Positions 1 through 64,000 of a stretch of DNA of 64,000 nt are shown here, in pieces. The notes beneath the pieces are model-generated. The model ran no database searches. It worked only from the letters and a program-made list of their open reading frames with translations, and was not told the DNA's origin. Made by a program: the position numbers and the translations under genes. The first letter of the stretch is position 1; each line of letters opens with the position of its first letter. The stretch covers positions 186,001 to 250,000 of the forward strand of contig NZ_JAPFQO010000007.1 of the NCBI RefSeq assembly GCF_026241195.1, given 5' to 3'. The DNA comes from Pontibacter anaerobius. Lineage in GTDB: Bacteria; Bacteroidota; Bacteroidia; Cytophagales; Hymenobacteraceae.

Positions 1-338
1 TTAAGCAGTTTATCCCGGATCTCCGGAAAATGATGGCCCACCTGCTGCGCCGCCTGCTCATCGGAGAGCACCCGCCGCAGCCGCACCAGCGCAGCCGCCG
101 GCAAGGCTATCCAGCGTATAAACACGTAAATAACCGCGGCCACAAACGAGAAAAGCAGGAAAGCGCGCACATACTCCGGAAAGTAGAACATGTACTCCAG
201 CAAACTATACACGATGTAAACAGAAAGCAGGAGCCCAACCGCAAAAATCCCGCCCCGCAACAGCATGTTGAGGTAGAACTTCTGTTTGAACTCCTGCAAT
301 TGATGCAGCAACTGATCGAGTGCATCGGTATGTTTCAT
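1..338 (-). CDS. DUF4175 family protein, N-terminal part (3' end beyond left edge)
   Basis: The minus strand is open from an ATG at 338 to the window edge, giving 112 residues with no stop. It starts MKHTDALDQLLHQLQEFKQK and has two membrane segments (about residues 29-47 and 56-78). The Q/E-rich stretch that follows, LSDEQAAQQVGHHFPEIRDK, matches the signature I associate with the N-terminus of DUF4175 proteins: large (about 1,100 residue) Bacteroidota membrane proteins of unknown role with later coiled coil. Only the first tenth would be present. An open frame on the other strand over the same bases has no family resemblance and is a shadow. Family identity is recognition, not a search result. 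Confidence 0.75.
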   Translation of the reverse strand, partial: MKHTDALDQLLHQLQEFKQKFYLNMLLRGGIFAVGLLLSVYIVYSLLEYMFYFPEYVRAFLLFSFVAAVIYVFIRWIALPAAALVRLRRVLSDEQAAQQVGHHFPEIRDKLL

Positions 339-477
339 GTCTTGCTATTACAAGGTTAAGGCATGGCGTCTATAGTTGTAAGTTAACCAAATCCATCTAA
401 CGCACTATACTTCAGGCGATAAAAAGTATAAATACCTATAGTATAACTGCACAGACAGCCCTTTTAGTATACCTCCC

Positions 478-1239
478 CTACTCCAGCTCCAGCAGCACCG
501 GGCAGTGGTCCGAGTGCCGGGCTTCAGTAAGTATGGCAGAACGCTTCAGGCGGTCGCGCAGGTTTTCGGTAGCCATGTTATAATCAATACGCCAGCCCAG
601 ATTTTTGTTGCGTGCGCCGGCACGGTAGCTCCACCACGTATAGTTATGCGGCTCCTGGTTAAAGTGGCGGAAGGTGTCGATAAAGCCATTCTCCACCAGC
701 TTGCTCATCCACTCGCGCTCCTCCGGCAAAAAGCCCGAGCTGTTGGCGTTGGATTTCGGGTTATGGATGTCGATGGGTTTGTGGCAGATGTTGTAATCGC
801 CGCTCACCACCAGCCCCGGCAAGGTCTGCTTCAGGTCGCCCACGTAGCCGTGGAAGTCGTCCATCCACTGAAACTTGAACTTCTGGCGCTCCTCCCCGCT
901 GGAGCCTGAAGGCATGTATACGCTCATCACCGACACATCGCCGTAATCGGCGCGCAAAACACGACCTTCCACATCGTAGCATTCTATGCCGCAGCCCACC
1001 TCTACGTGCTGCGGTTTGTCTTTAGAAAGTATAGCCACGCCGCTGTAGCCTTTCTTTACGGCCGGGTGCAGGTACACCTGGTAGCCCATATCTTCAAACA
1101 ACGCCTTGTCGAATTTAGATTCATCGGCCTTGATCTCCTGCAGGCAGAGTACATCGGGGTTAGCGGCTTTCAGCCAATCGCCGAAGCCTTTGGTAAGGGC
1201 GGCACGGATGCCGTTAACATTATAGGTAATAATTTTCAT
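478..1239 (-). CDS. xth: Exodeoxyribonuclease III (AP endonuclease)
   Basis: A DNA repair nuclease of the exonuclease III / AP endonuclease family, which cuts at abasic sites and degrades 3' ends. The 253-residue product begins MKIITYNVNGIRAAL. It carries the expected motifs: YNVNGIR near residue 6, the metal-binding Glu in LCLQEIK (Glu35), SGDYNICHKPIDIHNPK in the middle, WRIDYNMAT, and the C-terminal catalytic Asp-His pair in ARHSDHCPV. A longer frame extends 25 residues upstream but that extension is Cys-rich and unlike the family, so the ATG at 1239 is chosen. It stands alone, with about 140 gene-free bases on either side. Confidence 0.95.
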   Translation of the reverse strand: MKIITYNVNGIRAALTKGFGDWLKAANPDVLCLQEIKADESKFDKALFEDMGYQVYLHPAVKKGYSGVAILSKDKPQHVEVGCGIECYDVEGRVLRADYGDVSVMSVYMPSGSSGEERQKFKFQWMDDFHGYVGDLKQTLPGLVVSGDYNICHKPIDIHNPKSNANSSGFLPEEREWMSKLVENGFIDTFRHFNQEPHNYTWWSYRAGARNKNLGWRIDYNMATENLRDRLKRSAILTEARHSDHCPVLLELE

Positions 1240-1385
1240 GGGTGAATTTTGAGGCGCGCAGCACAGCTTACTTCTTGCCGCTGTCTTTGGTGAGCAGCAA
1301 AAGCGATGACACAAGTATAAATTTCAGGATGCTATACTTCTTCATAAGTATAAATATGCGACAAAATGTGTGCTGCGTTACTGTG

Positions 1386-1742
1386 TTAAGGTTTACGGAT
1401 ATCGTCGGCACGGTTAAAGTACTCGATCACGTGCCATTTAAGCATCTTCTCCTGCTCTTTCAGGTTGGCAAACGGGATAGATTTCACCGCCTTAAAGTGG
1501 GGCCAGCCCTCCTCGTCGCGGCCGGTGAACTCGTAATAGCCCGACTCGGCAAAGACGCGGCAGGTGGCAATGTGCATCAGGTCCTGCTTCTCCTCCTTGG
1601 TAAACTCCCGTATGCCCATGCCCAGCTCCTGAATCCCGATCAGAAAAAGTATGGCATTCATATCAGGCTTCTTGCCAAAGCGCTTCATCAGGTCGGCCCG
1701 CAGCTGCGTCCAGTTATGTTCCAGGTTGTCGCTGTCGTACAT
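1386..1742 (-). CDS. Conserved hypothetical protein, 118 aa
   Basis: I do not recognise a named family. The product is small, soluble and charged, starting MYDSDNLEHNWTQLRADLMK and ending EYFNRADDIRKP, with no signal peptide or membrane segment. The frame is open 21 residues further upstream, but that part is translated low-complexity DNA (repeated AACAATTTAAC words), so the ATG at 1742 is preferred. It lies about 100 bases downstream of the AhpD-like gene on the same strand, and the two may be co-transcribed. The composition looks like a genuine gene. Confidence 0.7.
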   Translation of the reverse strand: MYDSDNLEHNWTQLRADLMKRFGKKPDMNAILFLIGIQELGMGIREFTKEEKQDLMHIATCRVFAESGYYEFTGRDEEGWPHFKAVKSIPFANLKEQEKMLKWHVIEYFNRADDIRKP

Positions 1743-1844
1743 AAGTTGATTGTTAAATTGTTGGATTGTTAAATTGTTGATTCGCATGAAGTATAAACGC
1801 TCCATTTTGGAACCAACAATTTAACCATGTAGCCATTTAACAGT

Positions 1845-2198
1845 TTATTCTGCAGAGCCTCTCTCCTTCAGTTCCTCCCAGTACTCCACGGCGCGGCGGA
1901 AGTGCGGGATCACGATGGAGCCGCCCACTAGGTTGGCGATGGAAGATACCTCCATAAACTGCTCGTCAGTTACACCCTCTTTGTAGCACTTGCCCACGTG
2001 GTATTTAATGCAATCGTCGCAGCGCAGCACCATGGATGCCACCAAACCCAGCATTTCCTTCGTTTTCACGTCCAGGGCACCCTCCATATAGGTGTTGGTG
2101 TCGAGGTTAAAGAAACGCTTAATCACTTTATTGTCGTATGACATGATGCGCTCGTTCATGCGCGTGCGGTAGTCGTTGAATTCTTCTACTAAGCTCAT
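1845..2198 (-). CDS. Carboxymuconolactone decarboxylase / AhpD-like protein
   Basis: The 117-residue protein belongs to the carboxymuconolactone decarboxylase (AhpD-like) fold. The family's redox motif is intact: CDDC at residues 60-63 followed by His67 (RCDDCIKYHVGKC), the pattern of AhpD-type alkylhydroperoxidase partners. Members are often thiol-dependent peroxidase helpers rather than true decarboxylases, so a peroxide-defence or thiol-exchange role is likely. This is inference; the partner is not visible nearby. Length is typical for single-domain members. It is followed on the same strand by the 118-residue hypothetical protein and diverges from comF. Confidence 0.88.
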   Translation of the reverse strand: MSLVEEFNDYRTRMNERIMSYDNKVIKRFFNLDTNTYMEGALDVKTKEMLGLVASMVLRCDDCIKYHVGKCYKEGVTDEQFMEVSSIANLVGGSIVIPHFRRAVEYWEELKERGSAE

Positions 2199-2294
2199 TG
2201 TTAGGTTATTCTTGGTAAGGATGACTTTGTATTTAGTCCAAGTATAAAGTTACGGCAAAATCATCAGAATACCTTAAACCATACTTTACAGACA

Positions 2295-2981
2295 ATGTTT
2301 GAAGACCTGCTGAGTTTGCTGTTTCCTGAAACCTGCTACGCCTGTAGCGGCGCGATGGCCCACGGCGAGAAATATATCTGCACCAGTTGCAGCGTTAAAC
2401 TGCCCTACACTGATTTTCATGTGCACGGAGCTACGGAGCTGAACCCGCTGCAGCGCAGGTTCTGGGGCAAAGTGCCGGTGCGGTTCGCCTTCTCTTATTT
2501 ATACTTTATGCCGAAGGGGCGGGTGCAGCGGCTGTTGCACCGCCTCAAGTATAAAGGCGCCAAGGAACTGGGTGAGCACCTGGGGCAGCGCTACGGCTCC
2601 CTCCTCTCCGATTACCAGTACAACAGCCAGTTTAACCTGATCGTGCCGGTGCCGCTGCACAAATATAAACTGCGGCGGCGGGGCTATAACCAGGCGGAGT
2701 GCTTCGCCAAAGGCCTTTCTCAAAGTATGAACTTGCCCTGCCAGGGCCACGCGCTGCTGCGCACCACCGATACCGGCACCCAAACACGCAAGAACCGCTT
2801 TGACCGCTGGCAGAATGTGGAGCAGGTGTTTCGGGTGGCAAAACCGGAGCAGGTAAAGGGCAAGCATGTGCTGCTGGTGGATGACGTACTGACAACCGGC
2901 GCCACCCTGGAGGCCTGCGCCCGCGCCTTGCTGGAGGCAGGTGCCGCTGAGGTAAGTATCGCCACCATCGCAGCCGCCTGA
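2295..2981 (+). CDS. comF: ComF family phosphoribosyltransferase-like protein
   Basis: The 228-residue protein has the ComF layout. An N-terminal zinc-ribbon-like part has two Cys pairs (CYAC near residue 14, CTSC near residue 30). The PVPLHKYKLRRRGYNQAE segment follows near residue 117. A C-terminal phosphoribosyltransferase PRPP loop, LLVDDVLTTGAT, lies near residue 196. ComF homologues are needed for DNA uptake in naturally competent bacteria, probably in single-strand DNA handling with ComFA/PriA. Whether this organism is competent is not shown here, but it is relevant to the repeated 9-base word discussed in the findings, one copy of which lies inside this gene (about 2547). Confidence 0.92.
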   Translation: MFEDLLSLLFPETCYACSGAMAHGEKYICTSCSVKLPYTDFHVHGATELNPLQRRFWGKVPVRFAFSYLYFMPKGRVQRLLHRLKYKGAKELGEHLGQRYGSLLSDYQYNSQFNLIVPVPLHKYKLRRRGYNQAECFAKGLSQSMNLPCQGHALLRTTDTGTQTRKNRFDRWQNVEQVFRVAKPEQVKGKHVLLVDDVLTTGATLEACARALLEAGAAEVSIATIAAA

Positions 2982-3094
2982 TTCAGGTTTATACTTTGCA
3001 GGAGCTGCCGCAGCCTCCGAGGTGGTGATTTTCGCCAAAGGCAGATTTTTTTCGTAGTCAAACTACAGCGCGTTTTAATAAAAGAAGATTGACT

Positions 3095-4612
3095 ATGATG
3101 AGAAACGACACGAAAGATACAAAAGGACCCGATGTAGTGCTGATTGGAGCAGGCATTATGAGCGCAACATTGGGTATGATGCTGAAGGAACTACAGCCCA
3201 GCCTTCAGATCGAAGTTTTAGAGCGGTTAGACAGTGCCGCAGCCGAGAGCTCCGATGCCTGGAACAATGCCGGCACCGGGCACTCTGCCTTCTGTGAGCT
3301 TAACTACACTCCCGAAAAACCTGACGACTCTATCGATATCTCCAAAGCCATTAAAATCGCCGAGTCATTTGAAATTTCGAAGCAATTTTGGGCTTACCTG
3401 ATCAAGAATAACATTATTGAGTTACCCACCTCTTTTATCAAGAACCTTCCGCATATAAGCTTTGTGTGGGGCAGGGATAATGTGGATTTCCTGCGCAAGC
3501 GGTACGAGGCAATGGTGGAGTGCCACTTGTTCGATGATATGGTTTACTCCGAAAGCCATGAGGAACTGAAAGGTTGGGTACCGCTGGTAATGAGCGGAAG
3601 AGACAAAAGTGAACCTGTAGCCGGCACCCGTATGGACCTGGGTACAGATGTTAACTTCGGAGCCCTTACCCGCAGTATGTTTAACCACCTGCAGGAGGAG
3701 AGCAACGTTATACTTCATTTCGGGCATGAGGTACGGAAGCTGCGGCAGATGGAGGATGGGCGTTGGCGCATTAAGGTGAAAAACCTGCAGAACGGAGAAA
3801 AACGCAATATATACGCCCGCTACGTATTTATAGGAGCCGGTGGTGGTGCCTTGCCTTTGCTGGAGAAATCAGATATACCGGAGGGGAAAGGCTATGGCGG
3901 TTTCCCGGTAAGCGGGCAGTGGCTCAGGTGCACCAACCGCGATGTGATAGAGCGACATGAGGCCAAAGTATACGGCAAGGCTGCCGTGGGCTCGCCGCCA
4001 ATGTCAGTGCCGCACCTGGATACGCGCTACATCAACGGCAGGCGTGAGTTGCTTTTCGGCCCTTATGCGGGCTTCTCTACTAAATTCCTGAAGAAAGGCT
4101 CTTTTATGGATTTACCGAAATCCATTAAGGCCGGAAACCTGCGACCTATGCTGTCGGCAGGTTTGCGGAACATGGCATTAACCCGGTACCTGATCGACCA
4201 GGTGCGGCAGTCGCCTGAGGAGCGGGTGGAGGCGCTGCGGGATTATTTTCCTGATGCTCGCCCAGAAGATTGGGAACTGGCGGTAGCGGGCCAGCGTGTG
4301 CAGATAATTAAGCGAGACCCAAATAAAGGTGGCGTGCTAGAGTTTGGTACAGAGGTAGTAAGCGGGGCAAACTGTACCTTAGCGGCTTTACTCGGGGCAT
4401 CTCCGGGCGCTTCTACGGCTGTATCTATTATGCTGGGCTTGCTGGAGCGATGCTTTATGCACCGCATTAATACTGAGGAGTGGCAGGTAAAACTGAAAGA
4501 GATGATTCCTTCCTACGGCCAGTCGCTCGCCGATGACCCCGAACTGCTTGATCGCGTCCGTTCTTACACCAGTGAGGTGTTGGGCCTGGTGCCGGCGGTG
4601 GAGAAGAAGTAG
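3095..4612 (+). CDS. mqo: Malate:quinone oxidoreductase
   Basis: A membrane-associated FAD enzyme oxidising malate to oxaloacetate with quinone as acceptor, bypassing NAD-dependent malate dehydrogenase in the TCA cycle. The 505-residue length is normal for MQO. The N-terminal FAD-binding motif is VVLIGAGIMSATLG (about residues 14-27), followed by the MQO-typical SSDAWNNAGTGHSAFCELNY. AGQRVQIIKRD and SPGASTAVSIMLGLL occur near the C-terminus. Two consecutive ATGs at 3095 and 3098 are possible starts, and an in-frame TTG at 3089 is less likely. An intrinsic terminator follows at 4632. The fumarase gene of the same pathway is in this window at 17.7 kb. Confidence 0.96.
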   Translation: MMRNDTKDTKGPDVVLIGAGIMSATLGMMLKELQPSLQIEVLERLDSAAAESSDAWNNAGTGHSAFCELNYTPEKPDDSIDISKAIKIAESFEISKQFWAYLIKNNIIELPTSFIKNLPHISFVWGRDNVDFLRKRYEAMVECHLFDDMVYSESHEELKGWVPLVMSGRDKSEPVAGTRMDLGTDVNFGALTRSMFNHLQEESNVILHFGHEVRKLRQMEDGRWRIKVKNLQNGEKRNIYARYVFIGAGGGALPLLEKSDIPEGKGYGGFPVSGQWLRCTNRDVIERHEAKVYGKAAVGSPPMSVPHLDTRYINGRRELLFGPYAGFSTKFLKKGSFMDLPKSIKAGNLRPMLSAGLRNMALTRYLIDQVRQSPEERVEALRDYFPDARPEDWELAVAGQRVQIIKRDPNKGGVLEFGTEVVSGANCTLAALLGASPGASTAVSIMLGLLERCFMHRINTEEWQVKLKEMIPSYGQSLADDPELLDRVRSYTSEVLGLVPAVEKK

Positions 4613-4631
4613 AAAGTATAGTTTAAAGTAT

Positions 4632-4678
4632 AAAACAGGGGCAAGAGGTGCTGTTTAGCTTCTCCTGTCCCTGTTTTT
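4632..4678 (+). terminator. Rho-independent terminator after mqo
   Basis: AAAACAGGG (4632-4640) pairs with CCCTGTTTT (4669-4677), with further partial pairing inside, and runs into T-rich sequence. The stem is directly preceded by two copies of the AAGTATA word. Confidence 0.75.
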
Positions 4679-4753
4679 ATTTATACAAAGTATAAAATGG
4701 AGGTGCAGCTACCCTCTTGTGCTTTATCATGAGCTTATAGCAAAACTTAGTAG

Positions 4754-5230
4754 CTAACTGCTAGTCTGTTCGCGGTGTACATCAGAGAGGGCTGGCTCGG
4801 CATACTCTATCTCCTCTGCTGCCTCCAGGTCGTCGAGCAACTCTTTTACCACAGCGTAGTTAACGCTTAGAGGTACCTCCAAAACCATGAAGTCTTCGTT
4901 TACTTCTACCGATACGCAGCCTAACTGGGCAAATTTCTTTCTAATCTCCAGCAGTGGTGTATCCTCGTTTTGGCGGATAACCTGTATGGTAGAGTTGCCC
5001 GATGGTGTTACAGTTTCTTTGTAGAGAAGCCCCTCTTCCATCGCGTCATACTCCGCGCGCACGATATCCTCCGTTGCAATGAGTGGCACATAGTATGGGA
5101 TGCTGTCAATCTTGTATAGGCCTTTGGCTGCCTCTACTTCCTGTGCCCACAGGGTCTCTACCATCTCGCGGTCAAAAACATCGCTGTAAAAACGGAAGGT
5201 GATTTTATGTCCTTGCTTTTCTTCGCTCAT
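4754..5230 (-). CDS. DUF4265-like hypothetical protein
   Basis: A 158-residue soluble acidic protein. The central order of motifs is a strong reminder of the DUF4265 family, whose function is unknown: a Trp-containing N-part, LYKIDSIPYYVPLIATEDIV, a glycine/glutamate turn, SGNSTIQVI, and a final segment in which an LGC turn precedes a hydrophobic strand and helix. The ATG at 5230 is used because the upstream in-frame extension is translated terminator DNA. The gene's own 5' region overlaps the terminator of gldJ, which lies just upstream on the same strand. Confidence 0.7.
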   Translation of the reverse strand: MSEEKQGHKITFRFYSDVFDREMVETLWAQEVEAAKGLYKIDSIPYYVPLIATEDIVRAEYDAMEEGLLYKETVTPSGNSTIQVIRQNEDTPLLEIRKKFAQLGCVSVEVNEDFMVLEVPLSVNYAVVKELLDDLEAAEEIEYAEPALSDVHREQTSS

Positions 5231-5242
5231 CAGTATAAAAGT

Positions 5243-5273
5243 AAAAAAGCCCAAGCGTTAGCCCGGGCTTTTT
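5243..5273 (-). terminator. Terminator of gldJ
   Basis: Read on the minus strand, AAAAAGCCC and GGGCTTTTTT form a hairpin ending in a T run, 20 bases past the gldJ stop codon. Confidence 0.85.
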
Positions 5274-5293
5274 ATATAAAAGTAACCTTTGTC

Positions 5294-6523
5294 TTATTTG
5301 TTAGAGCCGGCGTTGATCATTGCGCAACGGAAGCCGATTGTGGCTGTTGATGAATCCTGGGCCATGAAGCGGCGAGTACCTGGAGACAACCAGTAAGCCA
5401 CATCTTTCCAGGAACCACCTTTGTAAACGCGAACCTCATCGCTAACCAGTGAGTGATATCCTTCGCTGGAGTCATAGTTCGTAGACTCATCCAGGAAGCC
5501 GTCACGACGGAATGGGTTCAGGTCTTCCACATCCTGGAAAGAAAGCGGACGGTATACATCCTGCACCCACTCGTTTACGTTACCGGCCATGTTGTACAGA
5601 CCAAAATCGTTTGGCGGGTAAGCGTAAATGTAGTCCGTGATCATGGCACCGTCGTTCAGAGAGCCAGCGATACCGGCGTAGTCACCACGGCCACGCTTAA
5701 AGTTAGCCAGGAATTTACCCATCTGCTTGCCATACGGGTTACGCACCTGGTGGCCATCCCATGGGTACAGGCGGCGGTTGTTCTGGTTTTCATCCTCTGT
5801 GTACTGCGTACCAATCATGGCCTGTGCAGCATACTCCCACTCTGCCTCTGTTGGGAGACGGTAATTCGGTAGCACGTAACCAGACTCAATAGATGGCTTC
5901 TCGCCTTCTACAGCCTCGTCGCCGCCACCACGGCCAAACAGGCCTCTTCTGCCACCGCCGCCATTGGCCTGCTGGGCAAGAATGTCGTTAACTTTGTTTG
6001 TGCGCCATACGCAGAAGTCGTTAGCCTGCAGCCAGCTTACACCCACCACCGGGAAGAAGCGGAAACCTGGGTAACGCAGGTAATAGGTAACGTATGGGTC
6101 GTTGAATGAAAGTTGCTGAGACCAAACAGTAGTATCCGGCAAGGCAGCCTGGTATACTTCCGGCAGGGAGTCGCGCTTCAGGTCGTGCAGGTACTCCAGC
6201 CAGTGGATGTTTGCCACCTCAGTTTCATCCATATAGAAAGAGGCTACAGTTACTGTACGCTCCACGTTGTCACGCGTCATGGCAATATCCTCTTCCATAG
6301 AGCCAAGCACGGTACGGCCGCCTTCAATAAAGATCAGACCCGGGCCCTGCGGGAACTCCGCGTAGTCGGCCACATCGAAAGCATCTTCTTCTTCGCCATA
6401 CTCAGCGCCAGTTGCAGAGCTGTAAGCACCAGGGTCTGTGCTGGTTGGCTGGCCGCCCTTACCACAGGCAGTAAGCAACATGCCTCCCACAACCACAGCC
6501 GATAAATACTTGATTAACTTCAT
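5294..6523 (-). CDS. gldJ: Gliding-motility/T9SS lipoprotein GldJ (FGE-sulfatase fold)
   Basis: A 409-residue lipoprotein with a lipobox LLTAC (Cys20) and a formylglycine-generating-enzyme-like fold: GLIFIEGGRTVLGS near residue 60, FYMDETEVANIHWLEYL, YPVVG-type segment FFPVVGVSWLQANDFC, RLPTEAEWEYAAQ, YNMAGNVNEWVQD and the C-terminal GGSWKD...GFRC. The TEVxNxxWLEYL and ALPDTTVW stretches are those of GldJ rather than GldK. In Flavobacterium, GldJ is an outer-membrane lipoprotein needed for gliding and type IX secretion, stabilising GldK/other components. A Gly/Arg-rich insertion lies about residues 187-202. It is the second gene of an operon with the SprF-like gene (63 bases apart). The MKLIKY start fits the signal peptide. 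Confidence 0.88.
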   Translation of the reverse strand: MKLIKYLSAVVVGGMLLTACGKGGQPTSTDPGAYSSATGAEYGEEEDAFDVADYAEFPQGPGLIFIEGGRTVLGSMEEDIAMTRDNVERTVTVASFYMDETEVANIHWLEYLHDLKRDSLPEVYQAALPDTTVWSQQLSFNDPYVTYYLRYPGFRFFPVVGVSWLQANDFCVWRTNKVNDILAQQANGGGGRRGLFGRGGGDEAVEGEKPSIESGYVLPNYRLPTEAEWEYAAQAMIGTQYTEDENQNNRRLYPWDGHQVRNPYGKQMGKFLANFKRGRGDYAGIAGSLNDGAMITDYIYAYPPNDFGLYNMAGNVNEWVQDVYRPLSFQDVEDLNPFRRDGFLDESTNYDSSEGYHSLVSDEVRVYKGGSWKDVAYWLSPGTRRFMAQDSSTATIGFRCAMINAGSNK

Positions 6524-6586
6524 AAAATAGTACCTAATTAAGATAAGGTTCTTGTAACGTAGATTAATGTGCAATTATAAATAATA

Positions 6587-7606
6587 TTAGAATGCCGGAC
6601 AAACAATGCCTCTGTTAATTTTATTCTTCAAGCGGCTCCTAAACAAATTGTTAATATCAGCACGTTCAAAAACAAGCGTAACTTCGTTCGTGCCACCTAC
6701 TTCCCTGCTCAATCCCTTCAGCCCGACCTCGTGGCTAAAACCCACCCTGAAATGCGTTAAATCGAGGCCTGCTATAACGGACAAGGATTGGTCTTGGTTA
6801 GTTCCACCTACAACGGGTACTCCTTTATATATAAATCCTAACGTCAGGGGAGTGTATTTAGTATATAGCCCTATGTCTAATCTTTTAGAACTTTGCTGAT
6901 CTATGAAAGTAGCCGTTGGCGTAAAGCTCAGTTCGAACAGCCGCCCCTGCTCCTCGTAGGAGCGGGCGTAAAATTTATAACCGGCGATAGCCGTGAAACG
7001 AATCGGCAACTCCGACTCCTGCCCCAGCTTATAGGTAGGCTGGTTTAAATGCGCCGCCGTAATTCCTGCCCATACTTGATCAGAATAAACAAGGCCACCC
7101 ACGGTAAAGTCGGCGTAAGTGTTTGGCTCAAATTCATTTACTTCTGCCGACGTTAGCGCCACCATGCCGTTGTCCGACAACTGGTCGCCGAAAACCAGGT
7201 TGTCATAATCTAGGTTAAGGCGGGTTATACTTGCCTGAAGCCCGGCAGACATGGCCCAGCTGTCGCTGATGTTGGTGTGATAGGCATAGCCCAAGCCAGC
7301 CTGCAGTTTCTTAAGGCCACCCACACCGGCGCGGTCCTGCTGCAGCAGCAGGCTAATTGCACTTTTCGAATCAGGTATCCGGAGGTCGGCGGCCAGGGCG
7401 TTGGTAATGAAGGAGCCGTTGAGCGCCGGCCACTGCTTGCGGTGCGACAGCCCTACGCTCCAGCTGTGATCGAGGCCGGCAAAGGCCGGGTTCAAGTATA
7501 GGCGGTTAGCATACTGTTGCGTGTACTGCACATCCTGCGCTACGGCGCAGCAGGCCCAGAGGCAGGCGGTACACATCAGCAATATCTTTTTAAAACCTGC
7601 GCCCAT
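6587..7606 (-). CDS. PorP/SprF family type IX secretion membrane protein
   Basis: A 339-residue outer-membrane beta-barrel protein of the PorP/SprF family. It has an N-terminal signal peptide (hydrophobic core about residues 6-21, cleavage near VAQ/DVQ) and then the family hallmark QYTQQYANRLYLNPAFAG. The rest is alternating hydrophobic strands with LSHRKQWPAL and many short turns. PorP-like proteins associate with PorK/PorN-type rings and, for SprF, with specific large adhesin cargo. It is encoded immediately upstream of gldJ on the same strand, consistent with a shared secretion/gliding role. The family has many paralogues per genome, so which cargo it serves cannot be told. Confidence 0.88.
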   Translation of the reverse strand: MGAGFKKILLMCTACLWACCAVAQDVQYTQQYANRLYLNPAFAGLDHSWSVGLSHRKQWPALNGSFITNALAADLRIPDSKSAISLLLQQDRAGVGGLKKLQAGLGYAYHTNISDSWAMSAGLQASITRLNLDYDNLVFGDQLSDNGMVALTSAEVNEFEPNTYADFTVGGLVYSDQVWAGITAAHLNQPTYKLGQESELPIRFTAIAGYKFYARSYEEQGRLFELSFTPTATFIDQQSSKRLDIGLYTKYTPLTLGFIYKGVPVVGGTNQDQSLSVIAGLDLTHFRVGFSHEVGLKGLSREVGGTNEVTLVFERADINNLFRSRLKNKINRGIVCPAF

Positions 7607-7749
7607 AGATGCAATTTAACTTTTAAGCCGCTGTTTAGTTAGCTATAAGAGTGACTGTTACAAAACCGAAGTATAAAGTAGCACGATTTTAGCTATAATT
7701 TCTATAGCTTAGCTTTTACATCCGTAAAACACCAAAACTACTACAACTC

Positions 7750-10700
7750 ATGAAAAAAGTAGCCATTGGCTTTTTTATCTTTCTGGCCTTGCTGCTTGCC
7801 GCGGCGGTGCTGGTGCCTGTTATCTTTAAAGACAAGATAAAGCAGACGCTGGACCAGGAGATTGCCAAAAATATTAACGCGCAGGTTATTTACGAGACCG
7901 ACAACGTGAGCCTCTCGCTGCTGCGCGACTTCCCGAATCTGTCGTTGGGCGTGGAGAATCTTGCCGTGGTGGGCGTGGACTCCTTTGCTACCGATACCTT
8001 GGCACGCATCCCCTCCTTCCGGATGGGCCTGAACCTGTTCAGTGTGTTCGGCGATGAGCTGAAAGTGAATTCCATCACTTTGGAGAAGCCCGTTATACGC
8101 CTGTTGGTGCTTAAAAGCGGAAAAGCCAACTGGGATATTATGGTAGAAGACACCGCCGCCACTGCAGAAACCGATACCGTGGCCTCCGATTTCAACATGG
8201 CCATTACAGGCTGGGAAGTAAACGATGGCACCATTTATTACGATGACCTGAGCATTCCGTTTGGCCTTGCTGCCTATAACGTAGCGCACACCGGCAGCGG
8301 CGATTTCGAGAAAGACGTGTTCGATATGAAGTCGAAGACTACGGCCGACCGCTTTGTGATGACTTACGATGGCACCAATTACCTGGAGAACGCTCGCCTG
8401 AATGCCGACGTGACCATGGCCATGGACCTTAACCAGTCGCTTTATACTTTCAAAGACAACAGCATTCGCATCAACGAGTTTCCGTTTAAGTTTGATGGTA
8501 CCATCTTGATGCCGGAGGAGCCGATTGACTTTGACCTGACTTTCAGTGCTACCGAGACAGACTTCCGCAATGTGCTGTCGGTGGTGCCAGGTATGTACAG
8601 CGAGCAGTTTGAGGACATTAAGACAGAGGGTAAGCTGAGTTTCGACGGATATTTTAAAGGGCGGATGATCGATACCCTGATGCCGGGCTATGGCGTGGAC
8701 CTGAAGGTGATGGAAGGTATGTTTAAGTACCCTGACCTGCCGGAGGCCGCCCGCAACATTAACGTGGATATGAGCGTGGCCAGCAAAGACGGCACGCCGC
8801 AGAACACCGACATCAACATCCGCCAGTTCCACATGGACCTGGGCAAGAACCCGATAGACGCTAGGGTTTCGATAAACGGCTTGGAGACTATGAAAGTGGA
8901 TGGCAATGTGAAGGCCAACGTGGACCTGGCAGAGCTTACCAAAGTGTACCCTGTGGAGGGAATGACCCTGCGCGGCCTGCTGAAGGTGGATGCCGATGCC
9001 AAAGGCACCTACTCCGAGACAAGTATGCCGGTGATCGACGCTGACCTGAACCTGACCAACGGCTACATCAAGTCCAAAGACTTCCCTGCGCCTATCCAGA
9101 ACCTGAACATGGTGACTAACGTGCGCAACACCACCGGCAACACCGACGATACCCGCATCAACATAGAGCGCTTTAACATGAGCCTGGATGGCGAGCCACT
9201 GGAGGGCCGTATGCTGATCACGGGTATAGACAAGCCTGCTTTCGATGGCCGCATCAAAGGTATACTGGACCTGGAGAAGCTGACGAAGATCTTCCCGCAG
9301 GAGGGAATGACCGTGTCTGGCCGCATTAACGCTGACGTAACGGCCAAAGGCAAGCTAAGCGATATTGAGGAGGAGAAGTATAACAACGTAACGGCAAACG
9401 GCACCATGGCCATCAGCAACCTGAGCTATGTGAGCACCGACCTGCCGCAGGGGATGAAGATCGCCAAAGCCAACGCCAGCTTCAACAACGAGCGGGTTAA
9501 CCTGCAGAACATGAGCGGCTACCTGGGCAAGAGCGATTTCCAGGCAAACGGTACTGTATCTAACTACATCGGCTACGCATTAGATGATAACCAGTCGCTG
9601 CGCGGTAACTTTAACCTTAGCTCTAATAAGTTCGACGTGAACGAGTGGATGGTGGACGAAGCCGGCGCTCCGGCCGAAGAGACGCAAGAAGGCGTGGTGG
9701 AAGTGCCGAAAAACCTGGACCTGGCCCTGAACATAGATGCCAAGCAGGTACTGTACTCCAACCTGAAGCTGAACAACGTGAGCGGCCAGGTGCAGGTGAA
9801 GGACCAGGTTGCCAGGCTGAACAAGGTAACCTTTAACACCCTGGGCGGAACCTTTGCCACCAGCGGCAGCTACAACACACAGAACCTGCAGCACCCGCTC
9901 TTCGACATGAAGCTGGACATACAGGATCTGGGCTTTAGGGAGGCTTTTAATGCCTTTACCACGGTGCAGGCCTTTGCCCCTATCGCGAAGGTGCTGGAGG
10001 GTAAGTTCTCTACTAGTTTTGCCTTTGCCGGCGAACTGGGCCAGGATATGGTGCCGCTTTTCCAGACGCTGGATGGGAAAGGCGTGATAAAGGTATTGCG
10101 AGCAGCGGTGGCCAATGTGCCGATCGTGGACAAGATCAGTAGCCTGACCCATTTTGAGGAGCTGCGCAGCTTCGTGATCGAGAACAAGATGATTGATGCA
10201 CAGATTGTGGACGGCAAGCTGTTGGTGAAGCCGTTTAACCTGAAGGTTGGCGATATCGACATGTCGGTGGGGGGCAGCACGGCAGCAGACGGCAACATAG
10301 ATTATACTACGGCCCTGAACGTGCCTACCGGTAAGGTGGGGCAGCAGCTTGGCTCTAGCCTGGCTGGCCTGCTGGGCGGAAACCAAAGCCTGGTAAACAC
10401 AGAGCGCGTTACCCTGAAACTGAATGTGGGTGGCACCTACAACGATCCGCGCGTGTCGTTGGCGGGAGGCTCTGTAAAAGAGAAAGCCACGGATATAGTG
10501 GAGAATGTGGTGCAGGAAAAGCTGAATGTGGTGAAGCAGAAGGCCGATGAGCGCAAGCAGCAACTACAGGACAGTGTAACCAATGAGCTGAACCGCAGAA
10601 AGCTGGAGGCAGAGCGCAAGGCCCAGGAGGAGTTGGAGAAGAAGCGACTGGAGGCTGAGCAGCAGATAAAGAAACAGGCTACCGACAAAGTAGGCGGTTT

Positions 10701-10761
10701 CCTGAAGCAGATCACCAAGCCGAAAACCACTACGCAGCCGGACACCACGAAAAATCAATAA
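7750..10761 (+). CDS. AsmA-like protein, 1003 aa
   Basis: A very large AsmA-family protein. It has a single N-terminal membrane anchor (about residues 4-26, GFFIFLALLLAAAVLVPVIF) followed by a long repetitive beta-rich body typical of the AsmA/TamB/VPS13-like bridge proteins thought to help lipid or outer-membrane homeostasis in Gram-negatives. The N-terminal RDFPNLSLGVENLAV and repeated 'EGMTLRG / EGMTVSGRINADV' segments mark repeated units. The last 90 residues are a charged, K/E/Q-rich probable coiled coil (QVQ-KADERKQQLQ region to the end), an unusual C-terminal extension. It is a single-gene unit, diverging from sprF-gldJ and closed by a strong terminator at 10805. Confidence 0.85.
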   Translation: MKKVAIGFFIFLALLLAAAVLVPVIFKDKIKQTLDQEIAKNINAQVIYETDNVSLSLLRDFPNLSLGVENLAVVGVDSFATDTLARIPSFRMGLNLFSVFGDELKVNSITLEKPVIRLLVLKSGKANWDIMVEDTAATAETDTVASDFNMAITGWEVNDGTIYYDDLSIPFGLAAYNVAHTGSGDFEKDVFDMKSKTTADRFVMTYDGTNYLENARLNADVTMAMDLNQSLYTFKDNSIRINEFPFKFDGTILMPEEPIDFDLTFSATETDFRNVLSVVPGMYSEQFEDIKTEGKLSFDGYFKGRMIDTLMPGYGVDLKVMEGMFKYPDLPEAARNINVDMSVASKDGTPQNTDINIRQFHMDLGKNPIDARVSINGLETMKVDGNVKANVDLAELTKVYPVEGMTLRGLLKVDADAKGTYSETSMPVIDADLNLTNGYIKSKDFPAPIQNLNMVTNVRNTTGNTDDTRINIERFNMSLDGEPLEGRMLITGIDKPAFDGRIKGILDLEKLTKIFPQEGMTVSGRINADVTAKGKLSDIEEEKYNNVTANGTMAISNLSYVSTDLPQGMKIAKANASFNNERVNLQNMSGYLGKSDFQANGTVSNYIGYALDDNQSLRGNFNLSSNKFDVNEWMVDEAGAPAEETQEGVVEVPKNLDLALNIDAKQVLYSNLKLNNVSGQVQVKDQVARLNKVTFNTLGGTFATSGSYNTQNLQHPLFDMKLDIQDLGFREAFNAFTTVQAFAPIAKVLEGKFSTSFAFAGELGQDMVPLFQTLDGKGVIKVLRAAVANVPIVDKISSLTHFEELRSFVIENKMIDAQIVDGKLLVKPFNLKVGDIDMSVGGSTAADGNIDYTTALNVPTGKVGQQLGSSLAGLLGGNQSLVNTERVTLKLNVGGTYNDPRVSLAGGSVKEKATDIVENVVQEKLNVVKQKADERKQQLQDSVTNELNRRKLEAERKAQEELEKKRLEAEQQIKKQATDKVGGFLKQITKPKTTTQPDTTKNQ

Positions 10762-10804
10762 TTTTTTTGATGTAAAAACCGCTGGGAAATCAGCGTTTTA
10801 GCAC

Positions 10805-10838
10805 AAATCCAGCAGAAGAAGATGCTTCTGCTGGATTT
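10805..10838 (+). terminator. Terminator after the AsmA-like gene
   Basis: A perfect 14-base stem (AAATCCAGCAGAAG / CTTCTGCTGGATTT) with a six-base loop, followed by a T-rich run. Confidence 0.9.
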
Positions 10839-10939
10839 TATTTTTTAAATACTATATATTAGAGTGCAACTTTTAACCGTTTAGGAGTGTAAAAGAAGCT
10901 TTCCTGAAAGCATAGTGTTTTAAACCAATGCAATTTTAA

Positions 10940-11731
10940 ATGATGAAAAAGAAATTTTTTCTCCCTTTAATGCTTTGTGGGCTGATTGGATTCAGCTCAT
11001 GCGATAGCAACGAAGACAGTGGTACGGCCCGCATGGAAGTGCGCATGACTGATGCACCTGGCGATTATGACGAAGTAAACGTTGAGATCGAGTCGGTGCA
11101 GATTCACACGGAAGAAGGCGATACTGAAGAAGGCTGGGTTACGCTGGATGAGATCCATCCGGGTGTGTACAACCTGCTGGACTTCGCGAATGGCAAGGAT
11201 ACGCTGCTGGCCAGCGCTGAACTGCCTGTAGGCCACATTTCCCAGATCAGGCTTATACTCGGTAACGAAAACTCTGTGAAGCTGAAGAGTGGCGAGGTGA
11301 TAGACCTGAAAACGCCAAGCGGCCAGACATCCGGTGTAAAGCTGCAGCTGAACGCTGACCTGCAGGACGATGTGACCTATATGGTACTGCTTGACTTTGA
11401 CGCAGCCAGATCGGTTGTGCCGAAGGGCAACGGCGGCTATAACCTGAAGCCGGTGATCCGCACCATTACACAGGCTATTGCCGGTGGTATTAAAGGTAGC
11501 GTAACGCCAGCAGAGTATGAGCCAGCCATCTACGTTATCTCAGCTGCCAACGACACGATCGGTGGTTACGCCAGCGATAACGGCGAATTCCTGATCAAAG
11601 GCGTACCGGCGGGCACTTACAGAGTGGAGTTCATCACGGAGTATGGCGAGCACAATAAAACTGTAGAAAACGTAAGCGTGTCTCAGGACCAGATTAAAGA
11701 CATGGGTGTGGTAATGTTGCCGCAGGAATAG
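10940..11731 (+). CDS. DUF4382 lipoprotein with carboxypeptidase-regulatory-like domain
   Basis: A 263-residue lipoprotein: signal peptide with lipobox FSSCDSNE (Cys about 21), then a DUF4382 domain whose start ARMEVRMTDAPGDYDEVNVEIESVQIH is diagnostic, and YNLLDFANGKDTLL. The C-terminal third, beginning GGIKGSVTPAEYEPAIYVI and containing GEFLIKGVPAGTYRVEF, is the beta-sandwich found in carboxypeptidase-regulatory-like domains. The function is unknown; it is a cell-surface or periplasmic lipoprotein. Two ATGs (10940, 10943) could be the start. It is a single-gene unit with a strong terminator downstream. Confidence 0.85.
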   Translation: MMKKKFFLPLMLCGLIGFSSCDSNEDSGTARMEVRMTDAPGDYDEVNVEIESVQIHTEEGDTEEGWVTLDEIHPGVYNLLDFANGKDTLLASAELPVGHISQIRLILGNENSVKLKSGEVIDLKTPSGQTSGVKLQLNADLQDDVTYMVLLDFDAARSVVPKGNGGYNLKPVIRTITQAIAGGIKGSVTPAEYEPAIYVISAANDTIGGYASDNGEFLIKGVPAGTYRVEFITEYGEHNKTVENVSVSQDQIKDMGVVMLPQE

Positions 11732-11750
11732 TTCTAGGACAAAAGAGACA

Positions 11751-11787
11751 AAAAGAGGAGCCTCCCGAATAGAGAGGCTCCTCTTTT
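11751..11787. terminator. Bidirectional terminator between DUF4382 and DinB genes
   Basis: A 14-base stem (AAAAGAGGAGCCTC / GAGGCTCCTCTTTT) with a nine-base loop between two convergent genes. A and T runs on both sides allow function in either direction. Confidence 0.88.
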
Positions 11788-11863
11788 TGTTTACTGTCTA
11801 ACCGCTCCTAAGAAGGGGAAGTTTATACTTTGCTCTTTTATCTAAAAATCCTCTATCCAGAGT

Positions 11864-12340
11864 CTAGTACACCTGCCCCATCAGCTCGCGCACATAGGTC
11901 ACGTAGTCTGTGTTGGGAGGAGTGTGGCCGTTTTTGCGCAGGTCGGTGGCTACCTGGGCACGGTGGTAGGTGGCGTGGTTAAACGCGTGCGTCAGGATGT
12001 CGAGTACGCGGGTGCTATACTTGTTGCCCTGGCTGTTGGTATAGTCGATCAGGCGGTTAAACTCGGCCTCATCGGCATTGTCAACCAGCTCCTTTATTTT
12101 ATAAGAAGCGTAGTCGTGCAGCTTTTTCAGCTCCTCCAGCGTGTGCTCCTGCCATACTTTAACAGGGCTTTGGGTGCCGGTGATGCGGGCAATCCAGATC
12201 GCCTGCGCGTTCAGGGCGTGGCTGAACAGGCGCGCTGCGTTGGCTGGTACTTCGGGCAGGCTGCTGAAAACATTCAGCATAGTCTTGTTTGCCCAGATAT
12301 TATACTCTGATAGGTTTTTAAGTACGTCGTTTCCGGTCAT
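11864..12340 (-). CDS. DinB-like protein
   Basis: A 158-residue four-helix DinB/YfiT-like protein. It shows the three-histidine metal site pattern: LFSHALNAQAIWIARI (first His about 39) and ILTHAFNHATYHRAQV near residue 118, where HxxNHxxxHR is the family signature. Members include bacillithiol- or mycothiol-type S-transferases and uncharacterised damage-inducible proteins, and the substrate is unknown. The start at 12340 (MTGNDVLKNLSEYN) gives the usual length. The upstream lipoprotein gene ends five bases before, so the two probably share a transcript. Confidence 0.85.
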   Translation of the reverse strand: MTGNDVLKNLSEYNIWANKTMLNVFSSLPEVPANAARLFSHALNAQAIWIARITGTQSPVKVWQEHTLEELKKLHDYASYKIKELVDNADEAEFNRLIDYTNSQGNKYSTRVLDILTHAFNHATYHRAQVATDLRKNGHTPPNTDYVTYVRELMGQVY

Positions 12341-12345
12341 GGTAA

Positions 12346-12747
12346 TTAGCTTTCTCTTATATCTTCCCAAACAATAGTTTCGTTCTGTCGCTGCTCAAAA
12401 AAATCAGTGCAGCGGCCATCTCCCCTGCCAGTTATGCCGCCGTCAGGCTCGCAAAGTAAGTTGCCCTCAGCGTCGAACAGCTGGCTCGGCACATCGCAGC
12501 AGCGGCCGGTGAGGTAGTATACTTGCTTTCCGCCATACGTGTAGCGGTAAATTTTGGCAGGTGGGTTGGCAGGCGCCTCCAGCTTTAGCTCTCCTATCAG
12601 CTTGGTTAGCCAGGCAGGGTTTTGCTGAGTTGCTGCATTTGCTACCGGTGTGCTGCCAGGTTTACAGGCTGTAAAAGCTACTGTGGCGGCAAAAGCTATA
12701 GCCCAAAAGCTACTTCTGCTAAGTGCGCTGCGTTTCTGTTTTCTCAT
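12346..12747 (-). CDS. DUF6970-like lipoprotein
   Basis: A 133-residue predicted lipoprotein: positively charged N-terminus, hydrophobic core and lipobox AFTACKPG (Cys28). The mature part contains YRYTYGGKQVYYLTGRCCD, LFDAEGNLLCEPDGGITG and RGDGRCTDF. This Cys-rich order resembles the small Bacteroidota family I know as DUF6970, whose function is unknown. Four conserved cysteines in the mature part suggest disulfides or metal binding in the envelope. It ends five bases before the DinB-like gene on the same strand. Confidence 0.72.
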   Translation of the reverse strand: MRKQKRSALSRSSFWAIAFAATVAFTACKPGSTPVANAATQQNPAWLTKLIGELKLEAPANPPAKIYRYTYGGKQVYYLTGRCCDVPSQLFDAEGNLLCEPDGGITGRGDGRCTDFFEQRQNETIVWEDIRES

Positions 12748-12846
12748 TCGGGCGCAATTTATAGATTTTTACGGAAGGATAAATGTTGATACATCGTTTT
12801 GCGGGCACTAACACAGGTAAACTGGTTTAAACTTACGGATGTGGGC

Positions 12847-13227
12847 TTAAAAGTATACTTTGGCCAAGGCCAGCAAGTATGGCAGGAAAATGATAGTACC
12901 CACACAGGCCGCAGTAATGGCGGCCGCGAGTACGGCTCCTGCAGCCAGATCCTTGGCTTTGCCGGCCAGCGGGTTGTAGTGCGGCGACACCAGGTTCACA
13001 ACCGTCTCGATGGCCGTGTTGAATATCTCAGCCGTAACCACCAGCCCGATACAGCCTATCAGGAGGCACCACTCAGTTTTGGTTACATCAAAGGCAAAAC
13101 CCAATACCACCACCACCATAGCCCCGAGTACGTGCAGGCGCATGTGCGGCTCCGACCTGATGGCAGCGTTTATCCCCCTGAAGGCAAACCGAAAGCTGTT
13201 GTAGCGTTTTTTGAAGTAGGCGCGCAA
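12847..13227 (-). CDS. dgkA: Diacylglycerol kinase family protein
   Basis: A 126-residue integral membrane kinase of the prokaryotic DgkA family, which phosphorylates diacylglycerol or undecaprenol. It has an N-terminal amphipathic helix followed by RFAFRGINAAIRSEPHMRLH, three membrane helices, and the active-site motif AEIFNTAIETVVNLVSP with the Glu residues that bind Mg-ATP. KAKDLAAGAVLAAAI follows, as in the family. In Bacteroidota and Gram-positives these are often undecaprenol kinases, so lipid-carrier recycling is as likely as diacylglycerol turnover. The length is typical. Confidence 0.93.
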   Translation of the reverse strand: MRAYFKKRYNSFRFAFRGINAAIRSEPHMRLHVLGAMVVVVLGFAFDVTKTEWCLLIGCIGLVVTAEIFNTAIETVVNLVSPHYNPLAGKAKDLAAGAVLAAAITAACVGTIIFLPYLLALAKVYF

Positions 13228-13308
13228 GTATAGGCTGGTTAAGATCTAAGTATAAAGATAGAGGTTTGTACGCAGTTTATACTTTGGATGGTAGGCAGCA
13301 TGTCATTA

Positions 13309-13635
13309 TCACGGGTGCTGCTCCGGATTAAAGGTAATAGAGTTGGCGTTAACGCAGTACCTGAGCTGGCTTGGTGTGCGGGCATCTTCGAAGAGGTGGC
13401 CGAGGTGCTGCCCGCACTGCTGGCAGAGCAGCTGAATGCGGTGCCGGCCATAGGTATCCAGCTGCCGGTGCTGCACCTGCTCCCCCACCTGCGCCCAGAA
13501 ACTCGGAAAGCCCGAGCCCACCTCAAACTTCTTGCTGGCCTCAAACAGCGCCTCGCCGCAGCGTGAGCAATTATAGATACCCTGTTCCTGCTGGCGCTGC
13601 GTTGGGTCAATCTTCTGGTTCCGTACAGTTATCAT
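13309..13635 (-). CDS. msrB: Peptide-methionine (R)-S-oxide reductase (first of two paralogues)
   Basis: A 108-residue MsrB-fold protein that reduces methionine-R-sulfoxide. The four zinc cysteines are present (CSRC near residue 23, CQQC near residue 71), as are GSGFPSFW, CGQHLGHLFEDA and the catalytic Cys in RYCVNANSITF. It differs from the neighbour by having the GFPSF form and no acidic insert. It starts at the ATG at 13635; an ATG six codons upstream is also possible. It lies directly downstream (46 bases) of the second msrB on the same strand, so the two probably form one transcript. Confidence 0.88.
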   Translation of the reverse strand: MITVRNQKIDPTQRQQEQGIYNCSRCGEALFEASKKFEVGSGFPSFWAQVGEQVQHRQLDTYGRHRIQLLCQQCGQHLGHLFEDARTPSQLRYCVNANSITFNPEQHP

Positions 13636-13680
13636 GTAAGCATCACCCGCCAATACCTGTTTACTTCGGGGAGAAGGAAT

Positions 13681-14082
13681 CTATACTTCCTTCTCCAGGT
13701 CGTCTACAGCCACAAACTTCATCGAGAGTGAGTTTACGCAGTGGCGGATGTTCTTTGGCGTCAGGTACTCACCCTCGAACACGTGGCCCAGATGCGCTCC
13801 GCAGTTGGCGCACACGATCTCGGTGCGGCGGCCGTCTGGGTCTGGCACGCGCTTTACGGCTCCGGTTATCTCGTCGTCAAAGCTGGGCCAGCCGCAATTC
13901 GACTCAAACTTATACTCCGAAGTATAAAGCGGGGCGTTACAACGCCGGCACAAGTATACGCCCTCGGCTTTGTTGTGCTCGTACTCGCCTGTGCCCGGGT
14001 ACTCGGTGCCTTTGTGCACTATAATGCGCTCTTCCTCCGGTGTCAGCTTGTTGTATTCTGATGGGTCTTTCGCAATTTTCAT
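13681..14082 (-). CDS. msrB: Peptide-methionine (R)-S-oxide reductase (second paralogue)
   Basis: A 133-residue MsrB. It has the zinc ligands CRRC and CANC, the signature [21 protein letters not shown] and the catalytic Cys in [12 protein letters not shown]. It begins [20 protein letters not shown], the usual 'L(T)PEE..' N-terminal arm of MsrB that is absent from the shorter downstream paralogue. Both proteins look catalytically intact. The role is repair of oxidised proteins in the cytoplasm, using thioredoxin as reductant. Confidence 0.92.
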
Positions 14083-14197
14083 GGGTTTATACTTTGTGTT
14101 GATGCCTTTTATACGTTTGGTTTTAGGAACAGCGAAAAGTTAAGAAGGTTTTAGGTAGAGAATCAGCAGGCTTATACTTTGCTGCAGCACGCTTTAT

Positions 14198-14974
14198 TTA
14201 TGCCCCCTGGCCTATGTTTTGCGAAAGGCCCCCATCCATAAAGTAGCTCGAGCCGGTAACATAATCGGAGTCTGGCGATGCCAGGAATAAAGCTACCTTG
14301 GCGATCTCTTCCGGCTTGCCGGCTCTCTTCATAGGGATATTCTGTTCGCTTTCCCTGCGGGTTTTTTTATCATCCACGGCTTCCTGGTTCATAGGCGTCA
14401 GGATCATGCCGGGGCAGACGTTGTTTACGTTAATGCCATCTTCGGCCAGCTCCAAGGCCAGGGTACGGGTAAGGTTGCGAACACCGGCTTTGGAGGCGCA
14501 ATAGTCTGCCGTGCCAGCCGAAACGATTTCTTCATGCACCGAGGAGATGTTGATGATCTTGCCCTGGCCCCCTTGTTGTTTTCTGTGCCTGATAAAGGCG
14601 CGGGAGCAGAAGAAGGTGCCGTACAGGTTGGTTTTGATGGTGCGGTCAAAAACCTCCGTGTCCATGTCGGCTACGTTAATGCCGGAGCCGTTTACCGCCG
14701 CGTTGTTCACCAGTATGTCGATGGCTCCGAATTCTTGCAGCGCCTGCGCAAACAGCTGCGCCACTTTCTGCTCGTCGCTGATGTCTACCTGAAGTATAAG
14801 GCCTCTCCTGCCTTCCTCCTGAACGGCTTCCAAGGTTTTTTCCGCGCCTTCCTTGTCAGTATAGTAGCAGATGACCAGGTGCGCGCCTTCTTTAGCAAAT
14901 GCAATGGCGGTGGCCTGCCCAATGCCGGAGTCTGAACCGGTTATTAGCGCGACTTTATCTTTTAGTTTGTCCAT
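14198..14974 (-). CDS. SDR family oxidoreductase
   Basis: A classical short-chain dehydrogenase/reductase of 258 residues. It has the NAD(P) motif TGSDSGIGQATA (TGxxxGxG, about residues 13-20), NNAAVN, the catalytic Ser in ISSVHEE, and YCASKAG with the catalytic Tyr-Lys pair, then NNVCPGMILTPMN and the C-terminal TGSSYFMDGGLSQN. The closest resemblance is to glucose 1-dehydrogenase-like and 3-oxoacyl reductase-like SDRs; the substrate cannot be read from sequence. The gene is flanked by gene-free stretches, so it is probably monocistronic. Confidence 0.9.
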   Translation of the reverse strand: MDKLKDKVALITGSDSGIGQATAIAFAKEGAHLVICYYTDKEGAEKTLEAVQEEGRRGLILQVDISDEQKVAQLFAQALQEFGAIDILVNNAAVNGSGINVADMDTEVFDRTIKTNLYGTFFCSRAFIRHRKQQGGQGKIINISSVHEEIVSAGTADYCASKAGVRNLTRTLALELAEDGINVNNVCPGMILTPMNQEAVDDKKTRRESEQNIPMKRAGKPEEIAKVALFLASPDSDYVTGSSYFMDGGLSQNIGQGA

Positions 14975-15133
14975 AGTAGTAGTATGTAGAGTGGATGCTC
15001 CGGCTGTTTGTCGGCGAGAGCTTTATCTACATACTGTCTGGTTGGGCGGATGGTTTGTAAAGCATGAATTTACCTTTCGTGCAGTTTCTCAGCAGCTGCG
15101 CGTGGTAACTATGCGGAGGTAGCAAGTCTACTA

Positions 15134-16138
15134 CTAAATGCAGCTACACCCGATCAGGTCAACTTCTGCATACCACAAGTAAACTATCTTGTCTCCCATC
15201 TTCATTACAAGACCTCTGGACGGCGTTTCCAGTTTATTGTTCAGCGGGAAAGTATCTGCATAGGTAAAGTATAAACCATCTACTCCTTTAAGCGATGAAA
15301 AGGTTATGGTGGCTTCTATACTTTCCGGGCAGTCGGCACACTGGGGTTTGTACTGCGCTTTGTTCAGTCTGTCAATGTCTGGTTGTGTTTTGTATCTCAG
15401 CTCCAGGTTATATCTGCTCCCGAACATAACTTTATCGTTTGTGCTGTAAGGCTGAGGATTTAGCTGGTAATGATAATACTCCAAGCATTCGCCGTTGTAA
15501 GAGCCAAAATTCTGAAGCTGTGTTTTCACGGGTTGCTGATCAGTAAAAGTATAAACTGATCTGTCTAAGTGCCTGAAAAGCGAATCTGCAAGCTGTTTGT
15601 GATAAACCAGTTTAGTTTCGATATGCGGATCTGCAGTTGTTGAGATGTTGTGGCTGTTCAGCAGTTTGTGCTCTGCGGAGATATCTGTATAGGTCTCATC
15701 TTTGGTATCGTACTGCGGAAACCCAATGACGCCTAACTCACTTTCATTTAGCTTAAACACAGGAAAAAGGAGTTGCTGTGGTGCTAGCTTGCCACTTTTA
15801 TCAATTTCTGATTGGTGCAGGTACTCCTTCAGGTCGAGTAGGAATTTTCGGTTTTGCTCCGGCAACTCTGGGTTAGCAAGGGCTTTGGCAAGTATGTTCT
15901 TCTCGAAGAAACCGGCTTTTTCAGCATTCAGCTTTTCCCACTCATCATAATACGCTTCACACTCGCTTGCCAACTTCTCCCGGTTCACTTCGCTGTGTGC
16001 TTTGGTAACAGACTGGTTTGCTTGAATGGCTTCTTCAGACTCAGTAGCTATGGCTTCCTGTTTAGCTTCTCCTTGGTAGCAGGAAAGTATAAGAGTTGAT
16101 GAAAGTAAGAACGTTACGGAGTAAATAAGCTGTTTCAT
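15134..16138 (-). CDS. Hypothetical lipoprotein, 334 aa
   Basis: I do not recognise the family. The N-terminus MKQLIYSVTFLLSS with lipobox LILSC (Cys20) indicates an exported lipoprotein. The mature part begins with a low-complexity Glu/Ala linker and a helical stretch (LASECEAYYDEWEKLNAEKA), followed by a probable beta-rich domain rich in Tyr and Asn. The product ends in two cysteines (IGCSCI), with another pair in the C-terminal third (CADC). Base composition is more AT-rich than in neighbouring genes. No operon partner is evident. Confidence 0.65.
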   Translation of the reverse strand: MKQLIYSVTFLLSSTLILSCYQGEAKQEAIATESEEAIQANQSVTKAHSEVNREKLASECEAYYDEWEKLNAEKAGFFEKNILAKALANPELPEQNRKFLLDLKEYLHQSEIDKSGKLAPQQLLFPVFKLNESELGVIGFPQYDTKDETYTDISAEHKLLNSHNISTTADPHIETKLVYHKQLADSLFRHLDRSVYTFTDQQPVKTQLQNFGSYNGECLEYYHYQLNPQPYSTNDKVMFGSRYNLELRYKTQPDIDRLNKAQYKPQCADCPESIEATITFSSLKGVDGLYFTYADTFPLNNKLETPSRGLVMKMGDKIVYLWYAEVDLIGCSCI

Positions 16139-16217
16139 AGCGGGATGCAGTGTTTAGGAGTAGTAATATAGTAAAGCGTTTTCATAGGCGCTAAACTTGC
16201 GGCATTGGGGTTTTGCT

Positions 16218-16721
16218 TTAGAATACTGTGACACCAAATTCCTTTGACAGCAGATCATCAAGTTGCTTAATGTCCGCTATTAGATCTTTGAAGTCCTGTG
16301 TAGATGATAACTCATGTTCGTTTTTCTGATACAGCTTTTTCAACTCGGCCATCTTAAAGTAAAATGATTGCGATTGTAGCTTGATCTGTAGTAGCGCTAA
16401 CTTTTCTTCAATAGCCTTCTTTCTCTGTTTAGCCACTTCTACTGATTCGAGAGCCGAAGTATAGTCTAGTTCTTTTCGTTTGAGAGATTTTAGAAGTTCG
16501 CAATCATAGCTGGCGCATTGTTTCGGTCTTTGCGAGTAAATAGTGCAGCCATCGCAATACTTATTACAGGGCTGAATAAAAACCCCATCATTGCTCGCCT
16601 CCTCAATATCCATCAGTTCTTTTATCCTAGGCAACTCCTCGTGGCTAAGCTGTACAAAACCAATCAGGGTGCCATCGCAACATAACCCACAGGCCAGACA
16701 GATATTCGTTGAATCAATCAT
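16218..16721 (-). CDS. YkgJ-type cysteine-cluster protein
   Basis: A 167-residue protein with an N-terminal cluster of the YkgJ/CxxCxxCC type: CLACGLCC (residues 8-15), then CNKYCDGC and CASYDC, eight to ten cysteines in the first 75 residues. The remainder is a Lys/Glu-rich helical region (about residues 85-160), probably a coiled coil. YkgJ-family clusters are believed to bind zinc or an iron-sulfur cluster, and their function is unknown. It is flanked upstream by about 250 gene-free bases and by an AT-rich orphan gene. Confidence 0.75.
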   Translation of the reverse strand: MIDSTNICLACGLCCDGTLIGFVQLSHEELPRIKELMDIEEASNDGVFIQPCNKYCDGCTIYSQRPKQCASYDCELLKSLKRKELDYTSALESVEVAKQRKKAIEEKLALLQIKLQSQSFYFKMAELKKLYQKNEHELSSTQDFKDLIADIKQLDDLLSKEFGVTVF

Positions 16722-16799
16722 ACTTTCTGAATTTAAGCACCTCTTTTCTGTGCTGTTTTAAAGGTAGCTTAAATTACAGCTAGCAATTGTATAAACGGA

Positions 16800-16965
16800 A
16801 CACTACTCCTTTTAGTCACCTTTACTGGCGCGAGATTGCAAATCGTACTAATATGTCGTGATGAAAAGAGTACGAGCTATAAGCTCGCACTAGCGTGGGG
16901 CAACTAAAACAAAGTAATACCACACGTTGCGCTGTTGCTAGACTTGCAATCTGTTATAAACTCAT
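16800..16965. repeat. Gene-free stretch with several short inverted repeats
   Basis: Between the cysteine-cluster gene and the orphan gene lie several short self-complementary words: GATTGCAAATC, GAGCTATAAGCTC, and a second related word AGACTTGCAATCT. They resemble in style the hairpin rows of the elements at 19.5 and 28.4 kb but are not the same sequence. It may be a degraded relative or an unrelated regulatory region. Confidence 0.35.
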
Positions 16966-16969
16966 AATA

Positions 16970-17602
16970 CTATACTTTAGTGACCTTAAGAGTGTCAATC
17001 TTATCACTTTCAGCAATAGCAGCGATATCTTCTAAGGATCCTATCTCTAAAAATAAGGGCTCAGACTCTTCTCTTCGTATAAAAAATCTGAACTCACTCT
17101 GATACGAATATTGAATTGGTTTCTTGAATACCGACCACTTTCCATGATATCTTTTTAAATCAATGTATTCTACAGGTGAGTAGACTAATTCATAACCTGC
17201 TCTCTTTGCAGCTTTGCCTACTCTACTAATGAATTCATTTATATCAAGTATTAATACGCATGCATCACCAAATTTTTTGCAAGCACTGTCTATTTTAATA
17301 TCACTTAAATCTTCTGTGGTTTTTAAGGCATACATTGAAAAAATGTTACCTTTAGGATTGTCATTCCATAACTGAAATCGACCTTTCTCGGCAACTCCTA
17401 GTTTGTTGTTTCCTAGATAAATCTTTATGTTGTTGATCTCCTTTTGTTCATACAAAGCTTCATGTTTATCTCCACGTAATTCTTCATCTTCAATGTGTCT
17501 AAACGCATTAAGATGATTCATAAACACGATCCCTTTCTTATAAAAGCTCTCCATGTGAGCCTTTTCTCCAAACTTTATTAAGGAGCAGATATCTACTTTC
17601 AT
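16970..17602 (-). CDS. Hypothetical protein, AT-rich orphan (210 aa)
   Basis: Unknown function. The protein starts MKVDICSLIKFGEKAHMESF and continues YKKGIVFMNHLNAFRHIEDE, then LRGDKHEAL. This 'FGxxxHMxxFYxxGxxxMNxxxxFRxxEDxExRGDxxE' order is one I have seen in scattered conserved hypothetical proteins, but I cannot name a characterised family. There is no signal peptide or membrane segment. The gene is markedly richer in A+T than its surroundings and uses AAA/ATA/TTT codons freely, which suggests horizontal acquisition. It has no obvious partner gene; fumC lies upstream on the same strand with its own terminator between them. Confidence 0.7.
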   Translation of the reverse strand: MKVDICSLIKFGEKAHMESFYKKGIVFMNHLNAFRHIEDEELRGDKHEALYEQKEINNIKIYLGNNKLGVAEKGRFQLWNDNPKGNIFSMYALKTTEDLSDIKIDSACKKFGDACVLILDINEFISRVGKAAKRAGYELVYSPVEYIDLKRYHGKWSVFKKPIQYSYQSEFRFFIRREESEPLFLEIGSLEDIAAIAESDKIDTLKVTKV

Positions 17603-17627
17603 GCAAAAGAATTTTCTATAAATATAC

Positions 17628-17656
17628 AAAAAGCAGCCCCAAACGGAGCTGCTTTT
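17628..17656 (-). terminator. Terminator of fumC
   Basis: On the minus strand, AAAAGCAGC and GCTGCTTTTT flank a ten-base loop about 50 bases past the fumC stop. Confidence 0.8.
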
Positions 17657-17704
17657 CCTTTATCTATCTAAGACGCAAAATATTGCGTCTCTACAAGTAT
17701 AATA

Positions 17705-19102
17705 TTACTTCTTCAGACTACCGATCATGTCCTCCGGCTTTACCCACTCGTCATACTGCTCGTTGGTAAGCAGGCCAAGGGCGATAGCTGCCTGGCGAAG
17801 CGTGGTGCCTTCTTTGTGGGCTTTCTTCGCGATTTTGGCGGCGTTGTCGTAACCGATGTGCGGGTTAAGGGCCGTTACCAGCATCAGCGAGTTCTCCAGG
17901 TTCTCCTTAATGCGGGCCGTGTTTGGCTCGATGCCCACAGCGCAATGCTTGTCGAACGAGTCGCAAGCGTCACCAATCAGCTGAGCACTCATCAGCAGGT
18001 TGTAGATCATCACCGGCTTAAACACGTTCAGCTCGAAATGGCCGTTCATGCCACCCACCGAGATCGCCACGTCGTTACCGATCACCTGGGCACACACCAT
18101 CGTCATGGCCTCTGCCTGCGTTGGGTTTACCTTGCCCGGCATGATAGAAGAACCCGGCTCGTTCTCAGGTATCAGGATCTCAGCGATACCGGAGCGTGGG
18201 CCAGAAGCCAGCAAACGGATATCGTTGGCAATCTTCATCAGGCTAACCGCCAGTTGCTTCAGCGCGCCGGAAGTCTCTACCATGGCATCGTGTGCGGCAA
18301 GCGCCTCAAACTTGTTCGGGGCCGTACGGAACTCGTGGCCGGCATACTTAGAGATCTTCTCCGCAACCAGCTCGGCGTAACCGGCCGGTGTGTTAAGGCC
18401 TGTACCTACGGCAGAACCGCCCAGCGCCAGGTCTTTCAGGTGATCCAGCGTGTTCTCCAGCGCCTTCATGCCGTACTCCAGCTGCTTCACGTAGCCGGAA
18501 AGCTCCTGGCCAAGTGTAAGCGGCGTAGCGTCCATCAGGTGCGTACGGCCGATTTTCACCACGTCCATGTAAGCTTCAGACTTCGCTTTCAGCGTGTCGT
18601 GCAGTTTTTTGATCATCGGCAGCGTATGCTCCACCACTTTCTTGTAAGCGGCAATGTGCATGGCTGTCGGGAAGGTATCGTTAGAAGACTGCGACTTGTT
18701 TACGTCGTCATTCGGGTGTACTTTCTTCTTCTCGTCGTTTAGCTCGCCGCCCAGCAGTACGTGCGCGCGGTTAGCCACCACCTCGTTTACGTTCATGTTA
18801 GACTGCGTGCCCGAGCCAGTCTGCCACACCACCAGCGGGAACTGGTCGTTCAGCTTGCCTTCCAAAATCTCGTCGCATACTTTAGAGATGATATCCGCCT
18901 TCTCCTGCGCCAGCACACCCAGCTCAGCATTGGCCTGCGCCGCCGATTTCTTAAGTATAGCGAAGGCCTTGATCACCTCCTGCGGCATCTGCTGCCCACC
19001 GATGGTGAAGTTTTGCTTTGAGCGCTGTGTCTGGGCGCCCCAGTATTTGTCTGCAGGCACCTCTACAGGGCCCATCGTGTCTTTCTCTACGCGAACTTGC
19101 AT
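17705..19102 (-). CDS. fumC: Fumarate hydratase, class II
   Basis: The iron-independent TCA-cycle enzyme converting fumarate and malate. The product is 465 residues, the normal length for FumC. It has the superfamily signature [16 protein letters not shown] (about residues 318-333), the substrate-site segments [13 protein letters not shown] and [15 protein letters not shown], and the catalytic His region in [18 protein letters not shown]. The start at 19102 ([16 protein letters not shown]) is preferred over an upstream in-frame ATG because the extra 14 residues are unlike the family. A Bacteroidota-type -7 box lies 40 bases upstream. mqo, acting on its product, is at 3.1 kb. Confidence 0.97.
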
Positions 19103-19141
19103 ATGGTTTATACTTAGGTTAAAAGGATTATCTGTACGAAG

Positions 19142-19173
19142 CAAAACTACAAAAAAATATACTTGAGTGCAGT
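19142..19173 (-). promoter_or_regulatory. Probable promoter of fumC
   Basis: On the minus strand, TAGTTTTG (19142-19149) matches the Bacteroidota -7 consensus TAnnTTTG. The expected -33 TTG is only approximated (CTG about 20 bases upstream). Confidence 0.4.
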
Positions 19174-19310
19174 GCTGGACTTATTTTGTTAAGAGGAGGA
19201 AGGTAGAAGTCAGGGATTAGCCGGATTCTTTCCGGGCTCCGCCGCCCCTGCTTCGCCTTGGCTTCTAAAAAGATCACCCGCACGAAAACAGGAGAAGGAG
19301 TTCAGCAGGC

Positions 19311-19520
19311 GATCGTCATCCCCCTTCCCCCTTCTTTGTTGAGGGGCCTTACCCCAAGGAGGACTTGGTATAAGTGCATTAGCAGGATCATCCAACCACC
19401 CCTAGCCCCTCAGAGTTGCGCTCGCTACCTTCGAACTCGCGTTCTCGGTAGTCCAAGGAGGGGAGTTTTCCAGCAGACGATTTCATCCCCCTGCCCCCTT
19501 CGAAGGGGGACTTGGTTCCA
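19311..19520. repeat. CCCCT/AGGGG intergenic repeat cluster
   Basis: Three related units (about 19311-19372, 19391-19468, 19478-19515) share C-rich left arms (CCCCTTCCCCCTT, CCCCTAGCCCCT) and G-rich right arms (AAGGAGG, AAGGAGGGGAG, GAAGGGGGAC). The middle unit carries an insert which, on the minus strand, folds as CTACC...GGTAG around GAAC-GCGA-GTTC, a GNRA-type tetraloop. A near-copy of that unit lies at 27961-28040. Confidence 0.7.
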
Positions 19521-19540
19521 GTTGCATAGCAAAGGCCATG

Positions 19541-19976
19541 GCTATCGAACTGATCCCAGTCTTTCCGTTGAGCGCCTTTGGAGTTTTTCCGGTGCCCGTG
19601 AGGGCATTGCGACGCAGGAGCAAAGGAAAAGGTCCCAGCGCGATGCAGGAAGACGAGCCCTCCCGGGCTGGAGGGAGCCAAAGCCAGAGATGCAACTGTA
19701 GGTTTGTAGGACTGAGGATCAGCAGTAGCTAATAAGGTTAGCTTGGTTCAAGCTAAAGGAAGCAGAGGCGATGGAAGTATAAAGTACGGATTGCGCGGAT
19801 TAGGAAATCCGCGGCTGAAAGGTTCCGGACAAGGATGTCCGGAACAGCGGAAGTATAAACTGGCAAGTATAAAAGTATAGCCAAAGTATAAAGTATGGCT
19901 TTTCAAGCCAGTTGAGTCAGAAACGCAACATCATGTAAAGACACAAGTGTAAATACTTGCGCCAGAAGGGGGATAA
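19541..19976 (+). repeat. Multi-hairpin dispersed element, copy A
   Basis: About 435 bases, repeated at 28366-28804. The 5' part is a well-conserved GC-rich block starting CTATCGAACTGATCCCAGTC and including AGCCCTCCCGGGCTGGAGGG. The 3' part is a row of short hairpins: GCGGATT-AAATCCGC (19794-19812), GTTCCGGACA-TGTCCGGAAC (19822-19845), TGGCTT-AAGCCA (19895-19910), GTTG-CAAC (19911-19929), CAAGT-ACTTG (19943-19958), ending GCGCCAGAAGGGG. Strand is arbitrary. No transposase gene or target-site duplication is visible. Confidence 0.85.
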
Positions 19977-20026
19977 GATTCTGTTAAGAAACTTGGTAGA
20001 AGGGAGATTATGCATATCCCACAAGG

Positions 20027-20062
20027 CTACCTAGATCCTTTCAGGATGACAAAAAGAGGAGA
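20027..20062. repeat. Short shared intergenic word (GATCCTTTCAGGATGAC)
   Basis: CTACCTAGATCCTTTCAGGATGACAAAAAG here is matched by CTACCAAGATCCTTTCAGGATGACAAAAT at 36030-36059. The core ATCCT-TTC-AGGAT is a small hairpin. Confidence 0.6.
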
Positions 20063-20077
20063 ATGAAACAACCCTAC

Positions 20078-20794
20078 TTACCGTATAACCCGGTGCCCGG
20101 AGCGCTCTGCCAGCAGTGCGATCATCTCCAGTTGCACAGGCTTCAGATAGGTTGTGTTCAGGTTTGTTTGGTCGCTGAAGGATATGAGGTACTCCCCCTC
20201 GGCCCCGAGGTAGTGTATACTTTCGATCTCCTGCATAGTATAGGTGCGTTGCTCTTGCAGCAGGTTTGATACCTCGATCTTGTTTTCGTCTATGGCCACA
20301 TGCCACTGCATAGCATACCAGGCAATAACCGCTGAAACCAACAGCATAACTAGCAGCAGGATATTGTAAATACGGTTAGAGTTCTGGCCCTCCACGCGGA
20401 GCATGTAATTTTTGTACAACTCGTACTCGTTGCCCAGCAGCGCGCTTTGCACCAGGCGCAGCGGCACTATCGCTAAAGTTAGCCCCAGCAGCAGGCCTGG
20501 CGCAAAAAGCGCCCTGAAGTTAGGCGTGAGCACGTGCAGGTGTTCCTGAGAGGCATGTATAATGCTGGAGATCATGGCCAGCACACCGGCGCTGAATACC
20601 GACAGGATCGTGGCAAAAAAGAAATAGGCTATGGTCAGTTTCAGTTCCTGCTTCTGCATGTACTTCACCTCGTCGGCGGGCATCGGGGCTACCTGGCCTG
20701 CTGGCGAAAGGCGGCGCAGTGCGTATCGGACAACAGGCAACAGCACGGCTACGGCAAAGAAGGCGATCAGCAGGCTTTTCAGTATCTCAAGCAT
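20078..20794 (-). CDS. Hypothetical four-helix membrane protein
   Basis: I do not recognise a named family. The 238-residue protein has four predicted membrane helices (about residues 4-26, 53-80, 94-116, 141-166), followed by a soluble C-terminal domain (VAIDENKIEVSNLLQEQ, YTMQEIESIHYLGAEGEYLI) whose strand pattern recalls bacterial PH-like (bPH2) domains, where a membrane-bound hairpin precedes a PH fold. It probably shares a transcript with the Mpo1-like gene, which ends 24 bases away on the same strand; both are membrane proteins. The function is unknown. Confidence 0.65.
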   Translation of the reverse strand: MLEILKSLLIAFFAVAVLLPVVRYALRRLSPAGQVAPMPADEVKYMQKQELKLTIAYFFFATILSVFSAGVLAMISSIIHASQEHLHVLTPNFRALFAPGLLLGLTLAIVPLRLVQSALLGNEYELYKNYMLRVEGQNSNRIYNILLLVMLLVSAVIAWYAMQWHVAIDENKIEVSNLLQEQRTYTMQEIESIHYLGAEGEYLISFSDQTNLNTTYLKPVQLEMIALLAERSGHRVIR

Positions 20795-20818
20795 AGGGTA
20801 AGCAATTAGGCCGTAAAG

Positions 20819-21301
20819 TTAATACGGTATCCCCAATTTCCGATAGATAAAACCTAGTAACCAGGCCGGCCCGATGAGCAGGAACTGCAGGTCCTTCAGA
20901 AAAGACGGCTTTTTGCCCTCTACCTTATGGCCGTAAAACTGCCCTATCCAGGCTGCTACAAAAATAACCAGGCAAACCAACCACAGCGGTGCCTCTAAAG
21001 CCGCATCTACTACCTGCACAGCCCACAATACCACTGCGCACACCAGCGCCATCCCCAAAAACATGGTAACCGACAGCCGCAGGTAAAACAGCAGCCCCAG
21101 CAGCACCACCACTGTGCCGAAATGCACGTATGGCTGCACCTGCGCCAAAAATGGCTCCTTTAGGGCTGCGCTCGGTATACTTGCCAGCAACCCGATAATA
21201 CTGAAAAAGATAAGTGGCACGCAAACCCAGTGGATGAGCTTGTTCGTGGGGTTTTGGTGGCTCTCGCCGTAGGCGTCAAACCATTGCTGCATTGTTCTCA
21301 T
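20819..21301 (-). CDS. Mpo1-like (DUF962) membrane protein
   Basis: A 160-residue polytopic membrane protein of the DUF962 / Mpo1 family. The N-terminal signature WFDAYGESHQNPTNKLIHWV with its conserved histidines, and the C-terminal WIGQFYGHKVEGKKPSFLKD, are diagnostic. Yeast Mpo1 is an iron-dependent dioxygenase in the alpha-oxidation of 2-hydroxy fatty acids; the bacterial members are presumed to act on fatty acids too. The start at 21301 (MRTMQQWFDAYGE) removes a 13-residue extension. The adjacent membrane gene is downstream on the same strand. Confidence 0.85.
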   Translation of the reverse strand: MRTMQQWFDAYGESHQNPTNKLIHWVCVPLIFFSIIGLLASIPSAALKEPFLAQVQPYVHFGTVVVLLGLLFYLRLSVTMFLGMALVCAVVLWAVQVVDAALEAPLWLVCLVIFVAAWIGQFYGHKVEGKKPSFLKDLQFLLIGPAWLLGFIYRKLGIPY

Positions 21302-21635
21302 GGTGCTGTGGCTATTGTTCAGAATTATCAAAACAGGCATCAGGCAAGTATGCTTTCTGCAAATTTTGTATTATATGGATAGTGTGGGCCAGTCCTTTCC
21401 CTTCTTGCTCCGGTGCTTGAGTAATATACTATGAAAGCTATAATTTTGCAGCCATAATTGCAAGAGGACCACTTCTATCAGCCAAAATGGTAGATTGTCT
21501 TTTTCCGGGGGCTATTGAACTTTTTGTGTTGGTAGATGGCTTTGTTTTTTATACATTTGAAGAAGAACGTACTATGATGGGCAGGTTTTGGGGTGATTCC
21601 CCTGCCAGCCGCCTCCCGTTATTAAATCATAACTC
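21302..21635. other. Divergent intergenic region, Mpo1-like gene / histidine kinase
   Basis: Holds a candidate promoter for the kinase (21417-21448), giving a leader of about 180 bases. Near its end GGCAGG-TTTT-GGGG-TGATT-CCCC-TGCC (about 21581-21606) can form a hairpin. No gene is seen. Confidence 0.5.
21417..21448 (+). promoter_or_regulatory. Probable promoter of the histidine kinase gene
   Basis: TTG (21417-21419), 21 bases, then TAATTTTG (21441-21448): a match to the Bacteroidota -33/-7 pattern. It lies about 190 bases before the start codon, implying a long leader. Confidence 0.5.
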
Positions 21636-24554
21636 ATGAAACTTGCCAAGCTGGCTTCTTTTGTAAGAGATTATTTTATAGCAATATTCTCTTTCCTGCT
21701 CATCTTCCTGCTTACCCTCTTTATATATTCAGAAACTAAAAAGAAAGCGGAGGAGAGAAGCGCAAAATTGTTCTCTATACGCACTGAACAGGTGACAGAG
21801 GCCATAGATAAGCGCATGCGCGACTATATCCAGATTCTGGTTGGAGGTAAGGCCATGTTCATCTCCTCCGATACCATAACCCGCAAAGACTGGAACAACT
21901 ACTATAAAACTCTGAAGCTGGAGGAGAGCTACCCTGGCCTGCAGGGCTTTGGCTACACGCATGTGGTAAGGCCGGAGGAAGTAGAGCAGCATGTGGCGCA
22001 GATACGCCGCGAAGGGTTTAAAAACTACACCATTACGCCCAAAGGCAAACGAGATTTCTACACCGCCATTATTTACCTGGAGCCTTTTACGGACCGCAAC
22101 CTGCGCGCCTTCGGGTACGACATGTTCAGTGAGCCTGTGCGCCAGTCGGCTATGCGTATTGCCCGCGATACCAGGCAAGCCACCCTGTCGGGCAAGGTGC
22201 GGCTGGTGCAGGAGACGGGTAAGGATGAGCAGGCCGGTTTCCTGATTTACCTGCCTGTTTATAAGAATAATGCCGAGCCCGAGTCTATACAGGAGCGGCA
22301 GCGGCTCATCAAGGGTTTCGTTTATAGTCCTTTTCGGGCTAAGGATTTGATGACATCCGTACTCACAGATGACTTTACGGATATAGACATAGAAGTATAC
22401 GATGGCACTGAGCCCTCGGAAGCTAGCCTGCTCTTCAGCACCAACACTAAGCCCTTGTTTGGCAACAACAACAGGGAATACAGCGACTTGAGCACCATCA
22501 CCATCGGCAACCATACCTGGCGCCTTTATATATCCGCTAAAGAGGATTTTGGCAAATCAGCCGACTCTGAGCTGCCTTATTTCATCCTGATGGGCGGCTT
22601 TATCATAAGCTTGCTCATGTTCTTTATCATCTGGTCGCTTTCTAACACGCGCCGCTCCAACAGCCTGAAGCAGACCATTACCGATAATGCCACGGCAGCC
22701 CTCTTCATCATCGACTCCAGGGGCCGCTGCACTTTTATGAACCCGGCAGCCGAGAAAATGACCGGCTACACGTTTGAGGAGGTGCGGAAGAAGTCGTTGC
22801 ACGATATAGTGCATTACAAGCACCTGGATGGAGCCCCCTTTCCGGCTGCTGAGTGCCCGATGTATAATGCTCTTTCCACCACTGAGCCACTGCGTGATTA
22901 TGAGAGCGTGTTTGTCCGCAAAGACGGCAGCTTCTTTAACGTTTCCTGCTCCGTACAACCTATGCTGGAGAGCGGCAGCGAGGGCTACGCCATAATTGAG
23001 GTGCGCGATATTACCGACGAGTTGCAGGCCCAGCAGGCTATTATTGAGAGCGAGGCCCGCTTCCGAACCATGGCCGATAACGCCCCGGTAATGATCAAAA
23101 TCATGGACGATGCCACCAATTTCATGTATGTGAACAAGCAGTGGCTCGACTTTACGGGCTTCAGCTTCGAAGACACCATCAACATGAGTTGGAAGAAAGT
23201 GGTGCATCCGGATGATTTAGAGCGAAAAGACAAAGTAACGAAGCAGGCCGTCAAAGACCACAGCGCTTTCAGGATAGAGTTCAGGATGCGCCGCTATGAT
23301 GGGGAGTACCGTTGGGTGGTGGCCAGCAACACGCCGCGCTTCGGCCCTAACGACGAGTTTCAGGGTTTTATCGGATCAGTGATTGATATTACCGAGATAA
23401 AGGATGCGGAGCGCAAGGTGAAGCAAAACGCCGAGCTGCTGCAAAAGCTGTTCCTGGAGGTGCCTGCGGTGGTAGGGCTGGTACGCTACCCGGATTACCA
23501 GTACGTGCTGGCAAACCCGGAGTACCGCAAACTGTACGGCAACCGCCCGTTGGTAGGCAAAACTATTTACGAGGCACACACCGGTGAAGAAGGCCGCGGC
23601 TTCTTCGATCGCCTAGAGCAGGTTTTCAAGACAGGCGTTCCGTTTGTCGGGAATGAGGTGCCAACGGCTATTGACCAGAAGAACAACGGCGAACTGGTGT
23701 ACGGGTACTTCAACCTGGTGTATCAGCCACTGATAGATGCAAATGGTAAAATAGAGGCGGTGCTGGTGTTTGCCGTGGAGGTGACGGAGCTGGTAAATGC
23801 ACGGAAAGCGCTGTTGCTCACCAACGAGGAGCTGAGCAGCAAGAACAACGAACTGCAGCGTATCAACAACGACCTGGATAGCTTTGTGTACACCGCCTCC
23901 CACGACCTGAAATCGCCGATAGCCAACATGGAGGGCCTTGCCACGCTCCTGCGCGACATCCTGCAGGGCAAGCTGGAGGAAGAGGACATGGAAGTGCTGG
24001 ACATGCTGCAGAACTCCATCAACAAGCTCAAGGGCACTATTGCCGACCTTACCGAGATTACCAAAGTGCAGAAGGAGCTGCAGTCGTCGATGGAGCCGCT
24101 CCATTTCGGGGACATGCTGCAGGATATCACCGCAGACCTGGAGGCTACCGTGCAGGAGACCGGGGCCGTACTGAATACCGACATTCAGGTAGAAAATATA
24201 AACTATGCCCGTAAAAACCTGCGCAGCATCATATACAACCTGGTGAGTAATGCCATCAAGTATAAATCGCCGGAGCGCAGCCCTGAAATAAGTATCAAAA
24301 CCTATGAGGAGGGGGAGTATGTGGTACTGGAGGTGCAGGACAACGGCCTCGGCATTAAGAAAGAGCAGCAGCACAAGCTATTCACCATGTTCAAGCGCCT
24401 GCACACGCACGTGGAGGGCACGGGTATCGGCCTGTACATTGTAAAGCGCATTATCGAGAACAACGGCGGCAAAATTGAGGTGAGCAGCGAGCTGGGCAAA
24501 GGCACCACTTTTAAAGTATACTTTAAGCAGGTGTCTGTTGTGCAGGAGGTGTAG
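21636..24554 (+). CDS. CHASE-PAS sensor histidine kinase
   Basis: A 972-residue membrane sensor kinase. A first membrane helix (about 11-31) is followed by an extracytoplasmic CHASE domain (about 40-300, with PGLQGFGYTHVV and YDMFSEPVRQSAMRIARDT) and a second helix (about 312-334). Three PAS-type modules follow (about 345-465, 470-595, 600-725), the first two showing NPAAEKMTGYTFEEV and FMYVNKQWLDFTGF. The HisKA H-box is FVYTASHDLKSPI (phospho-acceptor His756). The HATPase_c domain has IYNLVSNAIKY, VQDNGLGIKK, LFTMFKRLH and GTGIGLYIVKRI. No receiver domain or adjacent response regulator is present, so it is an orphan kinase. CHASE suggests a small extracellular ligand, which cannot be named. 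Confidence 0.93.
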   Translation: MKLAKLASFVRDYFIAIFSFLLIFLLTLFIYSETKKKAEERSAKLFSIRTEQVTEAIDKRMRDYIQILVGGKAMFISSDTITRKDWNNYYKTLKLEESYPGLQGFGYTHVVRPEEVEQHVAQIRREGFKNYTITPKGKRDFYTAIIYLEPFTDRNLRAFGYDMFSEPVRQSAMRIARDTRQATLSGKVRLVQETGKDEQAGFLIYLPVYKNNAEPESIQERQRLIKGFVYSPFRAKDLMTSVLTDDFTDIDIEVYDGTEPSEASLLFSTNTKPLFGNNNREYSDLSTITIGNHTWRLYISAKEDFGKSADSELPYFILMGGFIISLLMFFIIWSLSNTRRSNSLKQTITDNATAALFIIDSRGRCTFMNPAAEKMTGYTFEEVRKKSLHDIVHYKHLDGAPFPAAECPMYNALSTTEPLRDYESVFVRKDGSFFNVSCSVQPMLESGSEGYAIIEVRDITDELQAQQAIIESEARFRTMADNAPVMIKIMDDATNFMYVNKQWLDFTGFSFEDTINMSWKKVVHPDDLERKDKVTKQAVKDHSAFRIEFRMRRYDGEYRWVVASNTPRFGPNDEFQGFIGSVIDITEIKDAERKVKQNAELLQKLFLEVPAVVGLVRYPDYQYVLANPEYRKLYGNRPLVGKTIYEAHTGEEGRGFFDRLEQVFKTGVPFVGNEVPTAIDQKNNGELVYGYFNLVYQPLIDANGKIEAVLVFAVEVTELVNARKALLLTNEELSSKNNELQRINNDLDSFVYTASHDLKSPIANMEGLATLLRDILQGKLEEEDMEVLDMLQNSINKLKGTIADLTEITKVQKELQSSMEPLHFGDMLQDITADLEATVQETGAVLNTDIQVENINYARKNLRSIIYNLVSNAIKYKSPERSPEISIKTYEEGEYVVLEVQDNGLGIKKEQQHKLFTMFKRLHTHVEGTGIGLYIVKRIIENNGGKIEVSSELGKGTTFKVYFKQVSVVQEV

Positions 24555-24626
24555 CTTGAGGTTTGTAATTAATCTATCCAGCTACCTATTCGCTCATTAC
24601 ACATTCACACATTCTGAATTGACTAA

Positions 24627-26006
24627 ATGGCTAAGATAAAAACATCATACTTCTGCCAGAACTGCGGTGCCCAGTCGGCCAAATGGATTGGCAAGTGCCC
24701 TGCCTGCGGCGAGTGGAATACTTACGTAGAGGAGGTGGTACAGCGCGAGGAGGTAACCCCGACCACCGCCTGGAAAGTTGGCAGCAGCACGGCGCAGGTG
24801 GCCAACAAACCCAAGCCCATTGCCGACATCAGGTATCAGGAGCAGCAGCGCGTAGTTACGCAGGACCAGGAACTGAACCGTGTGCTGGGAGGCGGCATTG
24901 TGCCGGGCTCCATGGTGCTGATAGGTGGTGAGCCGGGCATAGGTAAAAGTACGCTGATGCTGCAGATTGCCCTTAGCCTGCAGGGGCTGAAAGTGCTGTA
25001 CGTGAGTGGCGAGGAGAGTGAGCAGCAGATAAAAATGCGCGCCGAGCGCCTCATGGCTCAAGCCTCCGACTGCTTTATACTTACAGAAACCGGCACGCAG
25101 AATATCTTCAAGCAAATAGAGCTGGTGCGGCCGCAGGTGCTCATCATCGACTCCATCCAAACCCTCCACTCCTCTTTTATTGAGGCTGGGGCGGGCAGTG
25201 TGAGTCAGGTGCGCGAGTGTACTGCCGAGCTGCTGAAGTTTGCCAAGGAGAGCGGCACGCCTGTTTTCCTGATCGGCCATATTACCAAAGAAGGCAACTT
25301 GGCCGGACCCAAAATCCTGGAGCACATGGTAGATACGGTGCTGCAGTTCGAGGGCGACCGCCACATGACGTACCGCATCCTGCGCACCACTAAAAACCGC
25401 TTTGGCTCTACTTCTGAGCTGGGTATATACGAGATGATGGGCTCAGGCCTGCGCGAGGTGAGCAACCCGTCGGAGATACTGATCTCGCAGCGCGAGGATG
25501 CTTTTAGCGGCATAAGTATAGGGGCCACGCTGGAGGGCAACCGCCCCTTGCTGATTGAGGTGCAGAGCCTGGTGAGCCCGGCTACGTATGGCACCCCGCA
25601 GCGCACCAGCACCGGTTTCGATGCCAAGCGCCTGAACATGCTGCTGGCCGTGTTGGAGAAGCGCGGCGGCTACCGCTTGGGTGCCCAGGACGTGTTTCTG
25701 AATATTGCCGGTGGCCTGAAGGTAGAAGACCCTGCCCTGGACCTGGCCGTATGCGCTTCCATCCTGTCGTCTTTCGAGGACATGCCCATCTCTAACACCG
25801 CCTGCTTTGCCGCCGAAGTTGGCCTGGGAGGAGAGGTGCGCGCCGTAAACCGCGTGGAGAACCGCATAACAGAGGCTGAAAAGCTAGGGTTTACCGACAT
25901 CTATATCTCAAAGTATAACAAGAAAGGCGTTGACCTAAGTAAATTTTCCATCAATATACACGCTTACGGTCGTCTGGAGGAGGTTTTCGCCAGTTTGTTT
26001 GGGTAA
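24627..26006 (+). CDS. radA: DNA repair protein RadA
   Basis: The bacterial RadA/Sms recombination ATPase, which drives branch migration during recombinational repair. The 459-residue product has the N-terminal zinc finger CQNC...CPAC (Cys10-Cys27), a RecA-like core with Walker A GGEPGIGKST (about residue 99), the RadA-specific KNRFG motif (about residue 253), and the C-terminal Lon-protease-like domain starting around FSGISIGATLEGNRPLLIEVQ. The length is normal. It starts at the ATG at 24627, preceded by a low-complexity CATTCACACATTC leader. In competent bacteria RadA also acts on incoming single-stranded DNA. Confidence 0.97.
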   Translation: MAKIKTSYFCQNCGAQSAKWIGKCPACGEWNTYVEEVVQREEVTPTTAWKVGSSTAQVANKPKPIADIRYQEQQRVVTQDQELNRVLGGGIVPGSMVLIGGEPGIGKSTLMLQIALSLQGLKVLYVSGEESEQQIKMRAERLMAQASDCFILTETGTQNIFKQIELVRPQVLIIDSIQTLHSSFIEAGAGSVSQVRECTAELLKFAKESGTPVFLIGHITKEGNLAGPKILEHMVDTVLQFEGDRHMTYRILRTTKNRFGSTSELGIYEMMGSGLREVSNPSEILISQREDAFSGISIGATLEGNRPLLIEVQSLVSPATYGTPQRTSTGFDAKRLNMLLAVLEKRGGYRLGAQDVFLNIAGGLKVEDPALDLAVCASILSSFEDMPISNTACFAAEVGLGGEVRAVNRVENRITEAEKLGFTDIYISKYNKKGVDLSKFSINIHAYGRLEEVFASLFG

Positions 26007-26446
26007 GCGCTTCAGGAAGTATAAATTAGAAAATTTCTTAGCTACAAGTATAAAACGACGCAGGTATAACAGCCTGCGTTTTTTGTACTGTTTTTGGTGG
26101 GTATTAACTAGGTTGTAAAAAGATGAGCTTGCAAGAATGCAAGTGTGTTGCGCCGAAGGGTTGAAGTGTGTCTATACTTTGATTTGCCTTTAACAGTGCC
26201 TTTAATTGTGTTGTGGAGTGTTTAAGAGATGGAGTTAGGAATAAACTATGGTATTGATCTTGTGCTTATCATAGTTTTTGTTTTTGTATTCCAGTGAATT
26301 TATAAATTTAATCATATTCTGGAATTTTATTGTAGGAGGATGTTGTTCAAAGCCTTATTATTACTGCTGCTGACGCTTTGTGTAGGGTGGTTATAGTATA
26401 ATAGCAAGAATTCTTTTAGCCAAAGAACCAGAACTACATCTAACAG
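26007..26446. other. Gene-free AT-rich stretch between radA and the TlpA-like gene
   Basis: Contains the radA terminator near its start and the AAGTATAAA word. The remaining roughly 350 bases are AT-rich with no convincing gene or repeat. Confidence 0.5.
26058..26084 (+). terminator. Terminator of radA
   Basis: ACGCAGG (26058-26064) and CCTGCGT (26073-26079) form a hairpin followed by TTTTT. An AAGTATAAA word lies immediately upstream. Confidence 0.85.
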
Positions 26447-27865
26447 ATGAAAAAACTTAATCTGCTGCTGCCTGCCCTCATCCTGCTGGCAGCAAACCAA
26501 CTCCTTGCCCAAGGCAAAGCCATCATCAGTGGCAAAATCTCTAGTCCCCTCTCCAACCAGGTAGAGTTGGTTATCTACCCAAATCCCCTTATCCCGGAAG
26601 AAGTTACGACAGAGGTAACGCTAGACGGCAAAAGTTTTCGTCTGGAAGTGCCTGTAAAGGAAGCCACCGTGGCAGAACTGCAGCATGGAGATGAGGTGGT
26701 GCAGGTATACCTGGAGCCGGGCTATGAGCTTATCATGAACGCAAACGGCAAAAATTTTCTTAAGTCACTGAAGTACAAAGGAAAGGGCGCCAACGAGAAT
26801 AACTACCTGGCAAACTATACTTACCGCTTCGAGGAGGAGGAGGAGTACCAGGTGCTGCCGGATAATATCAAACTAAAAGAGCAGCAGTTCACTGAGTTTC
26901 TGGACTACCGCCGCGAGGACCAGTTAGCCAGCTTTGAGAAGTATACCGGTAAAAAAGAGGTGTCGGAGCAGTTCAGCGATTTTCTGAAAGCCGAGATAGA
27001 TTTTAGCTATGCCACAGACAAACTGAGTTACCACCCGCTGCGCCAGCAAGTAATGCAGGTATCGCTTAGCAAGCCCTCAGCGGCATTTTATGATTACCTC
27101 AGCGAGTTAGACCTGAACCGCCCTGCAAACCTTTTAAGCCCTTCGTTTGTGAACTTCCTGCGCAACTATACAGCTTATTTTGCCAAAGAGGCAGGCTACC
27201 AGGAGGCAAACCCGCAGTATTTTAAAGTACGCTACCAGGTAGCAGAACAGAAACTGAAAGGGCAGGCGAAGCTACTGGCGCAGGCGCAGGTGCTGAAGCA
27301 GTCTATACAACAGGGCCACCTGAAGTATACCGAGCAAATGCTGGAGGACTTCAATGTGAAAAACAGAGACAGAGCCGGAAATGAGTACCTGGCAAGGCTA
27401 TATAACGAAAACACAACACTGGTGACCGGCGGCATAGCTCCGGATTTCATGTTGCAGAATGTAGACGGCGATACGGTGTCGCTCAGCGATTACAGGGGCA
27501 AACTGGTCTACCTTAACTTCTGGCGCAGCGACTGCGGACTTTGCCATGTAGAGCTGCCGCACCTGCAACGCCTTACGGGCAAACTGGGCAACCATAAAAT
27601 AGTTTTCCTGAACATTGCCGTGGGAGACGACGAGGCGCAGTGGCGGAAGCTGGTACAGAAGAAAGAGCTGCAGGGCGAGCATGTGTTGGCAAAGGGGGCT
27701 GACGCTGCCCTTGCCAAGCAGTATGGCCTGAAGGATGTACCGGCTTATTTCCTGATAGACGAGGAAGGCCGCTTTATCTCCCTTAAAGCACGCCGCCCCA
27801 GCGATCATGAGGCCGCCAACGATATTCTGCAGCACTTGGAGGTACGGCAGGTCTCCTTAAAGTAG
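26447..27865 (+). CDS. TlpA-like thiol-disulfide oxidoreductase
   Basis: A 472-residue exported protein with an N-terminal signal peptide (cleavage near LLAQ/GKA), a DUF4369-like beta-sandwich (about 24-130), a helical middle region, and a C-terminal TlpA/ResA thioredoxin domain (about 325-465). The active site is FWRSDCGLCHVELPHL, CGLC at residues 363-366, with the cis-Pro loop LKDVPAYFLID. The first active-site residue is preceded by Asp rather than the usual Trp/Ala-Thr. This three-part layout is common in Bacteroidota periplasmic reductases whose substrates are mostly unknown. It is a single-gene unit with its own terminator. Confidence 0.9.
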   Translation: MKKLNLLLPALILLAANQLLAQGKAIISGKISSPLSNQVELVIYPNPLIPEEVTTEVTLDGKSFRLEVPVKEATVAELQHGDEVVQVYLEPGYELIMNANGKNFLKSLKYKGKGANENNYLANYTYRFEEEEEYQVLPDNIKLKEQQFTEFLDYRREDQLASFEKYTGKKEVSEQFSDFLKAEIDFSYATDKLSYHPLRQQVMQVSLSKPSAAFYDYLSELDLNRPANLLSPSFVNFLRNYTAYFAKEAGYQEANPQYFKVRYQVAEQKLKGQAKLLAQAQVLKQSIQQGHLKYTEQMLEDFNVKNRDRAGNEYLARLYNENTTLVTGGIAPDFMLQNVDGDTVSLSDYRGKLVYLNFWRSDCGLCHVELPHLQRLTGKLGNHKIVFLNIAVGDDEAQWRKLVQKKELQGEHVLAKGADAALAKQYGLKDVPAYFLIDEEGRFISLKARRPSDHEAANDILQHLEVRQVSLK

Positions 27866-27888
27866 TCATCGTTCACAGTTTATACTTG

Positions 27889-27921
27889 GCCCGGCATTCT
27901 TCTGAGTGCCGGGCTTTTTTT
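27889..27921 (+). terminator. Terminator of the TlpA-like gene
   Basis: GCCCGGCA (27889-27896) pairs with TGCCGGGC (27907-27914), followed by seven T. A TTTATACTT word ends two bases before the stem. Confidence 0.88.
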
Positions 27922-27960
27922 GTTTAGGGGTGAATTCTGAGTTTGTGAAATTAGGTACCG

Positions 27961-28345
27961 GGTCCACTACCCCTACCCCTCAGAGCTACGCTCGCTACCT
28001 TCAAGCGCGCATTCTCGGTAGTCTAAGGAGGGGAACCTGTAAAAGCTTTGGCTGAAGAATAAATTTCATGGCTGCTGGTATTATCAGCAGAAGTATAAAC
28101 CCACCCAGCCCCTTTCGACAGGGGATTCTCAGGAAACGATTATCCAACCACCCCTGCCCCTCCTTGTCCAAGGAGGGGAGTTCTCGGTAGACGATGTTGA
28201 AGTGTAAGTTTCATAGTTGGGGATGGGTGTCATCAGCAAAAGTGTTAACTCACCCCTAGCCCCTCCGAGGAGGGGAATTTCACCTCTCCCCAGCCCTCTC
28301 CTTTTCTCGAGGGCCCCTACCCCCAAAACAGGAGAGGGAGTACTG
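27961..28345. repeat. CCCCT/AGGGG intergenic repeat cluster
   Basis: Units at about 27961-28040, 28096-28195 and 28250-28345. The first is a near-copy of the insert-bearing unit at 19391-19468 (CCCCTCAGAGCTACGCTCGC, then TTCTCGGTAGTCTAAGGAGG). The second has no insert and forms the simple hairpin CCCCTCCTTG-TC-CAAGGAGGGG (28157-28178), which probably shows the ancestral unit. The third ends with AAAACAGGAGAGGGAGT, also found at 19281-19300. Confidence 0.7.
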
Positions 28346-28365
28346 CTCAGGCTCCGTCAGCGGGG

Positions 28366-28804
28366 GCTATCGAACTGATCCCAGTCTTTCCGTTGAGCGC
28401 CTTTGGAGTTTTTCCGGTGACGAGCGGCAGCGTGGCATTGCGACGCAGGAGCAAAGGGAAAGGTCCCAGCGCGATGCGGGAAGACGAGCCCTCCCGGGCT
28501 GGAGGGAGCCAAAGCCAGAAATGAAACTGTAGGTTCGTAAGACTGAGGATGAACAGAAGCTAGAAAGGATAGCTTGTGTCAAGTGGCAGAAAGCAGCAGC
28601 TAGGGAAGTATAAGTATGGCTCACGCGGATTAGGAAATCCGCAGCAGGAAGGTTCCGGACAGAGATGTCCGGAACAGCGAAAGTATGAATGGACAGGTAT
28701 ATCGTATGGCCAAAGCATAAAGGATGGCTCTCCGAGCCAGTTGAGTTACAAACTCAACATCATAAAAGGTCACAAGTCTGAAGACTTGCGCCAGAAGGGG
28801 AGGT
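28366..28804 (+). repeat. Multi-hairpin dispersed element, copy B
   Basis: Homologous to 19541-19976 over its whole length. Hairpins in order: GCGGATT-AAATCCGC (28625-28640), GTTCCGGACA-TGTCCGGAAC (28652-28675), TGGCTC-GAGCCA (28724-28739), GTTGAGTT-AACTCAAC (28740-28758), CAAGTC-GACTTG (28772-28787). Compared with copy A, stems 3 and 5 differ at both paired positions (T-A to C-G, for example), which preserves pairing. An indel of six bases distinguishes the copies in the 5' block. Confidence 0.85.
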
Positions 28805-28829
28805 AAAGAAAATATAAACTGGCAAGTAT

Positions 28830-28862
28830 GAGTACGCGGATAAGGATGTCCGGAACAGCGGA
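28830..28862. repeat. Remnant of the multi-hairpin element
   Basis: ACGCGGATAAGGATGTCCGG and the following AACAGCGG join the left arm of hairpin 1 to the right arm of hairpin 2 of the neighbouring element, as if the intervening bases had been deleted. Confidence 0.5.
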
Positions 28863-29066
28863 AAAATATAGCAGCAACACGTATAAAGTATAACCCAAGT
28901 ATATACCACGTATCAGGAACTGTGGCAGCAAAACCATTACCCACCTCTCCCTAAATAACCGTTAAATGTTTTGCTGCGTACTTAATTTCTACACCTCTGT
29001 AAGCAGCAGAGAGCTATGAAAGCAATTTAGAAGTTACAAATACTCTACTTTTTAACCACAAAAAAT

Positions 29067-30254
29067 ATGGCATTAATCAATAAGAATGACATTGAGAAGC
29101 TGCTGAATGTGCAGAATAACACACAAAACGCTTTGTGTATTTCTCTCTACATACCTACGCACCGTGCCGGCCACGAAACCCTGAATGGCCAAGACCACAT
29201 CCTCTTTAAAAACAAACTCAGAGAAACCCGAGCCCTGCTGCAAAGGCACGACGTGCCCGAGGCAGAGATAGAGCAGTACATGAAACCGGCGGAAGAGCTT
29301 TTGAACGACAACGGCTTCTGGCGCCACCAGGCAGAAGGCTTGGCTATGTTCATCACTAAAGGCTTCTCCGCGCATTATACCCTTCCCATGACAATGCCAG
29401 ACGTAGTGTATGTGCTGGATCAGTTTTACCTGACCCCCTTATTGCCAATCCTGAGCCAGAACGGCCGTTTCTTTATCCTGAGCCTGTACCGCGAGAAAGT
29501 AGGCTTTTATGAGGCGACCATTGATAAGATCAGGCAGATAGACATCAGCTCGTTTGTGCCCGAAACCATGAACAAAGCCCTGAAGTTTGACGTGAAAGGC
29601 AACGACCAAGACTTTACCCACTCCACTACCACCGTAAACGGCACAAACATAGTGCACGGTCCGGGCAGCACCAAGGGCGATGAGGAGCACGAGCGCGTAC
29701 GCGAGTTTGTGCTAGAGATAGATAATAGTATGCAAAAGATACTGCACGATGCACATGAGCCCCTTGTATTGGCCGGCGTAGACCATTACTGCAGCCTTTA
29801 CAAGCAGCACAGCAAGTATAAAAACATTGTGCCGCAGAACATCAATATAAACGAAAACGCCGATGTGGTGGACGCCAATTCGCTGCACCAGAAGGCGTTG
29901 GCTGTTGTAAAACCTATGATGCAGCAGGGGCACACCGATTCGCTGACTCGCTACCAGAACGTGGCAGGCACCGGCGTAACTTCCGAGGATATTGCCACTG
30001 TGGCGGCAGAAGCCGTGCATGGACGCGTGGATACACTATTTATTACGCCAAGCCAGCCTGTTTGGGGCAGGTATGACGCCAAGAGCGCTACAGCTGAGAT
30101 ACATAACGAGTACAAACGCGGCGATGATGACCTGATAAATCTGGCGGCTACCAAAACTTTGGCCCAGGGTGGTAAAGTGTTCGTTAGCAGTTATAACGGG
30201 CTCACTGAGTCTGCCGAGGGAGGTGCCAATGTAAAGGCGCTTTTCAGGTACTAA
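29067..30254 (+). CDS. Bacterial eRF1-like (baeRF) family protein
   Basis: A 395-residue protein that I place in the bacterial archaeo-eukaryotic release factor (baeRF) group. It has an opening NALCISLYIPTHRAG with R, an internal GFWRHQAEGLAMFI, and YEATIDKIRQIDI in the first half. The second half is eRF1-domain-3-like with PLVLAGVDHYCSLYKQHSKY and ending GGKVFVSSYNGLTES. Such proteins resemble the peptidyl-tRNA-hydrolysing scaffold of eRF1/Pelota and have been suggested to act in ribosome rescue or in conflict systems; none is well characterised. I see no GGQ tripeptide. It is a single gene with its own terminator at 30300. Confidence 0.72.
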   Translation: MALINKNDIEKLLNVQNNTQNALCISLYIPTHRAGHETLNGQDHILFKNKLRETRALLQRHDVPEAEIEQYMKPAEELLNDNGFWRHQAEGLAMFITKGFSAHYTLPMTMPDVVYVLDQFYLTPLLPILSQNGRFFILSLYREKVGFYEATIDKIRQIDISSFVPETMNKALKFDVKGNDQDFTHSTTTVNGTNIVHGPGSTKGDEEHERVREFVLEIDNSMQKILHDAHEPLVLAGVDHYCSLYKQHSKYKNIVPQNININENADVVDANSLHQKALAVVKPMMQQGHTDSLTRYQNVAGTGVTSEDIATVAAEAVHGRVDTLFITPSQPVWGRYDAKSATAEIHNEYKRGDDDLINLAATKTLAQGGKVFVSSYNGLTESAEGGANVKALFRY

Positions 30255-30299
30255 ACAGCCTTGTTTTTGGCCGTTAGCGGCAGAAAGTATAAATTAGTG

Positions 30300-30320
30300 G
30301 GGCAGCCAAAGCGGCTGCCC
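30300..30320 (+). terminator. Terminator of the baeRF gene
   Basis: GGGCAGCC (30300-30307) and GGCTGCCC (30313-30320), followed by TATTATTTT. An AAGTATAAA word lies a few bases upstream. Confidence 0.75.
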
Positions 30321-30376
30321 TATTATTTTGGGTAGCTAGCTGCATTTGGCTGCTGCCGTAGCACCTGCATACTTCT

Positions 30377-31399
30377 ATGGCGGTTTATTTAGCTGATGGG
30401 TTTAACTTTTTATCAAAACTGACGCCACTGCGCGCGCTGAATGCGCTGCAGGTGGTGGGCAGCTACCTGTACTCTAAGTTCACCGGCAAGGCTACACACT
30501 GGGGCTATCCCCTCAGTATTTCGCTGGAGCCCACCACCTCCTGCAACCTGCGCTGCCCCGAGTGCCCCAGTGGCCTCCGCTCCTTCTCACGGCCCACCGG
30601 CATGCTGCAGAATGAGTTGTTTAAAAGCACCATAGACCAGCTGCACCGCCGCCTGCTGTACCTTATCTTTTATTTCCAGGGGGAGCCATATTTGCACAAG
30701 AGCTTTCTGGAGCTGGTAAAGTATGCCTCAGACCGCGGCATCTATACGGCTACCTCCACCAACGCACACTTTCTGGATGATGCCACGGCACGCCAAACCG
30801 TGGAATCCGGACTGGACCGGTTGATCGTATCTATAGACGGCACTACGCAGGAGACGTATGCGGCCTACAGGGTGGGCGGAAAACTGGAGAAGGTGCTGGA
30901 GGGTACGCGCAATGTGGTGAAGTGGAAGAAGGAGCTGAAAACAAAGACGCCGCACATCATGTTCCAGTTTCTGGTGGTGCGCCCTAACGAGCACCAACTG
31001 GAGGATGTAAAAGCGCTGGCAAAGGAACTGGGGGTGGACGAGGTGGTGTTCAAAACTGCCCAGATCTACGACTATGCCCAGGGCTCCCCGCTCATCCCGA
31101 CGATAGACTACTACTCCAGGTACACAAACAACGGCGACGGCAGCTACAGCATTAAGAACAAGCTGCTGAACCACTGCTGGAAGATGTGGCACTCCTGCGT
31201 GATCACCTGGGACGGGCTGGTAGTGCCCTGCTGCTTCGATAAAGATGCCGACTACCGGCAGGGCGACCTGCAGCAGCAGAGCTTTGCGCAAGTATGGCGC
31301 GGCAAGGAGTATAACTCGTTCCGGCAGAAACTGCTACGCTCCCGCAGCGAGGTGGAGATGTGCCGCAACTGCACCGAGGGCACAAAAGTGTGGGCCTGA
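30377..31399 (+). CDS. Radical SAM/SPASM protein
   Basis: A 340-residue radical SAM enzyme. The [4Fe-4S]/SAM motif CNLRCPEC is at residues 56-63 (CxxxCxxC) within LEPTTSCNLRCPECPSGLRS. The TIM-barrel core includes FYFQGEPYLHKSFLEL and RLIVSIDGTTQETYAAYR. A C-terminal SPASM domain has HCWKMWHSCVITWDGLVVPC, CFD and CRNC, for auxiliary iron-sulfur clusters. SPASM members mature peptides or modify other macromolecules. No precursor peptide gene or partner is visible next to it, so the substrate is unknown. The next gene, an MscS channel, follows about 50 bases later on the same strand. Confidence 0.88.
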   Translation: MAVYLADGFNFLSKLTPLRALNALQVVGSYLYSKFTGKATHWGYPLSISLEPTTSCNLRCPECPSGLRSFSRPTGMLQNELFKSTIDQLHRRLLYLIFYFQGEPYLHKSFLELVKYASDRGIYTATSTNAHFLDDATARQTVESGLDRLIVSIDGTTQETYAAYRVGGKLEKVLEGTRNVVKWKKELKTKTPHIMFQFLVVRPNEHQLEDVKALAKELGVDEVVFKTAQIYDYAQGSPLIPTIDYYSRYTNNGDGSYSIKNKLLNHCWKMWHSCVITWDGLVVPCCFDKDADYRQGDLQQQSFAQVWRGKEYNSFRQKLLRSRSEVEMCRNCTEGTKVWA

Positions 31400-31450
31400 C
31401 AATGTATTAACCATGAAAAAATCATCATTTTGGAAATTAACCTAACCTCA

Positions 31451-32383
31451 ATGAAAGACCTGAACGATGCCGTGGAGCTGCTTTGGAGCAAGCTGGAGGG
31501 CTGGGGAGCGCAAATAGTACTCATGCTCCCGAATATCTTTGTGGCACTTATCCTGCTGATCATCACTTTTTACGTGGCGGGCTTTGTGCGCGACTGGCTG
31601 GGCAAATTCATCAACAGGTTCTCGCACAGCGCCGCCCTCAATAACCTGATCCTGACGTTACTCCATATCGGCATGCTGATGGTCGGTTTCTTCTTTGTGC
31701 TGAGCGTGCTGAACTTGGATAAAGTGGTGATTTCGCTGCTGGCCGGTGTCGGTATCATCGGTCTGGCCTTGGGCTTTGCCTTTCAGGATATTGCCGCCAA
31801 CTTTATTTCCGGAGTCATTATTGCCGTGCAGAAACCGTTTGGCGTGGGCGATAACATAGAAACTAACGATTACTTCGGCACGATTGAGCGTATCACGCTT
31901 CGGACTATAGATATTCGCCAAGTTACCGGTGAGCTGGTAAGGCTGCCGAACAAGATGGTGTTTGAGAATCCCATGACCAACTTCTCCATCTACGGCACCC
32001 GCCGCATCGACCTGGAGGTGGGTATATCCTACGCCGAGGATCTGGAACGGGTGCAGCAGGTGGTGATAGAGGCGCTTCAGGATGTGAAGAACCGCGTGAA
32101 GACACGCGATGTAGAGGTAATGTATGATGGCTTCGGTGACAGCTCCATCAACTTTAAGGCGCGCTTCTGGGTTACTTACAGCCGGCAGGTAGACTATGTG
32201 GGCGCCAAAAGCGATGCTATTATTAAGATAAAGAAAGCCTTTGATGCCAACGATATCCTTATTCCATTCCCTATCCGAACGCTGGATTTTGGTATAAAAG
32301 GCGGCGAGAAGCTGAGCGAGGAGCTGCAGGCGATAACCGCAAGTATAAAAAATGGCCAGCGCCTGGGCGGCAATGGCCAATAA
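31451..32383 (+). CDS. MscS-type mechanosensitive ion channel
   Basis: A small-conductance mechanosensitive channel of about 310 residues, releasing solutes on hypo-osmotic shock. It has three membrane segments (about residues 20-48, 65-90, 95-125). The pore helix GVGIIGLALGFAFQDIAANF is followed by FISGVIIAVQKPFGVGDNIE and the beta domain with RLPNKMVFENPMTNFS. The C-terminal cytoplasmic part is present. The chosen ATG at 31451 begins MKDLNDAVELL; an in-frame TTG seven codons upstream is the alternative. Confidence 0.92.
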   Translation: MKDLNDAVELLWSKLEGWGAQIVLMLPNIFVALILLIITFYVAGFVRDWLGKFINRFSHSAALNNLILTLLHIGMLMVGFFFVLSVLNLDKVVISLLAGVGIIGLALGFAFQDIAANFISGVIIAVQKPFGVGDNIETNDYFGTIERITLRTIDIRQVTGELVRLPNKMVFENPMTNFSIYGTRRIDLEVGISYAEDLERVQQVVIEALQDVKNRVKTRDVEVMYDGFGDSSINFKARFWVTYSRQVDYVGAKSDAIIKIKKAFDANDILIPFPIRTLDFGIKGGEKLSEELQAITASIKNGQRLGGNGQ

Positions 32384-32410
32384 CAACTAAGGTATTCTTT
32401 AATTTAGCAG

Positions 32411-32443
32411 CAGCAAGGGCCGATATGATGTCGGCCCTTGCTG
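32411..32443. terminator. Bidirectional terminator between MscS and the 112-aa gene
   Basis: A perfect 13-base stem, CAGCAAGGGCCGA / TCGGCCCTTGCTG, between convergent genes. Confidence 0.85.
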
Positions 32444-32445
32444 TT

Positions 32446-32784
32446 TTACTTGTCGTTCTTATCCAGGTTCTTGCCCAGGTCCTCCACCTGTTTCAGAAAC
32501 GTGTCCACGTTCTCATCGGCATAAGGGCCGTAGGAGTTGGAGATGGTGCCCTTCAGGCCGGTGCTTGTCTCTAATGCATATAGTATAGACATATCGTCCG
32601 GGTCACTTTCGCCCTCAAAACGGTAGTGGTCTACAATGCGCACCTGGTCCGGGTTAAACTGCTCTTTTTCTTCCATAGTGCAGAGTCTTCCATCCTGCCC
32701 TACTTTAAAATCATACTTATAGCCGTCTTTACGGAGGCGGTTCAGTACGTTCACTAAAGATCTTTCTTCAACTTTATCTTGCAT
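32446..32784 (-). CDS. Small conserved protein often mislabelled PRPP synthetase
   Basis: A 112-residue soluble protein. LVNVLNRLRKDGYKYDFKV, then QVRIVDHYRFEGESDPDDMS and LYALETSTGLKGTISNSYG match a Bacteroidota family commonly labelled 'phosphoribosylpyrophosphate synthetase' in databases. It is about one third the length of a real PRPP synthetase and has neither its PRPP-binding loop nor its ATP-binding residues, so the label is not supported. The true function is unknown. The RFEGxSxPDDxSxxYAxxxxxGxKG core is the conserved part. Its stop codon lies just beside the shared terminator. Confidence 0.8.
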   Translation of the reverse strand: MQDKVEERSLVNVLNRLRKDGYKYDFKVGQDGRLCTMEEKEQFNPDQVRIVDHYRFEGESDPDDMSILYALETSTGLKGTISNSYGPYADENVDTFLKQVEDLGKNLDKNDK

Positions 32785-32942
32785 AATGTATCGGTTTAAT
32801 TGATTCTACTCCTAAGTATAGAACTATACGCAAAAACAAAGTTTAGATACAAAACGAGGGGCGATTAATGTGAGGCGGAAGCCGAGATCAAAGTATAACA
32901 CCCTGCGCTACCAGCCTGCCGGAGGCTTAAAAACGAAACAGG

Positions 32943-33119
32943 CTAGGCCTTTGCCTGCTGTTTCTCCAGGTCTTGCTGTATCTTCTTGAAGTCGATGGTG
33001 GAGCAGGCGCCACAGCTCTTGGCGCAGCCGCTTCTGGCCGAAAACACCTGGTAGAGCATGCGCAGCATGTAGGCTACCGCCGCCAGAAAGATAAGCAGGA
33101 TGAGGAGTTGCTGAATCAT
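32943..33119 (-). CDS. FeoB-associated-type Cys-rich small membrane protein
   Basis: A 58-residue protein with one N-terminal membrane helix (MIQQLLILLILFLAAVAYML), a basic boundary, then SGCAKSCGACSTIDF and a charged C-terminal helix. The single helix plus CxxxCxxC is the pattern of the FeoB-associated / p12 attachment-like small proteins, usually encoded next to feoB and thought to help ferrous iron uptake. No feoB is present nearby, so it is an orphan. It is on the same strand as and just downstream of the inositol-phosphatase gene. Overlapping frames on the other strand have no family resemblance. Confidence 0.75.
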   Translation of the reverse strand: MIQQLLILLIFLAAVAYMLRMLYQVFSARSGCAKSCGACSTIDFKKIQQDLEKQQAKA

Positions 33120-33150
33120 ACTTTAGAAACCCTTTGGAAGTATAAAAAGT

Positions 33151-33954
33151 TTAGGCTTTCGGCTTTTTCCAGAACTCGCCGATGGTCTGCAGCATCTCGG
33201 GGTGCACGCTACCGTTGCTGGCCACAATCTCGCGCCCGAAGACAAAATCGCTGCCCTCGGTGAACGTGCTGAGCTTGCCGCCCGCCTCCTGCACTATAAT
33301 CACACCGGCTGCCACATCCCAGGCATTCAGGTTATACTCAAAAAATCCCTCAAAGCGCCCGCAGGCCACATATACCAAATCAATGGCGGCAGAGCCGATA
33401 CGGCGTATCCCGTGCGATTTAGACATAAACGACCCCAGCACCTGCAGGTACTGCTGTGTCAGGCCGAAGTCATAGTATGGGAATCCAGTGGCGATCAGGC
33501 TGTCTTTCAGCGCGGGCGCGTCCGATACCTTTATGGGCGTGTCGTTGCAGAAGGCGCCGCCGCCTTTATAGGCCCAGAAACACTCGTCGCGGTTAGGGTC
33601 GTACACCGTGCCCAGTACCACCTGGTCGCCATCCAACAACCCCACGCTGACGCAGTAGGCAGGCAGGCCGTGGGTAAAGTTGGTGGTGCCGTCCAGCGGG
33701 TCTATCACCCAGTTAAAGCGCTCGCCGCGTGTGGTGTCGGTACCCTCCTCGGCAATAAAGCCCGCCTCCGGAAGCAGCTTGCGCAGCCCCTCCACCAGCT
33801 TCTCCTCCGCCTCCTTATCCACGTAAGAAACAAGGTCGTTAAAGCCCTTCTGCTCTATCTGGGAGCGCTCAAAGTTCTCTCCCTCCTTCTGTATAAATGC
33901 GCCGACGCTGCGGCAAAGTATGTTCAGGTTGTTGGCCAGTTGGTTCAGGTTCAT
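33151..33954 (-). CDS. suhB: Inositol monophosphatase family protein
   Basis: A 267-residue Mg-dependent phosphatase. Metal-ligand motifs are FIAEEGTD, VIDPLDGTTNFTHG (about residues 82-95) and NAWDVAAGVIIVQEAGG. Family members dephosphorylate inositol phosphates, fructose bisphosphate or PAP; SuhB-type activity is the most common bacterial one, and the exact substrate is not determined by sequence. The start codon overlaps the stop of the upstream DUF4105 gene (ATGA), and that gene follows rsmI by one base, so rsmI, DUF4105 and this gene form a tight operon. Confidence 0.9.
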   Translation of the reverse strand: MNLNQLANNLNILCRSVGAFIQKEGENFERSQIEQKGFNDLVSYVDKEAEEKLVEGLRKLLPEAGFIAEEGTDTTRGERFNWVIDPLDGTTNFTHGLPAYCVSVGLLDGDQVVLGTVYDPNRDECFWAYKGGGAFCNDTPIKVSDAPALKDSLIATGFPYYDFGLTQQYLQVLGSFMSKSHGIRRIGSAAIDLVYVACGRFEGFFEYNLNAWDVAAGVIIVQEAGGKLSTFTEGSDFVFGREIVASNGSVHPEMLQTIGEFWKKPKA

Positions 33955-35186
33955 ATTCGCTGTGCTATACTTTGAAAATGTGCTGTGGCTTGTGCTTGTT
34001 TAGAGAACCATACGGCATACGCGGCTCTGAGTACGGTCGCCAGCATAATCGGCAGGAAAGCGGCATGGTACATTTGCGGCCACAGCGGCCAGCCAATCAC
34101 GGCCACTGCGGTAACTATGGCAGTATAGAGCATATACTTGCGCACCCACTCCCGGAGTATGCTGCGGCCCAGAAAGACAGCAACTACCACGTGCGAAGGG
34201 ATAGTCCAGAGTAAATTAAAGTTATAAGCTGTGGCCTGGTGGTCGGTGGCGAACCAGAGCAGCAGCACCACAATACCCAGCAGCCCCAGCACCAGGAAAA
34301 ACACCATGTCGAACACGCGGCTGCGGCTGCGCTTGATGAAATCCATGGCTGTAAGCGCCACCACGATCACGAAAAATGCCCAGAACAGCAGCTGCGGCGT
34401 AAACCAGCCAGCCTCCAGGGGAATAGAAGGGTCGCGCTCAAAGATCACCTTCTGCTCCAGTGCCAGTGGTGCCGTACTGCCTTTTTGCGAGAGAGTAGCA
34501 TTGGCCAGGCCTTTGGAGAGGTAATCCGGCAGGAACATGTACTGGTAAGGAGTGGCCTCCTGGTCGATGCGCGCGCCAAGGGCTATGTCGATCCCGAAAT
34601 CGCCCCAAGGCTGCGGCCCCAGGTATAAATCGATGAGGTTCCGGAAGCTGTAGTCCTGGTCGAACTGGCTGATGTTAAAGGCCAGCTGGTTGGGGAAGGT
34701 AGCCTCCAGGCCGTCGCGGATGCGGGTGGCGCAGTTGTCGAAAAAGAAGTCGTAAAGATAAAAGCGGTTCTCGGGCAGGTAGTTGTGCGTCAGGAAGGCC
34801 CAGTACTGCTGCTTCTGCTCCTCCGTCAGGTTCAGCTGCTGCTCGTACACCGAGCGGTTGTCCATGGTGTAGCTGTACACGAAATCCTGGAAATGCGCCG
34901 CCGAGAGCTTGTAGTTTAGCTTGCCCTGCGCAAACTTGAGGTAGAAGTTGGGCTCGTCGAAGTCGAAGGTGCCGTAATTGAACACCACGTCCATGCCATT
35001 GGCCGGGTCGTGCACCCGCACGGCGCTGTGCCCGAAAATGGCGTACAGGTCTGGCCCTGGCGAGCAGGTGATCAGGCTGATCTTTGCGTCCTGCGACAGT
35101 GGGATGCCATCGAACTGCGCCCAGGCCGGCAGGGTAAGGATGCTGAGAGCCAGCATCAGCGTTAGCTTTTTTATAAATGCTTTCAT
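33951..35186 (-). CDS. DUF4105 membrane protein (possible lipoprotein N-acyltransferase Lnb)
   Basis: A 411-residue protein with a signal peptide (cleavage near AWAQ/FDG), an exported DUF4105 domain (ISLITCSPGPDLYAIFGHSA, VVFNYGTFDFDEPNFYLKF and YDFFFDNCATRIRD, whose His and Cys may be a papain-like catalytic pair), and a C-terminal part with about five membrane helices (from residue 265). I recall a DUF4105 protein of Bacteroides being reported as a lipoprotein N-acyltransferase (Lnb), functionally replacing Lnt; I am not certain this orthologue does the same. Translationally coupled to the inositol-phosphatase gene, downstream of rsmI. Confidence 0.8.
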   Translation of the reverse strand: MKAFIKKLTLMLALSILTLPAWAQFDGIPLSQDAKISLITCSPGPDLYAIFGHSAVRVHDPANGMDVVFNYGTFDFDEPNFYLKFAQGKLNYKLSAAHFQDFVYSYTMDNRSVYEQQLNLTEEQKQQYWAFLTHNYLPENRFYLYDFFFDNCATRIRDGLEATFPNQLAFNISQFDQDYSFRNLIDLYLGPQPWGDFGIDIALGARIDQEATPYQYMFLPDYLSKGLANATLSQKGSTAPLALEQKVIFERDPSIPLEAGWFTPQLLFWAFFVIVVALTAMDFIKRSRSRVFDMVFFLVLGLLGIVVLLLWFATDHQATAYNFNLLWTIPSHVVVAVFLGRSILREWVRKYMLYTAIVTAVAVIGWPLWPQMYHAAFLPIMLATVLRAAYAVWFSKQAQATAHFQSIAQRI

Positions 35187-35187
35187 G

Positions 35188-35898
35188 TTATTCTTTATCG
35201 GCTTTTCCGCCTTTGGCGGCCCCAGAAACCACTAGCACAAACTCGCCTTTAATGGCTTTGTTGTTGAAAATCTCGATCAGCTCGTCCAGGGTGCCGTTAA
35301 TGGTTTCCTCAAACATCTTCGAGATTTCACGTGAAACAGAGGCCTCGCGCTCTCCCCCGAAAAACTCCTTAAACTGCGTGAGCGTCTTGAGCAGGCGGTG
35401 CGGCGACTCATAGAAAATCATAGTACGCTCCTCGTCGGCCAGGTTCTGCAAGCGTGTCTGGCGGCCCTTTTTCACAGGCAGGAACCCCTCAAAGGTAAAA
35501 CGGTCGGTGCTGAAGCCGGATTTAACCAAGGCAGGCACGAAGGCCGTAGCGCCCGGCAGGCACTCTACTTTGATACCGTTCTTCACGCACTCCCGTACCA
35601 GGAAGAAACCGGGGTCCGAGATGCCCGGCGTGCCCGCATCCGAGACCAATGCCATCACCTCCCCGGCCTTCATGCGGTCTATTAGGTGGGCGGTGGCCTT
35701 GTGCTCGTTGTGCAGATGGTGGCTGTGCATGCGTTTTTCGATGCCCAGGTGCTGCAGCAGCTTGCCGCTGGTGCGCGTGTCCTCGGCAAGTATAACGTCC
35801 ACCTCCTTCAGTATACGAATGGCCCGCAGCGTGATATCCTCCAGGTTACCGATGGGAGTCGGCACCAGGTATAAACTTGTCTTTTCCTGTTCCTGCAT
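35188..35898 (-). CDS. rsmI: 16S rRNA (cytidine1402-2'-O)-methyltransferase
   Basis: RsmI methylates the 2'-O of C1402 in the decoding centre of 16S rRNA. The 236-residue product has the tetrapyrrole-methylase fold motifs LYLVPTPIGNLEDITLRA, VILAEDTRTSGKLLQHL, LVSDAGTPGISDPG and FEGFLPVKKGRQ, and VSREISKMFEE in the C-terminal part. The length is typical (about 230-280). It is the first gene of the rsmI-DUF4105-suhB operon; its stop codon is one base from the next start. Confidence 0.95.
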   Translation of the reverse strand: MQEQEKTSLYLVPTPIGNLEDITLRAIRILKEVDVILAEDTRTSGKLLQHLGIEKRMHSHHLHNEHKATAHLIDRMKAGEVMALVSDAGTPGISDPGFFLVRECVKNGIKVECLPGATAFVPALVKSGFSTDRFTFEGFLPVKKGRQTRLQNLADEERTMIFYESPHRLLKTLTQFKEFFGGEREASVSREISKMFEETINGTLDELIEIFNNKAIKGEFVLVVSGAAKGGKADKE

Positions 35899-35997
35899 GG
35901 CGTAAAGATACTATAGATAAGGGAGAAAGGTAAAAAGGTAGAAAAGTAAAAAGGGCGGTTGGCGTTTATACTTTGGCTGCTCGTCCTGTAAAGAAAC

Positions 35998-36030
35998 CTG
36001 GTAGTAGGCAGGTTAAGCCTATACTACCAG
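35998..36030. repeat. Intergenic hairpin next to the shared word
   Basis: CTGGTAGTAGGC (35998-36009) pairs with GCC-TA-TACTACCAG (36017-36030) except for a two-base bulge. It adjoins the repeated word GATCCTTTCAGGATGAC. It may end transcription of the pterin dehydratase gene or be part of a repeat. Confidence 0.5.
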
Positions 36031-36059
36031 CTACCAAGATCCTTTCAGGATGACAAAAT
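36030..36059. repeat. Second copy of the GATCCTTTCAGGATGAC word
   Basis: See 20027-20062. Just downstream (36062-36077) a partial inverted version, GTAGATCCTGAAAGCCC, occurs. Confidence 0.55.
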
Positions 36060-36172
36060 ATGTAGATCCTGAAAGCCCTGCCTGACCCGAAACGTTAAGT
36101 TTATACTTCTGCAAACCGGTTAATCTGTAAAATAACCGCTTCGCGAAGTATGAGTCCTCAGCAAGTATAAAC

Positions 36173-36427
36173 TCACCCCTTCTCCGCCATCATCCGGTCA
36201 TAGATCCTGTCAATGCGCCTGGCCAGTTCATGATCTTTCTCGGTTACGGTGTTGCTGGCGTCGTGGGTGGTGAGCTCAATCTCCACTTTGTTGTACACGT
36301 TGCTCCACCACGGATGATGGTTCAGCTCCTCGGCCACCTCCCCCACAGCGTTCATAAAGGCAAGCGCCTGTTTAAAGTCTTTAAAGGTAAGGCTACGCGA
36401 TATTTTATTCTCTTCTTCTTTCCACAT
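36173..36427 (-). CDS. phhB: 4a-hydroxytetrahydrobiopterin dehydratase
   Basis: An 84-residue pterin-4a-carbinolamine dehydratase that recycles the pterin cofactor of aromatic amino acid hydroxylases. The active-site motif AEELNHHPWWSNVYNKVEI (His-His-Pro) and the later LTTHDASNTVTEKD are intact. The start at 36427 (MWKEEENKISRSLTF) gives the usual 80-100 residue length. No hydroxylase is nearby, so the physiological partner is unknown. It diverges from the SDR gene at 36543. Confidence 0.9.
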   Translation of the reverse strand: MWKEEENKISRSLTFKDFKQALAFMNAVGEVAEELNHHPWWSNVYNKVEIELTTHDASNTVTEKDHELARRIDRIYDRMMAEKG

Positions 36428-36542
36428 AGGTTTAACGGTTAGCGGCCTTGCCTGCCTGTATTGCAGAAACATGACGACTGTGCAGGCGTATAGCTTTAAA
36501 AGTTTATTTACGACGATATACTTCTATAAACCTATAAAAACT

Positions 36543-37400
36543 ATGGAAAACAAACCAAAATCTTTTCCGCCGCAGGAGATGGAGCAGCCGGGCAAGGAGC
36601 ATAAAATGATGCCGGAGCCGGAGATCATCAGAGACGGGTATAAAGGCAGTGACAAGCTGAAGGGTAAAGTAGCCCTGATCACTGGCGGCGACAGCGGCAT
36701 CGGGCGTGCCGTGGCCGTGCACTTTGCCCGCGAGGGGGCCGATATCGCCATTGTGTACCTCAACGAGGACAAAGACGCCCAAGACACTAAACAGATGGTG
36801 GAAAAAGAAGGCCGCAAATGCCTGCTGATCTCGGGAGACGTGGGCAAGGAGGACTTCTGCCGCGATGCCGTGAAGCAAACCGTAAAGGAACTAGGGCGGC
36901 TGGATACGCTGGTGAATAACGCCGGAGAGCAGCATGCCCAGGAGGATATCCGAGACATTACGGAGGAGCAGCTGAAGCGCACCTTCGACACGAACATCTT
37001 CTCCATGTTCTACTTCGTGAAGGAGGCCCTGAACCACATGAAAGAGGGAAGCACCATCATCAACACCACTTCTGTAACGGCGTACCATGGCAACAAACTG
37101 CTGCTCGATTACTCCTCCACAAAAGGCGCCATACTTACCTTTACCCGCACGCTTGCCCAAATGGTGGCCGATAAAAAAATACGGGTGAATGGCGTGGCCC
37201 CGGGGCCAATCTGGACACCGCTTATCCCGGCCTCTTTTGACGAGGAAAAAGTATCGAAATTCGGCCAGAAAACACTGCTGAAACGCGCCGGGCAGCCATC
37301 GGAGGTGGCGCCTGCCTATGTGTACCTGGCCTCCGAAGACTCAGCCTTTACCTTGGGCGAGATTATGCACATAAACGGAGGCGAAATGGTGACGACCTAA
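36543..37400 (+). CDS. SDR family oxidoreductase (general-stress type)
   Basis: A 285-residue short-chain dehydrogenase of the YghA / general stress protein 39 type. This is suggested by its N-terminal arm MENKPKSFPPQEMEQPGKEH and DGYKGSDKLKGKVALITGGD, where the family normally has a proline/glutamine-rich arm before the Rossmann fold. The motifs TGGDSGIG, NNAGEQH, the catalytic Ser in NTTSVTAYHG, YSSTKGA and VAPGPIWTPLIPASF are present. It is followed by two hydrophilic small genes, which supports a stress (desiccation/osmotic) setting. The first 24 codons of the longest frame are dropped because they lack family similarity. Confidence 0.88.
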   Translation: MENKPKSFPPQEMEQPGKEHKMMPEPEIIRDGYKGSDKLKGKVALITGGDSGIGRAVAVHFAREGADIAIVYLNEDKDAQDTKQMVEKEGRKCLLISGDVGKEDFCRDAVKQTVKELGRLDTLVNNAGEQHAQEDIRDITEEQLKRTFDTNIFSMFYFVKEALNHMKEGSTIINTTSVTAYHGNKLLLDYSSTKGAILTFTRTLAQMVADKKIRVNGVAPGPIWTPLIPASFDEEKVSKFGQKTLLKRAGQPSEVAPAYVYLASEDSAFTLGEIMHINGGEMVTT

Positions 37401-37481
37401 ACCAAAGCCGCCTGAAAAGAGTAAAACCCAAGTATAAGTGCTTTTGCAACAGAGCACGATGTTAATTAAAAGAATGCTATT

Positions 37482-37784
37482 ATGGCTGAAGATAAAGAAG
37501 ATAAAGGGAAGCTGAAAAACCAGCTCCCCGACAAGCGGGGATTCCGCGATTTGGATGAGGACACGGGGGATCAGGAAATGCGCGCCGGGCATATTATTCC
37601 GGGTGCTGACCCGCCTAAGAACGAGCACCAGCGTGGCGGCTTCGGTAACCGCGACGGCAAAGAGGGCTACGGCAGCGACACGGCTTCTGAGGGACCAAGC
37701 GCCACCGGCGTAAACGATTTTGCCGACGATGGCATACAGCCACCGGACAACATGCGCACCGAAGACGAGGGCCGCGGCACCTAA
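37482..37784 (+). CDS. Hydrophilic, probably disordered small protein
   Basis: A 100-residue highly charged Gly/Asp/Glu/Lys-rich protein with no hydrophobic core (it contains RGGFGNRDGKEGYGSDTAS). I recognise no domain. The composition resembles hydrophilins or stress-protective disordered proteins, and it lies 80 bases after the stress-type SDR and before a similar small gene. The opposite-strand open frame covering it has no family resemblance. It could be a genuine but lineage-specific gene. Confidence 0.55.
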   Translation: MAEDKEDKGKLKNQLPDKRGFRDLDEDTGDQEMRAGHIIPGADPPKNEHQRGGFGNRDGKEGYGSDTASEGPSATGVNDFADDGIQPPDNMRTEDEGRGT

Positions 37785-37865
37785 GCCCGTCAATAAAAAG
37801 TGTAACTGATTTATAAGTATGGCTGGCAAGTATAATGTTTGCCGGTCGTGAAGTTGAATTTAAAA

Positions 37866-37872
37866 AAGGAGG
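37866..37872 (+). promoter_or_regulatory. Strong Shine-Dalgarno site
   Basis: AAGGAGG five bases before the ATG at 37878. Such sites are scarce in this window, where most genes have none. It decides the start of the downstream gene. Confidence 0.7.
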
Positions 37873-37877
37873 ACATC

Positions 37878-38117
37878 ATGCCATCATATAAGCACACACA
37901 GCCAAGCTCAGAAAACGAAGGAAGACCAACCGGACGCGGACAGGATAAGGCAGCGGGCGGCAAGCCTGTAGACCCAAACCAGACCCGCGCCGAGCACGAA
38001 GAGCTGAAGAAAAAACATACTGAAGGGCCAGACAAAGCGGCGGGCAAGAACACCATGACAAACAACCCTAACCGCAACACGAACAAACCCGATATTGATA
38101 ACAACAAGTATAATTAA
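37878..38117 (+). CDS. Hydrophilic, KGG-type small protein
   Basis: A 79-residue charged, Gly/Asn/Pro-rich protein starting MPSYKHTQPSSENEGRPTGR and containing two DKAAG(G)K repeats (GQDKAAGGK and GPDKAAGKN). It has no hydrophobic core and is probably intrinsically disordered, similar in feel to stress-responsive KGG-repeat proteins. Its strong Shine-Dalgarno site suggests high expression. It follows another hydrophilic gene and a stress-type SDR. Confidence 0.65.
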   Translation: MPSYKHTQPSSENEGRPTGRGQDKAAGGKPVDPNQTRAEHEELKKKHTEGPDKAAGKNTMTNNPNRNTNKPDIDNNKYN

Positions 38118-38137
38118 AATACCTAACATTGCTTAAC

Positions 38138-38172
38138 CAGAGATAGCACCTGTACCACGGGTGCTATCTCTG
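38138..38172 (+). terminator. Hairpin after the hydrophilic gene pair
   Basis: CAGAGATAGCACC (38138-38150) and GGTGCTATCTCTG (38160-38172) make a 13-base stem. The T run after it is weak. Confidence 0.65.
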
Positions 38173-38215
38173 TGTTATATTAGCGGGCCGCAAAGGCTGC
38201 GAAAAAACAGATGAT

Positions 38216-38911
38216 ATGCCTCGTTATGCCCTGACTGACATCCACGGCTGTGCCCGCACGTTTAAAGCTATGGTGCACGATCAGCTTCAGCTTACCCGAA
38301 ACGACGAGTTATACTTGCTCGGCGACCTCGTGAACAAAGGCCCCGACTCCAAAGGAGTGATCGATTTTATACTTCATCTCCGGAAGCAGAACTACCAGGT
38401 ACACTGCCTGCGCGGCAACCACGACCAAATGCTGCTGAAGTCCGTGAAAAAGGGGGAAAAAGCGCTTAACCTGACGCCAACCGAACAGGAGCTGGTGCTA
38501 CAGAGTTTCGGCATCAACGGGTTTGAGCATCTGAACAAAAAGTATGTTGGCTTCCTGGATAGCCTCCCCTATTACCTCGAGCTGCCTGACTACTTCCTGG
38601 TGCACGCCGGGTTCGATTTTAAGCAAGACGATATCTTCTCTGACAAAGAGGCCATGCTCAATATCCGGGGATATACACCTGACTGGGAGCGCCTCGGTAA
38701 TAAGAAGCTGCTGCACGGCCACACGCCCACGCCTTTGCATACCATCAAGAAAGCCGCCTCGCATAAAGAACAGAAGCTGAACCTGGACGCCGGCTGTGTC
38801 TACTATAAAAACGCCGCCTACGGCAACCTGGTGGCACTGGACATGGATACGCAGGAACTCTACATCCAACCCAACATAGATCGCCCATACCCGGTAGCAC
38901 GGAAAAGCTAG
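38216..38911 (+). CDS. Metallophosphoesterase (PrpA/ApaH-like protein phosphatase)
   Basis: A 231-residue calcineurin-like phosphoesterase of the bacterial serine/threonine phosphatase or ApaH-like type. Metal motifs are ALTDIHGC (DxH), YLLGDLVNKGPDSKG (GDxxxxG), CLRGNHDQM (GNHD), VHAGFDF and LHGHTPTP. The length is that of small PP-type enzymes. Possible substrates are phosphoproteins or diadenosine polyphosphates, and sequence alone does not choose. Convergent with the large surface-protein gene, separated by a bidirectional terminator. Confidence 0.85.
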   Translation: MPRYALTDIHGCARTFKAMVHDQLQLTRNDELYLLGDLVNKGPDSKGVIDFILHLRKQNYQVHCLRGNHDQMLLKSVKKGEKALNLTPTEQELVLQSFGINGFEHLNKKYVGFLDSLPYYLELPDYFLVHAGFDFKQDDIFSDKEAMLNIRGYTPDWERLGNKKLLHGHTPTPLHTIKKAASHKEQKLNLDAGCVYYKNAAYGNLVALDMDTQELYIQPNIDRPYPVARKS

Positions 38912-38951
38912 CTTGGAAAGTATGAAATTGATATATGCACCTATATATAAT

Positions 38952-38985
38952 AAAGAAGGGCAGCCCTGTAAAGCTGCCCTTCTTT
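38952..38985. terminator. Bidirectional terminator
   Basis: AAAGAAGGGCAGC (38952-38964) and GCTGCCCTTCTTT (38973-38985), a 13-base stem between convergent genes. Confidence 0.88.
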
Positions 38986-39007
38986 AATGGTGTGGTTTAT
39001 ACTTCTA

Positions 39008-41296
39008 TTACTGCGTGATCACCAGCTTGATGAACTTGCTGCCCTTAGAAGTAGAAAGCCTTCCGATATAGATGTTCTTGTTGCCGATGCTTCTGTTGAT
39101 GTTGAAGGTCATCTCCTGGTTAGCTGCTACCTCGCCGTCGAAAAGCTTGGTAACTACCTTGCCGTTCATGTCCACGATATCCAGCACCACGTAGTCAGCT
39201 TCTTTCAGCTTCAGGGTGAGCTGGCCTCTGTCGTTGATCGGGTTAGGGTACAGTAGCAGTTCAGCCTCTGCTATTTCTTCTTCCTCTGTCGCGTCTTCCG
39301 CAGCAATCTCCTCTGTGTCGGCTACCTCTGGTGAGCTGTTGCTGCCAGTGCTGCAGTCGCCGAGCACATCGCCGTGTGCCAGGTGCGCCTGCACTGCCGC
39401 CGGGGCGATGCATATTGGCTTGCCTTTGTGGCAAACAGTCACCTTGTCCAGTTTCTTCTTGTTGCCGCAGCGCACGTCCACTACCTCCACTGTCACCTCA
39501 TCAGTGCTGGTGCAGCCCGAGGCATCCGTTACGGTAAGCGTGTAGGTGGTGGTGGCGGTAGGGCAAACCTGGATGGAGGCTGTTGTTTCGCCTGTGCTCC
39601 AGCTATACGTATAAAATGCTGCGTTGCCGCCAGTGGCACTGGCTGTTAGGGTAGTGCAGTTATAATCCTTATAACCGAAAAAGACAGTTTTATCCTCTCC
39701 GGCATTAGCTGTTGGCGCGGTGTTAACCACTACAAACATGGTGGCGCTGCTGCTGCAGCCATTGGTGTTGGTGTAAGTATAAACCACCGCGTGCTTGCCT
39801 GGCCCCGCCAAAGTTGGATTGAAAAGGCCGTTCTCTACATAAGCGCTAGTGTAAACTCCTCCCGTAGGGCTGGCCCCGGACATCGTGAACGGCGCTGCGC
39901 CTTGGCATACGGTAATTACAGGCTCGCTAAAAATTATTTCGGGCAGCGCGGCGGCGGTAACAATTACCGTGGCAGATTGGCTCGTGCAACCTGTCGCGTC
40001 CTTTGCTACCGCGGTATAGGTGCCTGCACCCAGCCCGTTAAACAGATCCGATGCCTGGAAAGACTGTCCACCGTCCAGTGAGTAAGTATAAGGTGCCGTG
40101 CCGTGGTCAGCTTGCAGGTGAACCAGGCCATTAGAGTTCTCGCCACACGGCTGTTGCGCTATCGAAGCCGAGACCATAACGGCGCAGGCTTCGGTGGGAG
40201 ATACCACCGAGATAGGCACAATCATCTGCGCAGAAAGGGGGATCAGGTTGTTGTCTGTTGCGGTGAACTGTACGTTGTAGCTCCCCAGGGCGTCCGGGGT
40301 CCAGGAAAAAGTGCCTCTGGCGATATTGCCGGTAGCGGTTTGCGTAAAGCTGGCGCCCTTCTCAAACACGGAGCTGCTAGCCTGTAGGCTTACGCTTTGC
40401 CCGGCTGCGTCTGTCGCCGTCACCTCAAAATTTAAAGTTTCCCCCAGGCTTACCACTTGCGGCTGCATCGGCGCAAACACAGGCGCATTGTTGTCGTCAT
40501 CTAATACATTAAGTATAAAGTCGCGCAGCACAAAAGCGCCGGTAAACTGCCCGTCTATTTTCTCCCGAAGCTTTACGTTTACAAGCCAGAGGCCTTTCTG
40601 AGGGTTAGACCAGAGCACGGTGCCAGTGTTTGTCACGTCAAACCCCGTTTGCTTCATCAACTGATACAGGTTGTCGTTCACGCCGAAGGGTGTCTCCAGC
40701 GAATACTGTTGTTCGTGGCCCTCACTGTCCTCCATGCTCAGGCTGAAGTTAATGGGGGTGTCAATATCAAAGTTAAAGATAGGCACATCGTAAAACTGTG
40801 GCGAAGAGCTGGGGGCCTGCGGGTCGTAGTTAACCGCCGCAAACAAACCACTTTGCTCCGAGCCGAAGTTGGAGCCGTTTGCCCGGCAGCAGCTTTTCCA
40901 GGAAATCTGGTACAGGCCGGGCGTAGACCAAGTTACCCGCTGCTGCTGCACGTGCTCCATCGTCTTGCCATCCGGGAGCAGTGTTTTAGAAATGGTAAGT
41001 GAGGGGGTGTTAAGCCTCGGCGACCCTTCGTAAGTTGGATTGATATTTCCTACTGCGTCTTTATCCCAATACCCTTTGATCAGAATATCATACTGGCCAT
41101 TGCCCAGATATTTATAGGTTATCTGCCCGCCTTTAAAATGCGATGCCATGACCATTGCGCTTGCCATACACAAGGCAAGAAGAGTAAAAATACTCCTGAG
41201 TCTCCATTTGTAACTATCCAAACTTCGGAATTGGACAGTTTTTCCTGAGAATTCTACACCACAGAATTCAGGACCTTTGAGTAGATTTTGTTTCAT
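39008..41296 (-). CDS. Secreted surface protein with T9SS type A sorting domain
   Basis: A 762-residue putative type IX secretion cargo. A long charged N-terminal stretch precedes a signal-type hydrophobic helix (about residues 36-52). The next 200 residues (SHFKGGQITYKYLGNGQYD) are a domain common in Bacteroidota gliding-associated surface proteins. After residue 290 come Ig/PKD-like and SprB-repeat-like beta domains (APVFAPMQPQVVSLGETL; APYTYSLDGGQSFQASDLFN), a C-rich segment near residue 600, and an acidic Glu-rich linker. The type A sorting domain has YPNPINDRGQLTLKL and ends STSKGSKFIKLVITQ. The start is uncertain because the leader is unusually long. It diverges from the 1163-residue gene. 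Confidence 0.82.
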   Translation of the reverse strand: MKQNLLKGPEFCGVEFSGKTVQFRSLDSYKWRLRSIFTLLALCMASAMVMASHFKGGQITYKYLGNGQYDILIKGYWDKDAVGNINPTYEGSPRLNTPSLTISKTLLPDGKTMEHVQQQRVTWSTPGLYQISWKSCCRANGSNFGSEQSGLFAAVNYDPQAPSSSPQFYDVPIFNFDIDTPINFSLSMEDSEGHEQQYSLETPFGVNDNLYQLMKQTGFDVTNTGTVLWSNPQKGLWLVNVKLREKIDGQFTGAFVLRDFILNVLDDDNNAPVFAPMQPQVVSLGETLNFEVTATDAAGQSVSLQASSSVFEKGASFTQTATGNIARGTFSWTPDALGSYNVQFTATDNNLIPLSAQMIVPISVVSPTEACAVMVSASIAQQPCGENSNGLVHLQADHGTAPYTYSLDGGQSFQASDLFNGLGAGTYTAVAKDATGCTSQSATVIVTAAALPEIIFSEPVITVCQGAAPFTMSGASPTGGVYTSAYVENGLFNPTLAGPGKHAVVYTYTNTNGCSSSATMFVVVNTAPTANAGEDKTVFFGYKDYNCTTLTASATGGNAAFYTYSWSTGETTASIQVCPTATTTYTLTVTDASGCTSTDEVTVEVVDVRCGNKKKLDKVTVCHKGKPICIAPAAVQAHLAHGDVLGDCSTGSNSSPEVADTEEIAAEDATEEEEIAEAELLLYPNPINDRGQLTLKLKEADYVVLDIVDMNGKVVTKLFDGEVAANQEMTFNINRSIGNKNIYIGRLSTSKGSKFIKLVITQ

Positions 41297-41965
41297 ACAA
41301 ATCTAAAATTTTAAAGTTAAGGACACTGATTTTTATTATTCCAATAAATAAAATAACTGTGAGGTGTGGTTGCTTCGGGTTAAATGTATTAAAAGTAATA
41401 TATATAAGCAATAGCTAATATAGTAATTGCATGAAAATTGATTATGGAGGGTATAAATATGGGTTCAATTTTTTCAGGGCTATGATTTAAAGCTTTTGAG
41501 CTGGTGATCTATTAAGTATATACTTGTAACTTGTTGCTGTATCAATGTTTAGCAGAATTTTTGTGCGTTTCCGATCAGGCGTGATGTTATCCTTAAAGAG
41601 AAGATAGGTGGTAGAATTGTTCAATTTTGATTGTAACTTATAGAGGAATAAGATTATTTTTGTGGCCTGCTTCCTACAATTCTATAGTTATATAGAAATT
41701 TATAAAAAAATAATTTGCCAGTTGTGTTAGCTTTGCACTATATTTATTGCTGCATAACAGATGTGCTAAAAGAAAGAGCTTGTGGAGGTTAGGCAATGGC
41801 CTGTTCAGGTGCAAACGCTATTTGTACAACTTTAACTAAAAAAAGCATCGGATGCTTTCTATATAGTCATCGGTTAGTTTACTTTGTGAGTAAAACTGTG
41901 CAGTTACAAACTGTCTTTTATTAATGTTTAATTTTTTTATTGTTAGGCCATTTAATTTTTAGGCT
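41297..41965. other. Long AT-rich divergent intergenic region (669 bases)
   Basis: Lies between two divergent sorting-domain surface-protein genes. It is AT-rich and contains several TATA-like words and one TAGCTTTG (about 41729) but no convincing paired -33 box. No gene or repeat was seen. Its length is unusual here. Confidence 0.5.
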
Positions 41966-44900
41966 ATGTTTCAGACTTCTACCCTTTTTAAATTCTTTCT
42001 CAGGAAAAACGCAGCCAAGCTGTTGCTGCTGTTGCTCTGCTGCTTTGTCGGAGTGGTAGAGTCGTATGCGCAAATAGATAGCCGTTATATTATAGATCAT
42101 GATGGTCCTTGGCAGAATGTGAATACTGCTAATCTAAAAGCTCTGAACCTTGGTACTGACTATACTACCACTGAACTAGGGGATGGAGTAAAGGGAGGTT
42201 CAGCGAAATTCCAGAATAGCGGAGGTACCTTGACTATAGAAACAATTGAAGCAATTGGACAAATTAGCTTCTTTTTGAAATCCAGTGGTTTTGGTACCTA
42301 TACCAATAACCTCAAGGTGCAGGAATGGAATGGCACCGCATGGGTAACAATTAAAGATATATATACCCCTTCTACTGATATTAAAGGGACTAAATACTTT
42401 GCATATCCTTCAAGCACTGCCAGAAAAGTTCAGTTGATTTATTCGCAGCTTTCAGGGGGCAGTGCGATTGCCCTTGATAAATTGGTGGTTGAGAAAGAGG
42501 CTGAAATAAGCATCACGCAGGTTTCCGATGTTCCCAATGGTGGAACCTATTCTTTTGGCGGCTATGATATTGGCACTAGCAGCGGAGCTAAAACATTCAC
42601 AATCGGCAATACAGGCTTAGGAACACTATACTTAACTGGGAGCCCTAAAATAGCAATTTCAGGAGCGCATAGTAGTGATTTCTCTATTAACCAAAATCTT
42701 ACAACGAGTAGTATTGCGCCTGGAGGAAACACCAGCTTTGAGATCTCATTTAACCCGAGTGCCTCGGGTGTGAGAACTGCAACAATTAGTATTGCAAACA
42801 ATGACGGAGATGAAGCGCCCTACACGTTTACACTCAATGGTACGGGGTTAGGTGCGCCTATCATCACTTCCTTCAGTCCCACTTCAGGCCCTGAAGGAAC
42901 GTCTGTTACTATTTCAGGTCAGCTATTTACGGGTGCCACCTCAGTCTCCTTCAATGGCACCTCGGCAAGCTTTACGGTAGTGAGCGATACAGAGATAACT
43001 GCCATAGTTCCAGACGGGGCTCGCTCAGGCTTAATCTCAATAACTACGCCAGGAGGCACAGGAGTAAGTGCAGAACAGTTTACAGTGATACTGACGCCAG
43101 CTATAACTTCATTTGACCCTATGGCCGGGCCTGAAGGTTCATTAATTACAATAGCAGGTAAGTATTTTCTGGGCGCCACCTCAGTCTCCTTCAATGGCAC
43201 CTCGGCAAGCTTTACGGTTGTAAGCGATACGGAGATAACAGCCACGGTTCCTAATGGTGCTACAACAGGTCTTATTGCAATAACAACTCCTGATGGTACA
43301 GCAATAAGTACGGAAGAATATACGGTGCTATATCCTCCTACCATCACAAGCTTTGATCCAACGCAAGGGCTTATTGGCACGACGGTGACCATCACAGGCA
43401 CGCTTCTCCGAGATGCCAGCGCAGTTTATTTCAACGGCACGCCGGCCGATAACTTCCTTGCCACATCCGATACGGAGATACTGGTGGAGGTTCCTGCTGG
43501 CGCAACCACCGGCCCGATCACAGTTGAATCCCCTGGAGGTACGGCCACCAGTGCGGACCCTTTTGTAGTTCTTTTTGCACCTACCATTATAAGCTTTGAC
43601 CCAATGCAGGGCCCAGTTGGCACAGTGGTTACTATCACAGGTACTTATCTCCAAGACGCCAGCGCAGTTTACTTCAACGGCACGCCGGCCAGCAACTTCC
43701 TGGCCACATCCGACACGGAGGTGATGGTTGAGGTTCCGGCAGGTGCAACCACCGGCCTGATCACGATTGATACGCCTGGCGGCACAGCCACCAGCGCGGA
43801 CCCTTTCACAGTTTTTGCTCCGACAATCACGAGCTTCGACCCTACTCAAGGACCGATAGGCACGACAGTGACCATCACAGGCACACGTCTGATTGACGCC
43901 AGCGCGGTTTACTTCAACGGCACGCCGGCCAGCAACTTCCTTGCCACCTCAGATACAACTGTGATGGTGGATGTGCCGGTGGGCGCCACTACAGGCCTGA
44001 TCACGATTGATACGCCAGAAGGCACGGCCACCAGCGCTAATCCATTTACAGTGCTGGTGCCGACGATTACCAGCTTCGACCCAACGCAGGGGCCGGTGGG
44101 TACGGTAGTGACTATCACGGGTATCCTTCTCCAAGATGCCAGCGCAGTTTACTTCAACGGCACGCCGGCCAGCAACTTCCTGGCCACATCCGATACGGAG
44201 GTGATGGTTGAGGTTCCGGCAGGTGCAACCACCGGCCTGATCACGATTGATACGCCTGGCGGCACAGCCACCAGCGCGGACCCTTTCACAGTTTTTGCTC
44301 CGACAATCACGAGCTTCGACCCTACTCAAGGACCGATAGGCACGACAGTGACCATCACAGGCACACGTCTGATTGACGCCAGCGCGGTTTACTTCAACGG
44401 CACGCCGGCCAGCAACTTCCTTGCCACCTCAGATACAACTGTGATGGTGGATGTGCCGGTGGGCGCCACTACAGGCCTCATTACGATTGAGACGCCAGAG
44501 GGGGTAGCCTCCAGCACCGAGAACTTCGTGGTTAGGAATCAGAAGATATTCTTGTCTGCAACTGAGATGGCTTTTGGAAGTGTGCAAGCAGGTGGAGAAT
44601 ATGTGAAAGAGTATCAGGTTTCAGCATCAGGCCTAGTCGATGGCGCTACTATACTGCTTAGTATGAACGGAAGCCCAGGTCTGTATACTATGTCTGAATC
44701 TCAGACAGATGGGTTTGCCAGAACGCTTGATATGACACATCTTATACAGGATAACTCACTTGAGCCAACGTATGTGTATGTGAAGTACTCGCCAATAGAC
44801 GCGGGTACATATAATGCAACAATCGATCATACTACTGAAGATGCAGATGTTGAGGTGATGGCAATTAGCGGAACAGCAATTATCACCCCTCTCCCAGTAG

Positions 44901-45457
44901 AACTGATGTCCTTCAACGCGGCGCTGCATAACAACAACGTGCTGCTGACGTGGGTAACGGCTTCTGAGGAGAACAACTCACACTTCGAAGTAGAGATGTC
45001 GAACAACCCGAAGAATGGGTTTGAGAAGATAGGTCGCGTAGACAGCAAGGTGACAAACAGTGTACTAAGAACAGATTATGAGTTCACACACAAGTTGGGC
45101 AACGAAACAGGTACTATCTATTACCGCCTGAAGCAGGTTGATACCGACGGCACTACAGACTATAGCAAGGTGGTAGCTATTAACGTGAAATCACGTGTGG
45201 CACTGCAGCAACTGATGGTAGCCCCTAACCCTATCAACTACAACACGAAGGTGTTTGTGTCGGCAGAAGTAAGCGGCAAAGCGAACCTGGTGATGCACAG
45301 CATGACTGGCCAGAAAGTATACAACAATGTGGTAGAACTGCAGGCAGGCCAGAACGAGGTGCAGCTGCCGGTATACGACAAGCTAACCAAAGGTATGTAC
45401 GTGCTGACAGTAGAACTGAACGGTCAGGTTTCTCAGATCAAAGTGATAAAAGAATAA
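41966..45457 (+). CDS. Secreted IPT/TIG-repeat protein with T9SS type A sorting domain
   Basis: A 1163-residue cell-surface or secreted protein. Signal peptide about residues 1-35 (cleavage near SYAQ/IDS), an N-terminal lectin-like beta domain, then a choice-of-anchor-D / HYDIN-type domain (about 190-295). Seven IPT/TIG domains of 80 residues (about 296-860) follow, each with a TSFDPTQGPIGTTVTITG opening, then a further beta domain and a C-terminal type A sorting signal with VAPNPINYNTKVFV. Units 6-7 are nearly identical in DNA to units 4-5, so this is a recent internal duplication (see findings). TIG units build extended adhesin stalks. A terminator follows at 45482. Confidence 0.88.
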   Translation: MFQTSTLFKFFLRKNAAKLLLLLLCCFVGVVESYAQIDSRYIIDHDGPWQNVNTANLKALNLGTDYTTTELGDGVKGGSAKFQNSGGTLTIETIEAIGQISFFLKSSGFGTYTNNLKVQEWNGTAWVTIKDIYTPSTDIKGTKYFAYPSSTARKVQLIYSQLSGGSAIALDKLVVEKEAEISITQVSDVPNGGTYSFGGYDIGTSSGAKTFTIGNTGLGTLYLTGSPKIAISGAHSSDFSINQNLTTSSIAPGGNTSFEISFNPSASGVRTATISIANNDGDEAPYTFTLNGTGLGAPIITSFSPTSGPEGTSVTISGQLFTGATSVSFNGTSASFTVVSDTEITAIVPDGARSGLISITTPGGTGVSAEQFTVILTPAITSFDPMAGPEGSLITIAGKYFLGATSVSFNGTSASFTVVSDTEITATVPNGATTGLIAITTPDGTAISTEEYTVLYPPTITSFDPTQGLIGTTVTITGTLLRDASAVYFNGTPADNFLATSDTEILVEVPAGATTGPITVESPGGTATSADPFVVLFAPTIISFDPMQGPVGTVVTITGTYLQDASAVYFNGTPASNFLATSDTEVMVEVPAGATTGLITIDTPGGTATSADPFTVFAPTITSFDPTQGPIGTTVTITGTRLIDASAVYFNGTPASNFLATSDTTVMVDVPVGATTGLITIDTPEGTATSANPFTVLVPTITSFDPTQGPVGTVVTITGILLQDASAVYFNGTPASNFLATSDTEVMVEVPAGATTGLITIDTPGGTATSADPFTVFAPTITSFDPTQGPIGTTVTITGTRLIDASAVYFNGTPASNFLATSDTTVMVDVPVGATTGLITIETPEGVASSTENFVVRNQKIFLSATEMAFGSVQAGGEYVKEYQVSASGLVDGATILLSMNGSPGLYTMSESQTDGFARTLDMTHLIQDNSLEPTYVYVKYSPIDAGTYNATIDHTTEDADVEVMAISGTAIITPLPVELMSFNAALHNNNVLLTWVTASEENNSHFEVEMSNNPKNGFEKIGRVDSKVTNSVLRTDYEFTHKLGNETGTIYYRLKQVDTDGTTDYSKVVAINVKSRVALQQLMVAPNPINYNTKVFVSAEVSGKANLVMHSMTGQKVYNNVVELQAGQNEVQLPVYDKLTKGMYVLTVELNGQVSQIKVIKE
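43660..43998. repeat. Internal direct repeat, copy 1 (TIG units 4-5)
   Basis: About 340 bases repeated 480 bases downstream (44140-44478). Line-by-line comparison shows near identity, with one visible difference (C/T at 43714/44194). Identity breaks down on both sides. Confidence 0.9.
44140..44478. repeat. Internal direct repeat, copy 2 (TIG units 6-7)
   Basis: See 43660-43998; exactly 480 bases apart, that is two 240-base TIG units. Confidence 0.9.
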
Positions 45458-45481
45458 CAACACTAGCATAAGCTAAACTGC

Positions 45482-45512
45482 AAAGGCCCGGTGCAATAAG
45501 CGCCGGGCCTTT
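45482..45512 (+). terminator. Terminator of the TIG-protein gene
   Basis: AAAGGCCCGG (45482-45491) and CCGGGCCTTT (45503-45512), followed by GTTTTTAT. Confidence 0.85.
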
Positions 45513-45572
45513 GTTTTTATACCTGTACAAATCTGGTGGCAGGAGGAGCCCCGTATATAAACTTCTGAAACA

Positions 45573-45603
45573 TTGGTTTATTCCGGTGCATACTTTAATT
45601 TTG
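45573..45603 (+). promoter_or_regulatory. Probable promoter of glyA
   Basis: TTG (45573-45575), 20 bases, then TAATTTTG (45596-45603), the Bacteroidota -33/-7 pattern, 28 bases before the glyA start. Confidence 0.55.
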
Positions 45604-45630
45604 GGAGCTTACAAAACCTAACCAAAACTG

Positions 45631-46905
45631 ATGCAAAAAGATACCGCTATATTTGACCTGATTGCGAAAGAAAAAGCGCGCCAGAAGCATGGCATAGAAC
45701 TGATCGCCTCTGAAAACTTTGTTTCGGAGCAGGTGATGCAGGCCATGGGCAGCGTGATGACGAATAAGTATGCCGAAGGGCTGCCAGGCAAGCGCTATTA
45801 TGGAGGCTGCGAGATTGTAGACCAGTCGGAGCAGCTGGCCATTGACCGTGCAAAAGAGCTGTTTGGCGTGGAGTGGGCAAACGTGCAGCCGCACTCTGGT
45901 GCGCAGGCAAACGCAGCGGTTATGCTGGCGGTGCTGCAGCCGGGTGATAAGATCCTGGGCTTCGACCTATCGCACGGCGGCCACCTGACGCATGGTTCTA
46001 CCGTGAACTTCTCCGGAAAGCTGTACAACCCGACTTTTTATGGAGTAGAGCAGGAAACTGGTCTCATCGATTTTGATAAAGTAGTAGAGATAGCCCGCCG
46101 TGAACAGCCAAAGCTGATCATCTGCGGCGCTTCTGCCTACAGCCGCGACTGGGATTACAAGAAGCTGCGCCAGGCTGCCGACGAGGTAGGTGCCCTGCTG
46201 CTGGCTGATATCTCCCACCCTTCCGGCCTGATTGCACGCGGCCTGCTGAACAACCCGTTTGAGCACTGCCACATCGTGACCACCACTACCCACAAGACAC
46301 TGCGCGGCCCTCGTGGCGGCATGATCATGATGGGCAAGGATTTCGAGAACCCATTCGGGTTAAAGACTCCGAAAGGCGAAACACGCATGATGTCGTCGGT
46401 GCTGGATGGTGCTGTGTTCCCTGGTACGCAGGGCGGCCCGCTGGAGCATGTGATCGCGGCCAAGGCTGTGGCATACTTTGAGGCGCTTTCTGACGATTAC
46501 CTAGGTTATGTGAAGCAGGTGCAGCAAAACGCACAGGCAATGGCCAAAGCCTTTCTGCAGCGCGGCTACAACATCATTTCCGGTGGCACCGACAACCACA
46601 TGATGCTGATCGACCTGCGCTCGAAAGGTATAACTGGCAAACTGGCTGAGAACACACTGGTTAAAGCTGACATCACCATCAACAAGAACATGGTGCCGTT
46701 CGATGATAAGTCGCCGTTCGTGACCTCGGGTATGCGTGTAGGCACGGCTGCCATCACAACACGTGGCCTGAAAGAGCAGGACATGGAGCGCATCGTGGAG
46801 TACATCGACCAGGTACTGATGAACCATGACAACGAGAGCAAGATCAGTAGTGTGCGTGGCGACATTAACAGCTGGATGCAGGAATACCCGCTGTTTGCAT
46901 ATTAA
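45631..46905 (+). CDS. glyA: Serine hydroxymethyltransferase
   Basis: The PLP enzyme interconverting serine and glycine with tetrahydrofolate as one-carbon acceptor. The 424-residue product shows [20 protein letters not shown] at the N-terminus, [20 protein letters not shown], and the PLP-lysine motif [16 protein letters not shown] with the lysine near residue 220. The C-terminal [15 protein letters not shown] is present. The length is typical. It has a good Bacteroidota promoter. It is followed on the same strand by tatC (33 bases) and rpiB, so the three are probably an operon. Confidence 0.98.
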
Positions 46906-46938
46906 TCGTAACAGAAAGTATAGGAGGAGCCGCTTTTG

Positions 46939-47784
46939 ATGGATCAACCGTTTGTGGAGGAAGAAGAACCGCAGGAGATGTCCTTTGTGGACCACCTGGA
47001 GGAGTTAAGATGGCATATCATCAGGGCTCTGGGGTCTATCTTCGTGTTTGCGACCATTGCTTTTTTGGCGAAGAGCTTTGTGTTTCATGATATTATACTT
47101 GCACCCTCGCGCACTGACTTCCTGAGTTACCGCGTGATGTGCCAAGTGGGGCAGTACTTTGGCTCGGATGCACTATGCTTTGACGAGATGGGCTTTACCA
47201 TACAGAGCAGGCAGATGAGCGGACAGTTTACCATGCACTTGCTGGTATCGGCGATTTTGGGTCTTGCCTGCGCCTTTCCGTATGCTTTCTGGGAGATCTG
47301 GCGGTTTGTAAGGCCGGGGCTTTACCCGCAGGAACGCAAAAACTCACAGGGTGCGGTGTTCTTCGTGTCTGTCCTTTTCGCACTGGGGCTGCTGTTCGGG
47401 TATTATGTAGTGTCGCCAATCTCGATCAACTTTTTGGCGGGATACCAGGTGGACCCAACCATTGTGAATGAGTTTGATTTGTCGTCCTACATCTCTACGC
47501 TCACCACGCTTTGTCTGGCCTGCGCCTTTATGTTCGAGATGCCGGTGATTGTGTTCTTTCTGACGAAAGCAGGACTGATTACGCCAGAAACAATGAAGCT
47601 TTACCGCCGCCACGCTTTGGTAATCATATTGGTGGTGGGCGCCATTATCACACCGCCGGATGTGGTAAGCCAGATACTCATCTCCATGCCGCTCATGCTG
47701 CTCTATGAGGCAAGTATCCATGTGTCGCAGAACATACGTAAAAAAGATTTGAAGCGACTTAACGAACAAAACTCAGAATCCTAA
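46939..47784 (+). CDS. tatC: Sec-independent protein translocase TatC
   Basis: The twin-arginine signal receptor subunit of the Tat export pathway. The 281-residue protein has six predicted membrane helices. The N-terminal FVDHLEELRWHIIRALG with the conserved HLEELR is diagnostic, and MCQVGQYFGSDALCF and FPYAFWEIWRFVRPGLYPQE are characteristic of Bacteroidota TatC loops. The ATG at 46939 is used, with AGGAGG 11 bases upstream. tatA/B are not in this window. The stop codon overlaps the rpiB start by one base (TAATG), indicating coupled translation. Confidence 0.93.
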   Translation: MDQPFVEEEEPQEMSFVDHLEELRWHIIRALGSIFVFATIAFLAKSFVFHDIILAPSRTDFLSYRVMCQVGQYFGSDALCFDEMGFTIQSRQMSGQFTMHLLVSAILGLACAFPYAFWEIWRFVRPGLYPQERKNSQGAVFFVSVLFALGLLFGYYVVSPISINFLAGYQVDPTIVNEFDLSSYISTLTTLCLACAFMFEMPVIVFFLTKAGLITPETMKLYRRHALVIILVVGAIITPPDVVSQILISMPLMLLYEASIHVSQNIRKKDLKRLNEQNSES

Positions 47785-48221
47785 TGGCACTTAAAATAGC
47801 AATTGGCGGCGATCATGCCGGTTATACGTACAAGAAAATGCTGAAGGAGGTGTTGGCCGAGCTTGGGCATGAGGTGCAGGACTTCGGGCCTGGCTCCGAG
47901 GCATCGGTAGACTACCCTGACCATGTGCACCCGCTGGCGAAGGCCGTGGTGAATAAGGAGGCTGATATGGGTATCCTGATCTGCGGAAGCGGCAACGGCG
48001 TGGCCATCACGGCAAACAAATACCAGGAGATACGCGCAGCGCTTTGCTGGCTGCCTGAGCTGGCGAAGCTGGCCCGGGAGCATAACGATGCCAATATTCT
48101 GTGCATACCGGCCAGGTTTGTTTCAGAGGAGGTGGCGAAAGAGATGGTGCGTATTTTCCTGAAAACTGACTTTGAAGGAGGTCGCCACCAGAACAGAGTA
48201 GACAAGATAGCTGCCTGCTGA
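47784..48221 (+). CDS. rpiB: Ribose-5-phosphate isomerase B
   Basis: A 145-residue RpiB/LacAB-type isomerase interconverting ribose-5-phosphate and ribulose-5-phosphate in the pentose phosphate pathway. Motifs are IAIGGDHAGYTYK, VDYPDHVHPLA and ILICGSGNGVAITANKY, including the catalytic Cys in ICGSGNG. HNDANILCIPARFV and GGRHQNRVDKI follow near the C-terminus. The length is normal. Overlaps tatC by one base; a very strong terminator follows at 48243. Confidence 0.95.
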   Translation: MALKIAIGGDHAGYTYKKMLKEVLAELGHEVQDFGPGSEASVDYPDHVHPLAKAVVNKEADMGILICGSGNGVAITANKYQEIRAALCWLPELAKLAREHNDANILCIPARFVSEEVAKEMVRIFLKTDFEGGRHQNRVDKIAAC

Positions 48222-48242
48222 GGAAGTATAAAGTATAAGTAT

Positions 48243-48286
48243 AAAATGACAACAGCCACTCTTTTCAGAGTGGCTGTTGTCATTTT
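48243..48286. terminator. Very strong bidirectional terminator
   Basis: A perfect 19-base stem, AAAATGACAACAGCCACTC / GAGTGGCTGTTGTCATTTT, with a six-base loop, between convergent genes. Three overlapping AAGTATA words lie just upstream of it. Confidence 0.93.
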
Positions 48287-48349
48287 AGAGGGGATGCATT
48301 AGCATATTCTAGCCCCATCCACGGCAAAGGAGCAAGTATAAATACTGCC

Positions 48350-49750
48350 TTATTTTAACCTGTAAACCCCGGAGTGCTCTGTCTCCTCATACTTGCCGAA
48401 GATATCCGGAAGCTTGTAAGAGAGTTCCGGCATCAGCCCGGCTTTGTCTACCAGGTACTGGGGCATCTCATGCCTGAAGTTATTGTGCAGCTGAAATACC
48501 GCCTGGTATTCGCTTAAGTTGCCGAAATGGCGCTGCGCCAGCTCCCAGTTGAGGTAAGGCGTAACCGGCTTGTTCTGCATGTAGTAGCTGATGTCGCTGC
48601 CCAGCACCAGCACGGTGCTGTTTTGCATCGGTACCTGGGCCTGCTCCGGCAGCAGCAACGGGGACTCGTCCATCTGCAGCACCTGGTTAATGCCCAGCAG
48701 CAGCCGGTAGCGCAGCACCAGCACACTCGCCAGCATCACCAGGAAAACCGTGTTTAGGATCCAGCCCTTGCGGTTGGAAGTGAAGAAGAACTCCCCGAAG
48801 TATGCCACCGGCGGCAGCACGATCACAAAGGTCGCCACCGAGATTTCATCCCTGGTAAAGATGACCAGCAGGCTTGCTGTGAGCCACACCCACATGAGTT
48901 GCTGAAACTTAACCTGGAACACCAGGCGCTGCGGCAAGGAAGCGGCGCTAAGCAGCGACAACACAAGTATAAGCCCGGGGATGGTCATGAGCTTGGCCAC
49001 GTCGGCAGGGGGGCGCAAGAAGGCTACCTTCAGGTGCCAGGGGCGTAGCAGGTGCAGCTCCAGAAACTCCTGGTTTGTGTTGGTGTACATGTAATAGGTC
49101 ATCAGTACCGCATATGGGAAGGCAAAGCCGCAGAGCATGAGCATGCTGCTCCGAAAGGTGTTAGAGGCAAAGAAGATGACGGCAAAAATGCCCACCAGCA
49201 GGAACACAGCCAGCGGCAGAAAGCACATAGCCGCCAACCCCAGCATAAACCCGCCCACAAAAAGCCGGTTGTTGTCATACCCTTCGCGGGAGAGGGTGAT
49301 GATGTAGGGCAGCGAAAGGATAAGGAAGGTATTGCCGATGAGCAGCGGCGTAAGCATGTTATACTCAAACGAGAGGCTGCCGATAACGAGGTAAAGCAGT
49401 GCCGGCAGGTAATTTTTGCTGGCGTAAACGTTATGGCGGTTCAGGATGCTGTTGAGCAGCAGCGCTTGGAGCAGAACAAGGGCCATGGCGGTGAGCCGGT
49501 ACGCCAGGAAAGAGCGCCCTGCCACCACATCCAGCAGCCAGTAAACCAGGGCCGAGATGGGAGCCGTGTTATCGTATATTTCGCGGTACATGTTGTAGCC
49601 ATCCGCCAGCCGCTCCCCCACCAGCATGTGCAGCAGCTCAGGCGCTGTGGGTTGGAAGCCAAGAAGTATAAGCGGCAGCTGTATCCCAATAAACAGCAAA
49701 ATCAATAGGAAAAGGCGGGAAGGCAGTATGCTACGGAAGTAACTAATCAA
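48350..49750 (-). CDS. Polytopic membrane protein, GT-C-like
   Basis: A 466-residue protein with about ten predicted membrane helices, starting MISYFRSILPSRLFLLILL. The exported loop after the first helix, ERLADGYNMYREIYDNTAPI, with its Asp/Glu and GYNMYREIYDN, is reminiscent of GT-C glycosyltransferases (GT39/PMT-like), where a D/E-rich first loop binds a lipid-linked sugar. I cannot assign a substrate or family with confidence. It is a single gene facing a strong terminator, and its 5' end faces rbfA across about 210 bases. Confidence 0.65.
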   Translation of the reverse strand: MISYFRSILPSRLFLLILLFIGIQLPLILLGFQPTAPELLHMLVGERLADGYNMYREIYDNTAPISALVYWLLDVVAGRSFLAYRLTAMALVLLQALLLNSILNRHNVYASKNYLPALLYLVIGSLSFEYNMLTPLLIGNTFLILSLPYIITLSREGYDNNRLFVGGFMLGLAAMCFLPLAVFLLVGIFAVIFFASNTFRSSMLMLCGFAFPYAVLMTYYMYTNTNQEFLELHLLRPWHLKVAFLRPPADVAKLMTIPGLILVLSLLSAASLPQRLVFQVKFQQLMWVWLTASLLVIFTRDEISVATFVIVLPPVAYFGEFFFTSNRKGWILNTVFLVMLASVLVLRYRLLLGINQVLQMDESPLLLPEQAQVPMQNSTVLVLGSDISYYMQNKPVTPYLNWELAQRHFGNLSEYQAVFQLHNNFRHEMPQYLVDKAGLMPELSYKLPDIFGKYEETEHSGVYRLK

Positions 49751-49918
49751 GGAAAGACAGAGTTAGAAGAAACTATATTAGCGTATAAAAAGACACCCGG
49801 CAAAGTATAAAAGCTGCCTCGCGCACCATGCTAAAGCGCAAAGTGGTAGCCAGCACAGCAAGTGCCTTTGCCCCAGCGGCGTCTGCTTTAAGTGCCCGAC
49901 TTGAAATGAGTAAGGCAC

Positions 49919-49954
49919 TTTTGGGGTAAAAATGCGAAATTAATATGATATTTG
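49919..49954 (+). promoter_or_regulatory. Possible promoter of rbfA
   Basis: TTTTG (49919-49923), 23 bases, then GATATTTG (49947-49954), one mismatch to TAnnTTTG. The rbfA ATG at 49964 is only nine bases past the box, implying a very short or absent leader. Confidence 0.35.
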
Positions 49955-49963
49955 CATCTTCGT

Positions 49964-50359
49964 ATGGAAAGTAAAAGACAACAGAAATTCTCGCGCCTGA
50001 TTCAGAAAGAGCTGGCGGACATCTTCCAGAGGGAGGTGCCGCACCTGTTCGGAGGTGCTTATATATCGGTAAGCGTGGTGCGCGTTTCGCCTGACCTGGG
50101 TGTGGCCAAAGTATACCTGAGCGTGATGATGGCCCAGAACAACGAGGCCGTGCTGCAGGAGGTGCGCATCAACGCCAAAACCATCCGTCACCAGCTGGCC
50201 CAGCGCATCAAGAACCAGGTGCGCATTATCCCGGAGCTCATCTTCTACCTGGATGACACGGCCGAGTATGCCGCCAAAATCGATAAATTGTTCGAAAATA
50301 TTGACATCCCGCCGGCCAGTGAGGAGGACGAGGACGACGAAACATATCCTAACAAGTAG
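49964..50359 (+). CDS. rbfA: Ribosome-binding factor A
   Basis: A 131-residue KH-fold protein needed for late 30S subunit maturation and 16S rRNA processing. It begins MESKRQQKFSRLIQKELADI, with ISVSVVRVSPDLGVAKVYLS and KNQVRIIPELIFYLDDTAEYA as expected for RbfA. The acidic tail (ASEEDEDDE) is longer than in E. coli RbfA but common in Bacteroidota. The start at 49964 is favoured; an in-frame TTG lies four codons upstream. It begins a run with a methyltransferase and an FtsX-like permease gene on the same strand. Confidence 0.92.
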   Translation: MESKRQQKFSRLIQKELADIFQREVPHLFGGAYISVSVVRVSPDLGVAKVYLSVMMAQNNEAVLQEVRINAKTIRHQLAQRIKNQVRIIPELIFYLDDTAEYAAKIDKLFENIDIPPASEEDEDDETYPNK

Positions 50360-50382
50360 GCTTTTAGCCGCACATCACCCCT

Positions 50383-51192
50383 ATGCAGTACGACCCTATT
50401 AAGCGGGTGCTTGGCGACGTGTTCAACAAGACACCGTTCCTGCGCCGCGTATTTTACAACCTGCTGGACCTGCTGTTGCTGCGTGCCTGGCACGTGCACA
50501 AAGAGCTGAATGCATGGGCTGACAACCGCCGTGGCGGGGAGCAGCACATTCTGGATGCCGGCTCCGGTTTTGGACAGTATACGTACAAGCTCTCCGGCAT
50601 GAGCGGCAAGTGGCGCATACTTGCCGTGGACGTGAAGGAGGAGCAGGTATCGGACTGCAACCGCTTTATGCGCGCCATTGGCCGGCACAACGTGCTGTTC
50701 AAAATTGCCGATCTCGTGAAATTCCGGGAGCCCGAGAGCTACGACCTTATACTTTCGGTGGATGTGATGGAGCACATTCTGGAGGATGTGGAGGTGTTCC
50801 GCAACTTCCAGGCATCGTTGCGCCCGGGCGGCATGCTGCTTATCTCTACCCCATCAGACCAAGGCGGCTCCGATGTGCACGGCGACGATGAGACCTCGTT
50901 TATCGAGGAGCACGTGCGCGATGGCTACAACATCAGGGAGATTGAGGACAAACTGAAAATGGCCGGCTTTAGCAAAGTAGACGCGCGTTACTCGTACGGC
51001 AAGCCGGGGCAAATCTCCTGGCGCCTGTCCATGAAGTACCCACTGCTGATGCTGAATGTTTCCAAAATATTCTTTTTGCTGCTGCCGTTTTACTACCTAG
51101 TAACCTTCCCGGTAAGCCTGGTGCTGAACTGGCTGGACGTGAACGGCAAGCACCCCTCAGGCACCGGCCTGATCGTGAAAGCCTGGAAGTGA
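50383..51192 (+). CDS. Class I SAM-dependent methyltransferase
   Basis: A 269-residue methyltransferase. The SAM motif I is ILDAGSGFGQYTYKL (about residues 56-70), followed by ILAVDVKEEQVSDCNRF, YDLILSVDVMEHILED (motif IV region) and LRPGGMLLISTPSDQ. A C-terminal hydrophobic stretch (FFLLLPFYYLVTFPVSLVL) may sit in the membrane, which points to a lipid or quinone-type substrate, but this is inference. It follows rbfA by 23 bases; the FtsX-like permease gene follows after about 75 bases. Confidence 0.85.
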   Translation: MQYDPIKRVLGDVFNKTPFLRRVFYNLLDLLLLRAWHVHKELNAWADNRRGGEQHILDAGSGFGQYTYKLSGMSGKWRILAVDVKEEQVSDCNRFMRAIGRHNVLFKIADLVKFREPESYDLILSVDVMEHILEDVEVFRNFQASLRPGGMLLISTPSDQGGSDVHGDDETSFIEEHVRDGYNIREIEDKLKMAGFSKVDARYSYGKPGQISWRLSMKYPLLMLNVSKIFFLLLPFYYLVTFPVSLVLNWLDVNGKHPSGTGLIVKAWK

Positions 51193-51267
51193 TTTAATTG
51201 ATAAATTGCTACATTGTTTAATTGTTAAACTCGAACAACGGATAACGATTAACAAATAACTAAATAA

Positions 51268-52491
51268 ATGAACGTACCTTTTCTGATAGCGAAGCGATAC
51301 TTTTTCTCTAGAAAGAAGAGGAACATCATCAGTATTATCTCCAACATTGCCATGATCGGGGTGGCAGTGGGCTCGGCGGCCCTGATTATCGTGCTGTCGG
51401 TGTTCAACGGCCTCGAGGACCTGATCCGTGAGATCTACTCCAGCTTTGACCCGGACCTGAAGATAACGGCGGTGGAGGGCAAATCCTTTGAGACGGACAC
51501 GGAGTTCATGAACCGCATACGCCGCACACCGGGGGTGGCCGTGGTGTCGGAGGTGATAGAGGATAATGCCCTGTTGCGCTACAATGACCGCCAGATGGTG
51601 GTGAAGGTGAAGGGCGTGAGCGAGAACTTCTTTGAGCAGAACGACATAGACTCGTCTGTAGTGGAGGGTAGCAGCAATTTATACTTCAATAAGACCTACC
51701 GCGCCCTGGTAGGCCGGGGGGTGCAGTACCAACTGTCTATCCGGCCGGGCAACCAGTTTGTGCCGATGCAGTTCCTCTACCCGCGCAACGTAAAGTTTAA
51801 CCCCCTTAACCCGGAGGGCTCCTTCAATAACATGAACATTCTGCCCGGCGGCATTTTTGCCATTGAGCGGCAGTATGACGACGCCTATGTGTTTGTGCCG
51901 CTGAACTTTGCCGAGGAACTGCTGGAGTATGGCCGGCGCCGTACCGCTCTCGAGATAAAAGTGGGCCGTGATTTCCGCATAGAGCAGGTAAAAAAGGAGC
52001 TACAGCAGCTGCTGGGCGATAGCTTTAAAGTGCAGAACTCCGATGAGCAGCATACGAGCCTGCTGCGCGCCGTAAAGGTAGAGAAGCTGTTTGTGTTCAT
52101 CACCTTTGCGTTTATACTTGGCATCGCTTCCCTCAATATCTTTTTCTCGCTCTCCATGCTGGTCATCGATAAGAAGAAGGATATTGCCATACTTGCCTCC
52201 ATGGGCGCCACTGCCAAAACTATCCGTAACATCTTCCTGATGGAAGGGGCGCTGGTAGCGTGCATCGGGGCGGCATACGGGCTTACGCTGGGCATGCTTA
52301 TCTGCAACCTGCAGCAAACCTTCGGGCTGGTAAGTATGGGTATGGCCACCTCGGTGGTAGAGGCTTACCCGGTTAAAATGGAGATAGAGGACTTTGTGTT
52401 TACCGGGCTGGCGATCGTGATTATCACCCTGTTGGTGTCCATCAGGCCTGCCAACAAGGCCGCCGCCATGTCTGTTACCGAAAACATCTAA
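51268..52491 (+). CDS. FtsX/LolE-like ABC transporter permease
   Basis: A 407-residue membrane protein of the LolC/E or FtsX type. It begins FLIAKRYFFSRKKRNIISII with a first membrane helix (about 22-45), then a large periplasmic MacB-like domain (about 46-270) and three C-terminal helices. It includes KKDIAILASMGATAKTIRNI, the signature loop before the second helix. LolE-type permeases with an ATPase extract lipoproteins for transport to the outer membrane; the ATPase partner is not adjacent. It lies in the rbfA group of genes, an arrangement I believe is common in Cytophagales. Confidence 0.88.
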   Translation: MNVPFLIAKRYFFSRKKRNIISIISNIAMIGVAVGSAALIIVLSVFNGLEDLIREIYSSFDPDLKITAVEGKSFETDTEFMNRIRRTPGVAVVSEVIEDNALLRYNDRQMVVKVKGVSENFFEQNDIDSSVVEGSSNLYFNKTYRALVGRGVQYQLSIRPGNQFVPMQFLYPRNVKFNPLNPEGSFNNMNILPGGIFAIERQYDDAYVFVPLNFAEELLEYGRRRTALEIKVGRDFRIEQVKKELQQLLGDSFKVQNSDEQHTSLLRAVKVEKLFVFITFAFILGIASLNIFFSLSMLVIDKKKDIAILASMGATAKTIRNIFLMEGALVACIGAAYGLTLGMLICNLQQTFGLVSMGMATSVVEAYPVKMEIEDFVFTGLAIVIITLLVSIRPANKAAAMSVTENI

Positions 52492-52606
52492 GTTCCTCCT
52501 CCCCTGCTGCAGTACAATCTTCATACTTCAGAAACATCTGAAGCCGGTTCCTGTTTAAACCTGGAATTTTAGGCAACCTCTCCAAAGTACAAGCCAAACG
52601 GTATGC

Positions 52607-52643
52607 TTTTGATAGGAAATGACCGCCTTTTCTGTTAAATTTG
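52607..52643 (+). promoter_or_regulatory. Possible promoter of the SNF2 helicase gene
   Basis: TTTTG (52607-52611), then TAAATTTG (52636-52643), an exact TAnnTTTG; the 24-base spacing is slightly long. The start codon is 23 bases downstream. Confidence 0.35.
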
Positions 52644-52665
52644 GAGTTCCCAAAATGTCTTTGGC

Positions 52666-55587
52666 ATGAATGTTTATACCACGCAGCCTTTTCAGGTGGT
52701 CTACTCGCTCTTCGAGCACGAATACCTGGGTTACCTGTTTGAGTCATTTGTGGTACAGGTAAACTCCAAAGGGCAACTTACTCTGCAGCATCAGAACATC
52801 TCGGCAAAAAACGCGGATGAGTTTGCGTCGCGCCTTGATGCGGAGGATTTTAAGCTGATCCAACTCATAGACCAGATACAGCAGGACGCTGTGCTGAAGC
52901 GGTTTTCCCCGAAAAAGAAGCTCTCGCCCGCCGATTTCTTCCTGAAAGTATACGACCCCGAGAAGGGCGACAAGGCGCTGCAGGAAACCATCAGCCACTA
53001 TGTGCAGGGCCACATGGGCAAGATTCTGGAGCTGCTGCGCCCCGGCAAGATGACCTTTATTATGGGCAAGGACGGGGAGCCGACCTGGCGAAAGATCCGC
53101 ATTGCGCCGGAGCGTGCCACGGTGCTGTTCCATTTCAGGCGCAACCAAGATAATACCCACTATTTCCCGACGGTAAAGTATGGCGGCGAGAAGCTGGAGT
53201 TCCAATACAAAAATGCCACGCTGATCTGCCATGAACCTGCCTGGCTGATGCTGAACGACACCGTGTACAGCTTTGAAAAGAACGTGGATGGCAAGAAGCT
53301 GCAGCCTTTCCTGAATAAGAAGTTTATCGTGGTGCCACGCTCGGTGGAGGAAAACTACTACCAGAAGTTTGTGGCGCCGCTGGTGGAGCAGTTTGACGTG
53401 TACGCCAAAGGCTTCGACATACGGGCGGAGAAGTTTGTGCCCAGCCCATACCTGACCTTTTCGGAGATTGCCGCTGAAGCTCCTGCCGCTTTTGCCACCA
53501 GAAACGAGGCGCCTGCACAGGAAAGCGGAAAGATCCTCTTCGACCTCTCGTTTAAGTATGGCGACCACATGGTGGAGACGCGGGAGGCCAAGCGTGTTAG
53601 CGTGAGCGTGGAGAAAACCCCCGAGTCCTATGTGTTCCACAAGCTGATCCGAGATGTGAGCACCGAGAAGAAGTATGTGAAAGAGCTGAACAAGCGTGCG
53701 CTGGAGGTGAAGAACGGCTACGTGGTACTGGAGAAGAGCACGGCGTTTGCATGGCTCAACAGTAACCTGCAGGGGCTGGAGGAGATGGGCTTTAAGGTGC
53801 AGCAGAGCCGGGGCAACGGCAAGAACTACTTTATTGGCGAGATAACGCTGGATGTTGGCATCACGGAGAAGAACGACTGGTTCGATATTTACGGCACCGT
53901 GCGTTTTGGTGAGTTCACGATCCCGTTCATCAGGCTTAAAAACCACATCCTTACTAAAAATAACGAGTTTGTGCTGCCTAACGGGCAGGTTGCCATTATT
54001 CCGGATGAGTGGTTTACGCAGTACATAGAATTGTTTGCTTTTGCCGAGGGAGAGGAGCACCTGACGCTGAAGAAGCACCACATGGCGCTGGTAAACGACC
54101 TGCAGAACGGAAACCTGGCCACCGTTACCATGAGCCGAAAGCTTGAAAAGCTGCGCGAGTTCGATACTATTGAAGACCAGCCGCTGCCGGACGGATTTGT
54201 GGGTGAGTTGCGCCCTTACCAAAAAGCCGGCTACAATTGGCTGCATTTTGTCCAGAACTACAAGTTTGGGGGTTGCCTGGCCGATGACATGGGCTTGGGC
54301 AAAACCGTGCAAACGCTGGCCATGCTGCAGCACCGCAAGGAGAACGGGGCGGAGTCGGCCTCGCTGCTGGTTATGCCTACCTCGCTGGTGTACAACTGGA
54401 TGAATGAGGCCCAGAAGTTTACGCCAAACCTGCGCATCCTCAACTATACCGGCACCTACCGCGACAAAAACGTGGAGCTGTTTTCGGACTACGACGTTAT
54501 CCTGACTTCGTACGGCATCGTGCGCCTGGATGCGGACCTGCTGCAGAGCTATTATTTCGATTACATTATCCTGGACGAGTCGCAGGCCATCAAAAACCCA
54601 GACTCCAATACCTCGCGCTCGGTTAGGTCGCTCAAGTCGCGGCACAGGCTTATACTTACGGGCACACCGGTGGAGAACAGCACCATGGATTTGTGGTCGC
54701 AGATGTCGTTTATCAACCCGGGCCTGTTGGGCAACCAGCACTTCTTCCGCAACGAGTTCCTGAAGCCGATCGAGAAGGAGAAGGATGAGCAGAAAACCCG
54801 GCGGCTGCACGCGCTCATTAAGCCGTTTATACTTCGCAGGCACAAATCGCAGGTGGCCAAAGAGCTGCCGGCAAAGATAGAGCAGACCTCTTTCTGTAAA
54901 ATGACCGAGGAGCAGGAGCATGCCTACGAGGAGACAAAATCATACTACCGCAACAAGATCCTGACGAGCCTGGAGGAGAACGGGCCGGGCAACACCCAAT
55001 TTATGCTCTTGCAGGGCCTGACCAAGCTGCGGCAGATCGCTAACCACCCCCTGATGACGGACCCGGGCTACGAAGGTGAGTCTGGTAAGCTGAAAGAGGT
55101 GCTGCGGATGACGAAGAATATAGTAGGCAAAGGGCATAAGGTTCTTATATTCAGCCAGTTCGTGAAGCACCTCGAGATTATCCGTAAGGCACTTAACGAG
55201 AAGGAGATAAGCTATACTTACTTGGATGGCAACACCAAGAACCGCCAGGAGCAGGTAGAGCGTTTCCAGACAGACGAGAGCATACAGGTGTTCCTGATCT
55301 CACTGAAAGCCGGGGGCGTGGGCCTGAACCTGACAGCCGCCGACTACGTGTTCATACTTGACCCCTGGTGGAACCCGGCAGTGGAGGCCCAGGCCGTGGA
55401 CCGCGCGCACCGCATCGGGCAGCAGAACACGGTGTTCACCTACAAGTTCATCACGAAGGATACCGTAGAGGAGAAGATACTGGCGCTGCAGAATCGTAAG
55501 ATCCAGCTCGTTACCGACCTCATCAGCACAGACGAAACCGTTATCAAGAGCCTCACCAAAGAGGATATCGATAGCCTTTTGAGCTAA
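52666..55587 (+). CDS. SNF2-family DEAD/DEAH-box helicase
   Basis: A 973-residue Swi2/Snf2 ATPase. An N-terminal 500-residue region unlike other domains is followed by the helicase: Q-like RPYQKAGYNWL, Walker A CLADDMGLGKTVQTLAML (about residue 541), DEAH-box variant YIILDESQAIKNP (about residue 635), and LILTGTPVENSTMDLWSQ. The C-terminal RecA domain has LIFSQFVKHLEIIRKAL, ISLKAGGVGLNLTAADYVF and DPWWNPAVEAQAVDRAHRIG. Bacterial members (HepA/RapA-like) remodel protein-DNA or RNA polymerase complexes; the role here is unknown. A strong terminator follows. Several large opposite-strand open frames overlap it and are shadows. Confidence 0.9.
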   Translation: MNVYTTQPFQVVYSLFEHEYLGYLFESFVVQVNSKGQLTLQHQNISAKNADEFASRLDAEDFKLIQLIDQIQQDAVLKRFSPKKKLSPADFFLKVYDPEKGDKALQETISHYVQGHMGKILELLRPGKMTFIMGKDGEPTWRKIRIAPERATVLFHFRRNQDNTHYFPTVKYGGEKLEFQYKNATLICHEPAWLMLNDTVYSFEKNVDGKKLQPFLNKKFIVVPRSVEENYYQKFVAPLVEQFDVYAKGFDIRAEKFVPSPYLTFSEIAAEAPAAFATRNEAPAQESGKILFDLSFKYGDHMVETREAKRVSVSVEKTPESYVFHKLIRDVSTEKKYVKELNKRALEVKNGYVVLEKSTAFAWLNSNLQGLEEMGFKVQQSRGNGKNYFIGEITLDVGITEKNDWFDIYGTVRFGEFTIPFIRLKNHILTKNNEFVLPNGQVAIIPDEWFTQYIELFAFAEGEEHLTLKKHHMALVNDLQNGNLATVTMSRKLEKLREFDTIEDQPLPDGFVGELRPYQKAGYNWLHFVQNYKFGGCLADDMGLGKTVQTLAMLQHRKENGAESASLLVMPTSLVYNWMNEAQKFTPNLRILNYTGTYRDKNVELFSDYDVILTSYGIVRLDADLLQSYYFDYIILDESQAIKNPDSNTSRSVRSLKSRHRLILTGTPVENSTMDLWSQMSFINPGLLGNQHFFRNEFLKPIEKEKDEQKTRRLHALIKPFILRRHKSQVAKELPAKIEQTSFCKMTEEQEHAYEETKSYYRNKILTSLEENGPGNTQFMLLQGLTKLRQIANHPLMTDPGYEGESGKLKEVLRMTKNIVGKGHKVLIFSQFVKHLEIIRKALNEKEISYTYLDGNTKNRQEQVERFQTDESIQVFLISLKAGGVGLNLTAADYVFILDPWWNPAVEAQAVDRAHRIGQQNTVFTYKFITKDTVEEKILALQNRKIQLVTDLISTDETVIKSLTKEDIDSLLS

Positions 55588-55622
55588 GAACGAATTGTTG
55601 ATCAGCGCCAGGTTTAAAGTAT

Positions 55623-55658
55623 AAAAAGCCGCTGCAAGTATGCTTGCAGCGGCTTTTT
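55623..55658 (+). terminator. Terminator of the SNF2 gene
   Basis: A perfect 16-base stem, AAAAAGCCGCTGCAAG / CTTGCAGCGGCTTTTT, with a TATG loop. An AAGTATAAA word directly abuts and overlaps the stem. Confidence 0.92.
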
Positions 55659-55705
55659 TGTTTAGGTAAGTATAACTTTTGGTTTGGGAGGAGGTTTAAA
55701 GAATA

Positions 55706-55765
55706 AGTAAGAACTCCCCTCCCTTGACTTTGTCGAGAGGCCCAACCCCCAGAAGGGTAAGGGTG
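55706..55765. repeat. CCCCT/AGGGG intergenic repeat unit
   Basis: CTCCCCTCCCTTGACTTTGT and the following CGAGAGGCCCAACCCCCAGAAGGG belong to the same CCCCT/GGGG family as 19.3-19.5 and 28.0-28.3 kb. It lies just before the SRPBCC gene. Confidence 0.5.
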
Positions 55766-55825
55766 GACGGATCCGGGACTACCGCTAATGACATTTTAAC
55801 CATTCAACAATCTATCAATCAACGC

Positions 55826-56266
55826 ATGCGGCTCCACCTCAAAACCGATGTTGCTCAGGACTACCTGGTGGTGTTTAATGCCTTCGACGAACGGCTGTTC
55901 AGGAAGCTGTCGCCGCCCTACCCCAGGCTGAGGCTGCTGCGGTTTGACGGCTCCGAGCCCGGCGATGTGGTGGAGGTAGAGCTGCAGACGGGCGTAAAAT
56001 CTTTCCGCTGGACCAGCCTGATCACGGATAGAAGTATAACCGGCACCGGGGCATACTTTGTGGATGAGGGCCAGGAACTGCCCCCGCCCCTGCGGTTGTG
56101 GCAACACAAACACCTGGTCACCAAAAAAGGCAGCGACGCCACCATCCACGACATTATCACCTACAGCACAGGCTATAAACTGCTGGACCTGCTGCTCTAC
56201 CCGCTCATGCTGGTGCAGTTTGGCATGCGAGGGCCTGTATACAAAAAGGAGTTCGGGAAAGTATAA
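55826..56266 (+). CDS. SRPBCC family (START-like) protein, carotenoid gene neighbour
   Basis: A 146-residue SRPBCC-fold ligand-binding protein beginning MRLHLKTDVAQDYLVVFNAF and containing RLLRFDGSEPGDVVEVELQT and YSTGYKLLDLLLYPLMLVQF. SRPBCC proteins of this type often sit next to carotenoid desaturase genes in Bacteroidota, and its position 58 bases before crtD and cruF fits that. Its role is unknown; it might carry a carotenoid or lipid ligand. Upstream codons of the longest frame are translated repeat sequence, so the ATG at 55826 is used. Confidence 0.72.
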   Translation: MRLHLKTDVAQDYLVVFNAFDERLFRKLSPPYPRLRLLRFDGSEPGDVVEVELQTGVKSFRWTSLITDRSITGTGAYFVDEGQELPPPLRLWQHKHLVTKKGSDATIHDIITYSTGYKLLDLLLYPLMLVQFGMRGPVYKKEFGKV

Positions 56267-56323
56267 AACCTTTCCGCTGGGCTGGTAGTTAAGCACGAAA
56301 AGTATAAAACCGTATATTAGGGT

Positions 56324-57826
56324 ATGAGGAAAGCAGCCGTTATCGGGGCAGGGATAGGAGGCATTGCCACAGCCGTGCGTCTGGCCGTAAAGGGCTATGA
56401 GGTAACGGTGCTGGAGGCCAACCCTACCTTTGGCGGTAAGATGCACGAATTCTGGCTGGGCGGCTATCGGTTCGATGCCGGCCCCTCGCTGTTTACGCTG
56501 CCGCACCTCGTGGACGAGCTGTTCACGCTGGCCGGGCGCACGCCCTCCGACTACTTTCGCTACACCCGCCTCGACCCGATAACGCACTATTTCTGGCCCG
56601 ACGGAAGCCACGTGAAAGCCTATTCCGACGCCGGAAGGTTTGCGCAGGAGGCCGAGCAGCAGCTGGGCGTGCCGAAGCAGGCGGTGCAGGAGGCGCTGGC
56701 CAAAAGCAGCAGGCTCTACAAAGGCACTGCAGACACGTTTCTGCGGAAGTCGCTGCATAAACTGGATACGTACCTGAGCCCGGATGTGCTGAAGGCGCTC
56801 AGTTGCCTCTCAGACCTTGGCCTGTCCACCACCATGCATGAGGCCAACGCCAGCCAGTTCTCCGACCCGCGCTTTGTGCAGCTGCTCGACAGGTTTGCCA
56901 CCTATAACGGCTCTGACCCGTATCAGGCCCCTGGCACCCTCAACATCATTCCGCACCTCGAGCACAACATCGGCGCTTTTTACCCGGAAGGCGGCATCTA
57001 TGCCATCGCGGCGAGTTTGGTGAAACTGGCTGAGAAATTGGGCGTTGCGTTTAAGTATAATGAGCAGGTAGAGCGCATCATCACTGAAAATAACAAAGCC
57101 ACAGGCGTAGAAACCAGCAGCGGCAAGTATAAAGCCGATGTGGTGGTGAGCAATATGGATGTGGTGCCAACCTACCGCAGACTCCTCCCCGATCAGCCGG
57201 CACCGGAGAAAACATTGCAGCAGCCGCGTTCCAGCTCCGCACTCATCTTTTACTGGGGCATTAAGAGGGAGTTCCCGCAGTTGCACGTGCACAATATCTT
57301 CTTCAGCCAGGATTATAAAACGGAGTTCGAGCATATCTTCAAGTATAAAACCGTCAGCCAAGACCCGACCGTGTACATCAACATCACTTCCAAGGCAGAC
57401 CCGCAGGATGCGCCCGCAGGCAGTGAGAACTGGTTTGTGATGGTGAACGTGCCGCACAACCAGGGGCAGGACTGGCAGCAGTTAACAACAAATACCCGGC
57501 AGGCGGTGCTGCAAAAGTTAAGCAACATGCTGGGTGTAAGTATAGAGCCGCTTATCCAGGAAGAGCAGGTGCTGGACCCGCTGCTGATCGAAGGTCGCAC
57601 CTCGTCGTTTGGCGGGGCCTTGTACGGCAGCAGCTCCAACAACCGCATGGCCGCTTTCCTGCGCCACCCTAACTTCAGCTCCAGGCTCAAAGGCTTGTAC
57701 TTTTGCGGCGGCAGCGTGCACCCCGGTGGTGGCATTCCGCTGTGCCTGCTCTCGGCCAAAATCGTGGGCGAGCTGGTGCCAGCCGTTGCCCCCTTACCTG
57801 CTAAACCCCGTAAACGCCATGCCTGA
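56324..57826 (+). CDS. crtD: CrtD-type carotenoid desaturase (phytoene desaturase family)
   Basis: A 500-residue FAD-dependent desaturase of the CrtI/CrtD/CrtN family. The N-terminal Rossmann motif is VIGAGIGGIATAVRLAVKG, with YRFDAGPSLFTLPHLV shortly after. PEGGIYAIAASLVKLAEKLG is in the middle and the C-terminal GLYFCGGSVHPGGGIPLCLL is the family's FAD-end signature. Its pairing with the CruF hydratase suggests a 3,4-desaturase acting on 1-hydroxylated carotenoids, as in the saproxanthin/flexixanthin pathway, rather than the first phytoene step. The last eight bases overlap the cruF start. A true crtI may lie elsewhere. Confidence 0.82.
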   Translation: MRKAAVIGAGIGGIATAVRLAVKGYEVTVLEANPTFGGKMHEFWLGGYRFDAGPSLFTLPHLVDELFTLAGRTPSDYFRYTRLDPITHYFWPDGSHVKAYSDAGRFAQEAEQQLGVPKQAVQEALAKSSRLYKGTADTFLRKSLHKLDTYLSPDVLKALSCLSDLGLSTTMHEANASQFSDPRFVQLLDRFATYNGSDPYQAPGTLNIIPHLEHNIGAFYPEGGIYAIAASLVKLAEKLGVAFKYNEQVERIITENNKATGVETSSGKYKADVVVSNMDVVPTYRRLLPDQPAPEKTLQQPRSSSALIFYWGIKREFPQLHVHNIFFSQDYKTEFEHIFKYKTVSQDPTVYINITSKADPQDAPAGSENWFVMVNVPHNQGQDWQQLTTNTRQAVLQKLSNMLGVSIEPLIQEEQVLDPLLIEGRTSSFGGALYGSSSNNRMAAFLRHPNFSSRLKGLYFCGGSVHPGGGIPLCLLSAKIVGELVPAVAPLPAKPRKRHA

Positions 57827-58499
57827 CGCCAAAGCCGCCCCTACGCTGGCACCTGTTGCCACCAAGTATAAAAAGTATGCGCTGCCGGTGGCCGTGGCCA
57901 TACTTGTCATCTTCCATGCGGTAGGTTTCTGGGGCTTGCTGTTCAGCGGCAGGCCGGAGTATTTCCAGCGGCTAACCCCCATGAACCTGCTGCTCACCAA
58001 CACGCTACTGCTTGCCTTCCACCGCCGCTGGAGCACGACGTTTATACTTTTTGCCGCAGTGGTGTTCTCCGTTGGGTTTTTCTCAGAGGTGGTGGGGGTG
58101 CATACGGGGCTGCTGTTCGGGGACTATGCTTATGGCGCCGCGCTGGGCTTTAAAATATGGAGCGTGCCCGTTCTCATTGGCCTGAACTGGCTGATGCTGG
58201 TGTACAGCGCCGGCCATATCAGCAATCTTACGCGCCTGCCCTGGCCAGCCAAGGCTATACTTGGCGCCCTGCTCATGGTACTGCTCGACTACTTTATTGA
58301 GCCCGTGGCCATGGCTTTTGACTTTTGGAGCTGGCAGGGTGGTCACATCCCGCTTTCCAACTACGTGGGTTGGTTTGTGGTGGCGCTGGGGCTGCAGGTA
58401 TACTTTCAGCGGGCAGCCATTGCTAAAGAAAACAGGCTGGCGCCTTATATCTACCTGGTGCAACTCCTTTTTTTCGTGGGCATCCTCAGCTTGCTGTAG
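57819..58499 (+). CDS. cruF: Carotenoid 1',2'-hydratase CruF
   Basis: A 226-residue polytopic membrane enzyme (about seven helices) of the CruF family, adding water to the end double bond of acyclic carotenoid ends (1'-hydroxylation). FFSEVVGVHTGLLFGDYAYG is a family hallmark and DYFIEPVAMAFDFWSWQGGH another. The start ATG at 57819 begins MPDAKAAPTLAPVATKYKKY and overlaps the crtD stop by eight bases, so the genes are translationally coupled. With CrtD it leads to monocyclic or acyclic hydroxylated carotenoids, the orange-red pigments typical of Pontibacter and Hymenobacter. Confidence 0.88.
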   Translation: MPDAKAAPTLAPVATKYKKYALPVAVAILVIFHAVGFWGLLFSGRPEYFQRLTPMNLLLTNTLLLAFHRRWSTTFILFAAVVFSVGFFSEVVGVHTGLLFGDYAYGAALGFKIWSVPVLIGLNWLMLVYSAGHISNLTRLPWPAKAILGALLMVLLDYFIEPVAMAFDFWSWQGGHIPLSNYVGWFVVALGLQVYFQRAAIAKENRLAPYIYLVQLLFFVGILSLL

Positions 58500-58508
58500 C
58501 GATATAAG

Positions 58509-58541
58509 TTGCGCATAACATCAAAAAAATACTTACTTTTG
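58509..58541 (+). promoter_or_regulatory. Probable promoter of the TetR-type gene
   Basis: TTG (58509-58511), 22 bases, then TACTTTTG (58534-58541), a match to TAnnTTTG; about 95 bases before the start codon. Confidence 0.45.
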
Positions 58542-58635
58542 AAGAAGGTGGAGTTTGCTACCGAGCGGCTAGCCTGTCCATTCAGGCTTACACAGGCAGG
58601 GCAGCGCCCCTGGTGCAGAAAACAGAGTTATACAG

Positions 58636-59247
58636 ATGGTTTTACCGGAAACGATTTTAGGTCAGATTCTTCAGATATTCAGAAGCGAGGGGATAGAGCG
58701 GCATTCTGAGGGTGAGCTGATAGAGCGGTTGGGGATAGATGAAGATGACTACAACGCGTTGTTTACCAGCAAGGCAGACATGGTGCAGAAGGTGATACGC
58801 TATGACCTGGAACTAAGCGAGCAGCGCGACAAGGAACTGCTGCAGCATGCCGAGAATCCGGTGGAGGAGATATTCCTGCTGCTGCTAAACGGCATCAAAG
58901 AACTGCGATCCATCAGCCCGGCTTATATCATAGACATGCAGCAGTACTACCCGCAGGTGTGGCAAATGTGTCTGGATCATCTTAACTCCTATAACCACGA
59001 CCTGAACTACACGGTGATAAATAAAGGCGTGGTGCAGGGCTACTTCCGGAAGGATATTAACCTGCAGCTGGTTACTAAGATCATCCTGGAGCAGTTTAAC
59101 ATGATCATCAACCCTGTTGTTTTCCCGCCTGACCGCTACGATATGGGCGAGGTGTTCCGGAGTGTGTACCTATACTATGTGCGCGGCCTGTGCACCGACC
59201 AGGGCAGCAGGCTGGCAGAAAATTACTTCTCCAGAAACAATATTTAA
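58636..59247 (+). CDS. TetR-like transcriptional regulator
   Basis: A 203-residue protein with TetR/AcrR-like architecture: an N-terminal helix-turn-helix (ILGQILQIFRSEGIERHSEG, then FTSKADMVQKVIRYDLELSE, the family's 'FxSKxxMxxxV' helix), then an all-helical ligand-binding domain (EELRSISPAYIIDMQQYYPQ). The first HTH half is divergent (the usual TxxxIA is replaced), so DNA binding is not certain. It lies after the carotenoid genes with its own promoter, but a regulatory link is unproven. A bidirectional terminator follows. Confidence 0.75.
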   Translation: MVLPETILGQILQIFRSEGIERHSEGELIERLGIDEDDYNALFTSKADMVQKVIRYDLELSEQRDKELLQHAENPVEEIFLLLLNGIKELRSISPAYIIDMQQYYPQVWQMCLDHLNSYNHDLNYTVINKGVVQGYFRKDINLQLVTKIILEQFNMIINPVVFPPDRYDMGEVFRSVYLYYVRGLCTDQGSRLAENYFSRNNI

Positions 59248-59263
59248 GAAGCTGATACAAAGT

Positions 59264-59307
59264 AAAAGCGCTGCTGCCGAAGTATAAACTTTGGCAGCAG
59301 CGCTTTT
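59264..59307. terminator. Bidirectional terminator with AGTATAAA in the loop
   Basis: A 15-base stem, AAAAGCGCTGCTGCC / GGCAGCAGCGCTTTT, between convergent genes. The loop contains the AAGTATAAACTT word, itself self-complementary at the ends. Confidence 0.9.
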
Positions 59308-59328
59308 TTATGGATTTGTGTACCGGTG

Positions 59329-59571
59329 TTAGCTGATGGACACGCGAACCTTCTGCGTATAAGAGCGCAGGGCGGTTTTAAAATCGGTGCCGTTGTCTTC
59401 CATCTCGTTCAGGATCCAGACGGCGGCCAATACGTGCGTCAGCTGCTCACCCTCGTCGTCGCCGTCTACTTCAATGGCAGGCTGCTGCTCCTCCACAATG
59501 GCGGCCTCGGCGGCCATCAACTCCTCCAGTTTGTGGTTCTCAACCAGTTTCTTTATAGCAGGTATCTTCAT
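59329..59571 (-). CDS. DUF6952 family small protein
   Basis: An 80-residue helical acidic protein, MKIPAIKKLVENHKLEEL followed by AAEAAIVEEQQPAIEVDGDD and LTHVLAAVWILNEMEDNG. I recognise this as a small Bacteroidota family (DUF6952 in my memory) that is often encoded directly downstream of a thioredoxin-like gene. That is its position here, eight bases after the thioredoxin on the same strand. Its function is unknown; the conserved pairing suggests a partner or regulator of that thioredoxin. Confidence 0.75.
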   Translation of the reverse strand: MKIPAIKKLVENHKLEELMAAEAAIVEEQQPAIEVDGDDEGEQLTHVLAAVWILNEMEDNGTDFKTALRSYTQKVRVSIS

Positions 59572-59579
59572 GTTTATAC

Positions 59580-59900
59580 TTACACGTCTAGTTTATGGAT
59601 CAGTTCACGAACGGCCTCTTCTTTGCTGGCAGCCACAGAGTCTACCAGTTGGCCGTTTTTGAAAATAGCGAAGGTAGGCAGGTTGGTAACGTTGGCCATT
59701 TTGCGCGCCTCCGGGCTTGTCTCGGCGTTCACGTCCACGAAAGCCACGTTCGTGAAAGCCTCGTCGTCAGACATACGCTTGAACTTAGGCGAGAACAGGC
59801 GGCAGCTGCCACACCAGTCGGCATAGTATTTCACCACCACTTTCTGGTTTGAGTTCAGTACTTCGTTAAAATCGTTGTCAGTTGCTACAATAACAGCCAT
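59580..59900 (-). CDS. Thioredoxin family protein
   Basis: A 106-residue cytoplasmic thioredoxin-fold protein. The active site is YYADWCGSCRLFSPKF with CGSC at residues 30-33 (Trp-Cys-Gly-Ser-Cys rather than the WCGPC of classical TrxA), and the cis-Pro loop TNLPTFAIFKNG is present. The Gly-Ser dipeptide should shift its redox potential, so it is probably a specialised reductase. It is co-transcribed with the DUF6952 gene. A reductant for the two MsrB enzymes is one possible role, but this is speculation. Confidence 0.88.
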   Translation of the reverse strand: MAVIVATDNDFNEVLNSNQKVVVKYYADWCGSCRLFSPKFKRMSDDEAFTNVAFVDVNAETSPEARKMANVTNLPTFAIFKNGQLVDSVAASKEEAVRELIHKLDV

Positions 59901-60199
59901 ATTTCTTCTTTTTGTGATTTACTTGATTAAACTCTATCACTATTTAACTCAAGTCAAAAGTAAATGTTTCAACCGAAAGTATGCCAATAGCCCGGATAGA
60001 TTTAATTTATCCGCTTATAGATAAAAACTATATTTTTGCGCCGATTTTATAGTGCAAACCCTCCTGAAACTATACGTCCGTCTTTAAAGTTATAGCATAG
60101 AACACATAAGGCGGCAGAATTATAGTTGAGCGGAAAAGCGGATAACAAAATCTATAGCCCAATTTTTGTATCTTTGCAGCCTAAAACCAGAGAAGCACG
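59901..60199. other. Divergent region between thioredoxin and prfA
   Basis: About 300 AT-rich bases without a gene. The prfA-proximal end holds TATCTTTG (60169-60176), an exact TAnnTTTG box, but no clear -33 partner. Confidence 0.45.
60169..60176 (+). promoter_or_regulatory. -7 box candidate of prfA
   Basis: TATCTTTG matches TAnnTTTG, 23 bases upstream of the start codon; no TTG at the expected -33 distance. Confidence 0.35.
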
Positions 60200-61276
60200 A
60201 TGTTAGATAAGTTAGAAGCCATTAATCAGCGTTTTGAAGAGGTAAGCCAACTGCTTATCCAGCCGGATGTGGTTAGCGACATGAAGAAGTATAAGTCGCT
60301 GAATAAAGAGTATAAAGATCTGGACAAGATCGTAACAGAATATAAGAAGTACCTGAACATCCTGAGCAACATAGACAACGCCAAGCAGGTGATTGCCACA
60401 GAGAAGGATGAGGACTTCAGGGAGATGGCAAAAGAGGAGCTGGACGAGTTGATTCCGCAGCGCGACGAGATGGAGGACACGCTGAAGGAACTGCTGATCC
60501 CGAAAGACCCGAACGACAGCAAGGACATCATCATGGAGATCCGTGCGGGTGCGGGTGGCGACGAAGCCTCTATCTTTGCCGGAGACCTTTACCGCATGTA
60601 CAGCCGCTTTGCCGAGAAGCAGGGCTGGAAAATGGAGCTGATGGATGCCACTGAAGGTACATCGGGCGGTTACAAAGAAATTATCGTGGGCGTATCCGGC
60701 GAGGACGTGTACGGCAAGCTTAAGTTCGAGTCAGGTGTGCACCGCGTGCAGCGTGTGCCGGCCACCGAAACGCAGGGCCGTATTCATACTTCGGTAGCCT
60801 CAGTAGTGGTGCTGCCGGAGGCGGAGGAGTTTGACGTGGAGATCGACATGAACGATATCCGCAAAGACCTGTTCTGTTCGTCAGGACCGGGTGGGCAGTC
60901 GGTAAACACTACTTACTCTGCCGTTCGCCTGACGCACATCCCAACCGGTATCGTGGCCCAGTGCCAGGACCAGAAATCACAGCTGAAGAATTACGATAAG
61001 GCGCTGGCGGTACTCCGCTCACGTATTTTTGAGGTAGAGTTGGCCAAGAAGAACGAGGCCGAGGGTGCACAGCGCAAGAGCATGGTAGGCGGCGGCGACC
61101 GTTCCGACAAGATCCGTACCTACAACTATCCGCAGGGCCGTGTTACCGACCACCGTATTGGCTACACCGTGTATAACCTGCCTTCTGTAATGGATGGCGG
61201 CATCGACGATTTTGTGGAAGAGCTGCGTATTGCTGAAAACGCTGAGCGCCTGAAAGAAGGAGCCACAGCAGAATAA
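60200..61276 (+). CDS. prfA: Peptide chain release factor 1
   Basis: RF1 ends translation at UAA and UAG. The 358-residue product has an N-terminal coiled-coil domain, the stop-codon-reading PAT tripeptide in [18 protein letters not shown] (RF1-type, where RF2 has SPF), and the peptidyl-hydrolysis motif [12 protein letters not shown] near residue 234 with the methylatable Gln. The length is typical. A terminator follows at 61301. This is the canonical release factor, in contrast to the baeRF protein at 29 kb. Confidence 0.97.
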
Positions 61277-61300
61277 GCATTCGCCAAGTATAAATCAAAG

Positions 61301-61342
61301 GGATGCAGTGAAGCAAGTATAGCGGCGCTGCATCCTTTTTTT
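61301..61342 (+). terminator. Terminator of prfA
   Basis: GGATGCAG (61301-61308) and CTGCATCC (61328-61335), a 19-base loop, then seven T. The loop contains an AAGTATA word. Confidence 0.85.
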
Positions 61343-61424
61343 ATTGTTGCTGGTTAAATTGCTAAATTGCTGTACTTCATAAGAGTGTCCATACTTCCAA
61401 TAACCAATAACGAACAACTAAACT

Positions 61425-62795
61425 TTGAAGCTTCTGCTCGCCATATTGCCCCTGTTGCTGCTGCTGTCGGTGTTCGGCTGCGAGCCGAAGGATGAGGTGA
61501 TAACCACAGACCCGGATGCGGTGCTGCAGTTTTCGGCTGATACCGTGCTGTTCGATACCGTTTTCGTGAGCCGCGGCAGCATCACCAAGCGTTTGAAAGT
61601 ATATAACCGCAACGAGAAAGCTGTGCGCATCAGCGAGATCACGCTGGCGGGTGCTGCCTCTTCCCCCTATCAACTTACCATTAACGGGGTGCAGGCGCCG
61701 CTGGCAAATAACCTGGAGCTGCGCGGCGGCGACAGCCTGTATGTGCTCGTAAAAGCCAACATCAACCCAACAGACCAAAACCAGCCTTTCCTGGCGGCAG
61801 ATTCCATACTTTTTACCACCAACGGGCAGCAGCAGAACGTGAAACTGGTGGCCTATGGGCAAAATGCCTACTTCCACCGCAAAGGCAGCATCGGCACCAC
61901 CACCTGGCCCGCCGATAAACCGCACGTGCTGCTCGACTCGGTGCTAGTGCGCGAGGGCGAAGTGCTTACCATTGAGAAAGGAGCCCGCGTTTATGGCTAT
62001 AACAAGTCAGTATTGCTGGTGGCGGGGCAGCTACAGGTACAGGGCACGCCGCAGGAGCGGGTTGTTTTCAGTGGCTACCGCCGCGAGAAAGAATACCTGA
62101 CAGCGCCGGGCCAATGGGAGGGCATCCGGGTTCTGGCAACCAGCGGGGGCAACAGTATAAAGTATGCCGACATAAAAAATACACTGTACGGGCTGCGCAT
62201 CGGTAACCCGGATAAGGCCGGCACGCTGGTGGAGGGCTGCACCGTGGCACACGCACTGCAAGGGGGCGTAGTGGCCTTTACCTCGGAGGTGCAACTGGTG
62301 AACACACTCATCTATAACTGCGGGCAGTACGGCTTCGGCGGTTTGGGGGGAGGTGCGTATGAACTGCTGTACTCCACCATCGTGAGCTACCAAAACCCGC
62401 TGACGCGCGAAACGCCACTGCTCACCGTGGTTGATTTTATACCTGAGACCGAGATTGAGAACCAGCCCACCTCGATTAGGGTGCTTAACTCTATTGTGTA
62501 TTCTGATGGGGGGAGCACGGTGGATGAAGTACTGATAGAGCCGGCTGGCGCAGCCACCGAGGTTAGTAACAACCTGCTGCGTACCGAAAGGCATAGAGAG
62601 CAGTTTAGCGAAAACAACATCCTGAACACAGCCCCAAAGTTTAAGGCGCCGGCAAAGTATGATTTCAGCCTCGATACCCTCTCCCCTGCCAGTGGCGCCG
62701 CGAAAGTACTGCCGAACATACTTCAGGACATAAAAGGTGTAACCCGCAGCAGCACCCAACCCGACGCAGGCGCGTATGAGCGTACCATAGACTAA
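61425..62795 (+). CDS. Beta-helix lipoprotein (TTG start)
   Basis: A 456-residue predicted lipoprotein. TTG at 61425 is the only plausible start: an in-frame stop lies two codons upstream, and the signal peptide begins immediately (MKLLLAILPLLLLLSVFGC, Cys19 lipobox). Residues 20-140 form a beta-sandwich-like region (DTVLFDTVFVSRGSITKRLK). From about residue 150 there is a right-handed parallel beta-helix-like repeat region (GQLQVQGTPQERVVFSGY, GQWEGIRVLATSGG, STIVSYQNPLT), ending DAGAYERTID. The fold resembles NosD/pectate-lyase-like surface proteins; the substrate is unknown. Confidence 0.82.
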   Translation: MKLLLAILPLLLLLSVFGCEPKDEVITTDPDAVLQFSADTVLFDTVFVSRGSITKRLKVYNRNEKAVRISEITLAGAASSPYQLTINGVQAPLANNLELRGGDSLYVLVKANINPTDQNQPFLAADSILFTTNGQQQNVKLVAYGQNAYFHRKGSIGTTTWPADKPHVLLDSVLVREGEVLTIEKGARVYGYNKSVLLVAGQLQVQGTPQERVVFSGYRREKEYLTAPGQWEGIRVLATSGGNSIKYADIKNTLYGLRIGNPDKAGTLVEGCTVAHALQGGVVAFTSEVQLVNTLIYNCGQYGFGGLGGGAYELLYSTIVSYQNPLTRETPLLTVVDFIPETEIENQPTSIRVLNSIVYSDGGSTVDEVLIEPAGAATEVSNNLLRTERHREQFSENNILNTAPKFKAPAKYDFSLDTLSPASGAAKVLPNILQDIKGVTRSSTQPDAGAYERTID

Positions 62796-62964
62796 CAATC
62801 AATGCTGAATGAGTGAATGTGTGAAGAAGTTGAAGTGAACTTTACGCTTATACTCATACTTGCACAGGTAGGGTGAAGCCAAACAGGAAGTATAAAAAAG
62901 GCTGATTTGAACCCTCAAAAATAAAATCACTCATTCACACATCCTCTCATTCAAAATTATACTT

Positions 62965-63396
62965 ATGTGGTTTCAGAAAGAGATAAGGCTACCGGCCGTT
63001 AAGCGCGGCTTTCATTTAATAACAGACCTGCTGGAGGCGCAGCTGCCGGAACTGGAGGAGGTTTATGTGGGGCTGGCGCATATTTTCATTAAACACACCT
63101 CTGCCAGCCTCACCATTAACGAAAATGCCGACCCCACTGTGCGGCAGGACTTTGAGAGCCACTTCAACCACATGGTGCCGGAAAACCAACCCTACTACCG
63201 CCATACCCTGGAAGGCTCCGATGACATGCCTGCGCATTTAAAGGCCGCCATACTTGGCACCTCTGTTACGGTGCCCATCCGAAACGGGGAACTGAACCTC
63301 GGAACTTGGCAAGGCATCTACCTCTGCGAGCACCGCGACAACGCCTCCAAACGCACTATAGTAGTTACGCTGCAGGGTGAGGGAATGCATGGGTAA
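62965..63396 (+). CDS. YjbQ/UPF0047 family protein (thiamine phosphate synthase-like)
   Basis: A 143-residue protein of the secondary thiamine-phosphate synthase (YjbQ) family. LAHIFIKHTSASLTINENAD is the family signature, followed by ENQPYYRHTLEGSDDMPAHL, SVTVPIRNGELNLGTWQGIY and CEHRDNASKRTIVV. The Escherichia YjbQ has been reported to have weak thiamine phosphate synthase activity; the physiological role is unclear. The length is normal. It is preceded by a low-complexity ATTCACACATCC leader. Confidence 0.92.
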   Translation: MWFQKEIRLPAVKRGFHLITDLLEAQLPELEEVYVGLAHIFIKHTSASLTINENADPTVRQDFESHFNHMVPENQPYYRHTLEGSDDMPAHLKAAILGTSVTVPIRNGELNLGTWQGIYLCEHRDNASKRTIVVTLQGEGMHG

Positions 63397-63510
63397 TGGT
63401 TTAGTTATTAGATGTTGGTTGTTGGGGGAAATTATAAAAAAGCATAAACTCCTACTTCCTTAACTCACTCTGATAACGAATAATTAACAACTAGTAACCA
63501 TTCACTACCC

Positions 63511-64000
63511 TTACCGCACAACACTTACCCGCCTGATCTCAGTGCCATTAGTGCTAACCAGGCGCATGAAGTATACGCCAGGCGGCAGGTGGCGTACATC
63601 CAGTTGCAGTGTGCGGCTGCGGGCCTCCGCTGTAAGTATGGTTTTGCCTACGCTGTTTATAAGCTCCACGTGTCGCACAAGTATACGCGCAGGCTGTTCA
63701 ATGTACAGATAATCCGAGGTTGGATTCGGGTATACCGTCAGGTCGCTGACCGTTACGTGCACAAAGTCCTCCTTTACCTCGCTGTCGGTTACAGTGCCAT
63801 TGCTCACCGTTAGCTTTACATCGTACTGGCCAGGCTGCGGATAGGTAACGGTGGGGTTCTGCTGCGTAGAAGTAGCCGGTATGCCTCCCTTAAACTCCCA
63901 GAGCCACTCAGTAGCCCGAACGCCTTCCGGTGTGGCAGCAAACTGTATACTACTCCCAGCAACTACCAGTGTGTCGCTTTCCTGCGCCAAACCAAAATCA
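63511..64000 (-). CDS. PKD-domain protein with T9SS type A sorting domain (5' end missing)
   Basis: The minus-strand frame runs to the right edge without a start: the codons before the first in-window Met read DFGLAQESD and continue outward. Visible content is a PKD domain (SSIQFAATPEGVRATEWLWE, YPQPGQYDVKLTVSNG) of about 80 residues and a type A sorting signal (VYPNPTSDYLYIEQPA, ending RVSVVR). FGLAQESD could be the end of a signal peptide or an internal sequence, so whether the protein is small or large cannot be decided here. It is the third type IX secretion cargo of the window. Confidence 0.8.
   Translation of the reverse strand, partial: DFGLAQESDTLVVAGSSIQFAATPEGVRATEWLWEFKGGIPATSTQQNPTVTYPQPGQYDVKLTVSNGTVTDSEVKEDFVHVTVSDLTVYPNPTSDYLYIEQPARILVRHVELINSVGKTILTAEARSRTLQLDVRHLPPGVYFMRLVSTNGTEIRRVSVVR

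Follow-up and report, generated by a model that had tools for sequence, protein, structure and literature searches.

To our knowledge, dense DNA uptake sequences occur only in the Proteobacteria (Neisseriaceae and Pasteurellaceae); the neisserial ComP protein is a type IV pilin, and the uptake signal sequence (USS) of the Pasteurellaceae attains a density comparable to that of the Pontibacter word described here. A mutational, repair or methylation-coupled origin has been suggested for the cyanobacterial word HIP1, while the Chi and KOPS sites are strongly polar, with a polarity of about 75% for Escherichia coli Chi. The proteobacterial uptake sequences are described as read, or predicted to be read, by type IV pilus proteins (PMC12616744), and those of the Neisseriaceae as occurring in dialects, with ComP as the binding protein (PMC3630211). 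One source gives extended AT-rich flanks for the USS consensus, describes HIP1 as a palindrome and counts 1,008 copies of Chi in the about 4.64 Mb of E. coli (PMC1939737). In Riemerella, natural transformation is reported to proceed without a pilus and to depend on ComEC, DprA, ComF and RecA together with a helix-hairpin-helix protein of the periplasm; a preference for self DNA is described in R. columbina, and a k-mer table contains A/T-rich words, the role of which is left open there (PMC8459023, PMC7965970).

The window, a stretch of 64,000 nucleotides of Pontibacter anaerobius DNA, contains AAGTATA or its complement TATACTT on both strands (88 plus, 49 minus; Table 1), compared to a mean of 5.81 and a maximum of 11 in shuffled controls, while the extended form AAGTATAAA exceeds its shuffle mean of 0.59 a hundredfold. 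Genome-wide, AAGTATAAA occurs 3,135 times in 4.65 Mb (1,659 forward and 1,476 reverse), compared to 34 copies (14 + 20) of the mirror word, AAGTATAAA read backwards. The density of AAGTATA is 1.9 per kb. Among the words with at least eight copies in the window, the top-ranked word at each length from six to eleven is a piece or extension of the AAGTATA word under Markov models of both order 1 and order 3. Within genes, 68 copies are present in the 44 genes of the window (10.0 ± 2.8 in 100 synonymous-codon shuffles), and the codon-matched null run on 464 kb of the genome yields 526 copies in 319 genes against 73.0 ± 8.7 (30 shuffles), with 17 copies of the mirror word against 29.8. The strong over-representation claimed in the earlier note is thus borne out under composition- and codon-matched nulls. 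Its by-eye count for the first 10 kb, 22 copies, is confirmed exactly, its example coordinates are right to within two bases (54651, 54828, 57053 and 57341 for 54652, 54827, 57052 and 57343), and the near-variants AAGTATG and CATACTT, described there as common, are likewise enriched (56 copies against 13.2 expected in the window under order 3).

Table 1. Copies of the AAGTATA word and associated genes in the window
Feature	Position	Strand	Basis or remark
AAGTATA/TATACTT dispersed word	1..64000	both	137 exact copies, 59 extended to AAGTATAAA
AAGTATA copy	406..412	minus	word search
AAGTATAAA copy, inverted partner of minus-strand AAGTATA 406-412	424..432	plus	word search
AAGTATAAA copy	1346..1354	plus	word search
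ComF-like phosphoribosyltransferase gene	2295..2981	plus	Pfam match Pribosyltran only; ComF label from the earlier note
AAGTATAAA copy inside ComF-like gene	2547..2555	plus	word search
AAGTATA copy inside large ORF 7750-10761	9376..9382	plus	word search
Cluster of four AAGTATA (19851, 19865, 19873, 19884)	19851..19892	plus	word search
RadA-like gene, orthologous anchor	24627..26006	plus	Pfam AAA_25 and ChlI domains; RadA label from the earlier note
AAGTATAAA copy inside radA	25074..25082	minus	word search
Cluster of three AAGTATA (48224, 48231, 48237)	48224..48245	plus	word search
AAGTATAAA copy (54827 in the earlier note)	54826..54834	minus	word search
AAGTATAAA copy (57343 in the earlier note)	57341..57349	plus	word search
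AAGTATAAA copy	58041..58049	minus	word search

The copies are dispersed on both strands within and between genes (572 of 879 in coding sequences and 307 between genes in the 464 kb), and this dispersal holds in the main dialects described below. Read in frame, the word most often encodes Ile-Leu (128), Lys-Tyr (122) or Ser-Ile (113), in agreement with the earlier note, although the supposed link to the ATA codon extends to just 229 of the 1,797 ATA codons. The word is similar in length to the Pasteurellaceae USS (nine-base core AAGTGCGGT); unlike those of the USS, its flanks are nearly information-free. Some local clusters occur, and tandem arrays of word-like units are found in other genomes of the family, as might be expected if the words derived from a small mobile repeat of the REP, MITE or simple-repeat kind. 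Such an origin is very improbable, as the 879 copies share no sequence beyond approximately ten bases, 526 copies lie in coding sequence and the main dialects are dispersed.

The strands are nearly balanced in the surveyed stretches (253:219 and 208:199), with local unevenness as in the window. When the 464 kb is split by the sign of the GC skew, the G-rich strand carries 491 copies against 388 (56%), and word strand correlates with GC skew across the 131 blocks with at least four words (Spearman 0.31). Between co-directional genes of G000, 106 words are in sense and 54 in antisense orientation, while AGGTATA within genes shows 141 sense and 202 antisense copies. The earlier note had set skewed Chi and KOPS sites against unskewed uptake signals; the polarity observed is modest, but not zero. 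The word resembles Chi in length, in its over-representation on the chromosome and in having some polarity, and a Chi-like recombination site or other chromosome-maintenance site (KOPS or the target of a nucleoid or segregation protein), which selection would maintain on the host chromosome, could also account for conservation of sites within a dialect and for rarity on plasmids. However, a Chi- or KOPS-type signal fits less well because the polarity is only modest and weaker than that of Chi, the word is far denser than Chi in E. coli, and its core has changed two or more times in a single genus, which is not what one would expect of the target of a core enzyme. In addition, approximately 30 kb around the essential genes rpoB, fusA, secY and rpoA holds only 26 copies, compared to an average of 78. 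This explanation is considered unlikely. The word-poor stretch (C1:180-210 kb) was first taken as a prophage; this was rejected following searches against PHROGs and Pfam, the latter of which identified RNA polymerase beta and alpha, EF-G and SecY, and the scarcity is therefore read as constraint. Judging from the company of these genes, the small genes in this stretch probably code for ribosomal proteins.

Among 50 Pontibacter genomes, with dialects assigned by hand from how often each word occurs in 20-40 kb of each genome (64 kb for G000), AAGTATA is the dialect of 19, AGGTATA of twelve belonging to one clade and AACTATA of five, while three are mixed and eleven have none of the three words. 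These labels are clade-congruent, requiring six changes on the tree compared to 26.8 when shuffled. The word is patchy in the genus, with more than 1,000 copies in 23 of the 50 genomes and at most 572 in the other 27; the five other genera of the family are at approximately the control level, with g2 at about twice that level. Two words occur at once in G191, G158 and G160 and, independently, in G195. As in the Neisseriaceae, a short word with thousands of copies thus occurs in clade-congruent dialects, with some relatives lacking an obvious word (as described in PMC3630211).

Conservation at orthologous sites, measured on 13 genes of one locus in pairs of related genomes that are not independent, follows the dialects. 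In close relatives using AAGTATA, its sites are conserved at a rate of 0.61, compared to 0.30 for all 7-mers, and in distant ones at 0.51 compared to 0.19, while the values towards G148, G172 and G147 are 0.40 and 0.23. Within the AGGTATA and AACTATA dialects, the corresponding rates are 0.71 and 0.55, each against 0.29, so that conservation within a dialect exceeds that of other 7-mers by a factor of approximately 1.8-2.6. Between dialects, site conservation is near or below background; AAGTATA sites fall below it both towards genomes with no word (0.09 against 0.15) and towards AGGTATA genomes (0.09 against 0.16). In-place switches from one dialect word to another occur at 2.4-8.5 times background, compared to 0.8-1.0 times in the no-word controls.

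Three plasmids contain 0.27-0.39 AAGTATA per kb, compared to 0.85-1.8 on their chromosomes, a density 2.2-6.6 times below that of the chromosome in the same cell. A sequence-specific mutational, repair or methylation-coupled process that creates or protects the word, as suggested for HIP1, would be consistent with the dispersal on both strands, the clade-wise dialects and the plasmid density, which still exceeds the mirror-word control two- to four-fold. While HIP1 is similarly very dense and dispersed on the chromosome, AAGTATAAA is, unlike HIP1, not palindromic. The lower density on plasmids is hard to reconcile with a host-wide mutational bias, and below-background conservation towards no-word and AGGTATA genomes also argues against a mutational, repair or methylation-coupled process, which is an improbable source of the word.

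Given the clade-specific dialects, the conservation of sites only within the same dialect, the rarity on plasmids and the scarcity in constrained genes, an uptake-like reading is the best supported of the explanations raised in the earlier note; its segregation, mutational and repeat alternatives fit less well or poorly. Based on sequence evidence, the most likely role of AAGTATA(A)(A) in Pontibacter is that of a DNA uptake sequence, one dialect of a genus-wide family (probability approximately 0.68). The surface machinery of a competent cell would bind or import word-bearing DNA better than other DNA, and the imported fragments would recombine with the homologous chromosomal stretch. Mutations creating a word would then spread and those destroying it would be repaired, and the word would therefore accumulate wherever constraint allows. 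A shift in receptor specificity would allow a new dialect to rise while the old one decays, and loss of uptake would result in erosion of the words. We infer competence in Pontibacter, an effect of the word on uptake, a receptor that reads it and molecular drive as its origin. The literature search retrieved no uptake or transformation data for Pontibacter and no report of such a word system in the Bacteroidota.

The genes for ComEC, DprA and a ComEA-like protein with tandem helix-hairpin-helix (HHH) motifs are matched in all 50 Pontibacter genomes and are free of stops in 48. The comEC frame of G184 is short (561 aa). All three genes contain stops in G166, whose AAGTATAAA density is the lowest in its clade; two of the three are broken in G186, yet its AGGTATA density is high. 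No stops interrupt comEC, dprA or the HHH gene in any of the eleven genomes that lack the three main words, so the presence of the transformation machinery is no predictor of the word. A pattern of decay is seen in P. actiniarum (G147), with 0.62 of its own words present in others and 0.33 of the words of others present in it, despite the absence of stops in these three genes; the asymmetry in G166 is weak (0.59 against 0.52), with a density slightly under that of G147, though all three of its genes are broken. ComF and RadA, both cited in the earlier note, lend no help to an uptake role; RadA has a match in all 50 genomes, even where the word is absent.

The type IV pilus ATPase family PF00437, the one component of the pilus machinery searched for, was not found in the 50 genomes, all of which give weak partial matches, three of them just above the cut-off (best 25.9 bits at a cut-off of 24.9); a receptor of the ComP type is therefore not expected. 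Unlike the uptake sequences of the Neisseriaceae, the Pontibacter word differs in sequence, belongs to the phylum Bacteroidota and is not accompanied by a detected type IV pilus ATPase. Pontibacter shares its phylum with Riemerella. Two surface-protein domains described in Riemerella were rejected as receptor leads because neither follows the words in Pontibacter: DUF5689 (PF18942) is matched in 22 of the 50 genomes and not in G000, and choice-of-anchor J (NF038128) in 34. By eye, no gene in the comEC neighbourhoods of 20 genomes tracks the word. In the three loci read, DUF5689 adjoins genes that appear SusC- or SusD-like from their translations, and in three of six loci choice-of-anchor J lies within a large protein resembling, by eye, a secreted endonuclease/exonuclease/phosphatase.

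On balance, these observations probably point to a DNA self-recognition system in the Bacteroidota, with a receptor that bears no relation to type IV pilins, several dialects in a single genus and replacement in progress in G191, G158, G160 and G195; Hymenobacter, Solirubrum and Echinicola have words of their own, which would suggest repeated origins across the Cytophagales. Such a word family in a genus where no pilus motor is detected would mean that sequence-gated DNA uptake has arisen on more than one occasion. It would also offer a handle on the outer-membrane DNA importer of the Bacteroidota, since the receptor gene is expected to vary along with the dialect. Dialect replacement could be studied in the mixed genomes, and a word system could help to explain poor transformation by foreign DNA, should this occur.

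Outside the main dialects, two further candidate words are weakened by tandem arrays, which hold 8 of the 12 copies of GAGGTAGA in G179 and 17 of the 29 copies of GGGTAGGG in G012 in the stretches examined, although the dispersed remainder of GGGTAGGG in G012 is still an outlier (z 9.6). In genus g4, 14 of 120 genomes have more than 700 copies of GGGTAGGG, which is unevenly divided between the strands, and 20 kb of G027 is without such a word; these counts were left out of the dialect evidence because tandem arrays are suspected. A single common register for all words across the genera was dropped, as the register is not secure. The dispersed TATATAG of G181 and GGTATAAA of G187, which has few copies, are weak dialect candidates.

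The word AAGTATA, which the earlier note had reported as greatly over-represented, occurs 137 times on both strands of the 64-kb window, against 5.8 in dinucleotide shuffles, and its extended form AAGTATAAA occurs 59 times, against 0.59. Whichever word length between 6 and 11 is taken, the top word in the window under Markov models of orders 1 and 3 is either part of AAGTATA or an extension of it. When each protein and the codon usage of each gene were preserved (30 shuffles; 319 genes from 464 kb of the genome), 526 coding copies were observed versus 73.0 ± 8.7, while the mirror word, the same letters read backwards as a control, was observed 17 times versus 29.8. The whole genome (4.65 Mb) contains 1,659 + 1,476 copies of AAGTATAAA and 14 + 20 of its mirror. 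These counts bear out the claimed excess, and it is likely, with a probability of about 0.68, that this clade-specific, genome-wide word and its dialects behave like a DNA uptake sequence (DUS), with putative uptake and a putative receptor.

Among 879 copies in 464 kb, the flanks are informative at three places, a preceding A (0.42) and two following A residues (0.60 and 0.45), while the rest deviate by ≤0.02 bits, with slight A excesses. This lack of flanking similarity disfavours an origin of the copies as remnants of a mobile repeat. G is also accepted at position 7, in agreement with the near-variant AAGTATG noted previously. As had been described, copies occur between and inside genes and on both strands. 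Genes hold 572 of the 879 copies (302 sense, 270 antisense) at a density of 1.45 per kb, versus 4.43 per kb in intergenic DNA. The strands are divided 253:219 in a 260-kb stretch, whose GC skew is positive in 12 of its 13 20-kb blocks, and 208:199 in the other 204-kb stretch. This near-balance conceals a modest polarity. The 204-kb stretch splits into 120:150 at negative skew and 88:49 in the window, where skew is positive, and the locally G-rich strand holds 491 of the 879 copies (56%), a split chosen after the data were seen. In genomes that use the word (131 10-kb blocks), the strand it lies on is correlated with GC skew (Spearman 0.31) and with coding strand (0.28), which a joint regression does not clearly separate. 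Strands at the radA locus, the anchor for comparing relatives, are uneven in several genomes (e.g. 44:11 in G171), and the p-values for polarity are untrustworthy because the relatives are not independent. Polarity would be expected of a Chi- or KOPS-type site, and its presence makes this reading slightly more probable and uptake slightly less so; its modest extent, the density of the word and its change between dialects nevertheless disfavour such a function. The word is scarcest in a region encoding RNA polymerase beta and alpha, EF-G and SecY (Table), which we read as constraint excluding the word.

More than 1,000 copies of AAGTATAAA are found in 23 of the 204 family genomes. All 23 belong to Pontibacter, whose other 27 genomes (of 50) contain ≤572, and in the five other genera the word is near the mirror control (about twice in genus g2). 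Many AAGTATA-poor genomes are packed with a related word, as seen in 20-kb stretches around radA (49 relatives) and comEC (20 genomes). With dialects labelled by hand from word rates, 19 genomes spread over several clades use AAGTATA, which is therefore probably ancestral; AGGTATA(G) is found in 12 genomes forming one clade and AACTATA(G) in five, while three genomes are mixed and 11 use none of these words. Two of the latter show other words, TATATAG in dispersed form in G181 and, weakly, GGTATAAA in G187. On a midpoint-rooted tree of seven radA-locus proteins (2,472 columns, some nodes weak), the five labels require 6 changes versus 26.8 when shuffled (minimum 20, 1,000 shuffles). The no-word genomes average 5.71 Mb versus 4.59 Mb for the others among the 50 Pontibacter, a difference confounded with clade.

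Coordinates, word counts and same-site retention by genome, locus or comparison (G, genomes; L, fetched loci)
Genome, locus or comparison	Position	Measure	Value
P. akesuensis (G148)		AAGTATA: plasmid; whole genome; per kb, plasmid vs genome with plasmid subtracted	34 in 116 kb; 6,108; 0.29 vs 1.29
P. actiniarum (G147)		as above	80 in 204 kb; 4,114; 0.39 vs 0.85
P. kalidii (G165)		as above	20 in 74 kb; 8,861; 0.27 vs 1.8
G191, mixed		AAGTATAR/AACTATAR per 10 kb	14.8/19.8
G158, mixed		as above	22/10.8
G195, mixed independently		as above	22.5/10.5
G178, sister of G195		as above	17/0
G160, classed AACTATA		as above	12/31, AAGTATAR still present
P. ummariensis (G193)		dialect	none of three words
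P. populi (G163)		dialect	AACTATA
Pontibacter sp. HSC-36F09 (G188)		dialect	AGGTATA
P. beigongshangensis (G153)		dialect	none of three words
P. anaerobius (G000) to close AAGTATA genomes		word intact vs all 7-mers	0.61 vs 0.30
G000 to distant AAGTATA genomes		as above	0.51 vs 0.19
G000 clade to G148, G172, G147		as above	0.40 vs 0.23
AGGTATA genomes among themselves		as above	0.71 vs 0.29
AACTATA genomes among themselves		as above	0.55 vs 0.29
G000 to no-word genomes		as above	0.09 vs 0.15, below background
AAGTATA clade to AGGTATA clade		as above	0.09 vs 0.16, below background
AACTATA to AAGTATA genomes		as above	0.02 vs 0.16, below background
AAGTATA of five genomes to AACTATA genomes		as above	0.18 vs 0.16, not below background
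AAGTATA of mixed genomes to AACTATA genomes		as above	0.24 vs 0.24, not below background
Word-poor region	C1:180-210 kb	AAGTAT[AG], either strand, vs average	26 vs 78
G166, L165	around 9000-11097	stops in comEC, dprA and tandem-HHH gene	other genes from searches only
Solirubrum, H. wooponensis, two g4 genomes	L265, L279, L226, L201	private dispersed words
Tandem arrays	L200 9320-9407; L161 1149-1188, 1604-1627	word-like units

Codon alignments of 13 radA-locus genes were used to compare how often the word is intact at the same columns with the rate for all 7-mers there. Retention exceeds background only between genomes that use the same word, so that the conservation at orthologous sites raised in the earlier note is found among users of one dialect and does not extend to no-word genomes. 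A minority of sites switch in place, from AAGTATA to AGGTATA at 2.4-3.3 times and to AACTATA at 6.1-8.5 times the background for those substitutions, versus 1.0 and 0.8 times in no-word genomes. None of the 13 AACTATA words of G195 lies at an AAGTATA position of its sister G178, suggesting that new words mostly arise elsewhere.

Over 20 kb of comparison, the second contigs of G148, G147 and G165 exactly match plasmids of P. akesuensis, P. actiniarum and P. kalidii, respectively. AAGTATA is sparser on all three plasmids than on the rest of the genome, and the mirror word occurs there 17, 28 and 5 times. A mutational or methylation process generating the word is disfavoured by this low density, since a host bias would act on both replicons, as well as by the site-conservation pattern. 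Occasional exchange with the chromosome could account for the residual excess on the plasmids.

Genes for comEC, dprA and a ~315-residue tandem helix-hairpin-helix (HHH) protein are matched in all 50 Pontibacter genomes, with stop-free matched domains in 48; G184 has a short comEC frame (561 residues) without an internal stop. The search for a type IV pilus, restricted to the type II/IV secretion ATPase family, gave weak partial matches in 50/50 genomes, three barely above the cut-off, and thus no pilus motor was found. The proposed uptake signal is therefore set apart from the ComP/type IV pilus kind of DUS. Related literature deals with DUS dialects in Neisseria (PMC3630211), uptake-sequence dynamics (PMC1939737) and type IV filaments (PMC6668835). 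Riemerella, likewise in the Bacteroidota, has no detected pilus homologues; its transformation depends on ComEC, DprA, ComF and RecA, together with a helix-hairpin-helix protein of the periplasm (PMC8459023). According to PMC7965970, R. columbina prefers its own DNA; the same paper raises uptake sequences in Riemerella and Flavobacterium as an unanswered question. Among the open-licence papers listed, none describes an uptake sequence in Pontibacter or other Bacteroidota.

Strains with damaged machinery are suggestive, without a clean dose-response. G166, with stops in all three genes, has 1,270 copies of AAGTATAAA in 5.5 Mb, the lowest density of its clade with G147 close behind, and a decay asymmetry of 0.59 vs 0.52; of 13 genes tested at its radA locus, 12 satisfy the length filter, and the remaining one was not found there or in three of four other genomes checked. 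G186 keeps a dense word although stops break its comEC and dprA. Decay is clearest (0.62 vs 0.33) in P. actiniarum (G147), whose three genes lack stops, and which may therefore have lost another component, perhaps the putative receptor.

Known uptake sequences are in excess in genome-maintenance genes. Reminiscent of this, comEC is rich in the home word, with 2.85 to 5.23 per kb versus 2.0 to 3.25 over the same loci (L146-L164; nine copies, from eight single-dialect genomes and G158). A large choice-of-anchor-J protein (loci L166-L195) is matched in 34 of the 50 Pontibacter, including all 12 of the AGGTATA clade, and in three loci resembles, as judged by eye, a secreted DNA-degrading enzyme.

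Beyond Pontibacter, 79 of 80 named radA loci were long enough to scan (~20 kb each). Dispersed candidate words with z >10 are TGTGGATA in Echinicola arenosa and E. pacifica, CCTAGGT in Solirubrum puertoriconensis and CTAGGCCA in Hymenobacter wooponensis, and two of the four Pontibacter in this set also exceed 10. Among 19 genomes read from genus g4, G023 has ACCTAGGT (z 18) and G029 GCTAGGT (z 9). Simulated order-2 sequences (15 per locus) stay at or below z 6.7, but real no-word Pontibacter loci reach 7.1, so values near 9 count as borderline, among them those of Fibrella forsythiae and H. jeollabukensis. The scan also has low sensitivity, since G147 and G166, which carry AAGTATA, score 6.6 and 7.8. 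In the Echinicola loci (L262 and L296), TGTGGATA(A) is dispersed over 19 and 15 places per 21 kb, with ~1 expected; on the opposite strand it reads as TTATCCACA, the classical DnaA box, and it may therefore be something other than an uptake-like word. Tandem arrays of word-like 5-base (GGGTA) and 8-base (AGAGGTAG) units occur in L200 and L161.
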